A program made the position numbers and the translations under genes. The notes under the pieces are model-generated. The model ran no database searches and was not told where the DNA came from. It was given only the letters and a program-made list of their open reading frames with translations. 53,480 bases of DNA from Agromyces seonyuensis. GTDB lineage: Bacteria > Actinomycetota > Actinomycetes > Actinomycetales > Microbacteriaceae. Positions 1 through 53,480 of the stretch are shown piece after piece (positions within the stretch are counted from its first letter, which is position 1; every line of letters starts with the position of its first letter). Location: contig NZ_WSTA01000018.1 in assembly GCF_009789225.1 (NCBI RefSeq), forward strand, positions 1 through 53,480, read 5' to 3'.

Positions 1-194
1 CGCGGCGTCGAGAGGCGCGGGCGGGCGGCGAGCGGCGTGACGCCGGCACCGGGGAGGCGGGGGTGCGCGGCGCGGGCCGGTGCGGCGCCGAGCTGGCCGA
101 GCAGGCCGGTGAGCTCCGCGAACTCGGCGAGGTCGGCCTCGACGGTCGAGGCGGTGGTCGAGGCGGCGGGAAGGTTGGGAAGCGTGATCGTCAT
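1..194 (-). CDS. Unknown protein, N-terminal part (runs off left edge)
   Basis: An open frame starts with ATG at 194 and stays open to the window edge, giving about 64 residues beginning MTITLPNLPAASTTAST. A GAGGA ribosome-binding sequence lies a few bases upstream of the ATG, which supports the start. The visible part is rich in Ala, Leu, Pro and Thr and holds a stretch of acidic residues (VEADLAEFAEL). I recognise no domain, signal peptide or membrane segment, and do not assign a function. The long intergenic region behind it suggests its own promoter. Confidence 0.5.
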   Translation of the reverse strand, partial: MTITLPNLPAASTTASTVEADLAEFAELTGLLGQLGAAPARAAHPRLPGAGVTPLAARPRLSTP

Positions 195-716
195 GGGAGT
201 GTCCTCTGCGAGGGATGCATCGACGGGATGCGCGGGTGCGCGCCGGCCGGGACGCCGGGGTGCGCGGAATACCGACCCGATCGGGGTCGTGGAACGAGGT
301 GCCGGATGCGACCTCGGCGGCCTGCCCGCGCGGATCAGCGGGCGGAAGGCCGGACGGTGGAACTCGGGTTCGCGGTCAGCGGCACATTCGACAACACATG
401 ACGGCCCCGCCGGCCATCATCATGGGGGCGGTCCTGTTCGCCTCGGGGGCGGTCAGGTTTCGCGCGTTGTCGGTCATGGGTGGCAGTCAAGCCGACGTCG
501 TCGCAGGTGTCAAACGGTGACGTCCCCCACCGGACGTGTGTCGCCGAATGCGATGCGCCATGTCGAGCGTCGGTCGGCGACGTGCGACGACATTCTTCGT
601 CATGATCGCAGAGCCTGCGATGAGGAAGGAGTTCATCGAATATCGCAAGAACTTCTCGCGCGAAGGCGCCGCGAGGGCCGAAGGTTCTGCGATCGAAGAT
701 GACGCGGGAGACGACG
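195..716. other. Intergenic region without a supportable gene
   Basis: About 520 bases between the divergent left-edge gene and the end of upp. Several frames are open here, but none shows codon bias or a recognisable protein. It holds a short inverted repeat at 273-289 (CGACCC, 4 nt, GGGGTCG) that could be an operator for the left-edge gene. I see no RNA gene. Confidence 0.4.
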
Positions 717-761
717 GGACCCCGCCGCGCGGGACGTCGTGGCGTCTCGCGGACGGGGTCC
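717..761 (-). terminator. Hairpin terminator downstream of upp
   Basis: Inverted repeat GGACCCCG (717-724) and CGGGGTCC (754-761), with extra GC pairing inside (CCGCG and CGCGG). It lies about 20 bases beyond the upp stop. There is no clear U-tract, as is common for actinobacterial terminators. Confidence 0.6.
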
Positions 762-783
762 GAGGAGCGGAGCTCCGGCCGTG

Positions 784-1416
784 TCAGACGGTGCCGTAGA
801 GGCGGTCGCCCGCGTCGCCGAGGCCCGGCACGATGTAGCCGTTCTCGTTGAGGCGCTCGTCGACCGCGCCGAGCACGATTTTCACGTCGAGCCCCTCGGT
901 CGCCGCCTCGACGGCCGCGAGGCCTTCGGGGGCGGCGAGGATGCAGATCGCGGTGACGTCGGTCGCGCCGCGGTCGAGGAGGAACTTGATCGCCGCGGCG
1001 AGCGAGCCGCCCGTCGCGAGCATCGGGTCGAGCACGAAGCACTGCCGTCCCGAGAGGTCGTCGGGGAGCCGTTCGGCGTAGGTCGTGGGCTGCAGCGTCT
1101 CTTCGTTGCGGGCCATGCCGAGGAAGCCGACCTCGGCGCTCGGCAGGAGCTTCACCATGCCGTCGAGCATGCCGAGCCCGGCGCGCAGGATCGGGACGAT
1201 GAGCGGCTTCGGGTCGGCGATGCGCACGCCCGTGGTCGGCGCGACCGGCGTCGTGATCCCGACCGACTCGACGCGCACGTCTCGGGTCGCCTCGTAGGCG
1301 AGCAGGGTCATGAGCTCGGAGACGAGTTCACGGAACGTCACCGACGGCGTCTGCACGTCGCGCAGGACCGTCAGCTTGTGGGTGATCAGCGGGTGGTCGG
1401 CAACGTGGACTCGCAT
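784..1416 (-). CDS. upp: Uracil phosphoribosyltransferase
   Basis: 210 residues, the usual length. It converts uracil and PRPP to UMP in pyrimidine salvage, in the cytoplasm. The PRPP-binding loop is visible as [11 protein letters not shown] around residues 128-138. The C-terminus (DAGDRLYGT) is the conserved uracil-binding end of the family, and [11 protein letters not shown] is another family signature. The start is ATG at 1416. A TAGGAT -10 hexamer at 1424-1429 (minus strand) leaves only 7 nt before the ATG, suggesting a leaderless transcript. It is divergent from tadA, a frequent neighbour in Actinobacteria. Confidence 0.97.
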
Positions 1417-1523
1417 AGGCTCGATCCTAGCGACGCGCCCTGGGCGCGCGCCCAGCGCGATCGACGCGCGGACCTGCGGTTCTCGGCTCGAGCGGGCCGC
1501 GGCGGAACCGGAAGGGAGCAGCC

Positions 1524-1985
1524 GTGCAGCACTCCTCGATGCACGCCGACTGGATGCGGCTCGCCCTCGACGAGGCCCGCGCGGCGGGAGCCGCCGGAGA
1601 CGTGCCGGTGGGCGCGCTCGTGCTCGGCCCCGACGGGAGCGTCGTCGCCGCCGCGCACAACGAGAAGGAACTGCTCGGCGACCCGACCGCGCACGCCGAG
1701 GTGCTCGCGATCCGACGGGCCGCCGCCGCGGCGGGCGACAAGGTGCTCGAAGGCGCGACGCTCGTCGTCACCCTCGAGCCGTGCGTCATGTGCGCGGGTG
1801 CGATCCTCGCGGCGCGCATCCCGACGGTCGTCTTCGGGGCGTGGGACGACAAGGCCGGCGCCGCGGGCAGCGTCTACGACGTGCTGCGCGACCGGCGCCT
1901 CAACCACCGCGTCGAGGTCTACGCCGGCGTCGACGCCGAGGCATCCTCGGCCCTGCTCGTCGAGTTCTTCGAAGCCCGGCGCTGA
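1524..1985 (+). CDS. tadA: tRNA-specific adenosine deaminase TadA
   Basis: 153 residues. It deaminates the wobble adenosine A34 to inosine in tRNA-Arg(ACG). The zinc and catalytic motif HAE is at residues 57-59 (AHAEVLAI), and the zinc cysteines are in EPCVMC (C87 and C90). The length matches bacterial TadA. The start is GTG at 1524, supported by AAGGGAG at about 1512-1518. It is divergent from upp across 107 bp. No oddities are seen. Confidence 0.95.
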
Positions 1986-1995
1986 GGGGGCCGGG

Positions 1996-2709
1996 TCAGG
2001 CGGCGCGGGCGGGCAGTCCGTCGAGGAACTCGCCGAGCATGGCCGCCGACACGACCTGCGCGGCGGGGCGGCGCATCGTGCCGATGTCGCGCAGTTCGTC
2101 GAGGTCGAGGCCGAGCTCGGGCAGCTCGTGGCCCCAGCGCGCCAGCCAGGCGGCGTCGATCTGCGCGTCGACTTCGGGGTGGAACTGCACGGCGAGCAGC
2201 CAGCCGTCGATGCCGAAAGCCTGATTCTCGTACGCGTCGTTGCCGGCGAGCCGCGTGACGCCCTCGGGCAGGTCGAACGTGTCACCGTGCCACTGCATCA
2301 TCGGCGAGCCGAAGACGTGGCGCACGGGGGAGTCGAAGCCCGCGTCGGTCGGTCGGATCGAGCGCCAGCCGACCTCCTTCGCCGGGCCGCGGTAGACCCG
2401 GGCCCCGAGGGCGGCGGCCGTCAACTGGGCGCCGAGGCACACGCCGAACACCGGGGCCTCGGCGGCGATGCGGGCGCGGAGCATCCGGATCTCGTCGACG
2501 AGGTAGGGGAAGCGGTCGGTCTCGTACGCGCCCTCCTCGCCGCCGAGCACGACGAGCAGGTCGGCGGCGAGCGGGTCGAGGCCGCTGAGGTCGGCCGTCG
2601 GGACGTCGACGACGTCGATCGCGTAGCCGTGGGACTCGAGCGTCGCGGCGAGATTGCCGAGGCCGATCTCGAGGTCGTGACGGAGGACGAGGGCGGTGCG
2701 GTCGGGCAT
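1996..2709 (-). CDS. Class I glutamine amidotransferase-like protein
   Basis: 237 residues. It is a GMP-synthase-like class I amidotransferase domain on its own: nucleophile Cys91 in FGVCLGAQ, an MQWHGDTF motif, and the catalytic His-Glu in QFHPEVD. Such stand-alone proteins release ammonia from glutamine or hydrolyse gamma-glutamyl bonds; the partner and substrate cannot be told from sequence. The ATG at 2709 is preceded by a TATCCT hexamer (2716-2721, minus strand) with a 6 nt gap, so it may be leaderless. It converges with tadA, with 10 bp between stops. Confidence 0.85.
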   Translation of the reverse strand: MPDRTALVLRHDLEIGLGNLAATLESHGYAIDVVDVPTADLSGLDPLAADLLVVLGGEEGAYETDRFPYLVDEIRMLRARIAAEAPVFGVCLGAQLTAAALGARVYRGPAKEVGWRSIRPTDAGFDSPVRHVFGSPMMQWHGDTFDLPEGVTRLAGNDAYENQAFGIDGWLLAVQFHPEVDAQIDAAWLARWGHELPELGLDLDELRDIGTMRRPAAQVVSAAMLGEFLDGLPARAA

Positions 2710-2733
2710 CGGCTCAGGATATGCGGGCGCGCG

Positions 2734-3699
2734 TCAGTCGACGCTCTTGATGACGATCGCCTCGGTCGAGGGGGCGACGGCGTTCGGGTCCCGGTACACG
2801 TCCGGCTCGATGTAGATGACCCGGGCGGCGGGCACGGCGGCGCGGATGCGCTCCTCGACGGTGTTCGTCTCGAGGGCGACCTCGCCGAGCTTGAGCTCCG
2901 CGGGGAAGCCGAGCTTCGCGCCGACGAGCAGCTCGTCGGGGCCGAGGTAGAGGGTCTTCATGTGGATGATCTTCTCGATCTCCGGGCCGTCCATGATCGC
3001 GGCCTCGATGGCCTGCACATCGGCGTCGCTCGCGCCCTCGCCGACGAGGAGGCTCTTGGTCTCGATGCCGAGGACGATCGCGACGACCACGAGCAGCGTG
3101 CCGATCATGAGCGTGCCGAGGGCGTCGAAGATCGGGTTGTGCGTGATCGCCGTCAGGCCGACGCCGAGCAGGGCGAAGACGAGGCCGATGAGCGCCGCGA
3201 CGTCTTCCAGCAGCACGACGGGCAGCTCGGGCGCCTTCGCGCGGCGCACGAACTGCACCCAGCTCTGGCCCTTCGGCTTGACCGCCCGCGACTCGTGGAT
3301 CGCCGTGCGCAGCGAGAACGACTCGAGTCCGATCGCGATGAGCAGCACGACGATCGGCACCCAGACGTTCGTCAGCTCGTGCGGGTGGGTCAGCTTCTCG
3401 ACGCCCTCGTAGATCGAGAAGACGCCGCCGACCGAGAACAGGATGATCGACACGACGAACGCGTAGACGAAGCGCTCGCGTCCGTACCCGAAAGGATGCT
3501 CCGCGTCGGCGGCCTTCTTCGCCCGCCGGCCGCCGAGCAGCAGGAGGAGCTGGTTGCCGGAGTCGGCGACCGAGTGGATGCCCTCTGCGAGCATCGAAGC
3601 CGACCCCGAGACCGCCCACGCGATGAACTTGGTGATCGCGATGCCGAGGTTCGCGGCGAACGCCGCGATGATGGCCCTGTTGCCGCCGGAAGCACTCAT
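2734..3699 (-). CDS. Cation diffusion facilitator family transporter
   Basis: 321 residues starting MSASGGNRAIIAAF. An integral membrane metal/proton antiporter, probably for Zn or a related divalent cation. TM2 carries HSVADSGNQ and TM5 carries LLEDVAALIG, the acidic and His positions typical of the SLC30A9-like CDF branch. A hydrophilic loop (RAVKPKGQSWVQFVRRAKAPELP) and a C-terminal cytoplasmic domain of about 80 residues follow. A longer open frame runs to 3945, but it overlaps proC, and the added residues look non-coding. ATG 3699 has AGGA 8 nt upstream and also a TAGGAT hexamer at 3707-3712 with a 7 nt gap. Confidence 0.88.
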   Translation of the reverse strand: MSASGGNRAIIAAFAANLGIAITKFIAWAVSGSASMLAEGIHSVADSGNQLLLLLGGRRAKKAADAEHPFGYGRERFVYAFVVSIILFSVGGVFSIYEGVEKLTHPHELTNVWVPIVVLLIAIGLESFSLRTAIHESRAVKPKGQSWVQFVRRAKAPELPVVLLEDVAALIGLVFALLGVGLTAITHNPIFDALGTLMIGTLLVVVAIVLGIETKSLLVGEGASDADVQAIEAAIMDGPEIEKIIHMKTLYLGPDELLVGAKLGFPAELKLGEVALETNTVEERIRAAVPAARVIYIEPDVYRDPNAVAPSTEAIVIKSVD

Positions 3700-3706
3700 G
3701 CCGATC

Positions 3707-3712
3707 ATCCTA
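3707..3712 (-). promoter_or_regulatory. -10 hexamer TAGGAT that fixes the CDF transporter start
   Basis: It reads TAGGAT on the minus strand and ends 7 nt before the ATG at 3699. This spacing puts the transcript start at or next to the start codon and argues against the longer frame to 3945. Confidence 0.5.
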
Positions 3713-3775
3713 CGAGCGCCGCCGGACGGCTCTCGCACTACGACGCCGGGCTGCGGGCATCCATAGGATGAGCGG

Positions 3776-4621
3776 ATGAGCGAGTCCCCGACCACCCTGC
3801 CCGTCGTCGCCTTCCTGGGCGCCGGATCGATGGCCGGCGCCATCATCGCGGGGCTCACGCGCCCCGGCGTCGAGGTCGAGGGCATCCGCACGACGAACCG
3901 CAGCGCCGAGGCCGCCGCGGCGTACGCGGGCCGCGACGGCATCACGGCCTACGCGACCGACGAGGACGCCGACGCGAACCGCTCCGCCGTCGCCGGGGCG
4001 AAGCTCGTCGTCGTCGCGGTGAAGCCGGCCATGGTCCCCGACCTCCTCCGCGAGATCGCCGGCTCCCTCGACGAGGGCGCGGTCGTCGTGTCGGTCGCCG
4101 CAGGCGTCACGCTCGACACGTTCGAATCGATCCTCCCGGCCCACGTCTCGGTCGTGCGTTCGATGCCGAACACGCCCGCCCTCGTCGGCCGGGGCGTCAC
4201 GGGCGTCGCGGGCGGCAGCCGCACGGGCGAGGAGGACCTCGCGCTCGCCGTCGCCCTCTTCGAGACGGTCGGCGAGGTGATCGTGCTGCCGGAGTCGCAG
4301 ATCGACGCGCTCTCGGCGATCTCCGGCTCGGGTCCCGCGTACGTGTTCTTCCTCATCGAGCAGCTCACCGCGACCGCGGTGAACCTCGGCTTCACGCCCG
4401 AGCAGGCCGCGCTCATGGTGCAGGGCACGTTCCGCGGTGCGAGCGAACTGCTCGCGGCGACGGGCGAGGAGCCCGCCGAGCTGCGCCGTCGTGTCACGAG
4501 CCCGAAGGGCACCACCGAGCGCGCGATCGCCGTCTTCGAGACCGCCGGCTTCGGGCAGACGTTCGACTCGGCGACCGCCGCGGCCATCGCCCGCGCCGCC
4601 GAACTCGCCGCCGGCAAGTGA
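3776..4621 (+). CDS. proC: Pyrroline-5-carboxylate reductase
   Basis: 281 residues. It reduces 1-pyrroline-5-carboxylate to proline with NAD(P)H, the last step of proline synthesis. The dinucleotide-binding N-terminus is FLGAGSMAGAIIAGL (about residues 13-27), and the family signature region is around SGSGPAYVFFLIEQL. The C-terminal SPKGTTERAI matches ProC dimer domains. ATG 3776 is 6 nt after TAGGAT (3764-3769), so the mRNA is probably leaderless. The stop overlaps the GTG of the glycosidase downstream. Confidence 0.95.
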   Translation: MSESPTTLPVVAFLGAGSMAGAIIAGLTRPGVEVEGIRTTNRSAEAAAAYAGRDGITAYATDEDADANRSAVAGAKLVVVAVKPAMVPDLLREIAGSLDEGAVVVSVAAGVTLDTFESILPAHVSVVRSMPNTPALVGRGVTGVAGGSRTGEEDLALAVALFETVGEVIVLPESQIDALSAISGSGPAYVFFLIEQLTATAVNLGFTPEQAALMVQGTFRGASELLAATGEEPAELRRRVTSPKGTTERAIAVFETAGFGQTFDSATAAAIARAAELAAGK

Positions 4622-5916
4622 GCACGGCCGCGGGCGATCGCGCACCGCTACGGCTCGACGGGGAACCGCGGTTCGCGTGGCGCGGGGTCATGCTCGACGT
4701 CGCGCGCCGGTTCCGACCGCTGCCCGAGCTGGAGCGGTTCATCGACCTCCTCGCCGCGCACGGCCTCAACGTGCTGCAGCTGCACCTCACCGACGACCAG
4801 GGGTGGCGCTTCGAGAGCCGCCGGTACCCGCAGTTGACCGAGGTCGGCGGCCGGCGCTCGGCGTCGCAGCTCGGGCACGGGCCGAATGCCGGCCTCGACG
4901 GCCGGCACCACGCCGGGCACTACACGCAGGACGAGCTGCGCGCCCTCGTCGCCTACGCGGCGGCCCGCGGCATCCGGCTCGTGCCCGAGATCGACGTGCC
5001 CGGCCACGCGAAGGCGATCCTCGCCGCCTACCCGGAGTTCGGCGTCGGCGACCCGGCCGAAGTCGCCGCCCGCAACCGCGAGCCGTGGACGCGCTTCGGG
5101 ATCACCGACGAGGTGCTGAACGCCGAGGCGGCGACCGTCGCGTTCGTCGGCGACGTGCTCGAGGAGGTCGTCGACGTGTTCGGCGGCGACCTCGTCGGCA
5201 TCGGCGGCGACGAGGCCGTCAAGTCCCGGTGGGAGGCCGACCCGCGCACGCACGAGCTCCTCGCCGAGCGCGGCCTCGCGAACGGGCACGAGCTGCAGGC
5301 GTGGTTCCTGCGCGCGCTCGCCGACCGGCTGGGTCGCCGCGGCGTCCGCATCCTCGGCTGGGACGAGATGCTCGAGGGCGCCGCGCCGGCGGCGGATGCC
5401 GTGGTCGCCTCGTGGCGCGGGCCGGTCGGCGCCGGACTCGCCGCGCGGCTCGGCCACGACGTCATCCTCTGCCCCGACCTCTGGACCTACCTCGACTACC
5501 GGCAGTCGGATGCGCCGGAGGAGCCGATCCCGGTCGGCACCGTCCTCTCGCTCGAGGATGTCGCGTCGTTCGACCCGGTGCCGGCCGATGCGCCGGCGTG
5601 GTTCTCCGATCGGGTGATCGGCGTGCAGGCGAACGTGTGGACCGAGCACCTCGACACCCGCGAGCGGCTCGACTACGCCGTCTTCCCACGGCTCGGTGCG
5701 TTCGCCGAGGTCGCGTGGAACGGGCGTCCGGCGGCCGGGTTCGAGTCGCGCCTGCCCGGCTATCTCGACTGGTTGGATGCCCGCGGCGTCGACTACCGGC
5801 CGCTGGCCGGTCCGCGCCCGGACCAGCAGCGGCCCGGCGTGCCCGGGGTGCCGCGCTCGCGGGAGGCGCGGCTCGCGGAGCTCGCTCGACTGACCGCGAC
5901 CCTGCCGGCGGAGTAG
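4618..5916 (+). CDS. Family 20 glycoside hydrolase (beta-N-acetylhexosaminidase-like)
   Basis: 432 residues starting at GTG 4618, overlapping the proC stop by 4 bases (GTGA). The GH20 catalytic barrel is clear: FAWRGVMLDVARRF near the N-terminus, LQLHLTDDQGWR, PEIDVPGHAKA, and the catalytic Asp-Glu pair in VGIGGDEAVKS; EHLDTRERLDYAVFPRLGAFAEVAW is typical of the barrel end. It should release terminal GlcNAc or GalNAc from glycans, possibly chitin or peptidoglycan fragments. It lacks a signal peptide and the usual N-terminal GH20b domain, so it looks cytoplasmic and catalytic-domain only. Substrate is uncertain. Confidence 0.88.
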   Translation: MSTAAGDRAPLRLDGEPRFAWRGVMLDVARRFRPLPELERFIDLLAAHGLNVLQLHLTDDQGWRFESRRYPQLTEVGGRRSASQLGHGPNAGLDGRHHAGHYTQDELRALVAYAAARGIRLVPEIDVPGHAKAILAAYPEFGVGDPAEVAARNREPWTRFGITDEVLNAEAATVAFVGDVLEEVVDVFGGDLVGIGGDEAVKSRWEADPRTHELLAERGLANGHELQAWFLRALADRLGRRGVRILGWDEMLEGAAPAADAVVASWRGPVGAGLAARLGHDVILCPDLWTYLDYRQSDAPEEPIPVGTVLSLEDVASFDPVPADAPAWFSDRVIGVQANVWTEHLDTRERLDYAVFPRLGAFAEVAWNGRPAAGFESRLPGYLDWLDARGVDYRPLAGPRPDQQRPGVPGVPRSREARLAELARLTATLPAE

Positions 5917-5921
5917 GCGCC

Positions 5922-6151
5922 GTCGGTCGAGTCGGCGCGCAGCGTCGATCCCGTTGGTCGAGTAGGCGCGCAGCGCCGATCCCGTTGGTCGAGTAGGCGC
6001 GCAGCGCCGTATCGAGACCGTCGCGTGGTCTCGAGACGCTCCTGCGTCGCTCCTCGACCGGCGGATGGTCCCGTCGGCCGAGTAAGCGCGCAGCGCCGTA
6101 TCGAGACCGTCGCGTGGTCTCGAGACGCTCCTGCGTCGCTACTCGACCGGC
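5922..6151. repeat. Palindromic repeat locus A (three left arms, then right-left-right)
   Basis: Three tandem left-arm copies (near 5922, 5953 and 5984, the last two about 31 bases apart) contain GGTCGAGTAGGCGCGCAG variants. They are followed by a right arm, another left arm at about 6070-6107, and a final right arm to about 6150. Arms pair through CGTATCGAGACC with GGTCTCGAGACG. It sits between the convergent GH20 and RlmC genes. The last right arm runs into the rlmC 3' end and provides its stop codon. Confidence 0.85.
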
Positions 6152-7299
6152 TGGAGGCGGCGTTCGAGCAGCACCATGACCTCGAAGTGCGTCGTCTGCG
6201 GGAACATGTCGAAGACGCGCGCCTTGACGGGGCGGAGGCTCGGCATGGCCGCGAGGTCGCGGGCGAGCGAGGCGGCGTTGCAGCTCGAGTAGAGCACGTG
6301 CGAGGCATCCGACGCCTCGAGCCAGGCGGCCAGCTCGGCGCCGATGCCGCGCCGCGGCGGGTTGACGACGACGAGGTCGGGCACCTCGTGGGGCGCGGCG
6401 CCGAGCGCGAAGGCCGTGGCATCGCCGGCGGCGAAGCGCACCCGTTCGAGCGCGGCGTCCGTGCGGGAGAGCTCGGCGCTCGCGACGGCCTCGACGCTCG
6501 TCTCGATGCCGGTGACCTCGGTGCCCGTCGGCGTGCCCGCGGAGGACGCGAGGTGCAGCGCGAACCCCCCGACGCCCGAGTAGAGGTCCCACGCCGAGTC
6601 CGGGGCGAGGTCGCGGATCCAATCGCGCGCCTCCCCGTAGAGGGCCTCCGCGATGACGGTGTTCGTCTGGAAGAAGCTCTGCGGTCGCAGGTGCAACGTC
6701 ACGTCGTTGAGCCGCATCGGCAGGGTGTCGTGCTCGGTGAGCACGAGCTCCTGCTCGCCCTCGAGCACCGCCTTGTGCTCGGGCAGGATGTTGGCCGACA
6801 CGACGCGCGCGTTCGGCAGTTCGGCGAGCAGGGCCGGCAGGTGCTTGCGGATGCGCCCGACCGGCTCGGTCGAACGCAGCACGAAGCGGATCATGAGCTC
6901 GCCGTCGGGCGACTCGGTGAGGATGAGGTGCTTGAGCTCGCCGCGCCGGCTCGGCACGTCGTACGGCGCGATCCTCGCGAGTCCGATGAAGCGCGCGAGC
7001 ACGGGGAACGCGGCCCGGTGGCCGGGGGAGCAGATGCCGCAGGCCTCGAGGTCGACGCCGTGGCCGTCGGCGTCGAGGATGCCGATCGTCGGGGCATCCA
7101 TCGTGCCGCCCACGACCATCTTCGCCTTGTTGCGGTAGGCGGCCTCGGGGCTCGCGACCGGCGCGAGCCAGTCGCCGACGCCGAAGGGCGCGAGCAGTTC
7201 CTCGGCGTGCGACTGCTTGTCGGCGAGCTGCGCGTCGTAGGGGCGGCCCATCAGGCTGCACGAGCGGCAGACCCCCGCATCGAAATACGCGCACTCCAC
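6139..7299 (-). CDS. rlmC: 23S rRNA (uracil-C5)-methyltransferase, RlmC/RumB type
   Basis: 386 residues. An SAM-dependent methyltransferase that makes 5-methyluridine in 23S rRNA. It has the N-terminal iron-sulfur cysteines of the RlmC group (CAYFDAGVCRSC, C3, C11, C14, with a fourth near residue 84 in GICSPG), the SAM fold DLYSGVGGFALH, the VNPPRRG motif and the nucleophile Cys in YSSCN. E. coli RlmC starts the same way, which fixes the GTG at 7299. A GGAGG lies only 1 nt from this GTG, too close to act; a TACCCT hexamer 6 nt upstream points to a leaderless start. The last residues (QPVE) and stop are encoded by the repeat. The exact target uridine is inferred. Confidence 0.88.
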   Translation of the reverse strand: MECAYFDAGVCRSCSLMGRPYDAQLADKQSHAEELLAPFGVGDWLAPVASPEAAYRNKAKMVVGGTMDAPTIGILDADGHGVDLEACGICSPGHRAAFPVLARFIGLARIAPYDVPSRRGELKHLILTESPDGELMIRFVLRSTEPVGRIRKHLPALLAELPNARVVSANILPEHKAVLEGEQELVLTEHDTLPMRLNDVTLHLRPQSFFQTNTVIAEALYGEARDWIRDLAPDSAWDLYSGVGGFALHLASSAGTPTGTEVTGIETSVEAVASAELSRTDAALERVRFAAGDATAFALGAAPHEVPDLVVVNPPRRGIGAELAAWLEASDASHVLYSSCNAASLARDLAAMPSLRPVKARVFDMFPQTTHFEVMVLLERRLQPVE

Positions 7300-7305
7300 C
7301 CCTCC

Positions 7306-7311
7306 AGGGTA
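7306..7311 (-). promoter_or_regulatory. -10 hexamer TACCCT for rlmC
   Basis: On the minus strand, TACCCT ends 6 nt before GTG 7299. It explains a start codon whose nearest GGAGG is too close to be used. Together with TACGCT at 7345-7350 for the divergent DUF402 gene it makes back-to-back leaderless-type promoters. Confidence 0.5.
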
Positions 7312-7356
7312 GGCGGCATCGCCTGCGGGGATGCCGGGCGGGCCTACGCTGGCCGG

Positions 7357-7929
7357 ATGACCGACGCCCCCATTGCGCCCGACGCGCTCGACCTCGTGCC
7401 CGGCGAACAGGTGCTGCTGCGCTTCCGCAAGTACGACGGCGGACGGCACTGGGAGGCCGAGACCGGCGTCTGGCTGGGCCGCGACGCGCATGGCTTCTGG
7501 GTCGGGTTCCCGGAGGGCACGTACTACGAGCGGCCGGGGCGCTCGTTCACCGCGGGCTGGGGGAGCGTGTCGCTGTTCCCGGCGGCCGGGTGGGCGGCGA
7601 CGTTCAACCGCGACCACGATGACACCGAGGTGTACGTCGATCTCACGAGCGAGCCCGAGCTCTTCCGCGACGCCGACGGGGTCGCGGTCGCCGCGCTCAT
7701 CGACCTCGACCTCGACGTGCTGCGCCTCCGCACGGGCGAGCACGTCATCGTCGACCAGGACGAGCTCGTCGAGCATCGCGAGCTGTTCGGCTACCCCGAC
7801 GAGCTCGTCGCGAAGGTCGAGGCCGACGCGGATGCCGTGCTCGCCGCGGCCCGCGCCGGCGAGGCGCCGTTCGACGCGGCCACGCCTGCGCACTGGTTCG
7901 CGGTGCTCGACGGGCTCGTGGGGCGGTAG
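7357..7929 (+). CDS. DUF402 domain-containing protein
   Basis: 190 residues. It shows the DUF402 (FomD/Ntdp-like) pattern: WEAETGVWLGRDAHGFWVGFPEGTYYERPGRSF, then VYVDLTSEPE and LIDLDLDVLRLRTGEHVIVDQDEL, whose acidic residues bind metal in characterised nucleoside di/triphosphatase members. No signal peptide or TM, so cytoplasmic. The substrate is unknown. ATG 7357 follows TACGCT (7345-7350) by 6 nt. It is divergent from rlmC and followed by a repeat locus. Confidence 0.82.
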   Translation: MTDAPIAPDALDLVPGEQVLLRFRKYDGGRHWEAETGVWLGRDAHGFWVGFPEGTYYERPGRSFTAGWGSVSLFPAAGWAATFNRDHDDTEVYVDLTSEPELFRDADGVAVAALIDLDLDVLRLRTGEHVIVDQDELVEHRELFGYPDELVAKVEADADAVLAAARAGEAPFDAATPAHWFAVLDGLVGR

Positions 7930-7940
7930 GCGCGGGGCCG

Positions 7941-8043
7941 TTGGTCGAGTAGGTGCGGAGCGTCGTATCGGCGCCGGTTGCGTGGTCTCGATACGCTCCT
8001 GCGTCGCTACTCGACCGGCGGGGTGCGTCGCTGCTCGACCGGC
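7941..8043. repeat. Palindromic repeat locus B
   Basis: Left arm about 7941-7971 (TTGGTCGAGTAGGTGCGG…CGTATCGG) and right arm about 7983-8018 (GGTCTCGATACGCTCC…CTACTCGACC), then a partial right arm to 8043. It starts 11 bases after the DUF402 stop. The rest of the gap up to 8166 holds only the ribosome-binding site (GGGGAG) of the next gene. Confidence 0.85.
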
Positions 8044-8166
8044 GGGGATGCGTCGGTGTCGAGCGGCCTGGTTGTGCGGCGATGTCGAATTCCGGCGGGC
8101 GAGCACGTCAGCATGGTGTGACGAAGGCCGTCACGGCCCGCGAGGGCGCGGACAGGGGAGCACGCC

Positions 8167-8556
8167 ATGACCGACACGTACGTCTATCTCATCCACGAGC
8201 CCGACTGGGATTCGGACGCCTATCTCGACGCCGCGAGCGGGGTGCCCGGCGGGGACCCGTCGACCAACTTCCCCGAGCATCGGGCCTTCCAGGAGGCCGT
8301 CGCGCGGCTCGGAGCGCGCATCGTCGGGGCCGCGGCTTTGCAGAACGCCCGTCACGGCGGGCGGGTGACCCCCGGCGACGGGGACGCGGCCGAGCGCGAC
8401 GCCGTCTACTCGGACGGGCCGTACCCGGACACGAGCGAAGTCGTCTCCGGCTTCTACATGGTCGAGGTCGACGAGGAGGAGACCGCTCGCCGCATCGCCG
8501 CGCTCGTGCCGACCGGCGGCCACATCGAGTGGCGGAAGGTGTTCCCGATTTCGTGA
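8167..8556 (+). CDS. YCII-related (DGPF) protein
   Basis: 129 residues, a single YCII/DGPF domain. The family motif appears as DGPYPDTSE (the usual form is DGPF-x-E-T-K-E), and the C-terminus GGHIEWRKVFPI is typical. The ATG at 8167 has GGGGAG 6 nt upstream. The stop overlaps the GTG of the sigma factor (GTGA), so the two are translationally coupled. DGPF proteins are the standard genomic partners of ECF42 sigma factors; their biochemical role is not settled. Cytoplasmic, no TM. Confidence 0.85.
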   Translation: MTDTYVYLIHEPDWDSDAYLDAASGVPGGDPSTNFPEHRAFQEAVARLGARIVGAAALQNARHGGRVTPGDGDAAERDAVYSDGPYPDTSEVVSGFYMVEVDEEETARRIAALVPTGGHIEWRKVFPIS

Positions 8557-9860
8557 ACGAGGCGTCGGTCGCCGCACTCGGCGAGGACTTCGTCGACGCC
8601 TGGCCGCGGATCGTCCGCGCCCTGGCGGCCTACACGGGCAGCCTCGACGACGCCCAGGAGTACGCGGCCGAGGCCGTCGCCCGGGCGGTCGCCGAGGCCG
8701 GCGGGGGCGGCGCACCGCTCGGGTCGTTGAGCGCGTGGTGCACGACGGTCGGCAAGCGCGCGTGGCTCGACGACCGGCGGAAGGCGGCCGTCGAGCAGCG
8801 CTACGTCCAGACCGAGGGCGCGTCCGCGCGGGAGCGGGCAGCGCGATGGGATGGCGTGGACGCGACGGAGGGCATCGCCCGCCCGGACGGCGCCGACCCG
8901 ATCGACGACCGCCTCGCGCTGCTCTTCGTCGCCTGCGATCCGGCGCTCACCGAGCAGGCGCGGCTCGTGCTCGCGCTGCGGGTCGTGTGCGGCCTCGACG
9001 TCGCGCGCATCGCCGCCCACCTCGGGGTGCGGCGCACGGCGGCCGCCGCGCGGCTGACCCGCGCGAAGCAGGCGCTCGCCGAGGCGCGCGGCCGATTCAA
9101 GGTGCCGGAGGCGCCCGAACGGCGGGTGCGGCTGCCGGTCGTGCTCGCCGCCGTCGCCGGGATGTTCACCGTCGCCCACCGCGACGTGCTCGATCCGCAG
9201 ACCCCGCGCGACGACCTCGGTCGGCAGGCGCTCTCGATCGCCGACGCGCTCGTGGCCGAGTATCCCGACGACGCCGAGGTGCGCGGGCTGCGCGCCGTCG
9301 TGCGCCTCGGCCTCGCCCGGCGGCCGGGCCGCTTGGATGCCGACGGGGCGGCGATCCCCCTCGACGAGGTCGACCGATCCGTGTGGGACCGACGGCTCAT
9401 CGCCGCCGGGCTCGACGACGCCGCCGCGGCCGCGGACCACGGCGACGGCCGGTTCGTGCTCGAGGCGGCGATCGCGGGACTGCACACGTCGGCGCCGAGC
9501 TTCGCCGCGACCGACTGGGACCGGGTGGTGGGCTTCTACCGGGCGCTCGAGCGGGTGTGGGGCGCGCCGTCGGTGATCGTGGCGCGGCTCGCCGCCGAGG
9601 AGCAGCGAGCGCTGCTCGGGGCGGCGTCGGGGGAGCGGACCGCGACGCTGCGCCGGGTCGAGGCGGAGCTGCGGGAGGTCGCCGCCGGCGCGGCGCCCTA
9701 TGCGGCCGTCGATGCCCGGCTCGCGCTCGCCGACCTCGCGTGGCGCACCGGTCGCCGCGCGGAGGCCGCGGCCGAGTATGCGGAGCTCGCGGCATCGGTG
9801 CCGACCGAGCCGGTGCGCCGGTTCTGCCTCGGCCGCGCGGCTCAGGGCTCGAAGCGGTAG
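8553..9860 (+). CDS. ECF42-type RNA polymerase sigma factor with C-terminal extension
   Basis: 435 residues from GTG 8553. Region 2 lies in the first about 80 residues (VRALAAYTGSLDDAQEYAAEA). Region 4 is around residues 125-170 (LVLALRVVCGLDVARIAAHLGVRRTAAAARLTRAKQAL). It is followed by about 240 residues of helical, TPR-like extension (WDRVVGFYRALERVWG, ARLALADLAWRTGRRAEAAAEYAEL). This long C-terminal domain plus an adjacent DGPF gene defines the ECF42 group. No anti-sigma gene is adjacent, as expected for ECF42, where the extension is thought to control activity. The 3' end overlaps kdpE by 19 bases, convergent. Confidence 0.87.
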   Translation: MNEASVAALGEDFVDAWPRIVRALAAYTGSLDDAQEYAAEAVARAVAEAGGGGAPLGSLSAWCTTVGKRAWLDDRRKAAVEQRYVQTEGASARERAARWDGVDATEGIARPDGADPIDDRLALLFVACDPALTEQARLVLALRVVCGLDVARIAAHLGVRRTAAAARLTRAKQALAEARGRFKVPEAPERRVRLPVVLAAVAGMFTVAHRDVLDPQTPRDDLGRQALSIADALVAEYPDDAEVRGLRAVVRLGLARRPGRLDADGAAIPLDEVDRSVWDRRLIAAGLDDAAAAADHGDGRFVLEAAIAGLHTSAPSFAATDWDRVVGFYRALERVWGAPSVIVARLAAEEQRALLGAASGERTATLRRVEAELREVAAGAAPYAAVDARLALADLAWRTGRRAEAAAEYAELAASVPTEPVRRFCLGRAAQGSKR

Positions 9861-10519
9861 CCGAGGCCCGGCTCGTTGATGAAGTGCCGGGGTTCGGCGG
9901 GCACCGGTTCCAGCTTCTTGCGCAGCTGGCCGACGTAGAGCCGCAGATACCCCGCGTCGTTCGCGTGGTACGGGCCCCACACGTCCGAGAGCAGCATCTG
10001 CCGGGTCAGCAGGGTGCCGGGATGCTGCACGAACAGCTCGAGCAGCCGCCACTCCGTCGGGGTGAGCCGCACCGGCTCCCCGCCGCCGCGCACCGTCTTC
10101 GCCGCGAAGTCGACCTCGCGCTCGCCGATGCGCACCGTCGCCGAGTCCGACCGCTCGGCGCCGGGGACCTGACGGGAGCGGGCGCGGATGCGGGCGAGCA
10201 GCTCGTCCATCGCGAACGGCTTCACGACGTAGTCGTCGGCCCCGGCATCCAGGGCTTCGACCTTCTCGACCGAGTCGGTGCGGCCGGAGAGCACGATGAT
10301 CGGCACCTGCGACCACGCGCGCACGGCGCGCACGACGTCGACGCCCTCGACCTTCGGCATGCCGAGATCGAGCAGCACGAGATCGGGATGCCCGTTCGCG
10401 ACGGCGTCGATCGCCTCCGCCCCGTCGTGCGCGACGTCGACGTCGTAGCCGCGCGCCGACAGCGTGATGCGCATCGCCCGGAGCAACTGGGCGTCGTCGT
10501 CGGCCAGGAGGATCTTCAC
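9842..10519 (-). CDS. kdpE: KdpE response regulator
   Basis: 225 residues. Receiver domain with acidic pocket DDD (residues 7-9), phospho-acceptor Asp51 in LVLLDLGMP, and KPF near residue 103. The C-terminal OmpR-type winged helix shows LTPTEWRLLELFVQHPG and the DNA-contacting LRLYVGQLRKKLE. It is phosphorylated by KdpD and turns on kdp transcription at low potassium or osmotic stress. It overlaps kdpD by 4 bases (ATGA). It converges with the sigma factor gene, overlapping 19 bases. Confidence 0.95.
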   Translation of the reverse strand: MKILLADDDAQLLRAMRITLSARGYDVDVAHDGAEAIDAVANGHPDLVLLDLGMPKVEGVDVVRAVRAWSQVPIIVLSGRTDSVEKVEALDAGADDYVVKPFAMDELLARIRARSRQVPGAERSDSATVRIGEREVDFAAKTVRGGGEPVRLTPTEWRLLELFVQHPGTLLTRQMLLSDVWGPYHANDAGYLRLYVGQLRKKLEPVPAEPRHFINEPGLGYRFEP

Positions 10520-13044
10520 GAGTCACCATCCTCGTCGCCCGTCTCGGCGATCGGAGCGAGGGCGCCGTCCCCGGCATCCGCGTCGGCGAGCGTCACGACG
10601 ATCGTGAGCCCGCCGCCGGGCGTCGCCTCCGCCTCGATGGAGCCGCCCATACCTTCGACGAAACCGCGCGAGAGCGCGAGGCCGAGTCCGAGCCCGGTCT
10701 CGTTGTCGGTGTCGCCGAGGCGCTGGAACGGCGTGAAGATCTCGTCCCGCCGGTCGGCCGGCACGCCGGGGCCGTGGTCGACGACCCGCAGCTCGGTGCG
10801 GCCGAGGAAGCCCGACACCGAGATCCGCACCCGCTCGTCGGGGGGAGAGAACCGCACCGCGTTCGCGAGCACGTTCACGAGCACCCGCTGGAGCAGGACG
10901 AGGTCCGCGAGCACGGGCGGTGCATTCACCCGCAGGTCGAGCTGCACCTGCGCGGGCCCGAGCCCGAGCTCCTCGAGCGCGCGGAAGACGACGTCGGCGA
11001 CGTCGACCGGCTCGAGCCGCACCGCGAGGGCGTCCGCCTGCACGCGGCTCGCATCGAGCAGATCCGTCACGAGACCGGCGAGCGCGTCGAGGCTCTCCGA
11101 CGCCGTCGCGAGGAGTTCGCGACGATCGCGCTCGCCGAGGAGCAGCGTCTCGTCGGCGAGGGCGCTGACGGCGGCGCTCGCCGAGGTGAGCGGCCGGCGC
11201 AGATCGTGGCCGACGGCGGTGAACAGCGCCGAGCGCACCCGATCGGTCGCCGCGAGCGCGTCGGCGGCCCGCGCCGCGCGGGCGAGGGCGCCGTGCTCGA
11301 GGGCCGCGTCGAGCTGGGTGACGATGACGCCGAGGAGGCGCCGCTCCGAGGCATCCAGCGGTCGCCCGTGCAGTTCGAGACGGGCGTGCGCGCCGACGGG
11401 GATCTCGACCGCCTCGCCCCCGGCGGGCTCGCCGTCGGCGACGACCGGCTCGTCGTCGACGAGCAGTCGTACCCCCGTGAGCGAGAACGCCTCGCGCGTG
11501 CGGGTGACGAGGGCTTGGAGCGCATCCTCGCCGCGCAGCACCGACCCGGCGACGCTCGCGATGAGCTGCGACTCGGCCGCGGCCCGCATCGCGATGCGCG
11601 TGCGCCGGGCGGCCTGGTCGACGACATAGCTGACGAGCGCCGCGCTCACGACGTAGAGGGCGAGGGCGAGGAGCTGCCGCGGGTCGGCGATCGTCAGCGT
11701 GCCGGTCGGCGCGACGAAGAGGAAGTTGAGGGTGAGCCCCGAGAGCACCGCGGTGAGGAGCGCGGGCCAGATGCCGCCGACGAGGGCGACGACGATGACG
11801 AGCAGCTGGTAGGCGAGCACGTCGCTCGTGATCGACGACTCGCTGTGGAAGGCCGCGAGCAGCCACGAGAGCAGCGGCCCGACGACGAGTGCGATCGCGA
11901 AGCCCGCGATCAGGCGTTGCCGGGAGAGCGCCCCGCCGAGTTTCGGCAGGGCGGGGCGGGAACCGGCGGCGGCGTGCGTGACGATGTGCACATCGATCTC
12001 GCCCGATTCGCGGATGACCGTCTGGGAGACCCCGGGACCGCCGAGGAGCGCGGCGAGACGCGATCGACGGCTCACGCCGAGCACGAGCTGGGTGGCGTCG
12101 ACCGACCGGGCGAACTCGACGAGCGCCCGCGGGACGTCCTCCCCGGCGACCTCGTGGAAGGCGCCGCCGAGCTGCTCGACGAGGGCGCGCTGGGCCGTGA
12201 GCGTGCCCGGATGCGGAGCGCGCAGGCCGTCGGGGGCGCTCACATGCACGGCGATGAGCTCGCCCCCGGAGGACCGGGCCGCGATGCGGGCGCCGCGGCG
12301 CAGCAGCGTCTCGCCCTCGGTACCGCCGGTGAGGGCGACGACGACCCGCTCGCGCGACTCCCAGGTGCCCGTGATGCCGTGCTCGGCACGATAGGCCTTG
12401 AGCGACTGCTCGACCTCGTCGGCGAGCCAGAGCAGCGCGAGTTCGCGCAGCGCCGTGAGGTTGCCGAGCCGGAAGTAGTTCGAGAGAGCGGCGTCGATGC
12501 GTTCGGCCGGGTAGACGAGGCCGGCCGCGAGCCGGTCGCGCAGGGCCCCCGGGGCGAGGTCGACGACCTCGATGGTGTCCGCGCCGCGCAGCACGGCGTC
12601 CGGCACGGTCTCGCGCTGGGCGGCCCCGGTGATGCCGAGCACGACGTCGCCGAGCGACTCGATGTGCTGGGCGTTGACGGTCGAGATGACGTCGATGCCG
12701 GCATCCAGCAGGGTCTCGACGTCCTGCCAGCGCTTGCCGTGCCGCGAGCCCGGCGCGTTCGTGTGGGCGAGCTCGTCGACGAGGGCGATCTCGGGATGCC
12801 GCGCGAGCACGGCATCCAGGTCGAGCTCTTCGAGTCGCATCCCGCGATGCGACTCGACGTGCCGGGGCACCGCCTCGAGGCCCTCGGTCATCGAGGCGGT
12901 CGCCGCACGGCCGTGGGTCTCGACGTAGGCGACGACGACGTCGTGGCCCTCCGAGGCGAGGCGCTTGCCCTCCTCGAGCATCGTGTAGGTCTTGCCGACG
13001 CCGGGGGCGGCGCCGAGCAGCACTCGGAGCCGCCCTCGCTTCAT
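10516..13044 (-). CDS. kdpD: KdpD sensor histidine kinase
   Basis: 842 residues. The N-terminal KdpD domain has Walker A GAAPGVGKTYTM (about residues 11-22) and LVDELAHTNAPGSRH. A universal-stress-like domain follows (VVALTGGTEGETLLRRG, LVLGVSRRSRLAALLGG). Four membrane helices lie around residues 380-500, then a GAF-like region, HisKA with His613 in AVGHDLRRPLTS, and a HATPase (NVLANAVRFSP, DHGPGVP, GLGLGLALS). It senses potassium or turgor and phosphorylates KdpE. A 5 bp gap follows kdpC. Confidence 0.95.
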   Translation of the reverse strand: MKRGRLRVLLGAAPGVGKTYTMLEEGKRLASEGHDVVVAYVETHGRAATASMTEGLEAVPRHVESHRGMRLEELDLDAVLARHPEIALVDELAHTNAPGSRHGKRWQDVETLLDAGIDVISTVNAQHIESLGDVVLGITGAAQRETVPDAVLRGADTIEVVDLAPGALRDRLAAGLVYPAERIDAALSNYFRLGNLTALRELALLWLADEVEQSLKAYRAEHGITGTWESRERVVVALTGGTEGETLLRRGARIAARSSGGELIAVHVSAPDGLRAPHPGTLTAQRALVEQLGGAFHEVAGEDVPRALVEFARSVDATQLVLGVSRRSRLAALLGGPGVSQTVIRESGEIDVHIVTHAAAGSRPALPKLGGALSRQRLIAGFAIALVVGPLLSWLLAAFHSESSITSDVLAYQLLVIVVALVGGIWPALLTAVLSGLTLNFLFVAPTGTLTIADPRQLLALALYVVSAALVSYVVDQAARRTRIAMRAAAESQLIASVAGSVLRGEDALQALVTRTREAFSLTGVRLLVDDEPVVADGEPAGGEAVEIPVGAHARLELHGRPLDASERRLLGVIVTQLDAALEHGALARAARAADALAATDRVRSALFTAVGHDLRRPLTSASAAVSALADETLLLGERDRRELLATASESLDALAGLVTDLLDASRVQADALAVRLEPVDVADVVFRALEELGLGPAQVQLDLRVNAPPVLADLVLLQRVLVNVLANAVRFSPPDERVRISVSGFLGRTELRVVDHGPGVPADRRDEIFTPFQRLGDTDNETGLGLGLALSRGFVEGMGGSIEAEATPGGGLTIVVTLADADAGDGALAPIAETGDEDGDS

Positions 13045-13049
13045 CTGCG

Positions 13050-13661
13050 TCAGCCCTCCAGCCCGTCGAGCGCCAGGTTGAGCTCGAGCACGTTCACGAC
13101 CGGCGAGCCGATCACGCCGAGATCGCGCCCGACGGTGTGCTCGTCGACCAGTCGGCCGACCTCGTCCTCGCTCATCCCCCGTGCCGCGGCGACGCGCGGC
13201 ACTTGGAGGCGAGCGTACTCGGGGCTGATGTGGGGGTCGAGGCCGGAGCCCGAGGCCGTCACCGCGTCGGCGGGGATGCCGTCGGCCGGCACGCCGTCGA
13301 GTTCGGAGATCGCGGCCTGCCGGTCGCCGATCGCCGCGATGAGGTCCTCGTTCTCGGGGCCGAGGTTCGAGCCGGAGGAGGCGCCGCCGTCGTAGCCGTC
13401 GCCGGCCGCCGACGGGCGGGACTGGAAGTACTCGGGCAGTGCGGCGCCGTCGGCGTCGGTGAAGGACTGCCCGATGAGGGACGAGCCGACCGGCTCGCCG
13501 TCCACCTCGATGAGCGAGCCGTTCGCCTGAGCGGGCAGAGCGAGCGCGCCGACGCCCGTGATGAGGCCGGTGTAGCCGAGGCCGAGCACGAGGGTGAACA
13601 CCGCGGTGGCGCGGACGGCGACCCAGGCCGTGCGGGCGGTGGAGCGGACGTTGGAAGGCAT
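13050..13661 (-). CDS. kdpC: KdpC, potassium-transporting ATPase subunit C
   Basis: 203 residues with one N-terminal TM segment (about residues 15-35) and a periplasm-side domain. Family signatures are SLIGQSFTDADG, YFQSRPSA, SSGSNLGPEN, DAVTASGSGLDPHISPEYA and GRDLGVIGSPVVNVLELNLAL. It stabilises KdpFABC and raises ATP affinity. Start ATG 13661 has AAAGGAA about 11 nt upstream. It sits 29 bases after kdpB. Confidence 0.96.
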   Translation of the reverse strand: MPSNVRSTARTAWVAVRATAVFTLVLGLGYTGLITGVGALALPAQANGSLIEVDGEPVGSSLIGQSFTDADGAALPEYFQSRPSAAGDGYDGGASSGSNLGPENEDLIAAIGDRQAAISELDGVPADGIPADAVTASGSGLDPHISPEYARLQVPRVAAARGMSEDEVGRLVDEHTVGRDLGVIGSPVVNVLELNLALDGLEG

Positions 13662-13690
13662 TGCTTCGCGTTCCTTTCGGGAAGCCGGGC

Positions 13691-15973
13691 TCAGAAGCCC
13701 GGGATGAGGCGCACGACGAGGTCGATGAGCCAGATGCCGATGAAGGGGACCACGACGCCGCCCAGTCCGTAGACGAGCAGGTTGCGGCCGAGGATCTTGC
13801 TCGCGCCGAGGGGGCGGTATTTCACGCCGCGGAGCGCGAGCGGGATGAGCGCGATGATGACGAGCGCGTTGAAGATGATCGCGGAGAGCACGGCCGAAGC
13901 CGGCGAGTGCAGGCCCATGACGTTGAGCGCCGCGAGGCCGGGGAACACCCCGACGAACATCGCCGGGATGATCGCGAAGTACTTCGCGATGTCGTTGGCG
14001 ATCGAGAACGTCGTCAGGGCGCCGCGGGTGATGAGCAGCTGCTTGCCGATGCGCACGATGTCGATGAGCTTCGTCGGGTCGGAGTCGAGGTCGACCATGT
14101 TGCCGGCCTCCTTCGCCGCCGACGTGCCGGTGTTCATCGCGACGCCGACGTCGGCCTGCGCGAGCGCGGGGGCGTCGTTCGTGCCGTCGCCCGTCATCGC
14201 GACGAGGTTGCCGCCCTCCTGCTCGCGCTTGATGAGCGCGAGCTTGTCCTCTGGCGTCGCCTCGGCGAGGAAGTCGTCGACACCGGCCTCCTTCGCGATC
14301 GCTGCGGCCGTGAGCGGGTTGTCGCCCGTGATCATGACCGTGCGGATGCCCATCGCGCGCAGTTCGGCGAACCGCGCGGGCAGTCCGTCCTTCACGACGT
14401 CCTTCAGGTGCACGACGCCGAGCACGCGGCCCGGGCCGGACGCGGGGCGCTCGGCGACGACGAGCGGCGTGCCGCCCGCGTTCGAGATCTCCTCGACGCG
14501 CGCCGTCAGTTCGTCGAGGAGGCTCGAGGCCATCCGGCCCTCTTCCTCGATCCAGGCGATGACGGCGGAGCCGGCACCCTTGCGGATGCGCGAACCGTCG
14601 GGCAGGTCGAGCCCCGACATGCGGGTCTGCGCGGTGAACGGCACGGGCTCGCCGGCGGGGGCCGTCGGATAGCGGGTACCGCGGGCCGCGGCGAGCTCGA
14701 CGATCGACGCGCCCTCCGGGGTCGGGTCGGCGAGGGAGGCGAGCGCCGCCGCCTCGACGAGCTCGCGGGCCTCCACGCCGTCGAGCGCGACGAACTCGGT
14801 CGCGCGGCGGTTGCCGTAGGTGATCGTGCCCGTCTTGTCGAGCAGGAGCGTCGTGACGTCGCCCGCCGCCTCGACGGCGCGGCCCGACATCGCGAGCACG
14901 TTGCGCTGCACGAGCCGGTCCATGCCGGCGATGCCGATGGCCGAGAGGAGCGCACCGATCGTCGTCGGGATGAGGCAGACGAGCAGGGCGATGAGCACCG
15001 GCACGCTCGCTGGCGCCGCCGCGTAGGAGGCGATCGGGTTGAGCGTGAGCGCGACGACCACGAACACGATCGACAGGCTCGCGAGCAGGATGTTCAGCGC
15101 GATCTCGTTCGGCGTCTTCTGCCGGGCGGCGCCCTCGACGAGGGCGATCATGCGGTCGACGAAGGTCTCGCCCGGCTTCGAGGTGATGCGCACGACGATG
15201 CGGTCGGAAAGCACCCGCGTGCCGCCGGTGACGGCCGAGCGGTCGCCGCCGGACTCGCGCACCACGGGCGCCGACTCGCCGGTGATCGCCGACTCGTCGA
15301 CGGAGGCGATCCCCGCGACGATGTCGCCGTCGCCCGGGATGAGCTCGCCCGCCGACACGACGACCACGTCGCCGAGCGTCAGGTCGGACGACGGCACGTC
15401 CTCGAGGAGGCTCGCGCTCGCCGCGGCATCGTGCAGCGGGTCGTACCCGCGCACGAGGTGGGCGGTCGTCGCCGTGCGGGTCTGCCGCAGCGAGTCGGCC
15501 TGCGCCTTGCCGCGGCCTTCGGCGACGGACTCCGCGAGGTTCGCGAAGATCACCGTCGCCCACAGCCAGAGCGCGATCGCCCAGGTGAACGACCACGGCA
15601 CCTCGGTGCCGCCGGATGCCTCCGGCCCGCCGAGGATCGGCTCGGCGAGGGCGATCGCCGTGGTGAGCAGGGCGCCGATCTCGACGATGAACATGACCGG
15701 GTTGCGGACCATGGCCCGCGGGTCGAGCTTGCGCAGGGCGCCGGGGAGGGCGGCCCAGAGGGCGCGCGGGCCGAAGGCGCTCGCACCGGTCCCCGTCGAT
15801 CGAGTCGGCGCGCCGGCGTCATCCGTCGGTCGAGTCGGCGCGCCGGCGCCGCCCTCCGCCGGTCGAGTCGGCGCGCTAGCGCCGTATCGAGACCCGGTGA
15901 CGTCCGAGGCCGCCTGGTCTCGATACGCTCCTTCGTCGCTACTCGACCAGCGTGACTTCGTTTCGGTGGACAT
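13691..15973 (-). CDS. kdpB: KdpB, potassium-transporting P-type ATPase catalytic subunit, with repeat-encoded N-terminal insertion
   Basis: 760 residues, longer than the usual about 680-700. Normal KdpB sequence begins near residue 66 ([21 protein letters not shown]). Phosphorylation Asp379 lies in [10 protein letters not shown], the A-domain TGES is in [12 protein letters not shown], and the hinge is [20 protein letters not shown]. Residues about 8-61 (from [13 protein letters not shown] to APTRSTG) are encoded by the palindromic repeat, read in an open frame; this predicts a flexible, Arg/Ser/Ala/Pro-rich cytoplasmic tail. ATG 15973 lies 1 nt after the kdpA stop. A downstream start is possible, but none with a good ribosome site is seen. 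It hydrolyses ATP to drive K+ uptake through KdpA. Confidence 0.94.
15793..15951. repeat. Palindromic repeat locus C, inside the kdpB 5' coding region
   Basis: On the plus strand there are left-arm cores at about 15795 and 15825 (GGTCGAGTCGGCGCGCC variants), a full left arm at about 15858-15894 ending CGTATCGAGACC, and a right arm at 15916-15950 (GGTCTCGATACGCTCC…CTACTCGACCAG). All of it lies within kdpB codons 8-61. The reading frame used avoids the in-frame TAG of the arm. Confidence 0.9.
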
Positions 15974-15974
15974 A

Positions 15975-17648
15975 TCAGCTCAGCCCTTCCGCCAGGGGAC
16001 CCAGCGCGAGAACGGGGAAATAGGTGAGGGCGGTCACGATGACCGCGACACCGGTGAGGAGACCGGCGTACAGCGGCCGGTGGGTGGGCAGGGTGCCCGC
16101 GGTGGCCGGCACGGCATCCTGCTTCGCGAGCGAGCCGGCGAGCGCCAGCACGAGCACGATCGGCAGGAAGCGGCCCAGCAGCATCGCGACGCCGAGCGCG
16201 GTGTTGAACCACGGGGTGTTCGCGGTGAGGCCCGCGAACGCGGAACCGTTGTTGTTCGCCGCCGAGGTGAACGCGTAGACCACCTCGGAGAGACCGTGCA
16301 CGCCGGGGTTCCAGATCGACGTCGACTCGACGTCGGCGCGGACGCCGGGGATCGCGAAGCTCAACGCCGTGCCCGCGAGCACGATCGCCGGGGTCACGAG
16401 GATGTACAGGCTCGCGAGCTTGATCTCGCGGGGGCCGATCTTCTTGCCCAGGTACTCCGGGGTGCGCCCGACGAGCAGTCCCGCGATGAAGACCGCGATG
16501 ACGGCGAGCACGAGGATGCCGTAGAGGCCCGAGCCGACGCCGCCGGGGGCGACCTCGCCGAGCATCATGTTGATGAGCGGCACCATTCCGCCGAATGCCG
16601 TGAACGAGTCGTGCATGGCGTTCACCGCACCCGTCGACGTGCCCGTTGTCGAGGCGGCGAAGATCGCCGAGAGCGGGATGCCGAACCTCGCCTCCTTGCC
16701 CTCGAGCGCGCCGCCCGCCAGTTCGGGCGCCGTGCCGGCGCCCTGCAGTTCGAACGCCATGGTCGCCGCGACACCGGCGATCCACAGCACGCCCATGACG
16801 CCGAGGATGACGTAGCCCTGGCGGACGTCGCCGACCATGCGGCCGAACGTGCGCGGCAGCGAGAACGGGATCACGAGCAGCAGGACGACCTCGACGAGGC
16901 TCGTCCACGCCGTCGGGTCCTCGAACGGGTGCGCCGAGTTGACGTTGTAGAACCCGCCGCCGTTCGTGCCGAGGAGCTTGATCGCCTCCTGCGAGGCGAC
17001 CGGCCCGCCCGGGATCGTCTGCGTCTGCCCGGCGATCGTCGTCACCTCGGTGAAGCCGGCGAAGTTCTGCACGACGCCGCCCGCGAGCAGCACGAGGGCG
17101 CTCACGATCGACAGGGGCAGGAGCAGCCGCCAGACGGCGCGGTTGACGTCGACCCAGAAGTTGCCGAGGGTGCCGGTGCGGCGTCGGGCGAAGCCGCGCA
17201 CGAGCGCGACCGCGACGGCGAGGCCGACGGCCGCCGAGACGAAGTTCTGCACCATGAGGCCCGCGAGCTGCACGGTGTAGCCCATCGTGAGCTCGGGCGA
17301 GTACGACTGCCAGTTGGTGTTCGTCACGAACGAGATCGCCGTGTTGAAGGCGAGCCCCTCCGGCACGGCCGGGAGGCCGAGCGCGTACGGCAGGAACTGC
17401 TGGGTGCGCTGCAGCAGGTAGAGCGCGAGCACGCCGACGGCGGAGAACACGAGCACGCTGCGGAGGTAGACCGTCCAGGTCTGCTCCGCGCGGGGGTCGA
17501 CGCCGACGACGCGATAGAGCCCGCGTTCGACGCGGGTGTCGTGGGCGGAGGTGAACACCCGCGCCATCCAGTCGCCCAGGGGGCGGTGGACGAGCGCGAG
17601 CACGACGACGAGGATCGCGACCTGCGCGATGCCGAACCACACCTCCAT
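15975..17648 (-). CDS. kdpA: KdpA, potassium-binding and translocating subunit
   Basis: 557 residues, the same length as the E. coli protein. A polytopic membrane protein of the SKT superfamily with four pore loops: [29 protein letters not shown] and [11 protein letters not shown], which carry the selectivity-filter glycines. Start ATG 17648 shares one base with the kdpF stop (TGATG). It imports K+ with high affinity in the KdpFABC complex. Confidence 0.97.
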
Positions 17649-17737
17649 CAGAACCGCTCGGGCTTGACGAGGGCGAATACGAGGTAGACGACGGCCGCCA
17701 CCGCGAGGAGGGAGGCGATGATCTCGAAGACGATCAT
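17648..17737 (-). CDS. kdpF: KdpF, small stabilising subunit
   Basis: 29 residues, [19 protein letters not shown] then [11 protein letters not shown] single TM helix ending in a KPE(R/K)F motif is the KdpF signature, and E. coli KdpF is also 29 residues. GGAGGTGA lies 7 nt before ATG 17737. The ATG overlaps the upstream peptide's stop (ATGA), and its own stop overlaps the kdpA ATG. It stabilises the KdpABC complex in the membrane. Confidence 0.93.
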
Positions 17738-17874
17738 GCGCGCTCACCTCCGCGGCCGGCTTCGCGAGGTGCGGAGCCGCGGGCATCGGGGCCCAGCTTC
17801 GACACCCCCTCGGCCACGAGGCCGACGAGCGCGAACAGGGCGATGACGCCCAGCACGTACCAGAGATCGAGCAC
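17734..17874 (-). CDS. Small single-TM protein at the head of the kdp operon
   Basis: 46 residues, GTG start at 17874, beginning [24 protein letters not shown] sits 6 nt upstream of the GTG (GGAG-TCATCC-GTG). One TM helix covers about residues 4-22; the tail is polar and basic ([17 protein letters not shown]). Its stop overlaps the kdpF ATG by 4 bases, so it is the first cistron of the operon. No family is recognised with certainty. Similar unnamed peptides upstream of kdpF may exist in other actinobacteria. A role as an accessory Kdp subunit or a leader peptide is inference. Confidence 0.68.
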
Positions 17875-18078
17875 GGATGACTCCAACGGGAGATTCGGCG
17901 GGGGGCCGCGGTCGCGGCGCTCCGGCGGTCCGCATCACGCGAACCGCACGTCAGATGCAACGCCCCTGCGGGCCGGCCGGCACGCGTCCTGACGGATCCC
18001 TAACGGGTCGCCGCGCAACGCTCATGCGCCGCTCACGGGCGACCGGGTCGGAGCCCCTGCGGCGGCTACTGTTGCAGC

Positions 18079-18477
18079 ATGTCGTCCGTGGAGATCGCCT
18101 CGCTCATCGGCGAACTGCTCTCCTGGATCGGCCTGCCGCTCGGCCTGCTGCTGCTCATCATCGTCTTCGTCGTGCACGCCTTCGACGGCGGCTGGGAGGA
18201 CACGGAGATCGTGCTCGTCGAGACGCCCGAGGGGCGCATCGCCCGCTGGTTCGCCGGCAACGAGTTCTTCGAGCGCACCCTGCACCACGACGAGGCGCGC
18301 CGCATCGGCGACGCGACCGAGTTCCCGGCCTACACGGCCCGCAACTCGCCGTCGACGATGCGCCTCGAGCGCCGCCGTCCGGCGATGCACCTGCTGCGCA
18401 CGCTCGCGCTGCTGTTCCTCGGCATCGGCTTCCTCGGCCTCGTGGTCTCGACCGCGGGGCTCTTCATCGAGGCGTAG
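18079..18477 (+). CDS. Small membrane protein, unknown function
   Basis: 132 residues with two predicted TM helices (about residues 15-34, LPLGLLLLIIVFVVHAF, and 106-127, LLRTLALLFLGIGFLGLVV). Between them is an approximately 70-residue polar domain with many Arg, Glu and His residues. I recognise no named family. ATG 18079 is 6 nt after TACTGT (18067-18072). It is divergent from the kdp operon across 204 bp, so it might share regulation, but that is speculative. It converges with the MarR-type gene. Confidence 0.72.
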   Translation: MSSVEIASLIGELLSWIGLPLGLLLLIIVFVVHAFDGGWEDTEIVLVETPEGRIARWFAGNEFFERTLHHDEARRIGDATEFPAYTARNSPSTMRLERRRPAMHLLRTLALLFLGIGFLGLVVSTAGLFIEA

Positions 18478-18497
18478 GGCCGCGGCATCCGCCCGGG

Positions 18498-18974
18498 TCA
18501 GTACTCGCCGGATCGGCGCAGCTGTTCCCACTCCTCCATGAGCGCGGGCAGCCGCGCTTCGAAGAAGCGGAAGAAGGCGGCCATCTCGGCGGTGCGACGC
18601 GATCCGGCGGACTCCGAATCGTCGATCGCCGCGACCGCTTTGTCGGCGACGGCGGCGAAGGCCGCGTAGACGGGGGACTTGCCGGCCAGCGCCACGTACC
18701 AGGCGTCGTCGAAGACCTCCCAGCGCTCGCGACGGCTGCCGGGCTGGGCGATGCGGTGGATGATGCCGAGCGATTCGAGATAGCGCACGCCTCCCGAGAT
18801 GGCCGCGGGGCTCACGGCGAGGGTTTCGGCGAGTTCGGCCGCGGTGCGGCCCCCTGAATCGGCGACGAGCAGCGCCATGAGGACGCGGGCGGGCATCTTC
18901 GGGAAGCCGGCCGCGATGAGCACCGCCGCGGCCTGCTCGACCGCCGCCCCCAGCGCCTGCTCGTCCTTCGGCAT
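18498..18974 (-). CDS. GbsR/MarR-family transcriptional regulator
   Basis: 158 residues. The winged helix is at about residues 24-80: PARVLMALLVAD, AELAETLAVSPAAISGGVRYLESLGIIHRI, a typical GbsR/MarR helix-turn-helix, followed by a wing (PGSRRERWEV) and a helical C-terminus. GGAGG precedes the ATG at 18974. It is the third gene after an ABC exporter and probably represses that operon, likely via the TTCACA…TGTGAA palindrome at 21621-21636. The inducer is unknown. Confidence 0.85.
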   Translation of the reverse strand: MPKDEQALGAAVEQAAAVLIAAGFPKMPARVLMALLVADSGGRTAAELAETLAVSPAAISGGVRYLESLGIIHRIAQPGSRRERWEVFDDAWYVALAGKSPVYAAFAAVADKAVAAIDDSESAGSRRTAEMAAFFRFFEARLPALMEEWEQLRRSGEY

Positions 18975-19041
18975 CCCGTCATCCTCCCATTCGCGGCCGC
19001 CCCGTTCCGGATCGGGGCGGCCCTCGACCGCTCGCCGCCGA

Positions 19042-20664
19042 CTACCCGTCGCCCGCCACCTGCCGGCGTCGCATGAGCACGAGCGCCGCCGCGATGCCGA
19101 CCGCCGCGACGCCGAGCAGCCACCAACCGCCCGACCAGTCGTAGTCGTCGCCCTGCGGCGTCGGCGCGTGCGCGAACGGCGACAGATCGTGGGTCCAGTC
19201 CGGCAGCCCGAGCAGCTCCCCGAAGACGCCGAGGAATCCGCTGAGGCCGAGCAGCGCCCACGTGAGCGGGATCGTCGCCTGGCGGGCGAGCACGAAGCAG
19301 AGCGCCGGGATCGCCACGAAGACGAGTGCCGCGGGCACCTGGCCGAGCGCCGCGAGGGCGCTGTCGCGGAGGGCCTGCGACGGGTCGTCGATGGAGGCCG
19401 TGCCGAGCACCGCCCCGAGGAAGGTCGCCGCGAGCGCGAGCACGGCCCCGATGGCGGCGACGGCGAGGAAGGCGGCGAGCCAGCGCACCCGCCCGACGGG
19501 CGTGGCCAGCACGAGTTCTGCGGTGCCGCGCGCTTCCTCCTGGCGCGCCTTGATGACGATCTGCGCCGCGCAGCAGGCGGCGAGGAGTCCGCCGATCGTG
19601 AAGAACGTCGTCAGCAGCGCCTGCTCGATCGTGCCGTCGGCGCCGGCGATGCCCTGGAGGGTGTCGCCGACCTGCGGCGCATCCGTGGCGATGGCGTCGA
19701 CGAGCGGGGTCAGCGAGGTCGCGAGCAGCCCGGTGAACAGCCCGCCGACGGCCCACGCGACGATCACGCCGACGTCGAGCTTCCAGGCGAGCCCGAGCGT
19801 CGAGGCCAGCACCGGTCCGGCGCTCGCGCGGCCGCGACGCCCGGGCAGCAGGCTCGCGCCGAGGTCGCGCACGCGCTGGAGCCCGAGCACCGCGAGCACG
19901 AGCAGGAGCCCGAAGCCGAGCGGCAGCAGCAGCGCGACCCAGTCGTCGCCGTTCCACGCGTTCGCGAGCTGCGCCCAACCGATGGGGGAGAGCCAGGAGG
20001 CCCAGCCGGGGGTCACGTGCAGCCCGTCCGCCGACCGCTCGCCGGTCGCGTCGCCGATCCCTCGGACGACGTACGCGGCGAGCACGGCCGCGACCGAGAG
20101 CGCGTTGGCCGCGCGGGAGGTGCGGAACAACTGCGCGGCGACGAGTCCGAACCCGAGGAACGCGATGCCGACCGCGGCGGTCGCCGCGCCGGTCACGAGC
20201 GCCCCGGAGACGGGCAGCCCGCCGCCCGCGAAGGCCGCGGCCACGAGCAGGGCGAGCACGACGTCGGCGAGGACGCCGTGCGCGACGGTCGCGATCGTCG
20301 GTGTGATCCGGCCGGCCGGTGTCGCGGCGACCTGCTCGGCGCGACCCTCCTCCTCTTCGGCGCGGGTGTGCCGCACGGCCAGGAACGTGTTCATGAGCCC
20401 GGCCATGAGCCCGAGGAAGGCGAAGATCAGGAAGAACGAGAACGCGCCCTCGTCGGCGCCGTTCGGCGTGCCGCGGAAGATCAGGATGGCGGGGGCCTGC
20501 GCGGTGAGCTGCAGCAGGCCGGCCCGTTCGGCCTCGGTCCCGTAGGACGAGCCGATCGCGCCCGGCACGATCGCCGCGAGGGCCGTCGTGCCGAGGATCC
20601 ACCAGAGCAGCGTCCAGCGGTCGCGACGGAGACGCTGCCGCAGCAGCGCGCCGAATCCGTTCAT
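19042..20664 (-). CDS. ABC exporter permease
   Basis: 540 residues with about 12 hydrophobic segments in two similar halves (MNGFGALLRQRLRRDRWTLLWWILG at the N-terminus; a second half from about LGLAWKLDVGVIVAWAV). It resembles permeases annotated as polyketide or multidrug exporters in Actinobacteria, and each half contains a loop with EEEEGRAEQVAATPAGR or QEEARGTAELVLATPVGR. It overlaps the ATPase gene by 4 bases. The substrate is unknown; drug efflux is a guess from homologues. Confidence 0.87.
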   Translation of the reverse strand: MNGFGALLRQRLRRDRWTLLWWILGTTALAAIVPGAIGSSYGTEAERAGLLQLTAQAPAILIFRGTPNGADEGAFSFFLIFAFLGLMAGLMNTFLAVRHTRAEEEEGRAEQVAATPAGRITPTIATVAHGVLADVVLALLVAAAFAGGGLPVSGALVTGAATAAVGIAFLGFGLVAAQLFRTSRAANALSVAAVLAAYVVRGIGDATGERSADGLHVTPGWASWLSPIGWAQLANAWNGDDWVALLLPLGFGLLLVLAVLGLQRVRDLGASLLPGRRGRASAGPVLASTLGLAWKLDVGVIVAWAVGGLFTGLLATSLTPLVDAIATDAPQVGDTLQGIAGADGTIEQALLTTFFTIGGLLAACCAAQIVIKARQEEARGTAELVLATPVGRVRWLAAFLAVAAIGAVLALAATFLGAVLGTASIDDPSQALRDSALAALGQVPAALVFVAIPALCFVLARQATIPLTWALLGLSGFLGVFGELLGLPDWTHDLSPFAHAPTPQGDDYDWSGGWWLLGVAAVGIAAALVLMRRRQVAGDG

Positions 20665-21599
20665 GCGCGCGGCGCCTCCTCGGCACCGGTCGCGGCGAGC
20701 TCGTCGCCGTAGTGGCGCAGGAACAGCTCCTCGAGCGACGGCGGCTCGACGGTGAGGCCCTGCACGCCGAGGCGGCCGAGTTCGGGCAGCAGGGCGGCGA
20801 CGGCATCCGAGTCGACGGTGAAGCGCACGCGCGCCTCGTCGACGGCGACGTCGTGCGCACCCGGGAGCGCGGAGATCGCCGCCGGGTCGAGGCCGTTCGT
20901 CGCGAACGACACGGAGGTGCGGGTGAGGTGGCGCAGCTCGCCGAGGCTGCCGGACTCGACGGTGCGGCCCGCGCGGATGATGCTGACGCGGTCGCAGAGT
21001 TGCTCGACCTCGCTCAGGATGTGGCTCGAGAGCAGCACGGTCGCGCCGTCGGCGCGCACACGGTCGACCTCTCGCCGGAAGACCTGCTCCATGAGGGGGT
21101 CGAGGCCGCTCGTCGGCTCGTCGAGCACGTAGAGGTCGGCGGGCGTCGCGAAGGCGGCGATGAGCGCCACCTTCTGCCGATTGCCCTTCGAGTACGCGCG
21201 GCCCTTGACGCGCGGGTCGAACTGGAACTCCTGCATGAGCCGGGCCCTGCGCTCGGTGTAGGCCGCGCGGTCGACGGTGCCGCCGCGCAGGCGTGCGAAG
21301 AAATCGACGGCCTCGCCGCCGGTGAGGTTCGGCCAGAGGCTCACGTCGCCGGGCACGTACGCGATGCGGCGGTGAAGGGCGGAGGCCCAGCCCCAGGGCT
21401 CGTCGTCGAAAATGCGGGCGGTGCCCTCGGTGGCGCGGGCGAGCCCGAGCAGGATGCGGATGGTGGTGGACTTGCCGGCGCCGTTCGGGCCGAGGAAGCC
21501 GTGCACGGTGCCGGCCTCGACGTCGAGGTCGAGCCCGTCCAGCGCGCGGGTGCGGCCGAAGCGCTTGACGAGCCCCTCGGTGCGGATCACGGTGGTCAT
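20661..21599 (-). CDS. ABC exporter ATP-binding protein
   Basis: 312 residues. Walker A GPNGAGKSTT (about residues 39-48), signature-like AYSKGNRQKVALIAAF, Walker B LYVLDEPTSGLD, and H-loop LLSSHILSEVEQ. A C-terminal domain of about 90 residues is typical of DrrA-like ATPases. It powers the permease encoded next. The operator TTCACA-N4-TGTGAA lies 22-37 bases upstream of the ATG. The signature motif is SKGNRQK rather than LSGGQ, common in this subfamily. Confidence 0.92.
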   Translation of the reverse strand: MTTVIRTEGLVKRFGRTRALDGLDLDVEAGTVHGFLGPNGAGKSTTIRILLGLARATEGTARIFDDEPWGWASALHRRIAYVPGDVSLWPNLTGGEAVDFFARLRGGTVDRAAYTERRARLMQEFQFDPRVKGRAYSKGNRQKVALIAAFATPADLYVLDEPTSGLDPLMEQVFRREVDRVRADGATVLLSSHILSEVEQLCDRVSIIRAGRTVESGSLGELRHLTRTSVSFATNGLDPAAISALPGAHDVAVDEARVRFTVDSDAVAALLPELGRLGVQGLTVEPPSLEELFLRHYGDELAATGAEEAPRA

Positions 21600-21620
21600 G
21601 GAGCGCGAGCGTACGCCCGA

Positions 21621-21636
21621 TTCACAGTTTTGTGAA
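21621..21636. promoter_or_regulatory. Perfect palindrome TTCACA-N4-TGTGAA, likely operator of the ABC exporter operon
   Basis: An exact 6-bp inverted repeat with a 4-base AT-rich centre, 22 bases upstream of the ATPase ATG and just downstream of the trkA stop. It is the only AT-rich patch nearby. The regulator encoded at 18498-18974 is the best candidate binder; binding is inferred. Confidence 0.6.
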
Positions 21637-21676
21637 TACTCTGAATGCGCGCGGCTCGGCGGCCGGGCCGGCCAAC

Positions 21677-22345
21677 TCAGTCGAGCGCGGCGAACCGCTC
21701 GATGTCGGCCTCCCGGCCGGAGACGATGATGAGGTCGTGGTTCGAGACGACCGTCTGCTCGGTCGCGTAGGTGAAGTCCTTGCCGGGGCTCTTCACGCCG
21801 ACGACGGTCACGTGGTACTTCGAGCGCACGCCCGAGTCGGTGAGGTTCTTGCCGCGGATCGTCTTCGGCGGGTACATCTTCACCAGGGCGAAGTCGTCGT
21901 CGAACTCGATGAAGTCGAGCATCCGGCCTGTCAGGAGGTGCGCGGCGCGCTCGCCGGCCTCACGCTCCGGGTAGACGACCTTGTTCGCGCCGATCCGGGA
22001 GAGGATGCGGCCGTGCGAGGCCGAGATCGCCTTCGCCCAGATCTGCGGCACCTTGAGGTCGACGAGGTTCGCCGTGATGAGCACGGAGGCCTCCACCGAG
22101 GAGCCGACCGCGCAGACGGCCGTCGAGAACTCGTGCGCGCCGATCTGCTTGAGCGCGTCGATCGAGCGGGCGTCCGCGACGACGGCGTGCGTGACGCGCT
22201 CCGCCCACTTCTGCACGAGGAGCTCGTCGGAGTCGACGGCGAGGACCTCGCGGCCGAGCCGGTCGAGCTGGCCGGCGGTCGCCGCGCCGAAGCGCCCCAG
22301 TCCGATGACGAGCACGGGGGCGTCGTGCTTGATGCGTTCAGCCAA
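21677..22345 (-). CDS. Trk/Ktr potassium uptake regulatory subunit (TrkA/KtrA)
   Basis: 222 residues. RCK_N Rossmann domain with VIGLGRFGAATAGQL (about residues 12-26) and acidic D37-D39 (VDSDEL), then an RCK_C domain (about residues 140-222, VKMYPPKTIRGKNL … HDLIIVSGREADIERF). It binds nucleotides and possibly c-di-AMP, and gates the TrkH/KtrB channel encoded just upstream. Its first 8 bases overlap the end of the trkH gene. Confidence 0.92.
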   Translation of the reverse strand: MAERIKHDAPVLVIGLGRFGAATAGQLDRLGREVLAVDSDELLVQKWAERVTHAVVADARSIDALKQIGAHEFSTAVCAVGSSVEASVLITANLVDLKVPQIWAKAISASHGRILSRIGANKVVYPEREAGERAAHLLTGRMLDFIEFDDDFALVKMYPPKTIRGKNLTDSGVRSKYHVTVVGVKSPGKDFTYATEQTVVSNHDLIIVSGREADIERFAALD

Positions 22346-23780
22346 CGATGGGCCTCTCTTCCGGTTTCTTGTACAGCTGCCGACGCTGGGACGACGCGAG
22401 CGCCGCCGCGAAGGTCACGGTGCCGACGCGTCCGAGGAACATCGTCACCGCCATCACGTACACGCCCTCGGGCGGCAGCGACGCGGTGAGGCCCGTCGAG
22501 AGGCCGCACGTCGCGAACGCGGAGATGACGTCGAAGAGCACTTGCTCGAACGGCATCTTCGTGAGCTGGAGGATCCAGATGCTCGCCCCCGCGACGATCG
22601 TCGCACCCCACAGCACGACGGCGACGGCCAGGCGCAGGATGTCCGCGGGGATGCGCCGGCCGAAGGCCTCGATGGCGGGCGCGCCGCGGGCCTCGGCGAA
22701 CGCGGCGAGGACGAGCACGGCGAACGTCGTCACCTTGATGCCGCCCGCGGTGGACGCGGAGCCGCCGCCGATGAACATGAGCATGCTCGAGACGAGCATC
22801 GACGACCCGTACAGGTCGTGCATGTTCACGGTCGAGAAGCCGCCCGATCTCGTCATCATCGACATGAAGAGCGCTTGGTACGTCGTCTCGCCGAAGCCCA
22901 TCGAGCCGTAGGTCTTCGGGTTCGAGTATTCGAGCAGCAGGAACATGATCATCCCGAAGACGAGCAGCACGGCGGTCGTCGTCAGGGTCAACTTCACGTG
23001 CACGCCCCAGCGGCGCGGATTCCGCCAGCCGCGGGCGAGGGCGAAGATGACGGGGAAGCCCAGACCGCCGAGGAAGACGGCGATCATGAGCCAGGTGAGC
23101 ATCCAGTAGTCGGTCTCGAACGGCGCGAGGCCCTCGGGGTTCGGCGAGAAGCCGGTGTTCGTGAACGCCATCGCCGCGTAGTACGCGGAGTACCAGAGCG
23201 CATGCCAGAAGTCGTATCCCGCGGCCAGCATGCTCGGCAGGATCGCGAGCATCGTGATGCCCTCGATGACGATCGCCGAGATGGCGACGGCGGCCAGGAG
23301 GCCGCCGACGTCGCCGAGCTTGATCGCCTGCCGCTCGGAGACGGGGCCGGTGTGGATGCGGGAGGGGTTCGTGTCGCTCGCGGCGATGAGCTTCGCGCGG
23401 AGGCCGAGCCGGCGCGAGATCGCGAGGCCGAGCACGGAGGCGAGCGTGAGCACGCCGACGCCGCCGATGTTGACGCCGATGAACACGAGCCCGTTGCCGA
23501 ACGCCGACCAGTGCGTCGACATGTCGACGGTCGTGAGGCCAGTCACGCAGATCGTCGAGACCGCGGTGAACAGGGCGTCGTGGAGCGGGGTGAACTCACG
23601 GGTGCGGCTCGAGATCGGCAGGGTGAAGAGCACCGTGAAGAGCACGATGAGCCCGAGGAACACGGTGATGGCGAACCGCGACGGATACCGGCCGACGACC
23701 TGGTCGATCGCATCCCGCAATTTCACCGGCCGACCGCGGAAGCGCCCGAATCGCGGCCGATCGAACGCCTGCCCCCGCAT
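22338..23780 (-). CDS. TrkH/KtrB-type potassium transporter, membrane subunit
   Basis: 480 residues with the four membrane-pore-membrane repeats of the family. Filter regions are visible as STICVTGLTTVD, MAFTNTGFSPN, MMTRSGGFSTVN and SAFATCGLSTGL. A short basic N-terminus (RPRFGRFRGRPVKLRDAI) precedes the first TM. GGGAGG is 5-6 nt before the ATG. With the TrkA subunit it makes a Na+- or H+-linked K+ uptake system, the constitutive partner of the inducible Kdp pump nearby. Confidence 0.93.
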   Translation of the reverse strand: MRGQAFDRPRFGRFRGRPVKLRDAIDQVVGRYPSRFAITVFLGLIVLFTVLFTLPISSRTREFTPLHDALFTAVSTICVTGLTTVDMSTHWSAFGNGLVFIGVNIGGVGVLTLASVLGLAISRRLGLRAKLIAASDTNPSRIHTGPVSERQAIKLGDVGGLLAAVAISAIVIEGITMLAILPSMLAAGYDFWHALWYSAYYAAMAFTNTGFSPNPEGLAPFETDYWMLTWLMIAVFLGGLGFPVIFALARGWRNPRRWGVHVKLTLTTTAVLLVFGMIMFLLLEYSNPKTYGSMGFGETTYQALFMSMMTRSGGFSTVNMHDLYGSSMLVSSMLMFIGGGSASTAGGIKVTTFAVLVLAAFAEARGAPAIEAFGRRIPADILRLAVAVVLWGATIVAGASIWILQLTKMPFEQVLFDVISAFATCGLSTGLTASLPPEGVYVMAVTMFLGRVGTVTFAAALASSQRRQLYKKPEERPIVG

Positions 23781-23914
23781 GCACCCCTCCCACGGGTCGG
23801 TCCCGCCATGCTACTCCCGGCGATTCCGGCGCCGCGGGCCGACCGGCGCGCCACGCGCCATGTGCATGCCGCAGGGCGTGCACGATCCATCGGCGAGGCC
23901 CTAGCCTATGTCGC

Positions 23915-24349
23915 ATGGCGGATATCTTCGACGTGGTCGCCGACACCACGCGCCGGGACATCCTGGCGGTGCTCCTCCGTCAGGAGGACTCGACCGGCGA
24001 GTGCAGCGTGTCGGAGATCGTCGCCGAGCTCGGCCTCAGCCAGCCGACGGTCTCGAAGCACCTCAAGGTGCTGCGCGAAGCCGGTCTCGCGGGCGTCCGC
24101 GAAGAGGGCCAGCACCGCTACTACCACCTCGTGCGCGAGCCCCTCGAGACGATCGAGGACTGGCTCATCCCGTTCACCTCGGCGGATGCGGCCGCGGACG
24201 CGGCGACGCTCGCCGCCGCGGGCGGCACGATGCTGAACGAGGAGCAGCTGGGCTTCGCGACCGCGCTCGGCAAGATCGCCGCCGACGCCGCGCTGCGGGT
24301 GCAGGCCGCCGTCGCCCCCATCCGCCGCAAGGCGAGCGACGTCGACTGA
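23915..24349 (+). CDS. ArsR-type (winged helix) transcriptional regulator
   Basis: 144 residues. The HTH covers about residues 5-75: VVADTTRRDILAVLLRQ, VSEIVAELGLSQPTVSKHLKVLREAGLAGVREEGQHRYYHL. There is no metal-binding CxC motif, so it is probably not a metal sensor. The C-terminal 60 residues are Ala-rich and helical. ATG 23915 lies 7 nt after TAGCCT (23902-23907), suggesting a leaderless mRNA. Divergent from trkH. Target unknown. Confidence 0.88.
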   Translation: MADIFDVVADTTRRDILAVLLRQEDSTGECSVSEIVAELGLSQPTVSKHLKVLREAGLAGVREEGQHRYYHLVREPLETIEDWLIPFTSADAAADAATLAAAGGTMLNEEQLGFATALGKIAADAALRVQAAVAPIRRKASDVD

Positions 24350-24409
24350 CGCCTGCGCGAATCCGGGGAATCCGGCGAACGCCGCCTGTACGGGCCTCAG
24401 ACTGGTCGC

Positions 24410-24832
24410 ATGACGACTGCGAACCATGATCTGTACGGCCCCGCCCACGTCGAGCGCTACGTCGAGACCGACGGCGAAGCGGGCTACCGCTGGCGCAACG
24501 ACACCACGATCCTCCTGCTGACCACGCTCGGACGGAAGTCCGGCGAGGAGCGCACGCAGCCCCTCATCTTCCGCCCGTGGGGCGACGACTACCTCGTCGT
24601 CGCGTCGAAGGGCGGCACGGATGCCCCGCCGGCGTGGTTCCTCAACCTCGAGGCGGACCCGTCGGTGACGGTGCAGATCCTCGACGACCGCTTCGCCGCC
24701 ACGGCGCGCACCGCGACCGCGGAGGAGCAGCCGGCGATGTGGGAGGAGATGGTCGCGGCCTGGCCCGACTACGAGAACTACCAGCGCCGCACCGAGCGCC
24801 GCATCCCCGTCGTGGTGCTCTCCCGCGTCTGA
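24410..24832 (+). CDS. F420-dependent (Ddn-like) nitroreductase family protein
   Basis: 140 residues. The deazaflavin-dependent nitroreductase fold shows LLTTLGRKSGEERTQPLIF, YLVVASKGGTDAPPAWFLNLEADPSVTVQI and the C-terminal WPDYENYQRRTERRIPVVVLSR. Characterised members use coenzyme F420H2; this one is assigned by family only. ATG 24410 is 6 nt after CAGACT (24398-24403), a weaker -10. It converges with the GNAT gene. Confidence 0.87.
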   Translation: MTTANHDLYGPAHVERYVETDGEAGYRWRNDTTILLLTTLGRKSGEERTQPLIFRPWGDDYLVVASKGGTDAPPAWFLNLEADPSVTVQILDDRFAATARTATAEEQPAMWEEMVAAWPDYENYQRRTERRIPVVVLSRV

Positions 24833-24855
24833 CGCGTCGGCTCCGGATGCCCGGC

Positions 24856-25380
24856 CTAGAGCCGCTTGACCATGACGACCTCGAGGTCGCCGGCGACGAG
24901 CGGGTAGGGGGTACGGGCCCCGGTGTCGTGGAACCCGCGGCGCTCGTAGAACCGGGTCGCCCGCGGGTTCCGCTCGTGCACCTCGAGCGTGAGCGTCGTG
25001 GCCTGCATCCGGGCCCACTCCTCGATGCCGTCGAGCAGCGCATCGGCGACGCCCGCGCGGGAACCGCGGTAGTCGGGGGAGACGTAGACGCCGATGAGCA
25101 TCGGGCCGGTCTTCGCGTCGGGGACGAAGCCGCCCATGGTGCCGATCCAGCGGCCCTCGCCGTTCGGCGACACCGGGTCCGACTCGATGGCCGCGAGCGC
25201 GATGCGACCGGGGTGCGAGCCGCGCGCGCCCCGGTTGCGCCACTCGGCCTCCGGCTGCGCCAGGGCGTGCTCCATCGTCTCGAGGAAGGCGAGCGGGGTG
25301 TCCTCGAGCATCTCGAGCCGGAGAGCGCGGACCTGCCGCCAGTCGTCTGCGGTCGTTCGTCGCACGTGGAACCCGGCCAT
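24856..25380 (-). CDS. GNAT family N-acetyltransferase
   Basis: 174 residues, MAGFHVRRTTADDWRQVRALRLEMLEDTPLAF. The acetyl-CoA loop is at YVSPDYRGSRAGVADALLDG (R/Q-x-x-G-x-A type) and the C-terminal strand at EVHERNPRATRFYERRGF, typical of GNAT. The substrate is unknown. ATG 25380 lies 6 nt after TACCGT (25387-25392, minus strand). A longer frame upstream lacks support. Confidence 0.85.
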   Translation of the reverse strand: MAGFHVRRTTADDWRQVRALRLEMLEDTPLAFLETMEHALAQPEAEWRNRGARGSHPGRIALAAIESDPVSPNGEGRWIGTMGGFVPDAKTGPMLIGVYVSPDYRGSRAGVADALLDGIEEWARMQATTLTLEVHERNPRATRFYERRGFHDTGARTPYPLVAGDLEVVMVKRL

Positions 25381-25462
25381 GCCCCGACGGTAGCGAACCG
25401 GGCGCGCAGGCGGCGCATCGAGGCATCCTCGGTTCCTGAACGAGGCTGCTCGGGCGATCGGG

Positions 25463-25534
25463 TAGACTATCCCGAGGCCGTTCCGGCTCAGGGCGCGACA
25501 CACGCGTCCGACCACATACTTTTGTGAGGTTTTC
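25463..25534 (+). promoter_or_regulatory. -10 TAGACT and 5' leader of bS22 gene
   Basis: TAGACT at 25463-25468 is followed by a leader of about 60 bases and a ribosome-binding GTGAGG (25523-25528) 6 nt before GTG 25535. No convincing -35 was found at standard spacing. Confidence 0.4.
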
Positions 25535-25633
25535 GTGGGTTCTGTCATCAAGAAGCGTCGCAAGCGCATGGCGAAGAAGAAGCACCGCAAGCTGCTTCGC
25601 AAGACTCGCCACCAGCGTCGCAACAAGAAGTAA
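25535..25633 (+). CDS. Small ribosomal protein bS22 (AURKAIP1/COX24-like)
   Basis: 32 residues, MGSVIKKRRKRMAKKKHRKL then LRKTRHQRRNKK; almost entirely basic. It matches the actinobacterial 33-residue 30S protein bS22 (MGSVIKKRRKRM is diagnostic), which sits near the decoding centre in mycobacterial ribosomes. Start GTG 25535 with GTGAGG upstream; codon use is of the highly expressed type (CGT, CGC, AAG). A strong terminator follows at 25662-25693. Confidence 0.93.
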   Translation: MGSVIKKRRKRMAKKKHRKLLRKTRHQRRNKK

Positions 25634-25661
25634 GTTCCGCTCCGCGCGACTTGCTGGCACG

Positions 25662-25693
25662 AAGCGTCGATCCCGCACGGGCTCGGCGCTTTT
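25662..25693 (+). terminator. Rho-independent terminator after bS22
   Basis: The arms AAGCGTCGATCCCG and CGGGCTCGGCGCTT pair over 14 positions with one mismatch and one G-T pair, and a CA loop, running straight into TTTT. It is 28 bases after the bS22 stop. Confidence 0.85.
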
Positions 25694-25739
25694 CGCTTCC
25701 CCGGGGACGCTGCCGCGGCGCCGTCCTAGGCTGGTCCAC

Positions 25740-26030
25740 GTGTTCCGCAAGCGCGAATCGCCCGTTCGACGGGTCACCCTCATCGGCAAGCCCGGCTGCC
25801 ACCTGTGCGACGACGCCCGGGGCGTCATCCAGGGCGTGCTCGCCGGTCTCGAGGGCACGCGGGGCGCGCCCGTCGTCGAGTTCGCCGAGGTCAACCTGCT
25901 CGAGGACGCCGAGCTGACGGCGAAGTACAGCGAGGACATCCCCGTCGTGCTCATCGACGACGAGGTGCACGACTTCTGGCGGGTCGACGCCGACCGCTTC
26001 CGTTCGGCGCTCACCGGCGCGAAGCGTTGA
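25740..26030 (+). CDS. Glutaredoxin-like thiol protein
   Basis: 96 residues from GTG 25740. A thioredoxin-fold protein of the DUF836/glutaredoxin 2-like type: RRVTLIGKPGCHLCDDARGVIQ with CHLC as the redox pair, then DIPVVLIDDEVHDFWRVDADRF, where the cis-Pro is seen (IPVV). GTG is 7 nt after TAGGCT (25727-25732), so likely leaderless. Its stop overlaps the TTG start of the MFS gene (TTGA). In many actinobacteria this gene lies next to the histidine phosphatase/ResA set. Confidence 0.87.
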   Translation: MFRKRESPVRRVTLIGKPGCHLCDDARGVIQGVLAGLEGTRGAPVVEFAEVNLLEDAELTAKYSEDIPVVLIDDEVHDFWRVDADRFRSALTGAKR

Positions 26031-27397
26031 GCGAGGCGGGCGCGGGCACCGGCGCGGAGACCGGCACGGCTTCCCGGCCGCTCACGCGGCCCGAGCGGCT
26101 CGACCGCCTGCCCTTCACCCGCAAGCACGGCCGGCTGCTCGGCGGCGCCGGCATCGGGTGGGCGCTCGACGCCCTCGACGTGGGGCTGCTCTCATTCGTC
26201 ATCGCCGCGCTCCGCGTGCAATGGGACGCCGAGGTCGGCTCGCTCGGCCTCGTCGCCTCGGTCGGCTTCGCCGGCATGGCGATCGGCGCGGCACTCGGCG
26301 GGCTGCTCGCCGACCGCATCGGGCGCAAGCAGGTCTTCGCCCTCACGCTGCTCGTCTACGGGCTCGCGACGGGTGCGTCCGCGCTCGCGACGGGCGTCGG
26401 GATGCTCATCGCGCTGCGCTTCCTCGTCGGCCTCGGCCTCGGCGCCGAGCTGCCCGTCGCCTCGACGCTCGTCAGCGAGTTCGCGCCGAAGAAGATCCGC
26501 GGCCGCGTCATCGTCGTGCTCGAGTCGTTCTGGGCGATCGGCTGGATCGCCGCCGCGCTCATCGGCTTCCTCGTCATCCCGGGCTCCGACGACGGCTGGC
26601 GCTGGGCGCTCGCGCTCGGCGCGATCCCCGCGGCCTGGGCCATCGTCGTGCGGTGGGGGCTGCCCGAGTCGGTGCGCTTCCTCGACGCGAAGGGCCGCCA
26701 CGAGCAGGCCGAGCGGGTCGTCCGCGAGTTCGAGGAGTCCGCGGGCGTGCCGGCCCCCGCCGAGACGGCTCCGACGCCGGAATCCACGTCGACGGGCGGC
26801 ATCCGCGAGCTCTTCCACGACGGCCGCACCCGCCGCACCATCGCCATCTGGGTGGTGTGGTTCACCGTGAACTTCTCGTACTACGGAGCGTTCACGTGGC
26901 TGCCGAGCATCCTCGTCGCCGAGGGCTACGACCTCCTGACCTCGTTCGGGTACGTCCTGCTCATCACCCTCGCCCAGCTGCCCGGCTACGCGCTCTCGGC
27001 CTGGCTCATCGAGGCGTGGGGCCGCCGGGCGACGCTCGCGGCGTTCCTCGCCGGGTCGGTCGTCTCGGCCGTCGCCTTCGGGTTCGGCGCGGTCAGCGGC
27101 AGCGAGGTGCAGATCGTCGTGAGCGGCATGCTCATGTCGCTCTGCAACCTCGGCGCGTGGGGCGCGCTCTACGCCGTGACGCCCGAGCTCTACCCGACGC
27201 GCCTGCGCGCCACAGGGTCCGGCTGGGCCGCGGGCGTCGGGCGCATCGCCTCGATCCTCGCGCCGCTCACGGTCGCACCGCTCATCGCCGTCGGCGGCAC
27301 GACGCCGCTGTTCGTGCTCTTCGCCGTGGTCTTCGCGGTCGCCGCCGCCGCCGCGCTGTTCCTGCCGGAGCTGAAGGGGACTTCGCTGGTCGAGTAG
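26027..27397 (+). CDS. MFS transporter (sugar-porter/SV2-like type)
   Basis: 456 residues if the TTG at 26027 is used; it overlaps the upstream stop by 4 bases. Twelve TM helices in two halves. Signatures: GWALDALDVGLLSF in TM1, LLADRIGRKQVF (motif A), RFLVGLGLGAELPVASTLVSEFAP, and PELYPTRLRATGSGWA in the second half. It is similar to aromatic acid or niacin-type permeases; the substrate is not known. The last residues SLVE and the TAG stop are encoded by palindromic repeat D. Confidence 0.88.
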   Translation: MSEAGAGTGAETGTASRPLTRPERLDRLPFTRKHGRLLGGAGIGWALDALDVGLLSFVIAALRVQWDAEVGSLGLVASVGFAGMAIGAALGGLLADRIGRKQVFALTLLVYGLATGASALATGVGMLIALRFLVGLGLGAELPVASTLVSEFAPKKIRGRVIVVLESFWAIGWIAAALIGFLVIPGSDDGWRWALALGAIPAAWAIVVRWGLPESVRFLDAKGRHEQAERVVREFEESAGVPAPAETAPTPESTSTGGIRELFHDGRTRRTIAIWVVWFTVNFSYYGAFTWLPSILVAEGYDLLTSFGYVLLITLAQLPGYALSAWLIEAWGRRATLAAFLAGSVVSAVAFGFGAVSGSEVQIVVSGMLMSLCNLGAWGALYAVTPELYPTRLRATGSGWAAGVGRIASILAPLTVAPLIAVGGTTPLFVLFAVVFAVAAAAALFLPELKGTSLVE

Positions 27398-27466
27398 CGC
27401 AGCGCATCGAGACCCTGCGAGCCGGCGCGGGGTCTCGAGACGCTCCTGCGCCGCTCCTCGACCGGC
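27385..27466. repeat. Palindromic repeat locus D
   Basis: Left arm about 27386-27414 (CTGGTCGAGTAGCGCAGCG…ATCGAGACC) and right arm about 27430-27466 (GGTCTCGAGACGCTCC…CTCGACCGGC). The left arm begins inside the MFS gene and supplies its TAG stop. Confidence 0.88.
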
Positions 27467-27507
27467 GATCGGAACGGGGCCCGCTCGACCCGCTGCCCCC
27501 GGAACGA

Positions 27508-27542
27508 CGGAGGGGCGCTTCCCGACGGGAAGCGCCCCTCCG
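27508..27542. terminator. Bidirectional hairpin between MFS gene and aspS
   Basis: A perfect 16-bp stem: arm CGGAGGGGCGCTTCCC (27508-27523), loop GAC, arm 27527-27542 exactly complementary. It lies between convergent genes and has no U-tract on the plus side. Confidence 0.82.
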
Positions 27543-27558
27543 GGCATCCTGGATCGGA

Positions 27559-28902
27559 TCAGGGGAGCAGGCGCGTCGGGCCGCGGAAGAGGTACGTCGT
27601 CTCGCGGATCGAGGACTCGCCGAGCAGCAGCATGAGCACGCGCGCGAGGCCCATGCCGAAGCCGCCGTGCGGGGGCACGCCGTAGCGGAAGAAGTCGAGG
27701 TAGAAGGCGAGCTCCTCGGGCTCGAGGCCCTTGTCGCGGGCCTGCGCCTCGAGCACGTCGATGCGGTGCTCGCGCTGCGCGCCCGTGGAGATCTCGACGC
27801 CGTTGAAGATGAGGTCGTACGAGTTCGTGACCGACGGGTCGCCCTCGCGACGCATGTGGTAGAACGGCCGGATGCTCGAGTCGTAGTCCGTGAGGAAGAC
27901 GAACTCGTGACCGAACTCCTCCTTGACGTACGCGGAGATCTGGCGCTCGCCCTCGGGGTCGATGTCGGCGTCGGCGCGCGGCACCTCGTAGCCGCGCTCG
28001 GCGACGATGCGCTTCGCGTCGGCGAGGGTGACGCGCGGGAACGGACGCGACGGCACCGTCACCTCGACGCCGAAGGCCTCGCGGATCTCGTCGCCGTGCT
28101 TGTCGGCGATCGCCTGGAAGCCGGCGACGAGGAGCTCCTCGTGCAGCGCCATGACGTCCTCGTGCGAGTCGATCCAGCTGAACTCGGAGTCGATCGAGGT
28201 GAACTCGGTCGCGTGGCGGCTCGTGAACGAGGGGTCGGCGCGGAAGGCCGGGCCGACCTCGAAGATGCCGCCGAAGCCGGCGGACTGCGCCATCTGCTTG
28301 AAGAACTGCGGGCTCTGCGCGAGGTAGGCGACGGTCTCGAAGTACTCGAGCTGGAAGAGCTCGGCGCGCGACTCGGAGGCCGAGGCCATGAGCTTCGGCG
28401 TGTGGATCTCGATGAAGCCCTTCTCGACCCACACGGTGCGCAGGGCGTGCAGGAACGTCGTCTGCACGCGGAAGATCAGGTTCTGCTTCGGCTGACGCAG
28501 GTCGAGGAAGCGCCAGTCGAGGCGCTTGTCGAGGCTGGAGTCGGCGGCGATGGGCGCCTCGAGGGCCTCGGAGACGACGGCGAGGGACTCGATCTTCACC
28601 TCGAGGCCGCCGAGCTTGACGCGCTCGTCGTGCTTGAGGGTGCCGGTCGCCTTGATGAAGGAGCCGTGGGCGAGGGCCGAGATCTCGTTCGTGACGGCGA
28701 AGGCGTCGGCCGTCGCGGCGTCGGAGGTCTCGGGGTCGAGTTCGCGGACGGCGGGGTTCACGAGCTGCACGGAGCCGGTCTCGTCGCGGAGGATGACGAA
28801 CTGCACCTTCTTCTGATCGCGGACCGTCTCGACCCAACCGGCGACGGTGACAGGGCCGTCGGGAAGCGCGGCGAGTTGCGAAACAGGGGTGCGTGCGGTC
28901 AT
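27559..28902 (-). CDS. aspS: Aspartyl-tRNA synthetase, archaeal-type short form
   Basis: 447 residues, much shorter than the about 590 of standard bacterial AspRS. An N-terminal OB fold (VAGWVETVRDQKKVQFVILRDETGSVQLV) is followed directly by the class II catalytic domain: motif 2 GGIFEVGPAFRADPSFTSRHATEFTSID, motif 3 GFGMGLARVLMLLLG. The GAD insertion domain of bacterial AspRS is missing, so this is the archaeal-like AspRS, often annotated as Asp-tRNA(Asn) ligase. Whether it also charges tRNA-Asn cannot be told. ATG 28902 is chosen over an upstream open stretch because TAGGAT (28911-28916) leaves an 8 nt gap. Confidence 0.92.
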   Translation of the reverse strand: MTARTPVSQLAALPDGPVTVAGWVETVRDQKKVQFVILRDETGSVQLVNPAVRELDPETSDAATADAFAVTNEISALAHGSFIKATGTLKHDERVKLGGLEVKIESLAVVSEALEAPIAADSSLDKRLDWRFLDLRQPKQNLIFRVQTTFLHALRTVWVEKGFIEIHTPKLMASASESRAELFQLEYFETVAYLAQSPQFFKQMAQSAGFGGIFEVGPAFRADPSFTSRHATEFTSIDSEFSWIDSHEDVMALHEELLVAGFQAIADKHGDEIREAFGVEVTVPSRPFPRVTLADAKRIVAERGYEVPRADADIDPEGERQISAYVKEEFGHEFVFLTDYDSSIRPFYHMRREGDPSVTNSYDLIFNGVEISTGAQREHRIDVLEAQARDKGLEPEELAFYLDFFRYGVPPHGGFGMGLARVLMLLLGESSIRETTYLFRGPTRLLP

Positions 28903-28910
28903 GAGGGGAA

Positions 28911-28916
28911 ATCCTA
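28911..28916 (-). promoter_or_regulatory. -10 hexamer TAGGAT for aspS
   Basis: It ends 8 nt before ATG 28902 on the minus strand. It supports this start over a longer frame open to 29079 and suggests an mRNA with almost no leader. Confidence 0.5.
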
Positions 28917-29032
28917 GTCGGCCGGGCTGAACGTCGCCCGGCGGTCCGATCCCGGCCGATTCGAAGCCGCTCGACCCTCCCGGTCGCCCGTTTGCGGCGG
29001 ATTCGGAGGAAGGGCGTTCGTAGACTTGGCCC

Positions 29033-29677
29033 GTGCCGGCCGAACAGCTCCATCTCGTGCGCCACGGCGAGGTCTTCAACCCCCGCGGTGTGCTCTACGG
29101 ACGACTCGACGGTTTCGGCCTCTCCGAACTCGGACGCCGCATGGCCGCCGAGGCCGCGGCGACGCTCGCCGAAGCGGGTCGCCCGGTCTCCGCGATCGTC
29201 GCGTCGCCCCTGCAGCGCACCCGCGAGTCCGCGGCGCCCCACGAGACCGCGTTCGGACTCGAGGCCCGCATCGACGAGCGCCTCATCGAGCCGTGGAACG
29301 ACTTCGAGGGCGGCCGCATGTCGCTGAAGGGCGACCTCGGCGACATCCGCAATTGGGCGAAGCTGCGCAATCCGTTCCTCCCGAGCTGGGGCGAGCCGTA
29401 CGTGCAGATCGCGGCGCGCATGCTCCAGGCGATGGATGAGGCGTGGAACTCGGTCGAGGGCGGCGACGTCATCCTCGTCAGCCACCAGCTGCCGATCTGG
29501 ATGGTGCACCGCCGCGTCGTCGGCGAGTCCCTCCCGCACGACCCCCGCAAGCGCCGCTGCGCGCTCTCCAGCATCACGACCTTCGAGCGCCCCGCAGGCG
29601 GCGCCTGGGTCGAGGCGGACTACCGCGACCCGGCCGCGCACCTCGCCGCCGAGGCCGTCGACAACGGGGCCGTGTGA
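29033..29677 (+). CDS. Histidine phosphatase (phosphoglycerate mutase-like) protein
   Basis: 214 residues from GTG 29033. The catalytic RHG is at residues 10-12 ([12 protein letters not shown]), [16 protein letters not shown] follows, [10 protein letters not shown] is the second Arg motif, and the second His is in [11 protein letters not shown]. Substrate unknown. GTG is 6 nt after TAGACT (29021-29026). It is the first gene of the cytochrome c maturation cluster, the same order as in mycobacteria; its stop overlaps the next ATG (TGATG). Confidence 0.9.
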
Positions 29678-30276
29678 TGCGCCGTCGCATCCGCACCGCG
29701 CTCGCCGCGGCCGCCGCGCTCGCGCTCGCCGCGGGCCTGTCGGCGTGCTCGGGCGAGGACACCCTCGCCGACCAGTACCGGGAGGGCTCCAACAAGGGCT
29801 ACATCGCCGGCGACGGCACCTACGTCGAGATCGCCCCGGAGGACCGCGGCGACCCGGTCGTCTTCGACGGCGGCACCGTCGACGGTTCGACGTACGACTC
29901 GACGGCGCACGACGGCGAGGTCCTCGTCGTGAACTTCTGGTACGCCGCCTGCGCGCCCTGCCGCGCGGAGGCGCCGATCCTCGCCGACCTCGACGAGCGG
30001 CTCGGCGACGGGGCGTCCATCGTGGGCATCAACATCCGCGACGCCGCCGGGCAGGCCAACGCGTTCGACGAGCAGTTCGGCATCGGGTACCCCTCGATCC
30101 TCGACGTCGACTCGGGCATGGCGCAGCTCGCGTTCGCGGGCGACGTGCCGCCGAACGCCGTGCCGACCACCATCGTGCTCGACCGCGAGCACCGCGTCGC
30201 CGCGCGCCTGCTCGGCCAGATCTCCGACGCCTCGATCATCGACTCGATGGTCGACACCGTGCTCGAGGAGGACTGA
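29677..30276 (+). CDS. TlpA/ResA-like thiol-disulfide oxidoreductase lipoprotein
   Basis: 199 residues. A lipoprotein signal peptide with lipobox LSAC (Cys24) anchors it outside the membrane. The thioredoxin fold has the redox pair CAPC in [20 protein letters not shown] and the cis-Pro region [10 protein letters not shown]. It reduces apocytochrome c cysteines before heme attachment, using electrons from CcdA encoded next. ATG 29677 overlaps the previous stop by one base. Confidence 0.92.
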
Positions 30277-30278
30277 GC

Positions 30279-31031
30279 GTGGGCGTCGGCGACGTCGTCG
30301 CGAACGGGCAGCTGCTCGTCGCGATCCCGATCGCACTCGCCGCCGGCCTGGTCTCGTTCCTCTCGCCGTGCGTCCTGCCGCTCGTGCCCGGCTATCTGGG
30401 CTTCCTGGGCGGCTTCGCGGATGCCTCGGCGGAGGCGGCCGAAGCGCGCCGCGCGCGCCGGCGGCTGCTGCTCGGCGTGGGCCTCTTCGTCGCCGGCTTC
30501 ACGGTCGTCTTCGTCGTCTTCAACATCCTCGCGGGCGTCGCGGGGCTCTGGCTGAAGGCCTACGGCGACCTCATCATCCGGTTGCTCGGCGTCGTGCTCA
30601 TCGTCATGGGCCTCGTCTTCATGGGCGCGTTCGGCTGGTTCCAGCGCACGATCAAGCCCACCTGGCGGCCGAAGGCGGGCCTCGCGGGTGCGCCGCTGCT
30701 CGGCGTCGTCTTCGGCCTCGGCTGGGCGCCGTGCATGGGCCCGACCCTCGCGGCGGTGTTCGCGCTGAGCTTCGATTCCGGCTCGATCGGCCGGGCGGCG
30801 CTGCTCGGCCTCGTCTACTGCATCGGGCTCGGCATCCCGTTCCTCATCGTCGCGCTCGGCTTCGGCTGGGTCGCCTCCTCGCTCGGCTGGGTGCGCAAGC
30901 ACATCCGGGCGGTCAACCTCGTCGGCGGCGCGCTGCTCATCGTCGTTGGCGTCATCATGCTCTCCGGCCTCTGGACGGTCTGGATGTCCGAACTGCAGGC
31001 GGTGATCACGGGCTTTGACACGATCCTCTGA
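30279..31031 (+). CDS. ccdA: Cytochrome c biogenesis protein CcdA
   Basis: 250 residues, six TM helices. The two redox cysteines are in [17 protein letters not shown] (TM1) and [13 protein letters not shown] (TM4), as in CcdA/DsbD. It carries electrons from cytoplasmic thioredoxin to the extracellular ResA-like lipoprotein. GTG start at 30279, two bases after the upstream stop, with GGAGG in the end of that gene. Confidence 0.93.
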
Positions 31032-32778
31032 GACCGAGTCCTCCGGGACTCAGCCCTCCGACGACAGGGACGGCCGGGCGAAGCGACCGAAGCGCGACCT
31101 CGCGCCCGACGTCGCACGACCGGCGGATGCCATCGACGGCGGTTCCGGCGACGACGGCCGCGGGCCCGGCGTGCAGGAGACGAGCCTCGGCTTCATCGGC
31201 TGGCTGCGCTTCGGCTGGCGTCAGCTCACGAGCATGCGCACGGCGCTGCTGCTGCTGCTGCTCGTCGCGATCGCCGCGATCCCCGGTTCCCTCGTGCCGC
31301 AGCGCTCGAGCGACCCCAACGGCGTCACGCAGTACTTCCAGGACAACCCCGACCTCGCGCCGGTGCTCGACTGGTTCCAGCTGTTCGACGTGTACTCGTC
31401 GGTCTGGTTCTCGGCGATCTACCTGCTGCTGTTCGTCTCCCTCATCGGCTGCATCATCCCGCGCACCAAGCACCACTGGCAGGCGCTGCGCGCCCGGCCG
31501 CCGCGCACGCCGGCCCGACTCGGCCGCCTCGCCGGCTACACCGAGCGCACGGTCGTCGGCGACCCGGAGGCCGTGGTCGCGGACGCGACGCTCATCCTGA
31601 AGCGCCTCGGCTACCGCGTCGAACGCTACGAGGCGAAGGGCCAGCCCTCGGTGTCGGCCGAGCGCGGCTACTGGCGCGAGACCGGCAACCTCATCTTCCA
31701 CACGGCGCTCGTGGGCATCCTCGTCGCCGTCGGCATCGGCGGCGGGTTCGGCTTCGCCGGGCAGCGCGTGCTCGTCGAGGGGCAGTCCTTCGTCAACACG
31801 CTGCAGGCCTACGACTCGTTCAACCCGGGCCGCTTCGTCGACACGAACAGCCTGGACGCCTACCGCCTCGGCCTCGAGCAGCTCGACGTCGTCTACGAGA
31901 CCGAGAACCAGGGCGCGATCGGCCAGCCGACCGACTTCACGGCGCACGTCGACGTGCAGCAGCCCGGCGGCGAGACCGAGGACGGCATCGTCAAGGTCAA
32001 CGGCCCGCTGCGCACCAACGGCACCGACGTGTACCTGCTCGGCAACGGCTACGCGCCGACCGTCGAGATCACGGCCCCCGACGGCACCGTCGTCTTCGAC
32101 GACTCGACGCCGTTCCTCCCGCAGAGCGCCGAGCTCACCTCGGTCGGCGTGCTCAAGGTGCCGGACGGCCTCGACGAGCAGCTCGGCCTCATCTGCTTCT
32201 TCTACCCGACGCAGGACGAGCTCGCCTCCGGCGCCTTCACCTCGACCTACCCCGACCTCGTCTACCCGATGCTGACCTGCAACGTGTACCAGGGCGACCT
32301 CGGGCTCGACGACGGCGTGCCCACCTCGGTCTACGAGCTCGACACGAGCGATCTGGAGCAGCTCACGGGCGGCGACACGGGCGTCGACTCGATCGAGCTC
32401 ATGCCCGGCGAGTCCGCCGAGCTGCCGAACGGGCTCGGCACGATCGGGTTCGTGGATGCCTCCGGCGGCGACGTGGCGGCCACGGGCGACTACTCGAACT
32501 CGGTCAAGCGCTTCGCGTCCTTCGACATCCACCGCGACCCGTCGCAGGGATGGGTGCTCGTCTTCGCGATCCTCGTGATCGCCGGCCTCGTGCTCTCGCT
32601 CTTCGTGCCGCGCCGGCGCGTGTGGGTGAAGGCGGTCCCCGGCGAGGACGGCACCGTGACGGTGCAGTACGCGGGTCTCGCCCGCGGCGAGGATCCGACC
32701 CTCGAAGGGGCGGTCGCCTCGCTCGCCGACAAGCACGCCGGCGCATACGAACCCGCCGGCCCCCCGTCGGTCGAGTAG
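31015..32778 (+). CDS. resB: ResB-like cytochrome c biogenesis protein (CcsB/Ccs1)
   Basis: 587 residues if TTG 31015 is the start, overlapping ccdA by 17 bases; an in-frame GTG at 31171 is the alternative. Polar N-terminus, then [29 protein letters not shown] (TM1), further helices at about residues 130-146 and 225-248 ([21 protein letters not shown]), a large extracellular domain, and a final TM ([23 protein letters not shown]). Forms the system II heme lyase with the next gene product. The final residues PSVE and the stop come from repeat E. Confidence 0.9.
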
Positions 32779-32849
32779 CGACGCGTATCGAGACCGGGTG
32801 ACGCGCCCTGCGGGGTCTCGATACGGCGCCGGCGCGCCTACTCGACCGA
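32766..32849. repeat. Palindromic repeat locus E
   Basis: Left arm about 32767-32794 (CGGTCGAGTAGCGACGCG…TATCGAGACC) begins in the last codons of resB and provides its TAG. The right arm, about 32815-32849 (GGTCTCGATACGGCGC…CTACTCGACC), follows after a 20-base centre. It leaves about 30 bases before the ccsB -10. Confidence 0.88.
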
Positions 32850-32881
32850 CGGATTCCGACACCGCCCACTGAACTCCGACC

Positions 32882-32887
32882 TAAGGT
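32882..32887 (+). promoter_or_regulatory. -10 hexamer TAAGGT for ccsB
   Basis: It ends 7 nt before GTG 32895. ccsB is cut off from resB by repeat E, and this hexamer would let it be transcribed on its own. Confidence 0.45.
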
Positions 32888-32894
32888 AGAACCC

Positions 32895-33911
32895 GTGAAT
32901 CTCGACGATTACTCGCTCATCGCCGTCTACTCGGCGATGGCGGTCTACGCGCTCGCGTTCATCGCCTACGCCTTCGACCTGGCGACGCGGTCGACGCCGG
33001 CGCCCGCGACCGCCGAGCGCGAGCTCGTCGGGGCGGCCTCCGTTGGTCGAGTAGCGGCGAAGCCGCGTATCGAGGCCTCGCGGGTCGACTCGGCCGGTCT
33101 CGATACGCCCGCTTCGCGGGCTACTCGACCGACGGGGAACCGCAGCGGCAAGTTCGTCGCCATCGGCACGTCGCTCACGGTCATCGCGTGGGCGCTGCAC
33201 GTCACGGCCGACGTGCTGCGCGGCCTCGCCGCCGGTCGGGTGCCGTTCGCGAACATGTACGAGTTCGCCCTCACGGGCACGCTCATGATCACGACCGTCT
33301 ACCTGATCGTCGTGTTCGCCGTGCGCCAGTACGACCTGCGCTTCCTCGGCACGTTCATCACCGGGCTCGTGCTGGTCTTCCTCGGCGTCGCCACGGTGAA
33401 CTTCTACGTGCCGATCTCGCCGCTGCCGCCGGCACTCCAGTCGGTCTGGCTCGTGATCCACATCTTCGTCGCGACGTCGGCCGTGGGCCTGCTGGCGCTC
33501 GGCTTCGCCCTCTCGATCGTGCAGCTGCTGCAGTCGCACCGCGAGGTCCTGCTCGCCGAGGGCAAGGCCGTGAAGCTGCGCTTCCTCGCGTCGCTGCCGA
33601 ACGCCGAGACCCTCGAGAACCTCGCGTACCGCCTCAACGTCGTAGGCTTCATCTTCTGGACGTTCACGCTCATCGCCGGCGCCGTCTGGGCCGAGCGCGC
33701 CTGGGGCCGCTACTGGGGCTGGGACACCAAGGAGGTGTGGACCTTCATCATCTGGGTGGTCTACGCCGGCTATATCCACGCGCGAGCGACGCGCGGTTGG
33801 CGCGGCTCGCGCTCCTCGTGGCTCGCGATCATCGGCTTCACGACGGTGCTCTTCAACTTCACCGTGGTCAACCTGTTCTTCAAGGGACTGCACGCCTACT
33901 CGGGCCTGTAA
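32895..33911 (+). CDS. ccsB: CcsA/CcsB-type heme-handling cytochrome c synthase subunit, with repeat-encoded insertion
   Basis: 338 residues, about 8 TM helices. The tryptophan-rich WWD-type motif is WGRYWGWDTKEVW, flanked by conserved histidines (HIFVAT, YIHARA). It exports and presents heme for attachment to apocytochrome c together with ResB. Residues about 50-80 (VGRVAAKPRIEASRVDSAGL, then DTPASRATRPT) are encoded by palindromic repeat F, in the loop between TM1 and TM2. The frame stays open through both arms. GTG 32895 is the likely start. Confidence 0.91.
   Translation: MNLDDYSLIAVYSAMAVYALAFIAYAFDLATRSTPAPATAERELVGAASVGRVAAKPRIEASRVDSAGLDTPASRATRPTGNRSGKFVAIGTSLTVIAWALHVTADVLRGLAAGRVPFANMYEFALTGTLMITTVYLIVVFAVRQYDLRFLGTFITGLVLVFLGVATVNFYVPISPLPPALQSVWLVIHIFVATSAVGLLALGFALSIVQLLQSHREVLLAEGKAVKLRFLASLPNAETLENLAYRLNVVGFIFWTFTLIAGAVWAERAWGRYWGWDTKEVWTFIIWVVYAGYIHARATRGWRGSRSSWLAIIGFTTVLFNFTVVNLFFKGLHAYSGL
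33042..33132. repeat. Palindromic repeat locus F, inside ccsB
   Basis: Left arm 33043-33076 (TTGGTCGAGTAGCGGCG…CGTATCGAGGC) and right arm about 33097-33132 (GGTCTCGATACGCCCG…CTACTCGACCG). It is wholly within the ccsB coding region, in a frame that reads the TAG of the arm as GTA-GCG. Confidence 0.9.
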
Positions 33912-33924
33912 GCCCCGCCCGCCG

Positions 33925-34231
33925 TTGGTCGAGTAGCGACGAAGGAGCGTATCGAGACCGCGCTGGTGGTCGTACCCGTGGCACGCGTCGGTCGAGTAGC
34001 GACGAAGGAGCGTATCGAGACCCGTCGGGATGCCGTGCCGGCTTGCGAGGTCTCGATACGCTTCGCTACTCGACCAGCGGGACGGCACGCGTCGGTCGAG
34101 TAGCGACGAAGGAGCGTATCGAGACCCCTCGGGATGCCGTGCCGGCTTGCGAGGTCTCGATACGCTTCGCTGCTCGACCAGCGGGCGCACGTCGCTGCTC
34201 GACCAGCGGGCGCACGTCGCCACTCGACCGG
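33925..34231. repeat. Palindromic repeat locus G with a 104-bp tandem duplication
   Basis: A left arm (33925-33959), then two nearly identical 104-bp units, 33981-34084 and 34085-34188, each with left arm, spacer (GGGATGCCGTGCCGGCTTGC) and right arm. Two partial right arms run to about 34231. The units differ at few positions. The locus fills most of the 500-base gap between ccsB and the amylopullulanase promoter. Confidence 0.9.
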
Positions 34232-34241
34232 CAGGACGGCA

Positions 34242-34255
34242 CGCAAGCGTTTGCG
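34242..34255. promoter_or_regulatory. LacI-family operator-like site 1
   Basis: CGCAAGCGTTTGCG, a near-perfect inverted repeat with the central CG typical of LacI/GalR-family operators. It lies 158 bases upstream of the amylopullulanase ATG. Confidence 0.6.
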
Positions 34256-34289
34256 ATTCGGGCGGGCGGGATGGCCGAGATCCGCGTGA

Positions 34290-34310
34290 TTGCAATTGCA
34301 AGCGCTTGCA
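34290..34310. promoter_or_regulatory. LacI-family operator site 2 overlapping the promoter
   Basis: Two overlapping perfect palindromes: TTGCAATTGCAA (34290-34301) and TGCAAGCGCTTGCA (34297-34310). The second is the classic LacI/CcpA-type operator and overlaps the presumed -35, suggesting repression without maltodextrin. The regulator is not in this window. Confidence 0.72.
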
Positions 34311-34335
34311 TCAGCACGCGCCGCGCTGCTAGCTT
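34306..34335 (+). promoter_or_regulatory. Putative amylopullulanase promoter
   Basis: TTGCAT (34306-34311) and TAGCTT (34330-34335) with an 18-base spacer. The operator palindrome overlaps the -35. The leader to ATG 34413 would be about 70 bases. Confidence 0.5.
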
Positions 34336-34412
34336 CGGGCTCGAACCGCCGCCCCCGGCGGGATCGTCCGCCCGAGCAACGGCACGTCGAGGTGCCGCAC
34401 GAGGAGTCGAAG

Positions 34413-40697
<6,285 letters not shown>

Positions 40698-40716
40698 CGG
40701 TCCTACGCTGGGGGCC

Positions 40717-42564
40717 ATGCCCTCTCGCACCCGCTTCCTCAGGAGGGCGGCGGCCGCCGTGCTGGCGGCCGCCGCCCTCCTGCTCGTGCAGCCCGTCGCC
40801 GCCTCGGCGGCCCCCGCGCCGGCGCAGGGGGCATCCTCGGCGGCCGCCGTGGGCGGACCGGTCCGCGCCGATCTCGACGACTTCTCGTTCGCGTCGCTCG
40901 ACGTCGACTACACGCTCACGCGCGACGATGAGGGCGCGAGCCGGCTGCGGGTCGTCGAGACCTTCGTCGCGGTGTTCCCCGAGTACGACCAGAACCGCGG
41001 CATGCGGCGCAGCATCCCCGACGCGTACAACGGGCAGCCCAACGAGCCCGCGCTCGTCTCGATCACCGACGAGACGGGCGCCCCGCGGCCCGCCGAGGTG
41101 ACCCAGGAGGACGGCGTGTTCTCGATGACCTCGCGCGCCGCCGACTACGTGCACGGCGCGCAGACCTACGTCTTCACCTACGACCTCGAGAACGTCACGT
41201 GGACCTTCGAGGGCGGCGGTCAGGAGTTCTACTGGGACGTCAACGGCGTCGACTGGGCGCAGCCCTTCGGCACGATGACGGCGACGCTGCACGTCGGCGG
41301 CGATCTCGCGGGCTCCCTCACGGGGGAGCAGTCCTGCTACCGCGGCGTGCAGGACGCGACCGCGCAGTGCGCCGTCGAGGTCGCCGCCGACGGCGAGGGC
41401 CGTGCCGTCACCGCCGCCGCGGCGGAGCTCGGACCGTACGAGACCATGACGATCGCGGTCGGCTTCGCGCCCGACACCTTCGTGCTCTTCGACACGTCCT
41501 ACCTCGGCTCCGGCTGGGGATGGGCGCAGGCGCTCTCGTTCCTCGCGCTCATCGGCGCGCTCGGGTGGGCGATCATCGTCCGGATCCGTCGTCTCGGGGA
41601 CGAGCCCGGCCGGCCGACGATCATCGCCGAGTACGAGCCGCCGCGCCAGGTCGACGCCCTCGAGGCCGCGGTCCTGCTCGGCAGGCAGCCGAAGGGCATC
41701 CCCGCCGAGGTGCTCGAGCAGGCGATCGTCGGCTCGATCCGTATCGTCGAGGGAGAGAAGCGGTTCTGGGGCAAGGCGAAACTGCGGGTCGAGCTCGTCG
41801 ATCCGGCGCGGGCCGACGGCGACGGCACCATGCTCCTGCGCGGGCTGTTCCGCGGCGCCGGTCCGGGCGCGGTCTACGAGTTCGGCAATCAGGACACCCG
41901 GTTCTCCTCCGCGGCGCAGCAGATCCTGAGCTCGGCCGACGCCGAGCTCAAAGCCCGGGGGCTGCGCAAGACGGTGCCGCGGGGGACGCGCGCCCTGCCG
42001 ATCGCGGCGGCCGTCGGCGCGGCGGCGCTCACCCTGGTCTTCGGCATCGCGGCGCTCTCCGCGTGGGTCGACCCGCTCTGGCCGATCCTCGGCTTCATCG
42101 CCGCCGGCATCCTGGTCTTCGCGATCATCGCGGTCGTCGCGCGCCGCCCGCTCAGCGCCGAGGGCGCCGAAGTGCGCGACCACCTGCGGGGCCTCCAGGA
42201 GTTCATCGAGTGGGCCGAGGCCGACCGCATCCGGATGCTCCAGTCGCCGACCGGCGCGGAGCGCGTGCCGATCGCGACCGACGATCCCCGCGAGATGATC
42301 AAGCTCTACGAGCGCCTGCTGCCCTTCGCCGTCGTGTTCGGGCAGGAGCAGCAGTGGGCCGATCGACTGATGGTCTACTACGGCGAGACGTCGACGGTGC
42401 CGTACTGGTACTTCGGGGCGAGCGCGTTCAACGCGTCGTCGTTCTCGTCGTCGATCGCGACGCTCTCCTCCGCCGCGACGGCCTCGTCCTCGACTTCGGG
42501 CGGGTCGAGCGGCGGCGGCTCCGCGGGCGGCGGCGGCGGTGGCGGCGGTGGCGGCGGGGTCTGA
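40717..42564 (+). CDS. DUF2207 family membrane protein
   Basis: 615 residues. Signal peptide (about residues 1-31, VLAAAALLLVQPVAASA), an extracellular DUF2207 domain (SLDVDYTLTRDDEGASRLRVVETFVAVFPEYDQNRGMRRSIP), TM near 270-290, a cytoplasmic part (EYEPPRQVDALEAAVLLGR), two more TM helices at about 425-470, and a tail that ends in a Gly run (more than ten Gly) after a Ser-rich stretch. The function of DUF2207 is unknown. ATG 40717 is 7 nt after TACGCT (40704-40709). Confidence 0.9.
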   Translation: MPSRTRFLRRAAAAVLAAAALLLVQPVAASAAPAPAQGASSAAAVGGPVRADLDDFSFASLDVDYTLTRDDEGASRLRVVETFVAVFPEYDQNRGMRRSIPDAYNGQPNEPALVSITDETGAPRPAEVTQEDGVFSMTSRAADYVHGAQTYVFTYDLENVTWTFEGGGQEFYWDVNGVDWAQPFGTMTATLHVGGDLAGSLTGEQSCYRGVQDATAQCAVEVAADGEGRAVTAAAAELGPYETMTIAVGFAPDTFVLFDTSYLGSGWGWAQALSFLALIGALGWAIIVRIRRLGDEPGRPTIIAEYEPPRQVDALEAAVLLGRQPKGIPAEVLEQAIVGSIRIVEGEKRFWGKAKLRVELVDPARADGDGTMLLRGLFRGAGPGAVYEFGNQDTRFSSAAQQILSSADAELKARGLRKTVPRGTRALPIAAAVGAAALTLVFGIAALSAWVDPLWPILGFIAAGILVFAIIAVVARRPLSAEGAEVRDHLRGLQEFIEWAEADRIRMLQSPTGAERVPIATDDPREMIKLYERLLPFAVVFGQEQQWADRLMVYYGETSTVPYWYFGASAFNASSFSSSIATLSSAATASSSTSGGSSGGGSAGGGGGGGGGGGV

Positions 42565-42570
42565 TCGCCG

Positions 42571-42767
42571 GGCGGTCGAGGAGCGACGGAGTCGCGTATC
42601 GAGACCCGTCATGTGGTGTCGGGGTGCGGTTGGTCGAGTAGCGACGGAGTCGCGTATCGAGACCCGTCACGTGGTGTCGGGGTGCGGTTGGTCGAGTAGC
42701 GACGGAGTCGCGTATCGAGACCCGTCACGTGGTCTCGATACGTCGCTTCGCTCCGACTCGACCGGCG
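42571..42767. repeat. Palindromic repeat locus H: three 58-bp tandem left-arm units plus one right arm
   Basis: Left arms start at about 42573, 42631 and 42689, exact 58-base spacing, each TGGTCGAGTAGCGACGGAG…CGTATCGAGACC followed by CGTCACGTGGT. A right arm (42731-42765, GGTCTCGATACGTCGC…GACTCGACCGG) closes it. It fills the gap between the DUF2207 gene and menC (convergent). Confidence 0.9.
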
Positions 42768-42776
42768 GGGGTGCTC

Positions 42777-43790
42777 CTACTCGGCCGGCCTCGGGACGGA
42801 GAGCACGTCGAGACAGCGCGCGAGCCGCTCGATCCACCAGTCGCGCCGCTCCGGCGAGGCGGCGCCGCCGGCGAGGAGCCGGGCGTCCGGCACGACCCGG
42901 CGCACCGGGATGAGCCCGTCGACCGGCAAGAGCGGGGTATCCGTCACGTCGGCGGCCAGGAGCGCGGCCGTGCCGAGCCCGCAGTCGTAGTCGAGACCCT
43001 CGACGGCGGCCGCGAGGTGCACGCCCATCGCCAGCCCGACGCTCGTCTCGAGGGCGCTCGAGACGACGACGGGCAGGCCGGTGCGCGCCGTCAGGTCGAG
43101 CACGCGGTGGATGCCGCCGAGCGGCTGGGCCTTCACGATGAGCAGATCCGCGGCACCGGCCTCGGCGACCGCGAGCGGATCCGACGCCTTGCGAACGGAC
43201 TCGTCGGCCGCGATCGGCACGTCGAGGTAGGCGATCCGCTCGCGGATCTCGGCGAGCTCGTCGACGGACTCGCACGGCTGCTCGATGTACTCGAGGTCGA
43301 AGGGCGCGAGAGCGTGGATGGCCCGTTCGGCGGCATCCACGCTCCACCCGGCGTTGGCGTCGACGCGGATGCGGCCCTCCGGGCCGAGCTCCTCGCGGAC
43401 GGCGGCGACCCGCGCGACGTCCTGCGAAAGCGTCTGATCGGCGCCGGCGACCTTGACCTTCGCAGTGCGGCAGCCGGGGAAGCGCGCGAGCACCGCGGGC
43501 ACCTCGTCCGGGTCGACGGCCGGGACCGTGGCATTGACCCGTACGGCGTCGCGCCGGCTCGACGGGGCAGCCCGCCAGCCGAAGTCGATCGCGCCGGCGA
43601 GCCATGCGGCGGCCTCGTCGTCGCCGTACTCGAGGAACGGCGAGAACTCGGTCCACCCGTGCGGGCCCTCCAGCAGCATCGCCTCCCTCACTGTGATGCC
43701 GCGGAAGCGCGTCACCATCGGCAGCGCCAGGACGTGCGCGTTCGTCAGGAGTTCGCCGAGTCCGGGGAGTTCGCCGTCGAGTCCGCTCAT
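42777..43790 (-). CDS. menC: o-Succinylbenzoate synthase
   Basis: 337 residues, enolase superfamily. It dehydrates SHCHC to o-succinylbenzoate in menaquinone synthesis. Catalytic features: TAKVKVAG (Lys acid-base pair), the metal ligands in RVDANAGW, YIEQP and AADES, then LIVKAQPLGG (second Lys). ATG 43790 lies 6 nt after TAGGGT (43797-43802, minus strand). Its last residues PAE and TAG resemble a mutated repeat arm. Divergent from the acyl-CoA ligase. Confidence 0.92.
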   Translation of the reverse strand: MSGLDGELPGLGELLTNAHVLALPMVTRFRGITVREAMLLEGPHGWTEFSPFLEYGDDEAAAWLAGAIDFGWRAAPSSRRDAVRVNATVPAVDPDEVPAVLARFPGCRTAKVKVAGADQTLSQDVARVAAVREELGPEGRIRVDANAGWSVDAAERAIHALAPFDLEYIEQPCESVDELAEIRERIAYLDVPIAADESVRKASDPLAVAEAGAADLLIVKAQPLGGIHRVLDLTARTGLPVVVSSALETSVGLAMGVHLAAAVEGLDYDCGLGTAALLAADVTDTPLLPVDGLIPVRRVVPDARLLAGGAASPERRDWWIERLARCLDVLSVPRPAE

Positions 43791-43859
43791 CCTCGAACCC
43801 TATTGCGCGGGCATCCGCAAATGCAGGCAGCCGCAAGCACGGCGGCATAGCCTCGGAGG

Positions 43860-45554
43860 ATGCCCGCCTTCGAGGAACGTCCCTGGCTCAGCTCCTACGC
43901 GGAGGGGGTGGACGCCGACATCCCCGAGGTGACGGAGTCGCTCGTCGACATGTTCGAGACGAGCGTGCGGCGGCACAGCCGTCGGGTCGCCCTCGAGTTC
44001 TACGGCCGCGAGACGAAGTACCGCGAGCTCGGCGACGCCGTGCGACGGGCCGCGATGGGCCTGCGCCGCCTCGGCGTCAAGCGCGGGGACCGCGTCGCCA
44101 TCGTCCTGCCGAACTGCCCGCAGCACGTCGTCGCGTTCTACGCGGCGCTGCGCCTCGGCGCGATCGTCGTCGAGCACAACCCGCTGTACACGCCGCGGGA
44201 GCTCCGCCACCAGTTCGAGGACCACGGGGCGAAGTTCGCGATAGTCTGGGACAAGGTCGCCGACCTCGTCGCCGGGTTCGACGCCGACGTGCGCCCCGCG
44301 GGCGTCGTCGCCGTGGATGTCTCGCGCGCGCTGCCGTTCGGCAAGCGGTTCGCGCTCCGCCTGCCGCTGCCGAAGGCGCGCGACGCGCGCGCGGCGCTGA
44401 CCGCGAGGCCGACGGTGAGGTCGGTGCGCGATTGGAACGACGTCGTCGACGTGCGGCCGCTGCCGGCGAGGCACCCGCGCCCCGAGATCGACGACGTGGC
44501 CCTGCTCCAGTACACCTCGGGCACCTCCGGCACGCCGAAGGCGGCGATCCTCACCCACCGCAACCTCCGCGCCAACGCGATGCAGGGCCGGGCGTGGGTG
44601 CCCGGGATGCTGCCCGGCCGCGAGGTCTTCTACGGGGTGCTGCCGTTCTTCCACGCCTACGGGCTGACGCTCTGCCTCACCTTCGCGATGAGCGTCGGTG
44701 CGCGGCTCGTGCTCTTCCCGCGCTTCGAGCTCGAGGCCGTGCTCGAGGCGGTCAAGCGCACGCCGCCGACGTTCCTGCCCGCGGTGCCGCCGATCTACGA
44801 CGCGCTCTCGCGGGCGGCGGAGCGCCGCAAGGACGTCGACCTGTCGAGCATCCGGTTCGCGATCTCGGGCGCCATGAGCCTGCCCGTGCCCACCGTCGAG
44901 CGCTGGGAGGACGTGACCGGCGGGCTGCTCGTCGAGGGCTATGGGATGACCGAGGCGTCGCCCGTCGCGATCGGCAACCCGATGGGTCCGACGCGCCGAC
45001 CCGGCACCGTGGGCGTGCCGTTCCCGAGCACCGACATCCGGGTCGTCGACCGCGACGACCCCCGTGTCGACCTCGGCCCGGGCGAAGCGGGGGAGCTGCT
45101 CCTCAAGGGTCCGCAGATCTTCGCCGGGTACTGGAACCGGCCCGAGGAGACGCAGGCGACGCTGCTGCCCGGCGGCTGGCTGCGAACGGGCGACATCGTG
45201 ACCGTCTCCGAGGACGGCTTCGTCTCGATCGTCGACCGCGCCAAGGAGCTCATCGTCACGGGCGGGTTCAACGTGTCGCCGTCGGAAGTCGAGCTCGTGC
45301 TCGTCGGGCACCCCGACGTGCTGGGCGCCGCCGTCGTCGGTCTGCCCCGCCGTGACGGCGGCGAGGACGTCACGGCCGTCGTCGAGCTCCGCGAGGGCGC
45401 CGTATTCGACGCGGGCGCCTTGCGCGACTTCGCCCGCAGCGGCCTCGCGGGCTACAAGGTGCCCAAGCACGTGCACGTCGTCGACGAGCTGCCCCGCTCG
45501 CTCGTGGGCAAGGTGCTGCGCCGCCAGGTGCGCGACTCCCTCATCGGCGGTTGA
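43860..45554 (+). CDS. Long-chain fatty acid-CoA ligase (AMP-forming)
   Basis: 564 residues, ANL superfamily. P-loop YTSGTSGTPKAA, LPFFHAYGLTLCL, VEGYGMTEASP, the hinge region WLRTGDIVTVSEDGFVSIVDRAKELIVTGGFNVSPSEVE, and the catalytic Lys in SLVGKVLRR. It activates fatty acids with ATP and CoA, with FadD-type similarity over its whole length. GGAGG directly precedes the ATG at 43860, and TAGCCT (43848-43853) lies 6 nt upstream; a leaderless start is likely. It stands between menC and menB without a known pathway link. Confidence 0.9.
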   Translation: MPAFEERPWLSSYAEGVDADIPEVTESLVDMFETSVRRHSRRVALEFYGRETKYRELGDAVRRAAMGLRRLGVKRGDRVAIVLPNCPQHVVAFYAALRLGAIVVEHNPLYTPRELRHQFEDHGAKFAIVWDKVADLVAGFDADVRPAGVVAVDVSRALPFGKRFALRLPLPKARDARAALTARPTVRSVRDWNDVVDVRPLPARHPRPEIDDVALLQYTSGTSGTPKAAILTHRNLRANAMQGRAWVPGMLPGREVFYGVLPFFHAYGLTLCLTFAMSVGARLVLFPRFELEAVLEAVKRTPPTFLPAVPPIYDALSRAAERRKDVDLSSIRFAISGAMSLPVPTVERWEDVTGGLLVEGYGMTEASPVAIGNPMGPTRRPGTVGVPFPSTDIRVVDRDDPRVDLGPGEAGELLLKGPQIFAGYWNRPEETQATLLPGGWLRTGDIVTVSEDGFVSIVDRAKELIVTGGFNVSPSEVELVLVGHPDVLGAAVVGLPRRDGGEDVTAVVELREGAVFDAGALRDFARSGLAGYKVPKHVHVVDELPRSLVGKVLRRQVRDSLIGG

Positions 45555-45577
45555 CCGCTGCAGCCGGGCAGCCCCGT

Positions 45578-46180
45578 TCACAGCGGGACGGCGTCGGCGA
45601 GCAGCGCCACGAGCTCTGCCGCGTCGAGAGCGCCCGCGTCGATGAGCCGCACGGGGTGCCCGATTGCCCGTTCGACGAGCAGTGCGAGCCGGCCGAGGTC
45701 GACGTCGAACCGCGCATCGACCTCGACGAGCAGTTCCACGGCCCCATCGGTGACGGCCTCGCCCCGGGCGACGCTGCCGACGATCTTCGGGCGACGCGCA
45801 CCCTGCGCCGCGAGTTCGCCGCGGAGCATCCAACCGTGCGCCGCGACCTCGGCGCACGCCGGCGGCCGGCGAATCGGCGTCAGCCGCCAATCGAGCGAAT
45901 GCCCGGTCGCGGAGACGAGCCGGTGCAGGGTCGCGACCGAGGGCTCGCGGTCGCCGCACTCGTACTGGCTGATCATCGACCGGGCGACCCCGGCATGTCG
46001 CGCGACCTCCGCCTGAGTCAGTCCGCTCGCCACGCGGGCGCGGCGAAGGATCTCCGCCGCTGTCGGTTCCGGGAGCCCGACGGGCCGGGACGACGAAGCG
46101 GATTCCGGGTTGTCGCGGATCGCTGACTTCGATGCAAGCGATCCGTAGTACTCGCTCATCGCGAGCAGGTCTTCGAGCAC
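45578..46180 (-). CDS. XRE-type HTH fused to a nucleotidyltransferase-like domain
   Basis: 200 residues from GTG 46180, which has GGAGG 6 nt upstream; a later ATG at 46159 lacks one. XRE helix-turn-helix at about residues 40-95 (ILRRARVASGLTQAEVARHAGVARSMISQYECGDREP). From about 128, RRPKIVGSVARGEAVTDGAVELLVEVD looks like the GSxARGE start of a minimal nucleotidyltransferase (MNT/antitoxin type), but the catalytic Asp-x-Asp is not present (TDGAVELLVEVD), so activity is doubtful. It may be an antitoxin-like regulator. No toxin partner (HEPN) gene is adjacent. Confidence 0.75.
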   Translation of the reverse strand: MLEDLLAMSEYYGSLASKSAIRDNPESASSSRPVGLPEPTAAEILRRARVASGLTQAEVARHAGVARSMISQYECGDREPSVATLHRLVSATGHSLDWRLTPIRRPPACAEVAAHGWMLRGELAAQGARRPKIVGSVARGEAVTDGAVELLVEVDARFDVDLGRLALLVERAIGHPVRLIDAGALDAAELVALLADAVPL

Positions 46181-46300
46181 GTCGGGCCTCCGTTCGTCCG
46201 GTCGGTGCGATCGGCAGGGTCGGACGCGAGGGAGGCCTGCGAAGGCGAGTCCGTCGCAGCGGTGGATCTCCGAGCCCTCCTGCTCGGGCGGGAGGAGTGT

Positions 46301-47257
46301 TCAGGCGCGCCCGAAGCGCGCTGCCAGGTCTCGTCCGAGGGCGCCGAGCTCCGCTGCCACGCCGGGAGCGTCGCGCACTTCGCGCACCGACCAGGGCGCC
46401 AACTGCTCGGCGAGGCCGCGATCACTGTGCGCGGCGGCGCGTACGAGAGCGGTCGGGCGTCCCTCCGGGGTCGGTGGGCCGTCGCCGAGGCGTTCGGCAT
46501 GCCGGCCGAACCGGTCGAGCAGGGCATCGACGACCGCGTCGTCCACGACCACGACGGCTGCGACGCGCGAGCGGTTCGCCTCGAGTTCGGCGACGATGCC
46601 CGCCCAGGCCGCGGTCGCGTCGTAGCCATCCGGGCGCTCGAAGGTGCGCTCGAGCACCTCGACGTCGGTCATCCGGTCGAGGAGATACGTGCGATGCTCG
46701 CCGCCTCGCCGGGCGAGCAGGTACCAGCGGTCGTGCTTGACGGCGAGCCCGAGCGGGTCGACCTCGCGGTCCGCGGCGGTACCGCTGCGGGCGTAGCCGA
46801 AGCGCACCGCGCGCCGCTCGACGATGGCGTGCTGCAAGAGGTCCGCCCATGCCGGGCGGGGTCGGGTCACTGCGCCCCAGGGCGACGGGTCGACGACGAC
46901 CGCGTCCGCAGCGGCGGCCGCATCGGCGCGGAACGTCTCGGGCAGGGCGCGCAGGAGTTTGCGGAGCGCGGAGCCGGCGGGCGCATCGCGGGCGCTCGCG
47001 GGGCCCAGCAGGGCGAAGAGGCCGCGGGCCTCGTCGGCGGTGAGTCCCGAAAGGTCCGTGCGGCCGCCGCCGAGCAGTCGCCAACCGCCGCCGCGACCGG
47101 CCTGCGGGTAGACCGGGATGCCCGCCGCCGACAGCGCCTCGAAGTCCCGTCGGGCGGTCGCGAGCGAGATCTCGAGCTCCTCGGCCAGCTCGCGCGCGGT
47201 CACGAGGCCCCGGGCCTGCAGGAGCAGGAGGGCCGCCACGAGTCGATCGGCGCGCAT
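46301..47257 (-). CDS. WYL-domain transcriptional regulator
   Basis: 318 residues starting MRADRLVAALLLLQARG. An N-terminal HTH of DeoR/HTH_11 type (residues 1-55, VTARELAEELEISLATARRDFEALSAAGIPVY), then the WYL domain (about residues 145-205) with RWYLLARRGGEHRTYLLDRM, and the C-terminal WCX part. WYL proteins bind single-stranded nucleic acids or ligands. It is divergent from the VOC gene across 112 bases and may control it. A longer frame to 47302 lacks a good start; AGGAAG is 9 nt before ATG 47257. Confidence 0.86.
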   Translation of the reverse strand: MRADRLVAALLLLQARGLVTARELAEELEISLATARRDFEALSAAGIPVYPQAGRGGGWRLLGGGRTDLSGLTADEARGLFALLGPASARDAPAGSALRKLLRALPETFRADAAAAADAVVVDPSPWGAVTRPRPAWADLLQHAIVERRAVRFGYARSGTAADREVDPLGLAVKHDRWYLLARRGGEHRTYLLDRMTDVEVLERTFERPDGYDATAAWAGIVAELEANRSRVAAVVVVDDAVVDALLDRFGRHAERLGDGPPTPEGRPTALVRAAAHSDRGLAEQLAPWSVREVRDAPGVAAELGALGRDLAARFGRA

Positions 47258-47369
47258 GTCTCCATCTTCCTCGGAAAAGTAGTCAGAAGGTGAGCACTTC
47301 ACCCGAGGATGCTGGAATCAGCGGCGATCGAGGGGATCGCCCGACCGATCCGTCAGAGGGGTTCCGATC

Positions 47370-47783
47370 ATGTTCCGAGGATTCGCCACCGCCAACATCA
47401 CCGCCATCGACCTGGAGGCCGCCGCCGCCTGGTACGCCGAGGTCTTCAGCCTCGAACCGTATTTCTCGGTCCCCGGCTACCGGGAGTTCCGCGTCGGCGA
47501 CGACGAGGACGAGTTCGGCATCATCGACGCGGCCTACGTGCCCGGTGCGGAGGCGCAGGCTCCCGCAGTGGCCGGCATCTTCTGGCACGTCGACGACCTC
47601 GACGCCGAGTTCGAGCGCATCGTCGCCCTCGGAGCGCAGGTCGCCCAGCCGATCACCGTGCGCGGCGAGGGATTCCGCACCGCAACGCTCGCCGACCCGT
47701 TCGGCAACCTGCTCGGCATCATGGAGAACGCCCACTTCCGGGCGGCGCACGAGGAGGCCGCCGCGACGGCGACGGCCGAGTAG
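47370..47783 (+). CDS. VOC (glyoxalase) family protein
   Basis: 137 residues, MFRGFATANITAIDLEAAAAWYAEVFSLEPYF. Two VOC beta-alpha modules; FWHVDDLDAEFERIVALGAQV and LADPFGNLLGIMEN are family patterns. It is of the lyase/dioxygenase/bleomycin-resistance superfamily; a small-molecule function is not predictable. It is divergent from the WYL regulator, a common arrangement for such pairs. Unlike most neighbours, no -10 hexamer sits just before its ATG. Confidence 0.85.
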   Translation: MFRGFATANITAIDLEAAAAWYAEVFSLEPYFSVPGYREFRVGDDEDEFGIIDAAYVPGAEAQAPAVAGIFWHVDDLDAEFERIVALGAQVAQPITVRGEGFRTATLADPFGNLLGIMENAHFRAAHEEAAATATAE

Positions 47784-47886
47784 CCCCTCGGCCCTCGGCC
47801 CTCGGTCCGCGGCCCTCGGTCCGCGGCCCTCGGCCCGCGGCTGTGGCGCTCCGCCGCTCCGCCGCTCCGCCGCTCCGCCGCCATCC
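47784..47886. repeat. Two short low-complexity tandem tracts
   Basis: 47784-47842 is a run of CGGCCCTC / GGTCCGCGGCCCTC units, and 47849-47882 is about four copies of CCGCTCCG. Both lie between the VOC stop and the palindrome at 47887. They are non-coding, and slippage is likely. Confidence 0.8.
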
Positions 47887-47944
47887 CGAGTGGGTAGGTG
47901 CTGCGGGTGCGTCGTGCCGCGCACCCGCAGCACCTACCCACTCG
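47887..47944. repeat. 25-bp perfect inverted repeat
   Basis: Left arm 47887-47911 (CGAGTGGGTAGGTGCTGC… ) and right arm 47920-47944 are exactly complementary over 25 bases with an 8-base loop (TCGTGCCG). It is unrelated to the GGTCGAGTAG family. It lies 17 bases before the TPR gene, whose ribosome-binding AGGA is just after the arm. Confidence 0.9.
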
Positions 47945-47961
47945 CGTGACAGGATGACTCG

Positions 47962-48501
47962 GTGAACGATGCATCCCGCAACTGGCCAGCACCCGACGCC
48001 GAGTGGGAGGCCCGGGTCGATGCGGTCTGGGCCGCGGACCTCGCCGACCTCGAACTCCGGGAGCGCATCGCCGCCCTCGCCGCCGAGCTGGCCGACGGGC
48101 ATCCGATCGCCCACTTCGAGGTCGGCGGCAGCTTCGACTCCACGGGCGATGCGGCGACGGCCGTCGAGCACTACCGGGCCGCGCTCGCCGCGGGGCTCGA
48201 GCCGGACCGGCGCCGGCAGTGCGTCATCCAACTCGCGAGCTCGTTGCGCAACCTCGGCGAGGCCGACCACGCTGTGCAGCTGCTCACCGACGAGCTCGCC
48301 CACGCCGAGGAGCCGCACGAGGCGCAACTGCGCGCGTTCCTCGCACTCGCGCTCGCCGACGCCGGGCGCGAGCGGGAAGCGGTCGGCCTCGCGGTCGGCG
48401 CGGTGGGCTCGCTCGTCGAGCGATACCGCCGCAGCCTCACCGCGTACGGCGCGGAGCTCGCGGGCGAGGCGTTCCCGCCCGCTCTCCCGGTGGTCGAGTA
48501 G
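47962..48501 (+). CDS. Tetratricopeptide-repeat protein
   Basis: 179 residues from GTG 47962, with AGGA about 7 nt upstream. Several TPR-like helical pairs: PIAHFEVGGSFDSTGDAATAVEHYRAALAAG, QCVIQLASSLRNLGEADHAVQLLTDELA and EAQLRAFLALALADAGREREAVGLAVGA. It resembles the small Tet-repeat family common in actinobacteria; partners are unknown. The final PVVE and TAG stop come from palindromic repeat I. Confidence 0.83.
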   Translation: MNDASRNWPAPDAEWEARVDAVWAADLADLELRERIAALAAELADGHPIAHFEVGGSFDSTGDAATAVEHYRAALAAGLEPDRRRQCVIQLASSLRNLGEADHAVQLLTDELAHAEEPHEAQLRAFLALALADAGREREAVGLAVGAVGSLVERYRRSLTAYGAELAGEAFPPALPVVE

Positions 48502-48627
48502 CGACGAAGGGTCTCCTCCCGCTGGTCGAGTAGCGACGAAGGAGCGTCTCCTCCCGCTGGTCGAGTAGCGACGAAGGAGCGCCTCCTCCCGCTGGTCGAG
48601 TAGCGACGAAGGAGCGTATCGAGACCC
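48489..48627. repeat. Palindromic repeat locus I: four left arms in tandem, no right arm
   Basis: TGGTCGAGTAGCGACGAAGG occurs at about 48491, 48523, 48558 and 48593, separated by CTCCTCCCGC spacers (32, 35 and 35 base periods). The last copy ends in the full CGTATCGAGACC. It is directional and cannot form the usual hairpin. It starts inside the TPR gene and ends just before the menB -10. Confidence 0.9.
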
Positions 48628-48631
48628 GAAC

Positions 48632-48637
48632 TAGGCT
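48632..48637 (+). promoter_or_regulatory. -10 hexamer TAGGCT for menB
   Basis: It ends 7 nt before ATG 48645, directly behind repeat I. Confidence 0.5.
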
Positions 48638-48644
48638 GGAACCC

Positions 48645-49553
48645 ATGCGCGACGAGGTCTCCGAACTGTTCGATCCGAGCCAGTGGGTGCTCGCCCCCGG
48701 GGCGGAGCGGCTGACCGACATCACCTCGCACCGCTCCCTCGACGGCCGTATCGCGCGCATCGCGTTCGACCGCCCCGAGGTGCGCAACGCCTTCCGGCCG
48801 CACACCGTCGACGAGCTCTACACGGAGCTCGACGCCGCGCGGCAGGACTCGACGGTCGGCGTCGTGCTCATCACGGGCAACGGCCCGAGCTCCAGGGACG
48901 GCGGCTGGGCGTTCTGCTCCGGCGGCGACCAGCGCATCCGTGGCCGTGACGGCTACAAGTACTCCGACGACGAAGTCTCCGTCGGCGACCCGGCCCGCGC
49001 GGGCCGCCTGCACATCCTCGAGGTGCAGCGCCTCATCCGCTTCATGCCGAAGGTCGTCATCGCGGTCGTGCCCGGCTGGGCGGCGGGCGGCGGCCACTCC
49101 CTGCACGTCGTGTGCGACCTCACGATCGCCTCGCGCGAGCACGGCCGCTTCAAGCAGACGGATGCGGACGTGGGCTCCTTCGACGGCGGCTACGGCTCCG
49201 CGTACTTCGCCCGGCAGATCGGGCAGAAGTTCGCCCGCGAGGTGTTCTTCCTCGCCGAGGAGTACTCGGCCGACCGCGCCTACGAGATGGGCGCCGTCAA
49301 CCGCGTCGTTCCCCACGCCGAGCTCGAGCGCGAGGCGATCTCGATGGCGCGCACGATCCTGACGAAGTCGCCCACGGCGATCCGCATGCTGAAGTTCTCG
49401 TTCAACGCCGTCGACGACGGCATGGTCGGCCAGCAGGTCTTCGCGGGCGAGGCGACGCGGCTCGCCTACGGCACCGACGAAGCGGTCGAGGGCCGTGACG
49501 CGTTCCTGCAGAAGCGCGAGCCCGACTGGTCGCCCTTCCCCTGGCAGTACTGA
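48645..49553 (+). CDS. menB: 1,4-Dihydroxy-2-naphthoyl-CoA synthase
   Basis: 302 residues, crotonase superfamily. Closes the naphthoate ring of o-succinylbenzoyl-CoA in menaquinone synthesis. Signatures: FDRPEVRNAFRPHTVDEL, WAFCSGGDQRIRGRDGY, PGWAAGGGHSLHVVCDLTIAS (oxyanion hole), DADVGSFDGGYGSAYFARQIG, and C-terminal WSPFPWQY. ATG 48645, with TAGGCT 7 nt upstream. menE follows after 34 bases. Confidence 0.95.
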   Translation: MRDEVSELFDPSQWVLAPGAERLTDITSHRSLDGRIARIAFDRPEVRNAFRPHTVDELYTELDAARQDSTVGVVLITGNGPSSRDGGWAFCSGGDQRIRGRDGYKYSDDEVSVGDPARAGRLHILEVQRLIRFMPKVVIAVVPGWAAGGGHSLHVVCDLTIASREHGRFKQTDADVGSFDGGYGSAYFARQIGQKFAREVFFLAEEYSADRAYEMGAVNRVVPHAELEREAISMARTILTKSPTAIRMLKFSFNAVDDGMVGQQVFAGEATRLAYGTDEAVEGRDAFLQKREPDWSPFPWQY

Positions 49554-49559
49554 CCTCAG

Positions 49560-49587
49560 CCGGTCGAGTGCGGAGCGAATCGAGACC
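49560..49587 (+). repeat. Palindromic repeat locus J: single short left arm
   Basis: CGGTCGAGTGCGGAGCG followed by AATCGAGACC, a degenerate left arm with no right arm. It ends directly at the menE ATG and so forms most of the menB-menE gap. Confidence 0.75.
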
Positions 49588-50754
49588 ATGAAGCCGCTGA
49601 TCCGAGTCCCGGGGCAGGACGTCCCCGCGCTCCGCGCCGCACTGGCCGCAGCGCTCGACGGTGGGCCCGCGGTCTTCCCGCTCGCCGCAGCGGACCAGGC
49701 GGTCGCCGGTGTCCCGGACCAGGTCGACGAGCGGATCGCCCTCGTCGTCGAGACGAGCGGCTCGACGGCCCGGCCGAAGCGCGTCGCGCTCGCCGCGGAC
49801 GCCCTCATCGCCGGCGCCGAGGCATCCGCCGCTGCGCTCGAGGGCCACGGACGCTGGCTCCTCGCCCTCCCCGGTCACTACATCGCCGGCGCGCAGGTGC
49901 TCGTGCGCTCGATCGTCGCCGGCCACGAGCCCGAGGTGCTGCCCGACGGGCCGTTCACGGCCGAGGCGTTCGCCCACGCGACCATGCGGATCATGCGCAC
50001 GCGCGACGCCCGCCCGCGCTACACCTCGCTCGTCCCCGTGCAGCTCGCCCGGCTCGTCGAAGCGGCCGCCGGCGACCCCGACCACGACGCCGCCCGCGCA
50101 CTCGGCGCGTACGCGGCCGTCCTCGTCGGCGGACAGGCGCTGCCGGCCGACACGGCCGAACGTACGGCGGCGCTCGGTGCGCGGATCGTGCGCACCTACG
50201 GCTCGAGCGAGACCGCCGGCGGCTGCGTCTACGACGGTCGGTCGCTGCCGGGCGTGCGCGTGCGGGTGACCGACGGACAGGTCGAACTCGGCGGCCCGGC
50301 GCTCGCTGCCGGTTACCTCGACGACCCCGCGCGCACCGCGGCCGCCTTCCACGAGGATGCCGAGGGCCGCTGGTACCGCACCGGCGACCTCGGGATGCTC
50401 GGCGAGACGGGCATCCTCAGGGTCACGGGCCGGGCCGACGACGTGATCATCTCGGGCGGCGTCAAGGTCGTGCTCGGCGAGGTGGAGCGCGCCGTCCGGG
50501 CAGCGGCCGGGTTCGCCGACGCCGTCGTCGTGCGCGTCGCCGACCCCGTGTGGGGCGAACGGCCCGCGGTGCTCGCCGCGGCGGTGGACGGCCGCACCGA
50601 CGAGGCATCCGCACTCGCGACCCTGGCGGCCGCGATCGACGCCGCGGGTCTCCCGACGGCGGCCAGACCGACCCGGATCGCGTTCGCGGCCAGCATCCCG
50701 CTGCTCTCCTCGGGCAAGCCCGACCGTCGCGCAGCGGCGGCACTCTTCGCCTGA
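49588..50754 (+). CDS. menE: o-Succinylbenzoate-CoA ligase
   Basis: 388 residues, short ANL enzyme as is typical for actinobacterial MenE. P-loop ETSGSTARPKRVAL, RTYGSSETAGGCVYDG, WYRTGDLG, the hinge RADDVIISGGVKVVLGEVE, and the catalytic Lys in LSSGKPDRRA. It makes OSB-CoA for MenB. ATG 49588 begins right after repeat J; no TANNNT is close and GGAG is about 13 nt upstream, so it may depend on coupling to menB. Confidence 0.92.
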   Translation: MKPLIRVPGQDVPALRAALAAALDGGPAVFPLAAADQAVAGVPDQVDERIALVVETSGSTARPKRVALAADALIAGAEASAAALEGHGRWLLALPGHYIAGAQVLVRSIVAGHEPEVLPDGPFTAEAFAHATMRIMRTRDARPRYTSLVPVQLARLVEAAAGDPDHDAARALGAYAAVLVGGQALPADTAERTAALGARIVRTYGSSETAGGCVYDGRSLPGVRVRVTDGQVELGGPALAAGYLDDPARTAAAFHEDAEGRWYRTGDLGMLGETGILRVTGRADDVIISGGVKVVLGEVERAVRAAAGFADAVVVRVADPVWGERPAVLAAAVDGRTDEASALATLAAAIDAAGLPTAARPTRIAFAASIPLLSSGKPDRRAAAALFA

Positions 50755-50862
50755 CGGCGTCCCGCAGCAGCCCGGGGCGCTCCGGCAGCCGCGAACGGCC
50801 CGGCGCTGCCGCTCGCAGTGGGACGGCGGGGCATTCTGGGCGGAGGCATGGGAACGCGGTCC

Positions 50863-50868
50863 TACGAT
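50863..50868 (+). promoter_or_regulatory. -10 hexamer TACGAT that sets the menA start
   Basis: It overlaps an upstream ATG (50867) and ends 7 nt before GTG 50876, making GTG the likely start of a leaderless menA mRNA. Confidence 0.5.
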
Positions 50869-50875
50869 GGCTTCC

Positions 50876-51889
50876 GTGGCCCGCCCGAAACCCCAGCGTC
50901 TGAACCCCGCCGCCGAGATCCCCGCCCGCAAGGCCGGAGCGAGCGGCAACCCCGCCAAGCGCGCGCAGGATGCGCGCCGTGCGACGACGTCCACCGGTGC
51001 CCCGGCGCCGACGGGCGTCCGCGCGTGGATCGCCGGCGCACGGCTGCGCACCCTTCCGCTCGGCATCGCCCCCGTCGCCCTCGGCACGGGCGCCGGCATC
51101 GTGGCCCTGCCCGAGCGCGGCCTCTGGCACCCGCTCTACGCGGTGCTCGCGCTCGTCGTCGCGCTCGCGCTGCAGATCGGCGTCAACTACGCCAACGACT
51201 ACTCCGACGGCGTGCGCGGCACGGACGACTTCCGCGTCGGACCGGCCCGCCTGACCGGTTCCGGGGCCGCGCGGCCGCGCACCGTCCTCATCGTCGCGCT
51301 CGCGTTCTTCGCCCTCGCGGCCGCCGCGGGCCTCGCGCTCACGATCCTCACCGGGCACTGGTGGTTCCTCGCCGTCGGCGCCGCCGCGATCGTCGCCGGC
51401 TGGTTCTACACGGGCGGCAAGCGGCCCTACGGCTACTTCGGCCTCGGCGAGCTGTTCGTCTTCGTATTCTTCGGGCTCGTCGCGACCGCGGGCTCCGCGT
51501 TCGTGCAGGCCGGCACGGTCAACCTCGAGGCGTGGATCGGCGGCGTCGGCATCGGCCTCATCGCGTGCGCCGTCCTCATGGTCAACAACCTCCGCGACCT
51601 CGGCCCCGATGCCGCGGCCGGCAAGCGCACGCTCGCCGTCCTCGTGGGACCGGTCGTCGGACGCATCCTCTACGTCGCGTTCCTGCTCATCCCGTTCGGC
51701 TTCGTGATCTTCTTCGGCCTGCTCTACCCGGGGTCGTGGCTCGTGCTGTTCGCGCTGCTCGCCGCCATCCCGGCCGCCCTCATCACCCTGACGGCGAAGA
51801 CGTCGAAGGAGCTCATCCTCGCGCTGCAGCTCACGAGCCTCGTCGCCCTCGTCTACGGCGTGGGCCTCGGCCTGGCGTTCGCGCTCTGA
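50876..51889 (+). CDS. menA: 1,4-Dihydroxy-2-naphthoate polyprenyltransferase
   Basis: 337 residues from GTG 50876. A UbiA-type membrane prenyltransferase with about 8-9 TM helices. The Mg-diphosphate motif is NYANDYSDGVRGTD, the second Asp-rich region NNLRDLGPDAAAGKRTLAV. It attaches the polyprenyl tail to DHNA, giving demethylmenaquinone. A basic, about 45-residue N-terminal tail (PKPQRLNPAAEIPARKAGAS) precedes TM1. An ATG three codons upstream is part of the promoter. Confidence 0.93.
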   Translation: MARPKPQRLNPAAEIPARKAGASGNPAKRAQDARRATTSTGAPAPTGVRAWIAGARLRTLPLGIAPVALGTGAGIVALPERGLWHPLYAVLALVVALALQIGVNYANDYSDGVRGTDDFRVGPARLTGSGAARPRTVLIVALAFFALAAAAGLALTILTGHWWFLAVGAAAIVAGWFYTGGKRPYGYFGLGELFVFVFFGLVATAGSAFVQAGTVNLEAWIGGVGIGLIACAVLMVNNLRDLGPDAAAGKRTLAVLVGPVVGRILYVAFLLIPFGFVIFFGLLYPGSWLVLFALLAAIPAALITLTAKTSKELILALQLTSLVALVYGVGLGLAFAL

Positions 51890-51949
51890 CCTCGGGGCCC
51901 GGAGTTCGACGGCCGTCGAGCATCGGATGACCGGAGCGGTCGGCCGCGC

Positions 51950-52264
51950 TCAGCCGCGGTCGGCCGGTCCGTCGATCGCGTCGTCCTCGACATCCTCGTC
52001 GCTCGGTCCCGACTTCGCCGAGCGCTCGGCGCGCTTCGGCTTCGGCGTCTCCTCGCCCTCGCCGTGGCGGGCCGCGTAGAGCTTGCCCGACATCGATTCG
52101 CGGGGCTTGCGGAGGAAGACGAGCGAGACGGCGAAACCGAACAGCGCCGCGACGATCGCGGACGCGTAGGGGTTGACGCCCGCCCAGAGGAGCACCACGA
52201 GCGGCACCGCGAAGACGACGATGCGCAGAGCGGTGTAGGAGACCCAGACGGGCAGCGATTTCAC
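51950..52264 (-). CDS. DUF4229 domain-containing membrane protein
   Basis: 104 residues from GTG 52264. Two TM helices (WVSYTALRIVVFAVPLVVLL and YASAIVAALFGFAVSLVFL), then KPRESMSGKLYAARHG and a charged, acidic/basic tail. This is the DUF4229 family, found beside menA in many actinobacteria. Function unknown. The nearest GGAGG is 21 bases from the GTG, too far to be used; the start is therefore less certain. Divergent from the PLDc_N gene. Confidence 0.82.
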   Translation of the reverse strand: MKSLPVWVSYTALRIVVFAVPLVVLLWAGVNPYASAIVAALFGFAVSLVFLRKPRESMSGKLYAARHGEGEETPKPKRAERSAKSGPSDEDVEDDAIDGPADRG

Positions 52265-52349
52265 GCGGGAAAGCTTACGTGCGCACCTCCTGTGGAGGCT
52301 CCCAGGTTCGACGGGTCCGAACGCCCGGGAGACGCCTAGACTGTCGGGC

Positions 52350-52757
52350 ATGGTCCGGCTCTGGATTGTCCTCGGCGTCGCGTTGGTCGTCTTCACGATC
52401 TACGCGATCGTCGACGCGGCGCTCGTCGAGCGCGACCGTGTGCGCGGTCTGCCGCGCTGGGCGTGGATCCTCGTCATCCTGTTCGTCCCGCTCATCGGCG
52501 GCGTGCTCTGGTTCGTGATCGGCCGAGGCCGTCGCCAGAAGTACCGCAGCGGTCGAGGCTCGGGAGCACCCGACGACGACCCCGACTTCCTGCGCCGACT
52601 CTCGAGCGATCGCGCGACCGAGGAGCGCATCCGCCGCCTCGAGCAGGAGCTCGCCGAACTCGACGAAGAGCCCGGCGACCACGGCGAGACGGGCCGGCCG
52701 CGACGCAGCGACGGCGACAACGGCAGCGACGCGGGCACCGGCCGACCGAATGCCTGA
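52350..52757 (+). CDS. PLDc_N domain membrane protein
   Basis: 135 residues. PLD-nuclease N-terminal membrane domain (residues 1-60): LWIVLGVALVVFTIYAIVDAAL, then WAWILVILFVPLIGGVLWFVIGRG. The C-terminal half is polar and likely coiled (TEERIRRLEQELAELDEEP). Function unknown; usual partner in the men cluster. ATG 52350 is 7 nt after TAGACT (52337-52342). It overlaps menD by 8 bases. Confidence 0.87.
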   Translation: MVRLWIVLGVALVVFTIYAIVDAALVERDRVRGLPRWAWILVILFVPLIGGVLWFVIGRGRRQKYRSGRGSGAPDDDPDFLRRLSSDRATEERIRRLEQELAELDEEPGDHGETGRPRRSDGDNGSDAGTGRPNA

Positions 52758-53480
52758 TCCCGCGCCCCTGAGCGCGGCCTCCGAGCACGCCTTCGCGCTG
52801 CTCGCCGAGTTCGCGGCGATCGGCGTCTCCGACGTCGTCGTGGCGCCCGGTTCCCGCTCGCAGGCGCTCGCGCTGGCCGCCGCCGAACTCGAGCGGGTGG
52901 GTGCGCTGCGCCTCCACGTGCGCATCGACGAGCGCGACGCCGGCTTCCTCGCGCTCGGACTCGCGTTGGAGTCCGGCCGTCCCTCGCTCATCGTCACGAC
53001 CTCCGGCACGGCGGTCGCGAACCTGCACCCGGCGATCCTCGAAGCGCACCACGCGGGCGTGCCGATCATCGCCCTCACGGCCGATCGCCCCGCGGCGCTC
53101 CGCGGCACGCGCGCCAACCAGACGACCCGGCAGCCCGGCATCTTCGGACCGATGGTGCGCTTCGAACGCGACGAGCCCGCCGTCGAGGCCGGCGCGGTCG
53201 ACGTGCCCGCGGTGCAGCGCCTGGCACGGCACGCATACGCCGCGGCGCTCGGTACCGACGACCTCGGCAACCGCATCGCCTCGCCCGGCGCGGGGCCCGT
53301 GCACCTGAACCTGCAGTACTCCGAGCCGCTCTCGACCGCGGTGCGCCTCGAGCGCGCGCCGCTGCCCCGGCCGTTCGCCCCGAAGCCGCCGCTCGGGCGG
53401 CGCTCGCCGGTGCCGCCGATGCCCGGCACGATCGTCGTCGCCGGCGCGGGCGCCGGGCCCGCGAGACCGGAGGAGCGCAC
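52750..53480 (+). CDS. menD: MenD, SEPHCHC synthase (N-terminal part, runs off right edge)
   Basis: 243 residues visible, starting MPDPAPLSAASEHAFALLAE. ThDP-dependent enzyme that joins isochorismate and 2-oxoglutarate, the first committed menaquinone step. Signatures: DVVVAPGSRSQALALAAAE (N-terminal PYR domain), RIDERDAGFLALGLAL (catalytic Glu region), TTSGTAVANLHPAILEAHHAGVPIIALTADRP. The 8-base overlap with the PLDc_N gene implies translational coupling. Confidence 0.93.
   Translation, partial: MPDPAPLSAASEHAFALLAEFAAIGVSDVVVAPGSRSQALALAAAELERVGALRLHVRIDERDAGFLALGLALESGRPSLIVTTSGTAVANLHPAILEAHHAGVPIIALTADRPAALRGTRANQTTRQPGIFGPMVRFERDEPAVEAGAVDVPAVQRLARHAYAAALGTDDLGNRIASPGAGPVHLNLQYSEPLSTAVRLERAPLPRPFAPKPPLGRRSPVPPMPGTIVVAGAGAGPARPEER

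What the first reader, a model, noticed from the sequence alone, without database searches (positions are those of the whole stretch)
5922..49587. A dispersed palindromic repeat family at ten loci
Seen directly: a left arm beginning GGTCGAGTAGCGACGAAG and ending CGTATCGAGACC, and its reverse complement as the right arm, at 5922-6151, 7941-8043, 15793-15951, 27385-27466, 32766-32849, 33042-33132, 33925-34231, 42571-42767, 48489-48627 and 49560-49587. Full copies can form hairpins with stems of about 30 bp. No transposase is nearby. Arrangement varies (L-R, L-L-L-R, L only). I know of no name for it; it could be REP/MITE-like. Its conserved arms and varied centres suggest movement or gene conversion, or selection on structure.
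Basis: seen in the sequence. Interest (0 to 1): 0.85.

Follow-up and report, generated by a model that had tools for sequence, protein, structure and literature searches.

The report
Orphan hairpin repeats near gene ends
This soil bacterium and many relatives carry up to hundreds of copies of a short hairpin-shaped DNA repeat, mostly at gene ends, that looks like a tiny mobile element but lacks the enzyme known to move such elements in other bacteria.

Summary
Observation confirmed: nine of the ten loci hold 22 complete units (27-35 nt), the tenth a degenerate one; 200 Markov-random windows held none. It is a genome-wide family (226 strict copies), found in 43 of 60 Agromyces genomes, in other Actinomycetota (671 copies in one Rathayibacter) and in Chloroflexota. 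Variation shows selection on a fold of one strand: arm position 4 covaries with its partner, the apical stem covaries, its main exception is a tandem G-A/A-G mismatch, and 90 of 192 distinct actinobacterial apical segments close into GNA/GNNA loops (shuffles at most 8; other strand 2), the loops of ultrastable DNA mini-hairpins. Units form inverted pairs, lie a median 13 bp from stop codons, and are present or absent at orthologous sites. The known mobiliser of such repeats, RAYT (Y1 transposase), is absent from all 60 Agromyces and 12 of 12 other actinobacteria tested. Best reading: REPIN-like elements moved as folded single-stranded DNA by an unidentified enzyme. A DUF222-HNH nuclease bracketed by units in some Rathayibacter copies was tested and is no general answer. 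The mover remains unknown.

The parts
5922..6151 (.). Cluster in a convergent gap: complete units 5987-6019 (+), 6027-6059 (-), 6116-6148 (-) plus partial units; the TAG of the last unit is the stop of the called minus-strand gene ending at 6139
7941..8043 (.). Cluster in a divergent gap: complete unit 7984-8016 (-) and partial units
15793..15951 (.). Cluster between kdpA and kdpB (same operon, minus strand): 15861-15894 (+), 15916-15948 (-), partial units upstream
27385..27466 (.). Inverted pair in a convergent gap: 27388-27414 (+), 27431-27463 (-); its TAG is the stop of the transporter gene ending at 27397
32766..32849 (.). Inverted pair between resB and ccsB: 32769-32795 (+), 32814-32847 (-); its TAG is the resB stop; 21 of 30 compared Agromyces loci have a gap of 25 bp or less without units here
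33042..33132 (.). Inverted pair inside ccsB, in frame, in its variable linker: 33045-33077 (+), 33096-33130 (-)
33925..34231 (.). Array after ccsB: 33927-33959 (+), 33990-34022 (+), 34049-34075 (-), 34094-34126 (+), 34153-34179 (-), partial units after that
42571..42767 (.). Array in a convergent gap: 42574-42606, 42632-42664, 42690-42722 (+, 58-bp period), 42731-42763 (-)
48489..48627 (+). Four direct units, the last complete (48594-48626); TAG of the first is the stop of the TPR gene ending at 48501
49560..49587 (+). Degenerate unit directly in front of the called start codon of the AMP-binding gene at 49588

Best explanation
A REPIN-like family of non-autonomous mobile DNA. Each unit can fold, on the GGTCGAG strand, into a hairpin with unpaired arm bases and a GNA/GNNA loop; two units in inverted orientation, most often 8-9 or 18-20 bp apart, are the usual repeating entity. 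An enzyme acting in trans recognises the folded single strand and copies or pastes it elsewhere; insertions survive mainly just behind stop codons, where they do least harm. Shown: dispersed copies, covariation and a strand-specific loop rule, inverted-pair organisation, presence/absence at orthologous sites, absence of Y1/RAYT in the actinobacterial hosts tested. Inferred: that DNA rather than RNA is the selected molecule, that a protein reads the fold, and that this protein is not a RAYT. The protein was not identified.
For: Copy number 0 to 226 across 60 Agromyces genomes, 3 to 671 in 26 named genomes. Position 4/-4: C-G 201, T-A 27, other 8 of 236 distinct units. 33-nt units: 83% of cells paired and 86 both-sided changes against at most 55% and 25 in slid registers and 69% with shuffled partners. 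GNA/GNNA loops in 90 of 192 distinct segments, shuffles mean 2.65, maximum 8, other strand 2; 15 of the 18 GNNA loops are not GNRA; such loops are known as ultrastable in DNA (PMC4686876, passages). 105 of 150 multi-unit clusters start + and end -. resB-ccsB: 8 of 30 occupied. Rathayibacter: 159 bp with a unit in G752 against 26 bp in G763 between aligned flanks. Y1_Tnp in 0 of 60 Agromyces and 0 of 12 other actinobacteria.
Against: No mover found. Single units fold no better than shuffles with DNA energies (z from -1.31 to 0.71); the structured strand does fold better than its complement with RNA energies, which suits an RNA role; the DNA minimum-energy fold is a different one. Solo units lean to gene sense (25 of 37). 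No target duplication was seen. Absence of RAYT now does not prove another mover: E. coli genomes without RAYT still keep at least 69 REPINs (PMC8049555, passages). Insert borders are ragged.
Confidence: 0.55

Rival explanations
1. Host-useful RNA elements: bidirectional terminators or 3'-end protectors. An inverted pair shows the structured strand first to transcripts coming from either side. Copies spread by ordinary recombination.
For: 35 of 73 clusters lie in convergent gaps although these are 55 of 265 gaps in the same stretches; the stop side is nearer than the start side in 85 of 103 tandem gaps; sense strand folds better as RNA than its complement; solo units 25 sense, 12 antisense in tandem gaps.
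Against: 17 of 60 Agromyces genomes have no strict copy; most orthologous resB-ccsB gaps lack it; placement also fits avoidance of promoters; GNNA loops mostly not GNRA; solo units in convergent gaps 11 sense to the nearer, 9 to the farther gene.
Confidence: 0.16
2. No dedicated mover: copies grow and spread by slippage, template switching at hairpins and gene conversion.
For: Tandem arrays with periods of 58 bp in the window and about 100-107 bp in G681 and G017; ragged borders at the Rathayibacter sites.
Against: Does not explain copies dispersed at unrelated gene ends or the conserved unpaired arm letters or the same arms in two phyla.
Confidence: 0.14
3. The DUF222-HNH nuclease (PF02720; called the 13E12 repeat family in mycobacteria) moves the units or lives in them, as RAYT does with REPs.
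For: In six close Rathayibacter copies chosen for inspection a unit or relic lies upstream in six and an inverse unit or relic after the stop in three; three of 33 analysed loci of other genomes have units just upstream in gene sense.
Against: 14 of 23 Rathayibacter loci with a DUF222 hit have no unit; counts over 60 Agromyces are unrelated (Spearman -0.009) and six genomes have 12 to 65 repeats and no DUF222; this genome has one copy without units in the 7 kb fetched.
Confidence: 0.08

Closest known systems
REP / BIME / REPIN elements with RAYT transposases (gammaproteobacteria and others)
   Same: Short imperfect palindromes in tens to hundreds of copies, inverted pairs forming long hairpins, mosaic arrays, extragenic and close to gene ends (PMC2817692, PMC3116915, PMC3733652; abstracts and passages)
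   Different: No free GT(A/G)G head: the GTAG/GGAG of this unit lies inside the stem; no cognate Y1 gene in the actinobacterial hosts; GNA/GNNA loop rule and G-A mismatch rule not mentioned in what I read
CGTC-tagged REPs (PMC3733652)
   Same: Small palindromes without an associated transposase
   Different: Unpaired CGTC tag and 8-9 bp stems with CCA tail; phyla listed there do not include Actinomycetota or Chloroflexota
Integron attC sites and IS200/IS605 end hairpins (recalled, not tested by a search)
   Same: Single-stranded imperfect hairpins with extrahelical bases read by a recombinase; attC has a variable apical part
   Different: No cassettes, no matching core boxes by eye, no Y1 transposase in the hosts tested
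DUF222-HNH / REP13E12 repeat family (name recalled and seen in PMC10589994 passage)
   Same: Multicopy actinobacterial repeat; some Rathayibacter copies carry units at their ends
   Different: A gene-bearing repeat; mostly not next to units

Membership tests
REP/REPIN with RAYT | Short imperfect palindrome in many dispersed, mainly extragenic copies | tested here: met
REP/REPIN with RAYT | Inverted pairs as the common unit | tested here: met
   230 adjacent +- and 122 -+ pairs; 105 of 150 clusters start + and end -
REP/REPIN with RAYT | Unpaired GT(A/G)G head at one end | tested here: not met
   GTAG/GGAG is at positions 7-10 inside the stem; the unit begins with GGTC, whose position 4 covaries with -4
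REP/REPIN with RAYT | Cognate Y1 (RAYT) gene in the genome, bracketed by the repeat | tested here: not met
   0 of 60 Agromyces, 0 of 12 other actinobacteria; in Chloroflexota Y1 genes exist in 14 of 14 but 0 of 50 fetched Y1 loci are bracketed
CGTC-tagged REP | Unpaired CGTC (or TGTC/CCTC) tag at one end | tested here: not met
   Ends are GGT and ACC, nearly invariant
MITE | Ends shared with an autonomous element; target duplication | tested here: inconclusive
   Unit-bracketed DUF222-HNH blocks seen only in some Rathayibacter copies; no duplication visible at one simple empty site
Known Rfam RNA family | Match above gathering score | tested here: not met
   0 matches in the window

The most novel reading that the evidence does not exclude
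A second, RAYT-independent class of REPIN-type elements exists in Actinomycetota and shares its arms with Chloroflexota. It is moved by an undescribed enzyme that reads a folded DNA strand capped by a GNA/GNNA mini-hairpin, with tandem sheared G-A pairs and extrahelical G and T as recognition marks.
Probability: 0.38. Interest if true: 0.87.

Novelty: new variant of a known kind. Interest (0 to 1): 0.68.

Why it matters
REPINs are explained by RAYT transposases. A family of similar size in two phyla, whose actinobacterial hosts tested here lack RAYT altogether, means either that another kind of enzyme moves folded single-stranded DNA or that such families can grow without one. The strand-specific loop rule gives a concrete ligand with which to fish for the protein, and copy numbers from 0 to 226 within one genus make the question open to comparative genomics. 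By my gene calls the repeats also rewrite gene ends: at 27 gene ends in two genomes the stop codon lies in a repeat.

Tried and rejected
RAYT/Y1 as mover in the host genus: rejected for the present genomes. Y1 genes bracketed by units in Chloroflexota: 50 Y1 loci fetched, 4 with a complete unit within about 1.5 kb, none bracketed; strict counts would predict about one in 50, but my unit detection there was laxer. DUF222-HNH: promising in Rathayibacter, not general (of 40 DUF222 loci fetched I analysed 33). Gene families recurrently next to units across sources: the ten representatives scanned were ordinary (aminotransferase, aldehyde dehydrogenase, ABC, SDR, two TetR, LacI, GNAT, response regulator) except one DUF222-HNH. 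Genes with units within 350 bp on both sides: 24 of 1167; I recognised no transposase among them but did not scan all. Plasmids and phages: no match to a 166-bp cluster. Published sequence strings: 21 papers, 20 listed, none relevant by title.

An apparent all-plus run of G017 places beyond 1.05 Mb looks like a listing cut-off, not a strand bias, and was not used. One search used a pattern one base too long (34-nt units, 28 distinct); there the register shifted by +1 gave 91% pairing; one search repeats it at four lengths.

Limits: gene calls come from my own codon-score caller trained on this genome, less safe in other genera, where its count of 31 clusters inside genes is doubtful. One search dropped clusters without two flanking genes or more than 600 bp from one. 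In one search neighbouring clusters under 300 bp apart were merged, so the pair inside ccsB was counted with the resB-ccsB gap. Near copies were found by similarity to the consensus, so their conservation is partly built in. Sources (160) include loci that overlap G000; distinct-sequence counts are not affected. Strict genus counts miss GGTT/AACC forms. The searches list only the first places of a genome (100 of 161), so the context set (73 clusters, 325 kb with the window) is a large part of the family, not all. Single hits in the phylum and order samples are near chance: the reversed control gives single hits too.
Full report
OBSERVATION. Both motifs occur far above chance and all ten loci hold the repeat. 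A fuzzy whole-unit scan gives 22 complete units in nine loci once one spurious and one overlapping row are removed; the tenth locus has a degenerate unit. The exact pattern gives 16 units against 0 in 200 order-1 Markov sequences. Truncated copies surround them.

HOST AND SPREAD. The window is one contig of a 3.92-Mb draft of 169 contigs. This genome has 226 strict copies; 43 of 60 genomes of the genus have some and 17 have none. In an order-wide sample 29 of 297 genomes match at all, ten of them with five or more copies; in a phylum-wide sample 23 of 396. They come from Rathayibacter, Agreia, Agrococcus, Leifsonia, Microterricola, Nocardioides, Mumia, Aeromicrobium, Gordonia, Flexivirga and others, and also from Anaerolineales and other Chloroflexota. 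Of 26 of these genomes searched whole, all have between 3 and 671 copies and none has a hit for the reversed pattern. The 17 Chloroflexota loci whose composition I checked have 40-66% G+C against 72% in the window, which speaks against contamination by an Agromyces-like genome. The scan pattern did not include the GACC end, yet nearly all hits have it. One 27-mer is identical in an Anaerolineales MAG (L193) and at window 34049-34075.

ANATOMY. In a 33-nt unit the arms are GGTCGAGnAGC and GCGTnTCGAGACC; among 111 near copies in the stretches of this genome, 22 of the 24 arm positions agree in at least 105, positions 8 and 25 being the variable ones (the copies were found by similarity, so this is partly built in). 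About four bases in front of the unit are weakly conserved, while little is conserved behind it. Across 236 distinct units position 4 pairs with -4 (C-G 201, T-A 27, other 8), and T-A forms occur in many separate sources. Position 8 covaries with -9 less strictly (T-A 184, G-C 17, C-G 2, other 33). The apical stem varies but stays paired: among 92 distinct 33-nt units 83% of tested cells pair, with 86 both-sided changes, against at most 55% and 25 for slid registers and 69% for shuffled partners. Units of 31 and 35 nt behave alike; for the 16 distinct 27-nt units pairing (81%) does not exceed shuffles (79%, maximum 84%), since they hardly vary. The exceptions are not random: pair 12-20 is G.A in 26 and pair 13-19 is A.G in 27 of the 92. 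Allowing G.A pairs closes 98 of 190 distinct apical segments to a loop of four or fewer; with no extra pair 54 close, with C.T (the same test for the other strand) 55, and with the other mismatch types 55 to 66.

LOOP. In actinobacterial sources 72 of 192 distinct segments end in GNA and 18 in GNNA; shuffled segments give a mean of 2.65 and at most 8, the other strand 2. The remaining 102 do not close that way. Fifteen of the 18 GNNA loops are not GNRA. GNA and GNNA loops on two or more G-C pairs are described as extraordinarily stable DNA mini-hairpins (PMC4686876, passages). Chloroflexota and viral-contig units include five GNA each but more often other loops, such as CGCTCTT, CGTTCTT and TGATCTT. 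I take the loop rule as the best sign that folded DNA, on one strand, is selected. The energy models do not say so: single units fold no better than shuffles as DNA, modestly better as RNA, and the DNA minimum-energy fold is a different one; that fold does not pair 4 with 30, so the covariation speaks against it. Two drawings of the arm fit the covariation: tandem G-A pairs (5-29, 6-28) with extrahelical G23 and T26, or a GA bulge with a bulged G7. The first scores 0.2 (DNA) to 2.2 (RNA) kcal/mol better. I prefer it but have not proved it.

ARRANGEMENT. In 41 stretches of this genome (325 kb, window included) there are 73 clusters: 35 in convergent, 28 in tandem and 4 in divergent gaps, 3 inside coding sequence, 3 at edges; the same stretches have 55 convergent, 156 tandem and 54 divergent gaps in all. 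The median distance to the nearest stop codon of a neighbouring gene is 13 bp (63 clusters). Of 98 gene ends next to clusters 19 take their stop from the unit, in G017 8 of 33, always the TAG of GTC-GAG-TAG. Over all analysed loci the stop side is nearer than the start side in 85 of 103 tandem gaps; multi-unit clusters start with + and end with - in 105 of 150; the spacers of 230 +- pairs peak at 8-9 and 18-20 bp; solo units in tandem gaps are in gene sense in 25 of 37.

GAIN AND LOSS. At resB-ccsB, 30 Agromyces loci (the best matches among 60 genomes) were compared: 8, this one included, carry units, 21 have a gap of 25 bp or less without units, and one has 130 bp without a recognised unit. 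In 7 of the 8 the unit supplies the resB stop. In this genome a second inverted pair lies in frame within the variable linker of CcsB. In Rathayibacter, between flanks of 89-92% identity, G752 has 159 bp with a unit where G763 has 26 bp; at a second site G764 and G765 have 13-22 bp, G762 and G763 about 300-340 bp with differing units, and G752 about 2 kb with units and a DUF222-HNH gene. These comparisons do not tell gain from loss.

SEARCH FOR THE MOVER. Y1_Tnp (PF01797), the domain of RAYTs, has no match in the 60 Agromyces genomes, nor in 12 of 12 other repeat-bearing actinobacteria, the one with 671 copies included; the search rings in 5 of 14 control genomes. PMC6006769 (passages) says that Actinobacteridae carry only the IS200 subclass. 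All 14 Chloroflexota genomes tested have Y1 matches, but complete units lie in only 4 of 50 fetched Y1 loci and bracket none. A multicopy DUF222-HNH gene of Rathayibacter has, in six close copies inspected, a unit or relic upstream in six and an inverse unit or relic after the stop in three, much as RAYT genes are bracketed by REPs (PMC2817692, abstract and passages). But 14 of 23 Rathayibacter loci with this gene have no unit, the gene count does not follow the repeat count over 60 Agromyces genomes (Spearman -0.009), and six genomes have repeats without it.

READING. Most likely these are REPIN-like non-autonomous elements that move as a folded strand by an enzyme not yet known in these hosts. 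A caution: E. coli genomes without RAYT still keep at least 69 REPINs (PMC8049555, passages), so a vanished RAYT is not excluded; it would have had to vanish from every actinobacterium tested here. Membership of the RAYT-REP family fails on two tested features, the free GT(A/G)G head and the cognate Y1 gene; the way of working may still be alike. PMC3733652 (outline, abstract, passages) has no occurrence of 'actinobacter' and lists Chloroflexi among GTAG hosts. RepRanger (PMC12306157, two passages) counts REPs in three Actinomycetota species; I saw no description of this unit. No name for it was found.

Noticed in passing
L218:1650-3450 and L292, L467, L471, L475, L479: Rathayibacter DUF222-HNH nuclease gene with a unit upstream and, in three of six copies, an inverse unit variant (GATCGAG..GAGATCC) right after its stop: a REP-gene-REP-like block.
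   Followed up: partly
window 5922-49587: Unit density here (16 exact units in 53 kb) is about five times the genome mean (226 strict copies in 3.9 Mb); contigs C93 and C104 also have dense stretches.
   Followed up: no
window 33045-33130: Inverted pair inserted in frame in the ccsB coding sequence, between transmembrane parts where relatives have unrelated linkers.
   Followed up: partly
window 49562-49590: A degenerate unit ends exactly at the called start codon of an AMP-binding gene, where a ribosome binding site would be expected.
   Followed up: no
L191, L201, L246, L274 and viral contigs such as L396, L397, L428: Chloroflexota units and several viral-contig units share the arms but often have longer, T-rich loops such as CGCTCTT or TGCTTTT.
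   Followed up: partly
data set: Spacers of +- pairs peak at 8-9 and 18-20 bp, about one helical turn apart; unexplained.
   Followed up: no
L240:6540-7478, L290:5973-7037: Called ORFs in two Agromyces species begin with peptides such as LDTGAGASYSTT, repeated in L290, that look like translated units; possibly wrong starts.
   Followed up: no
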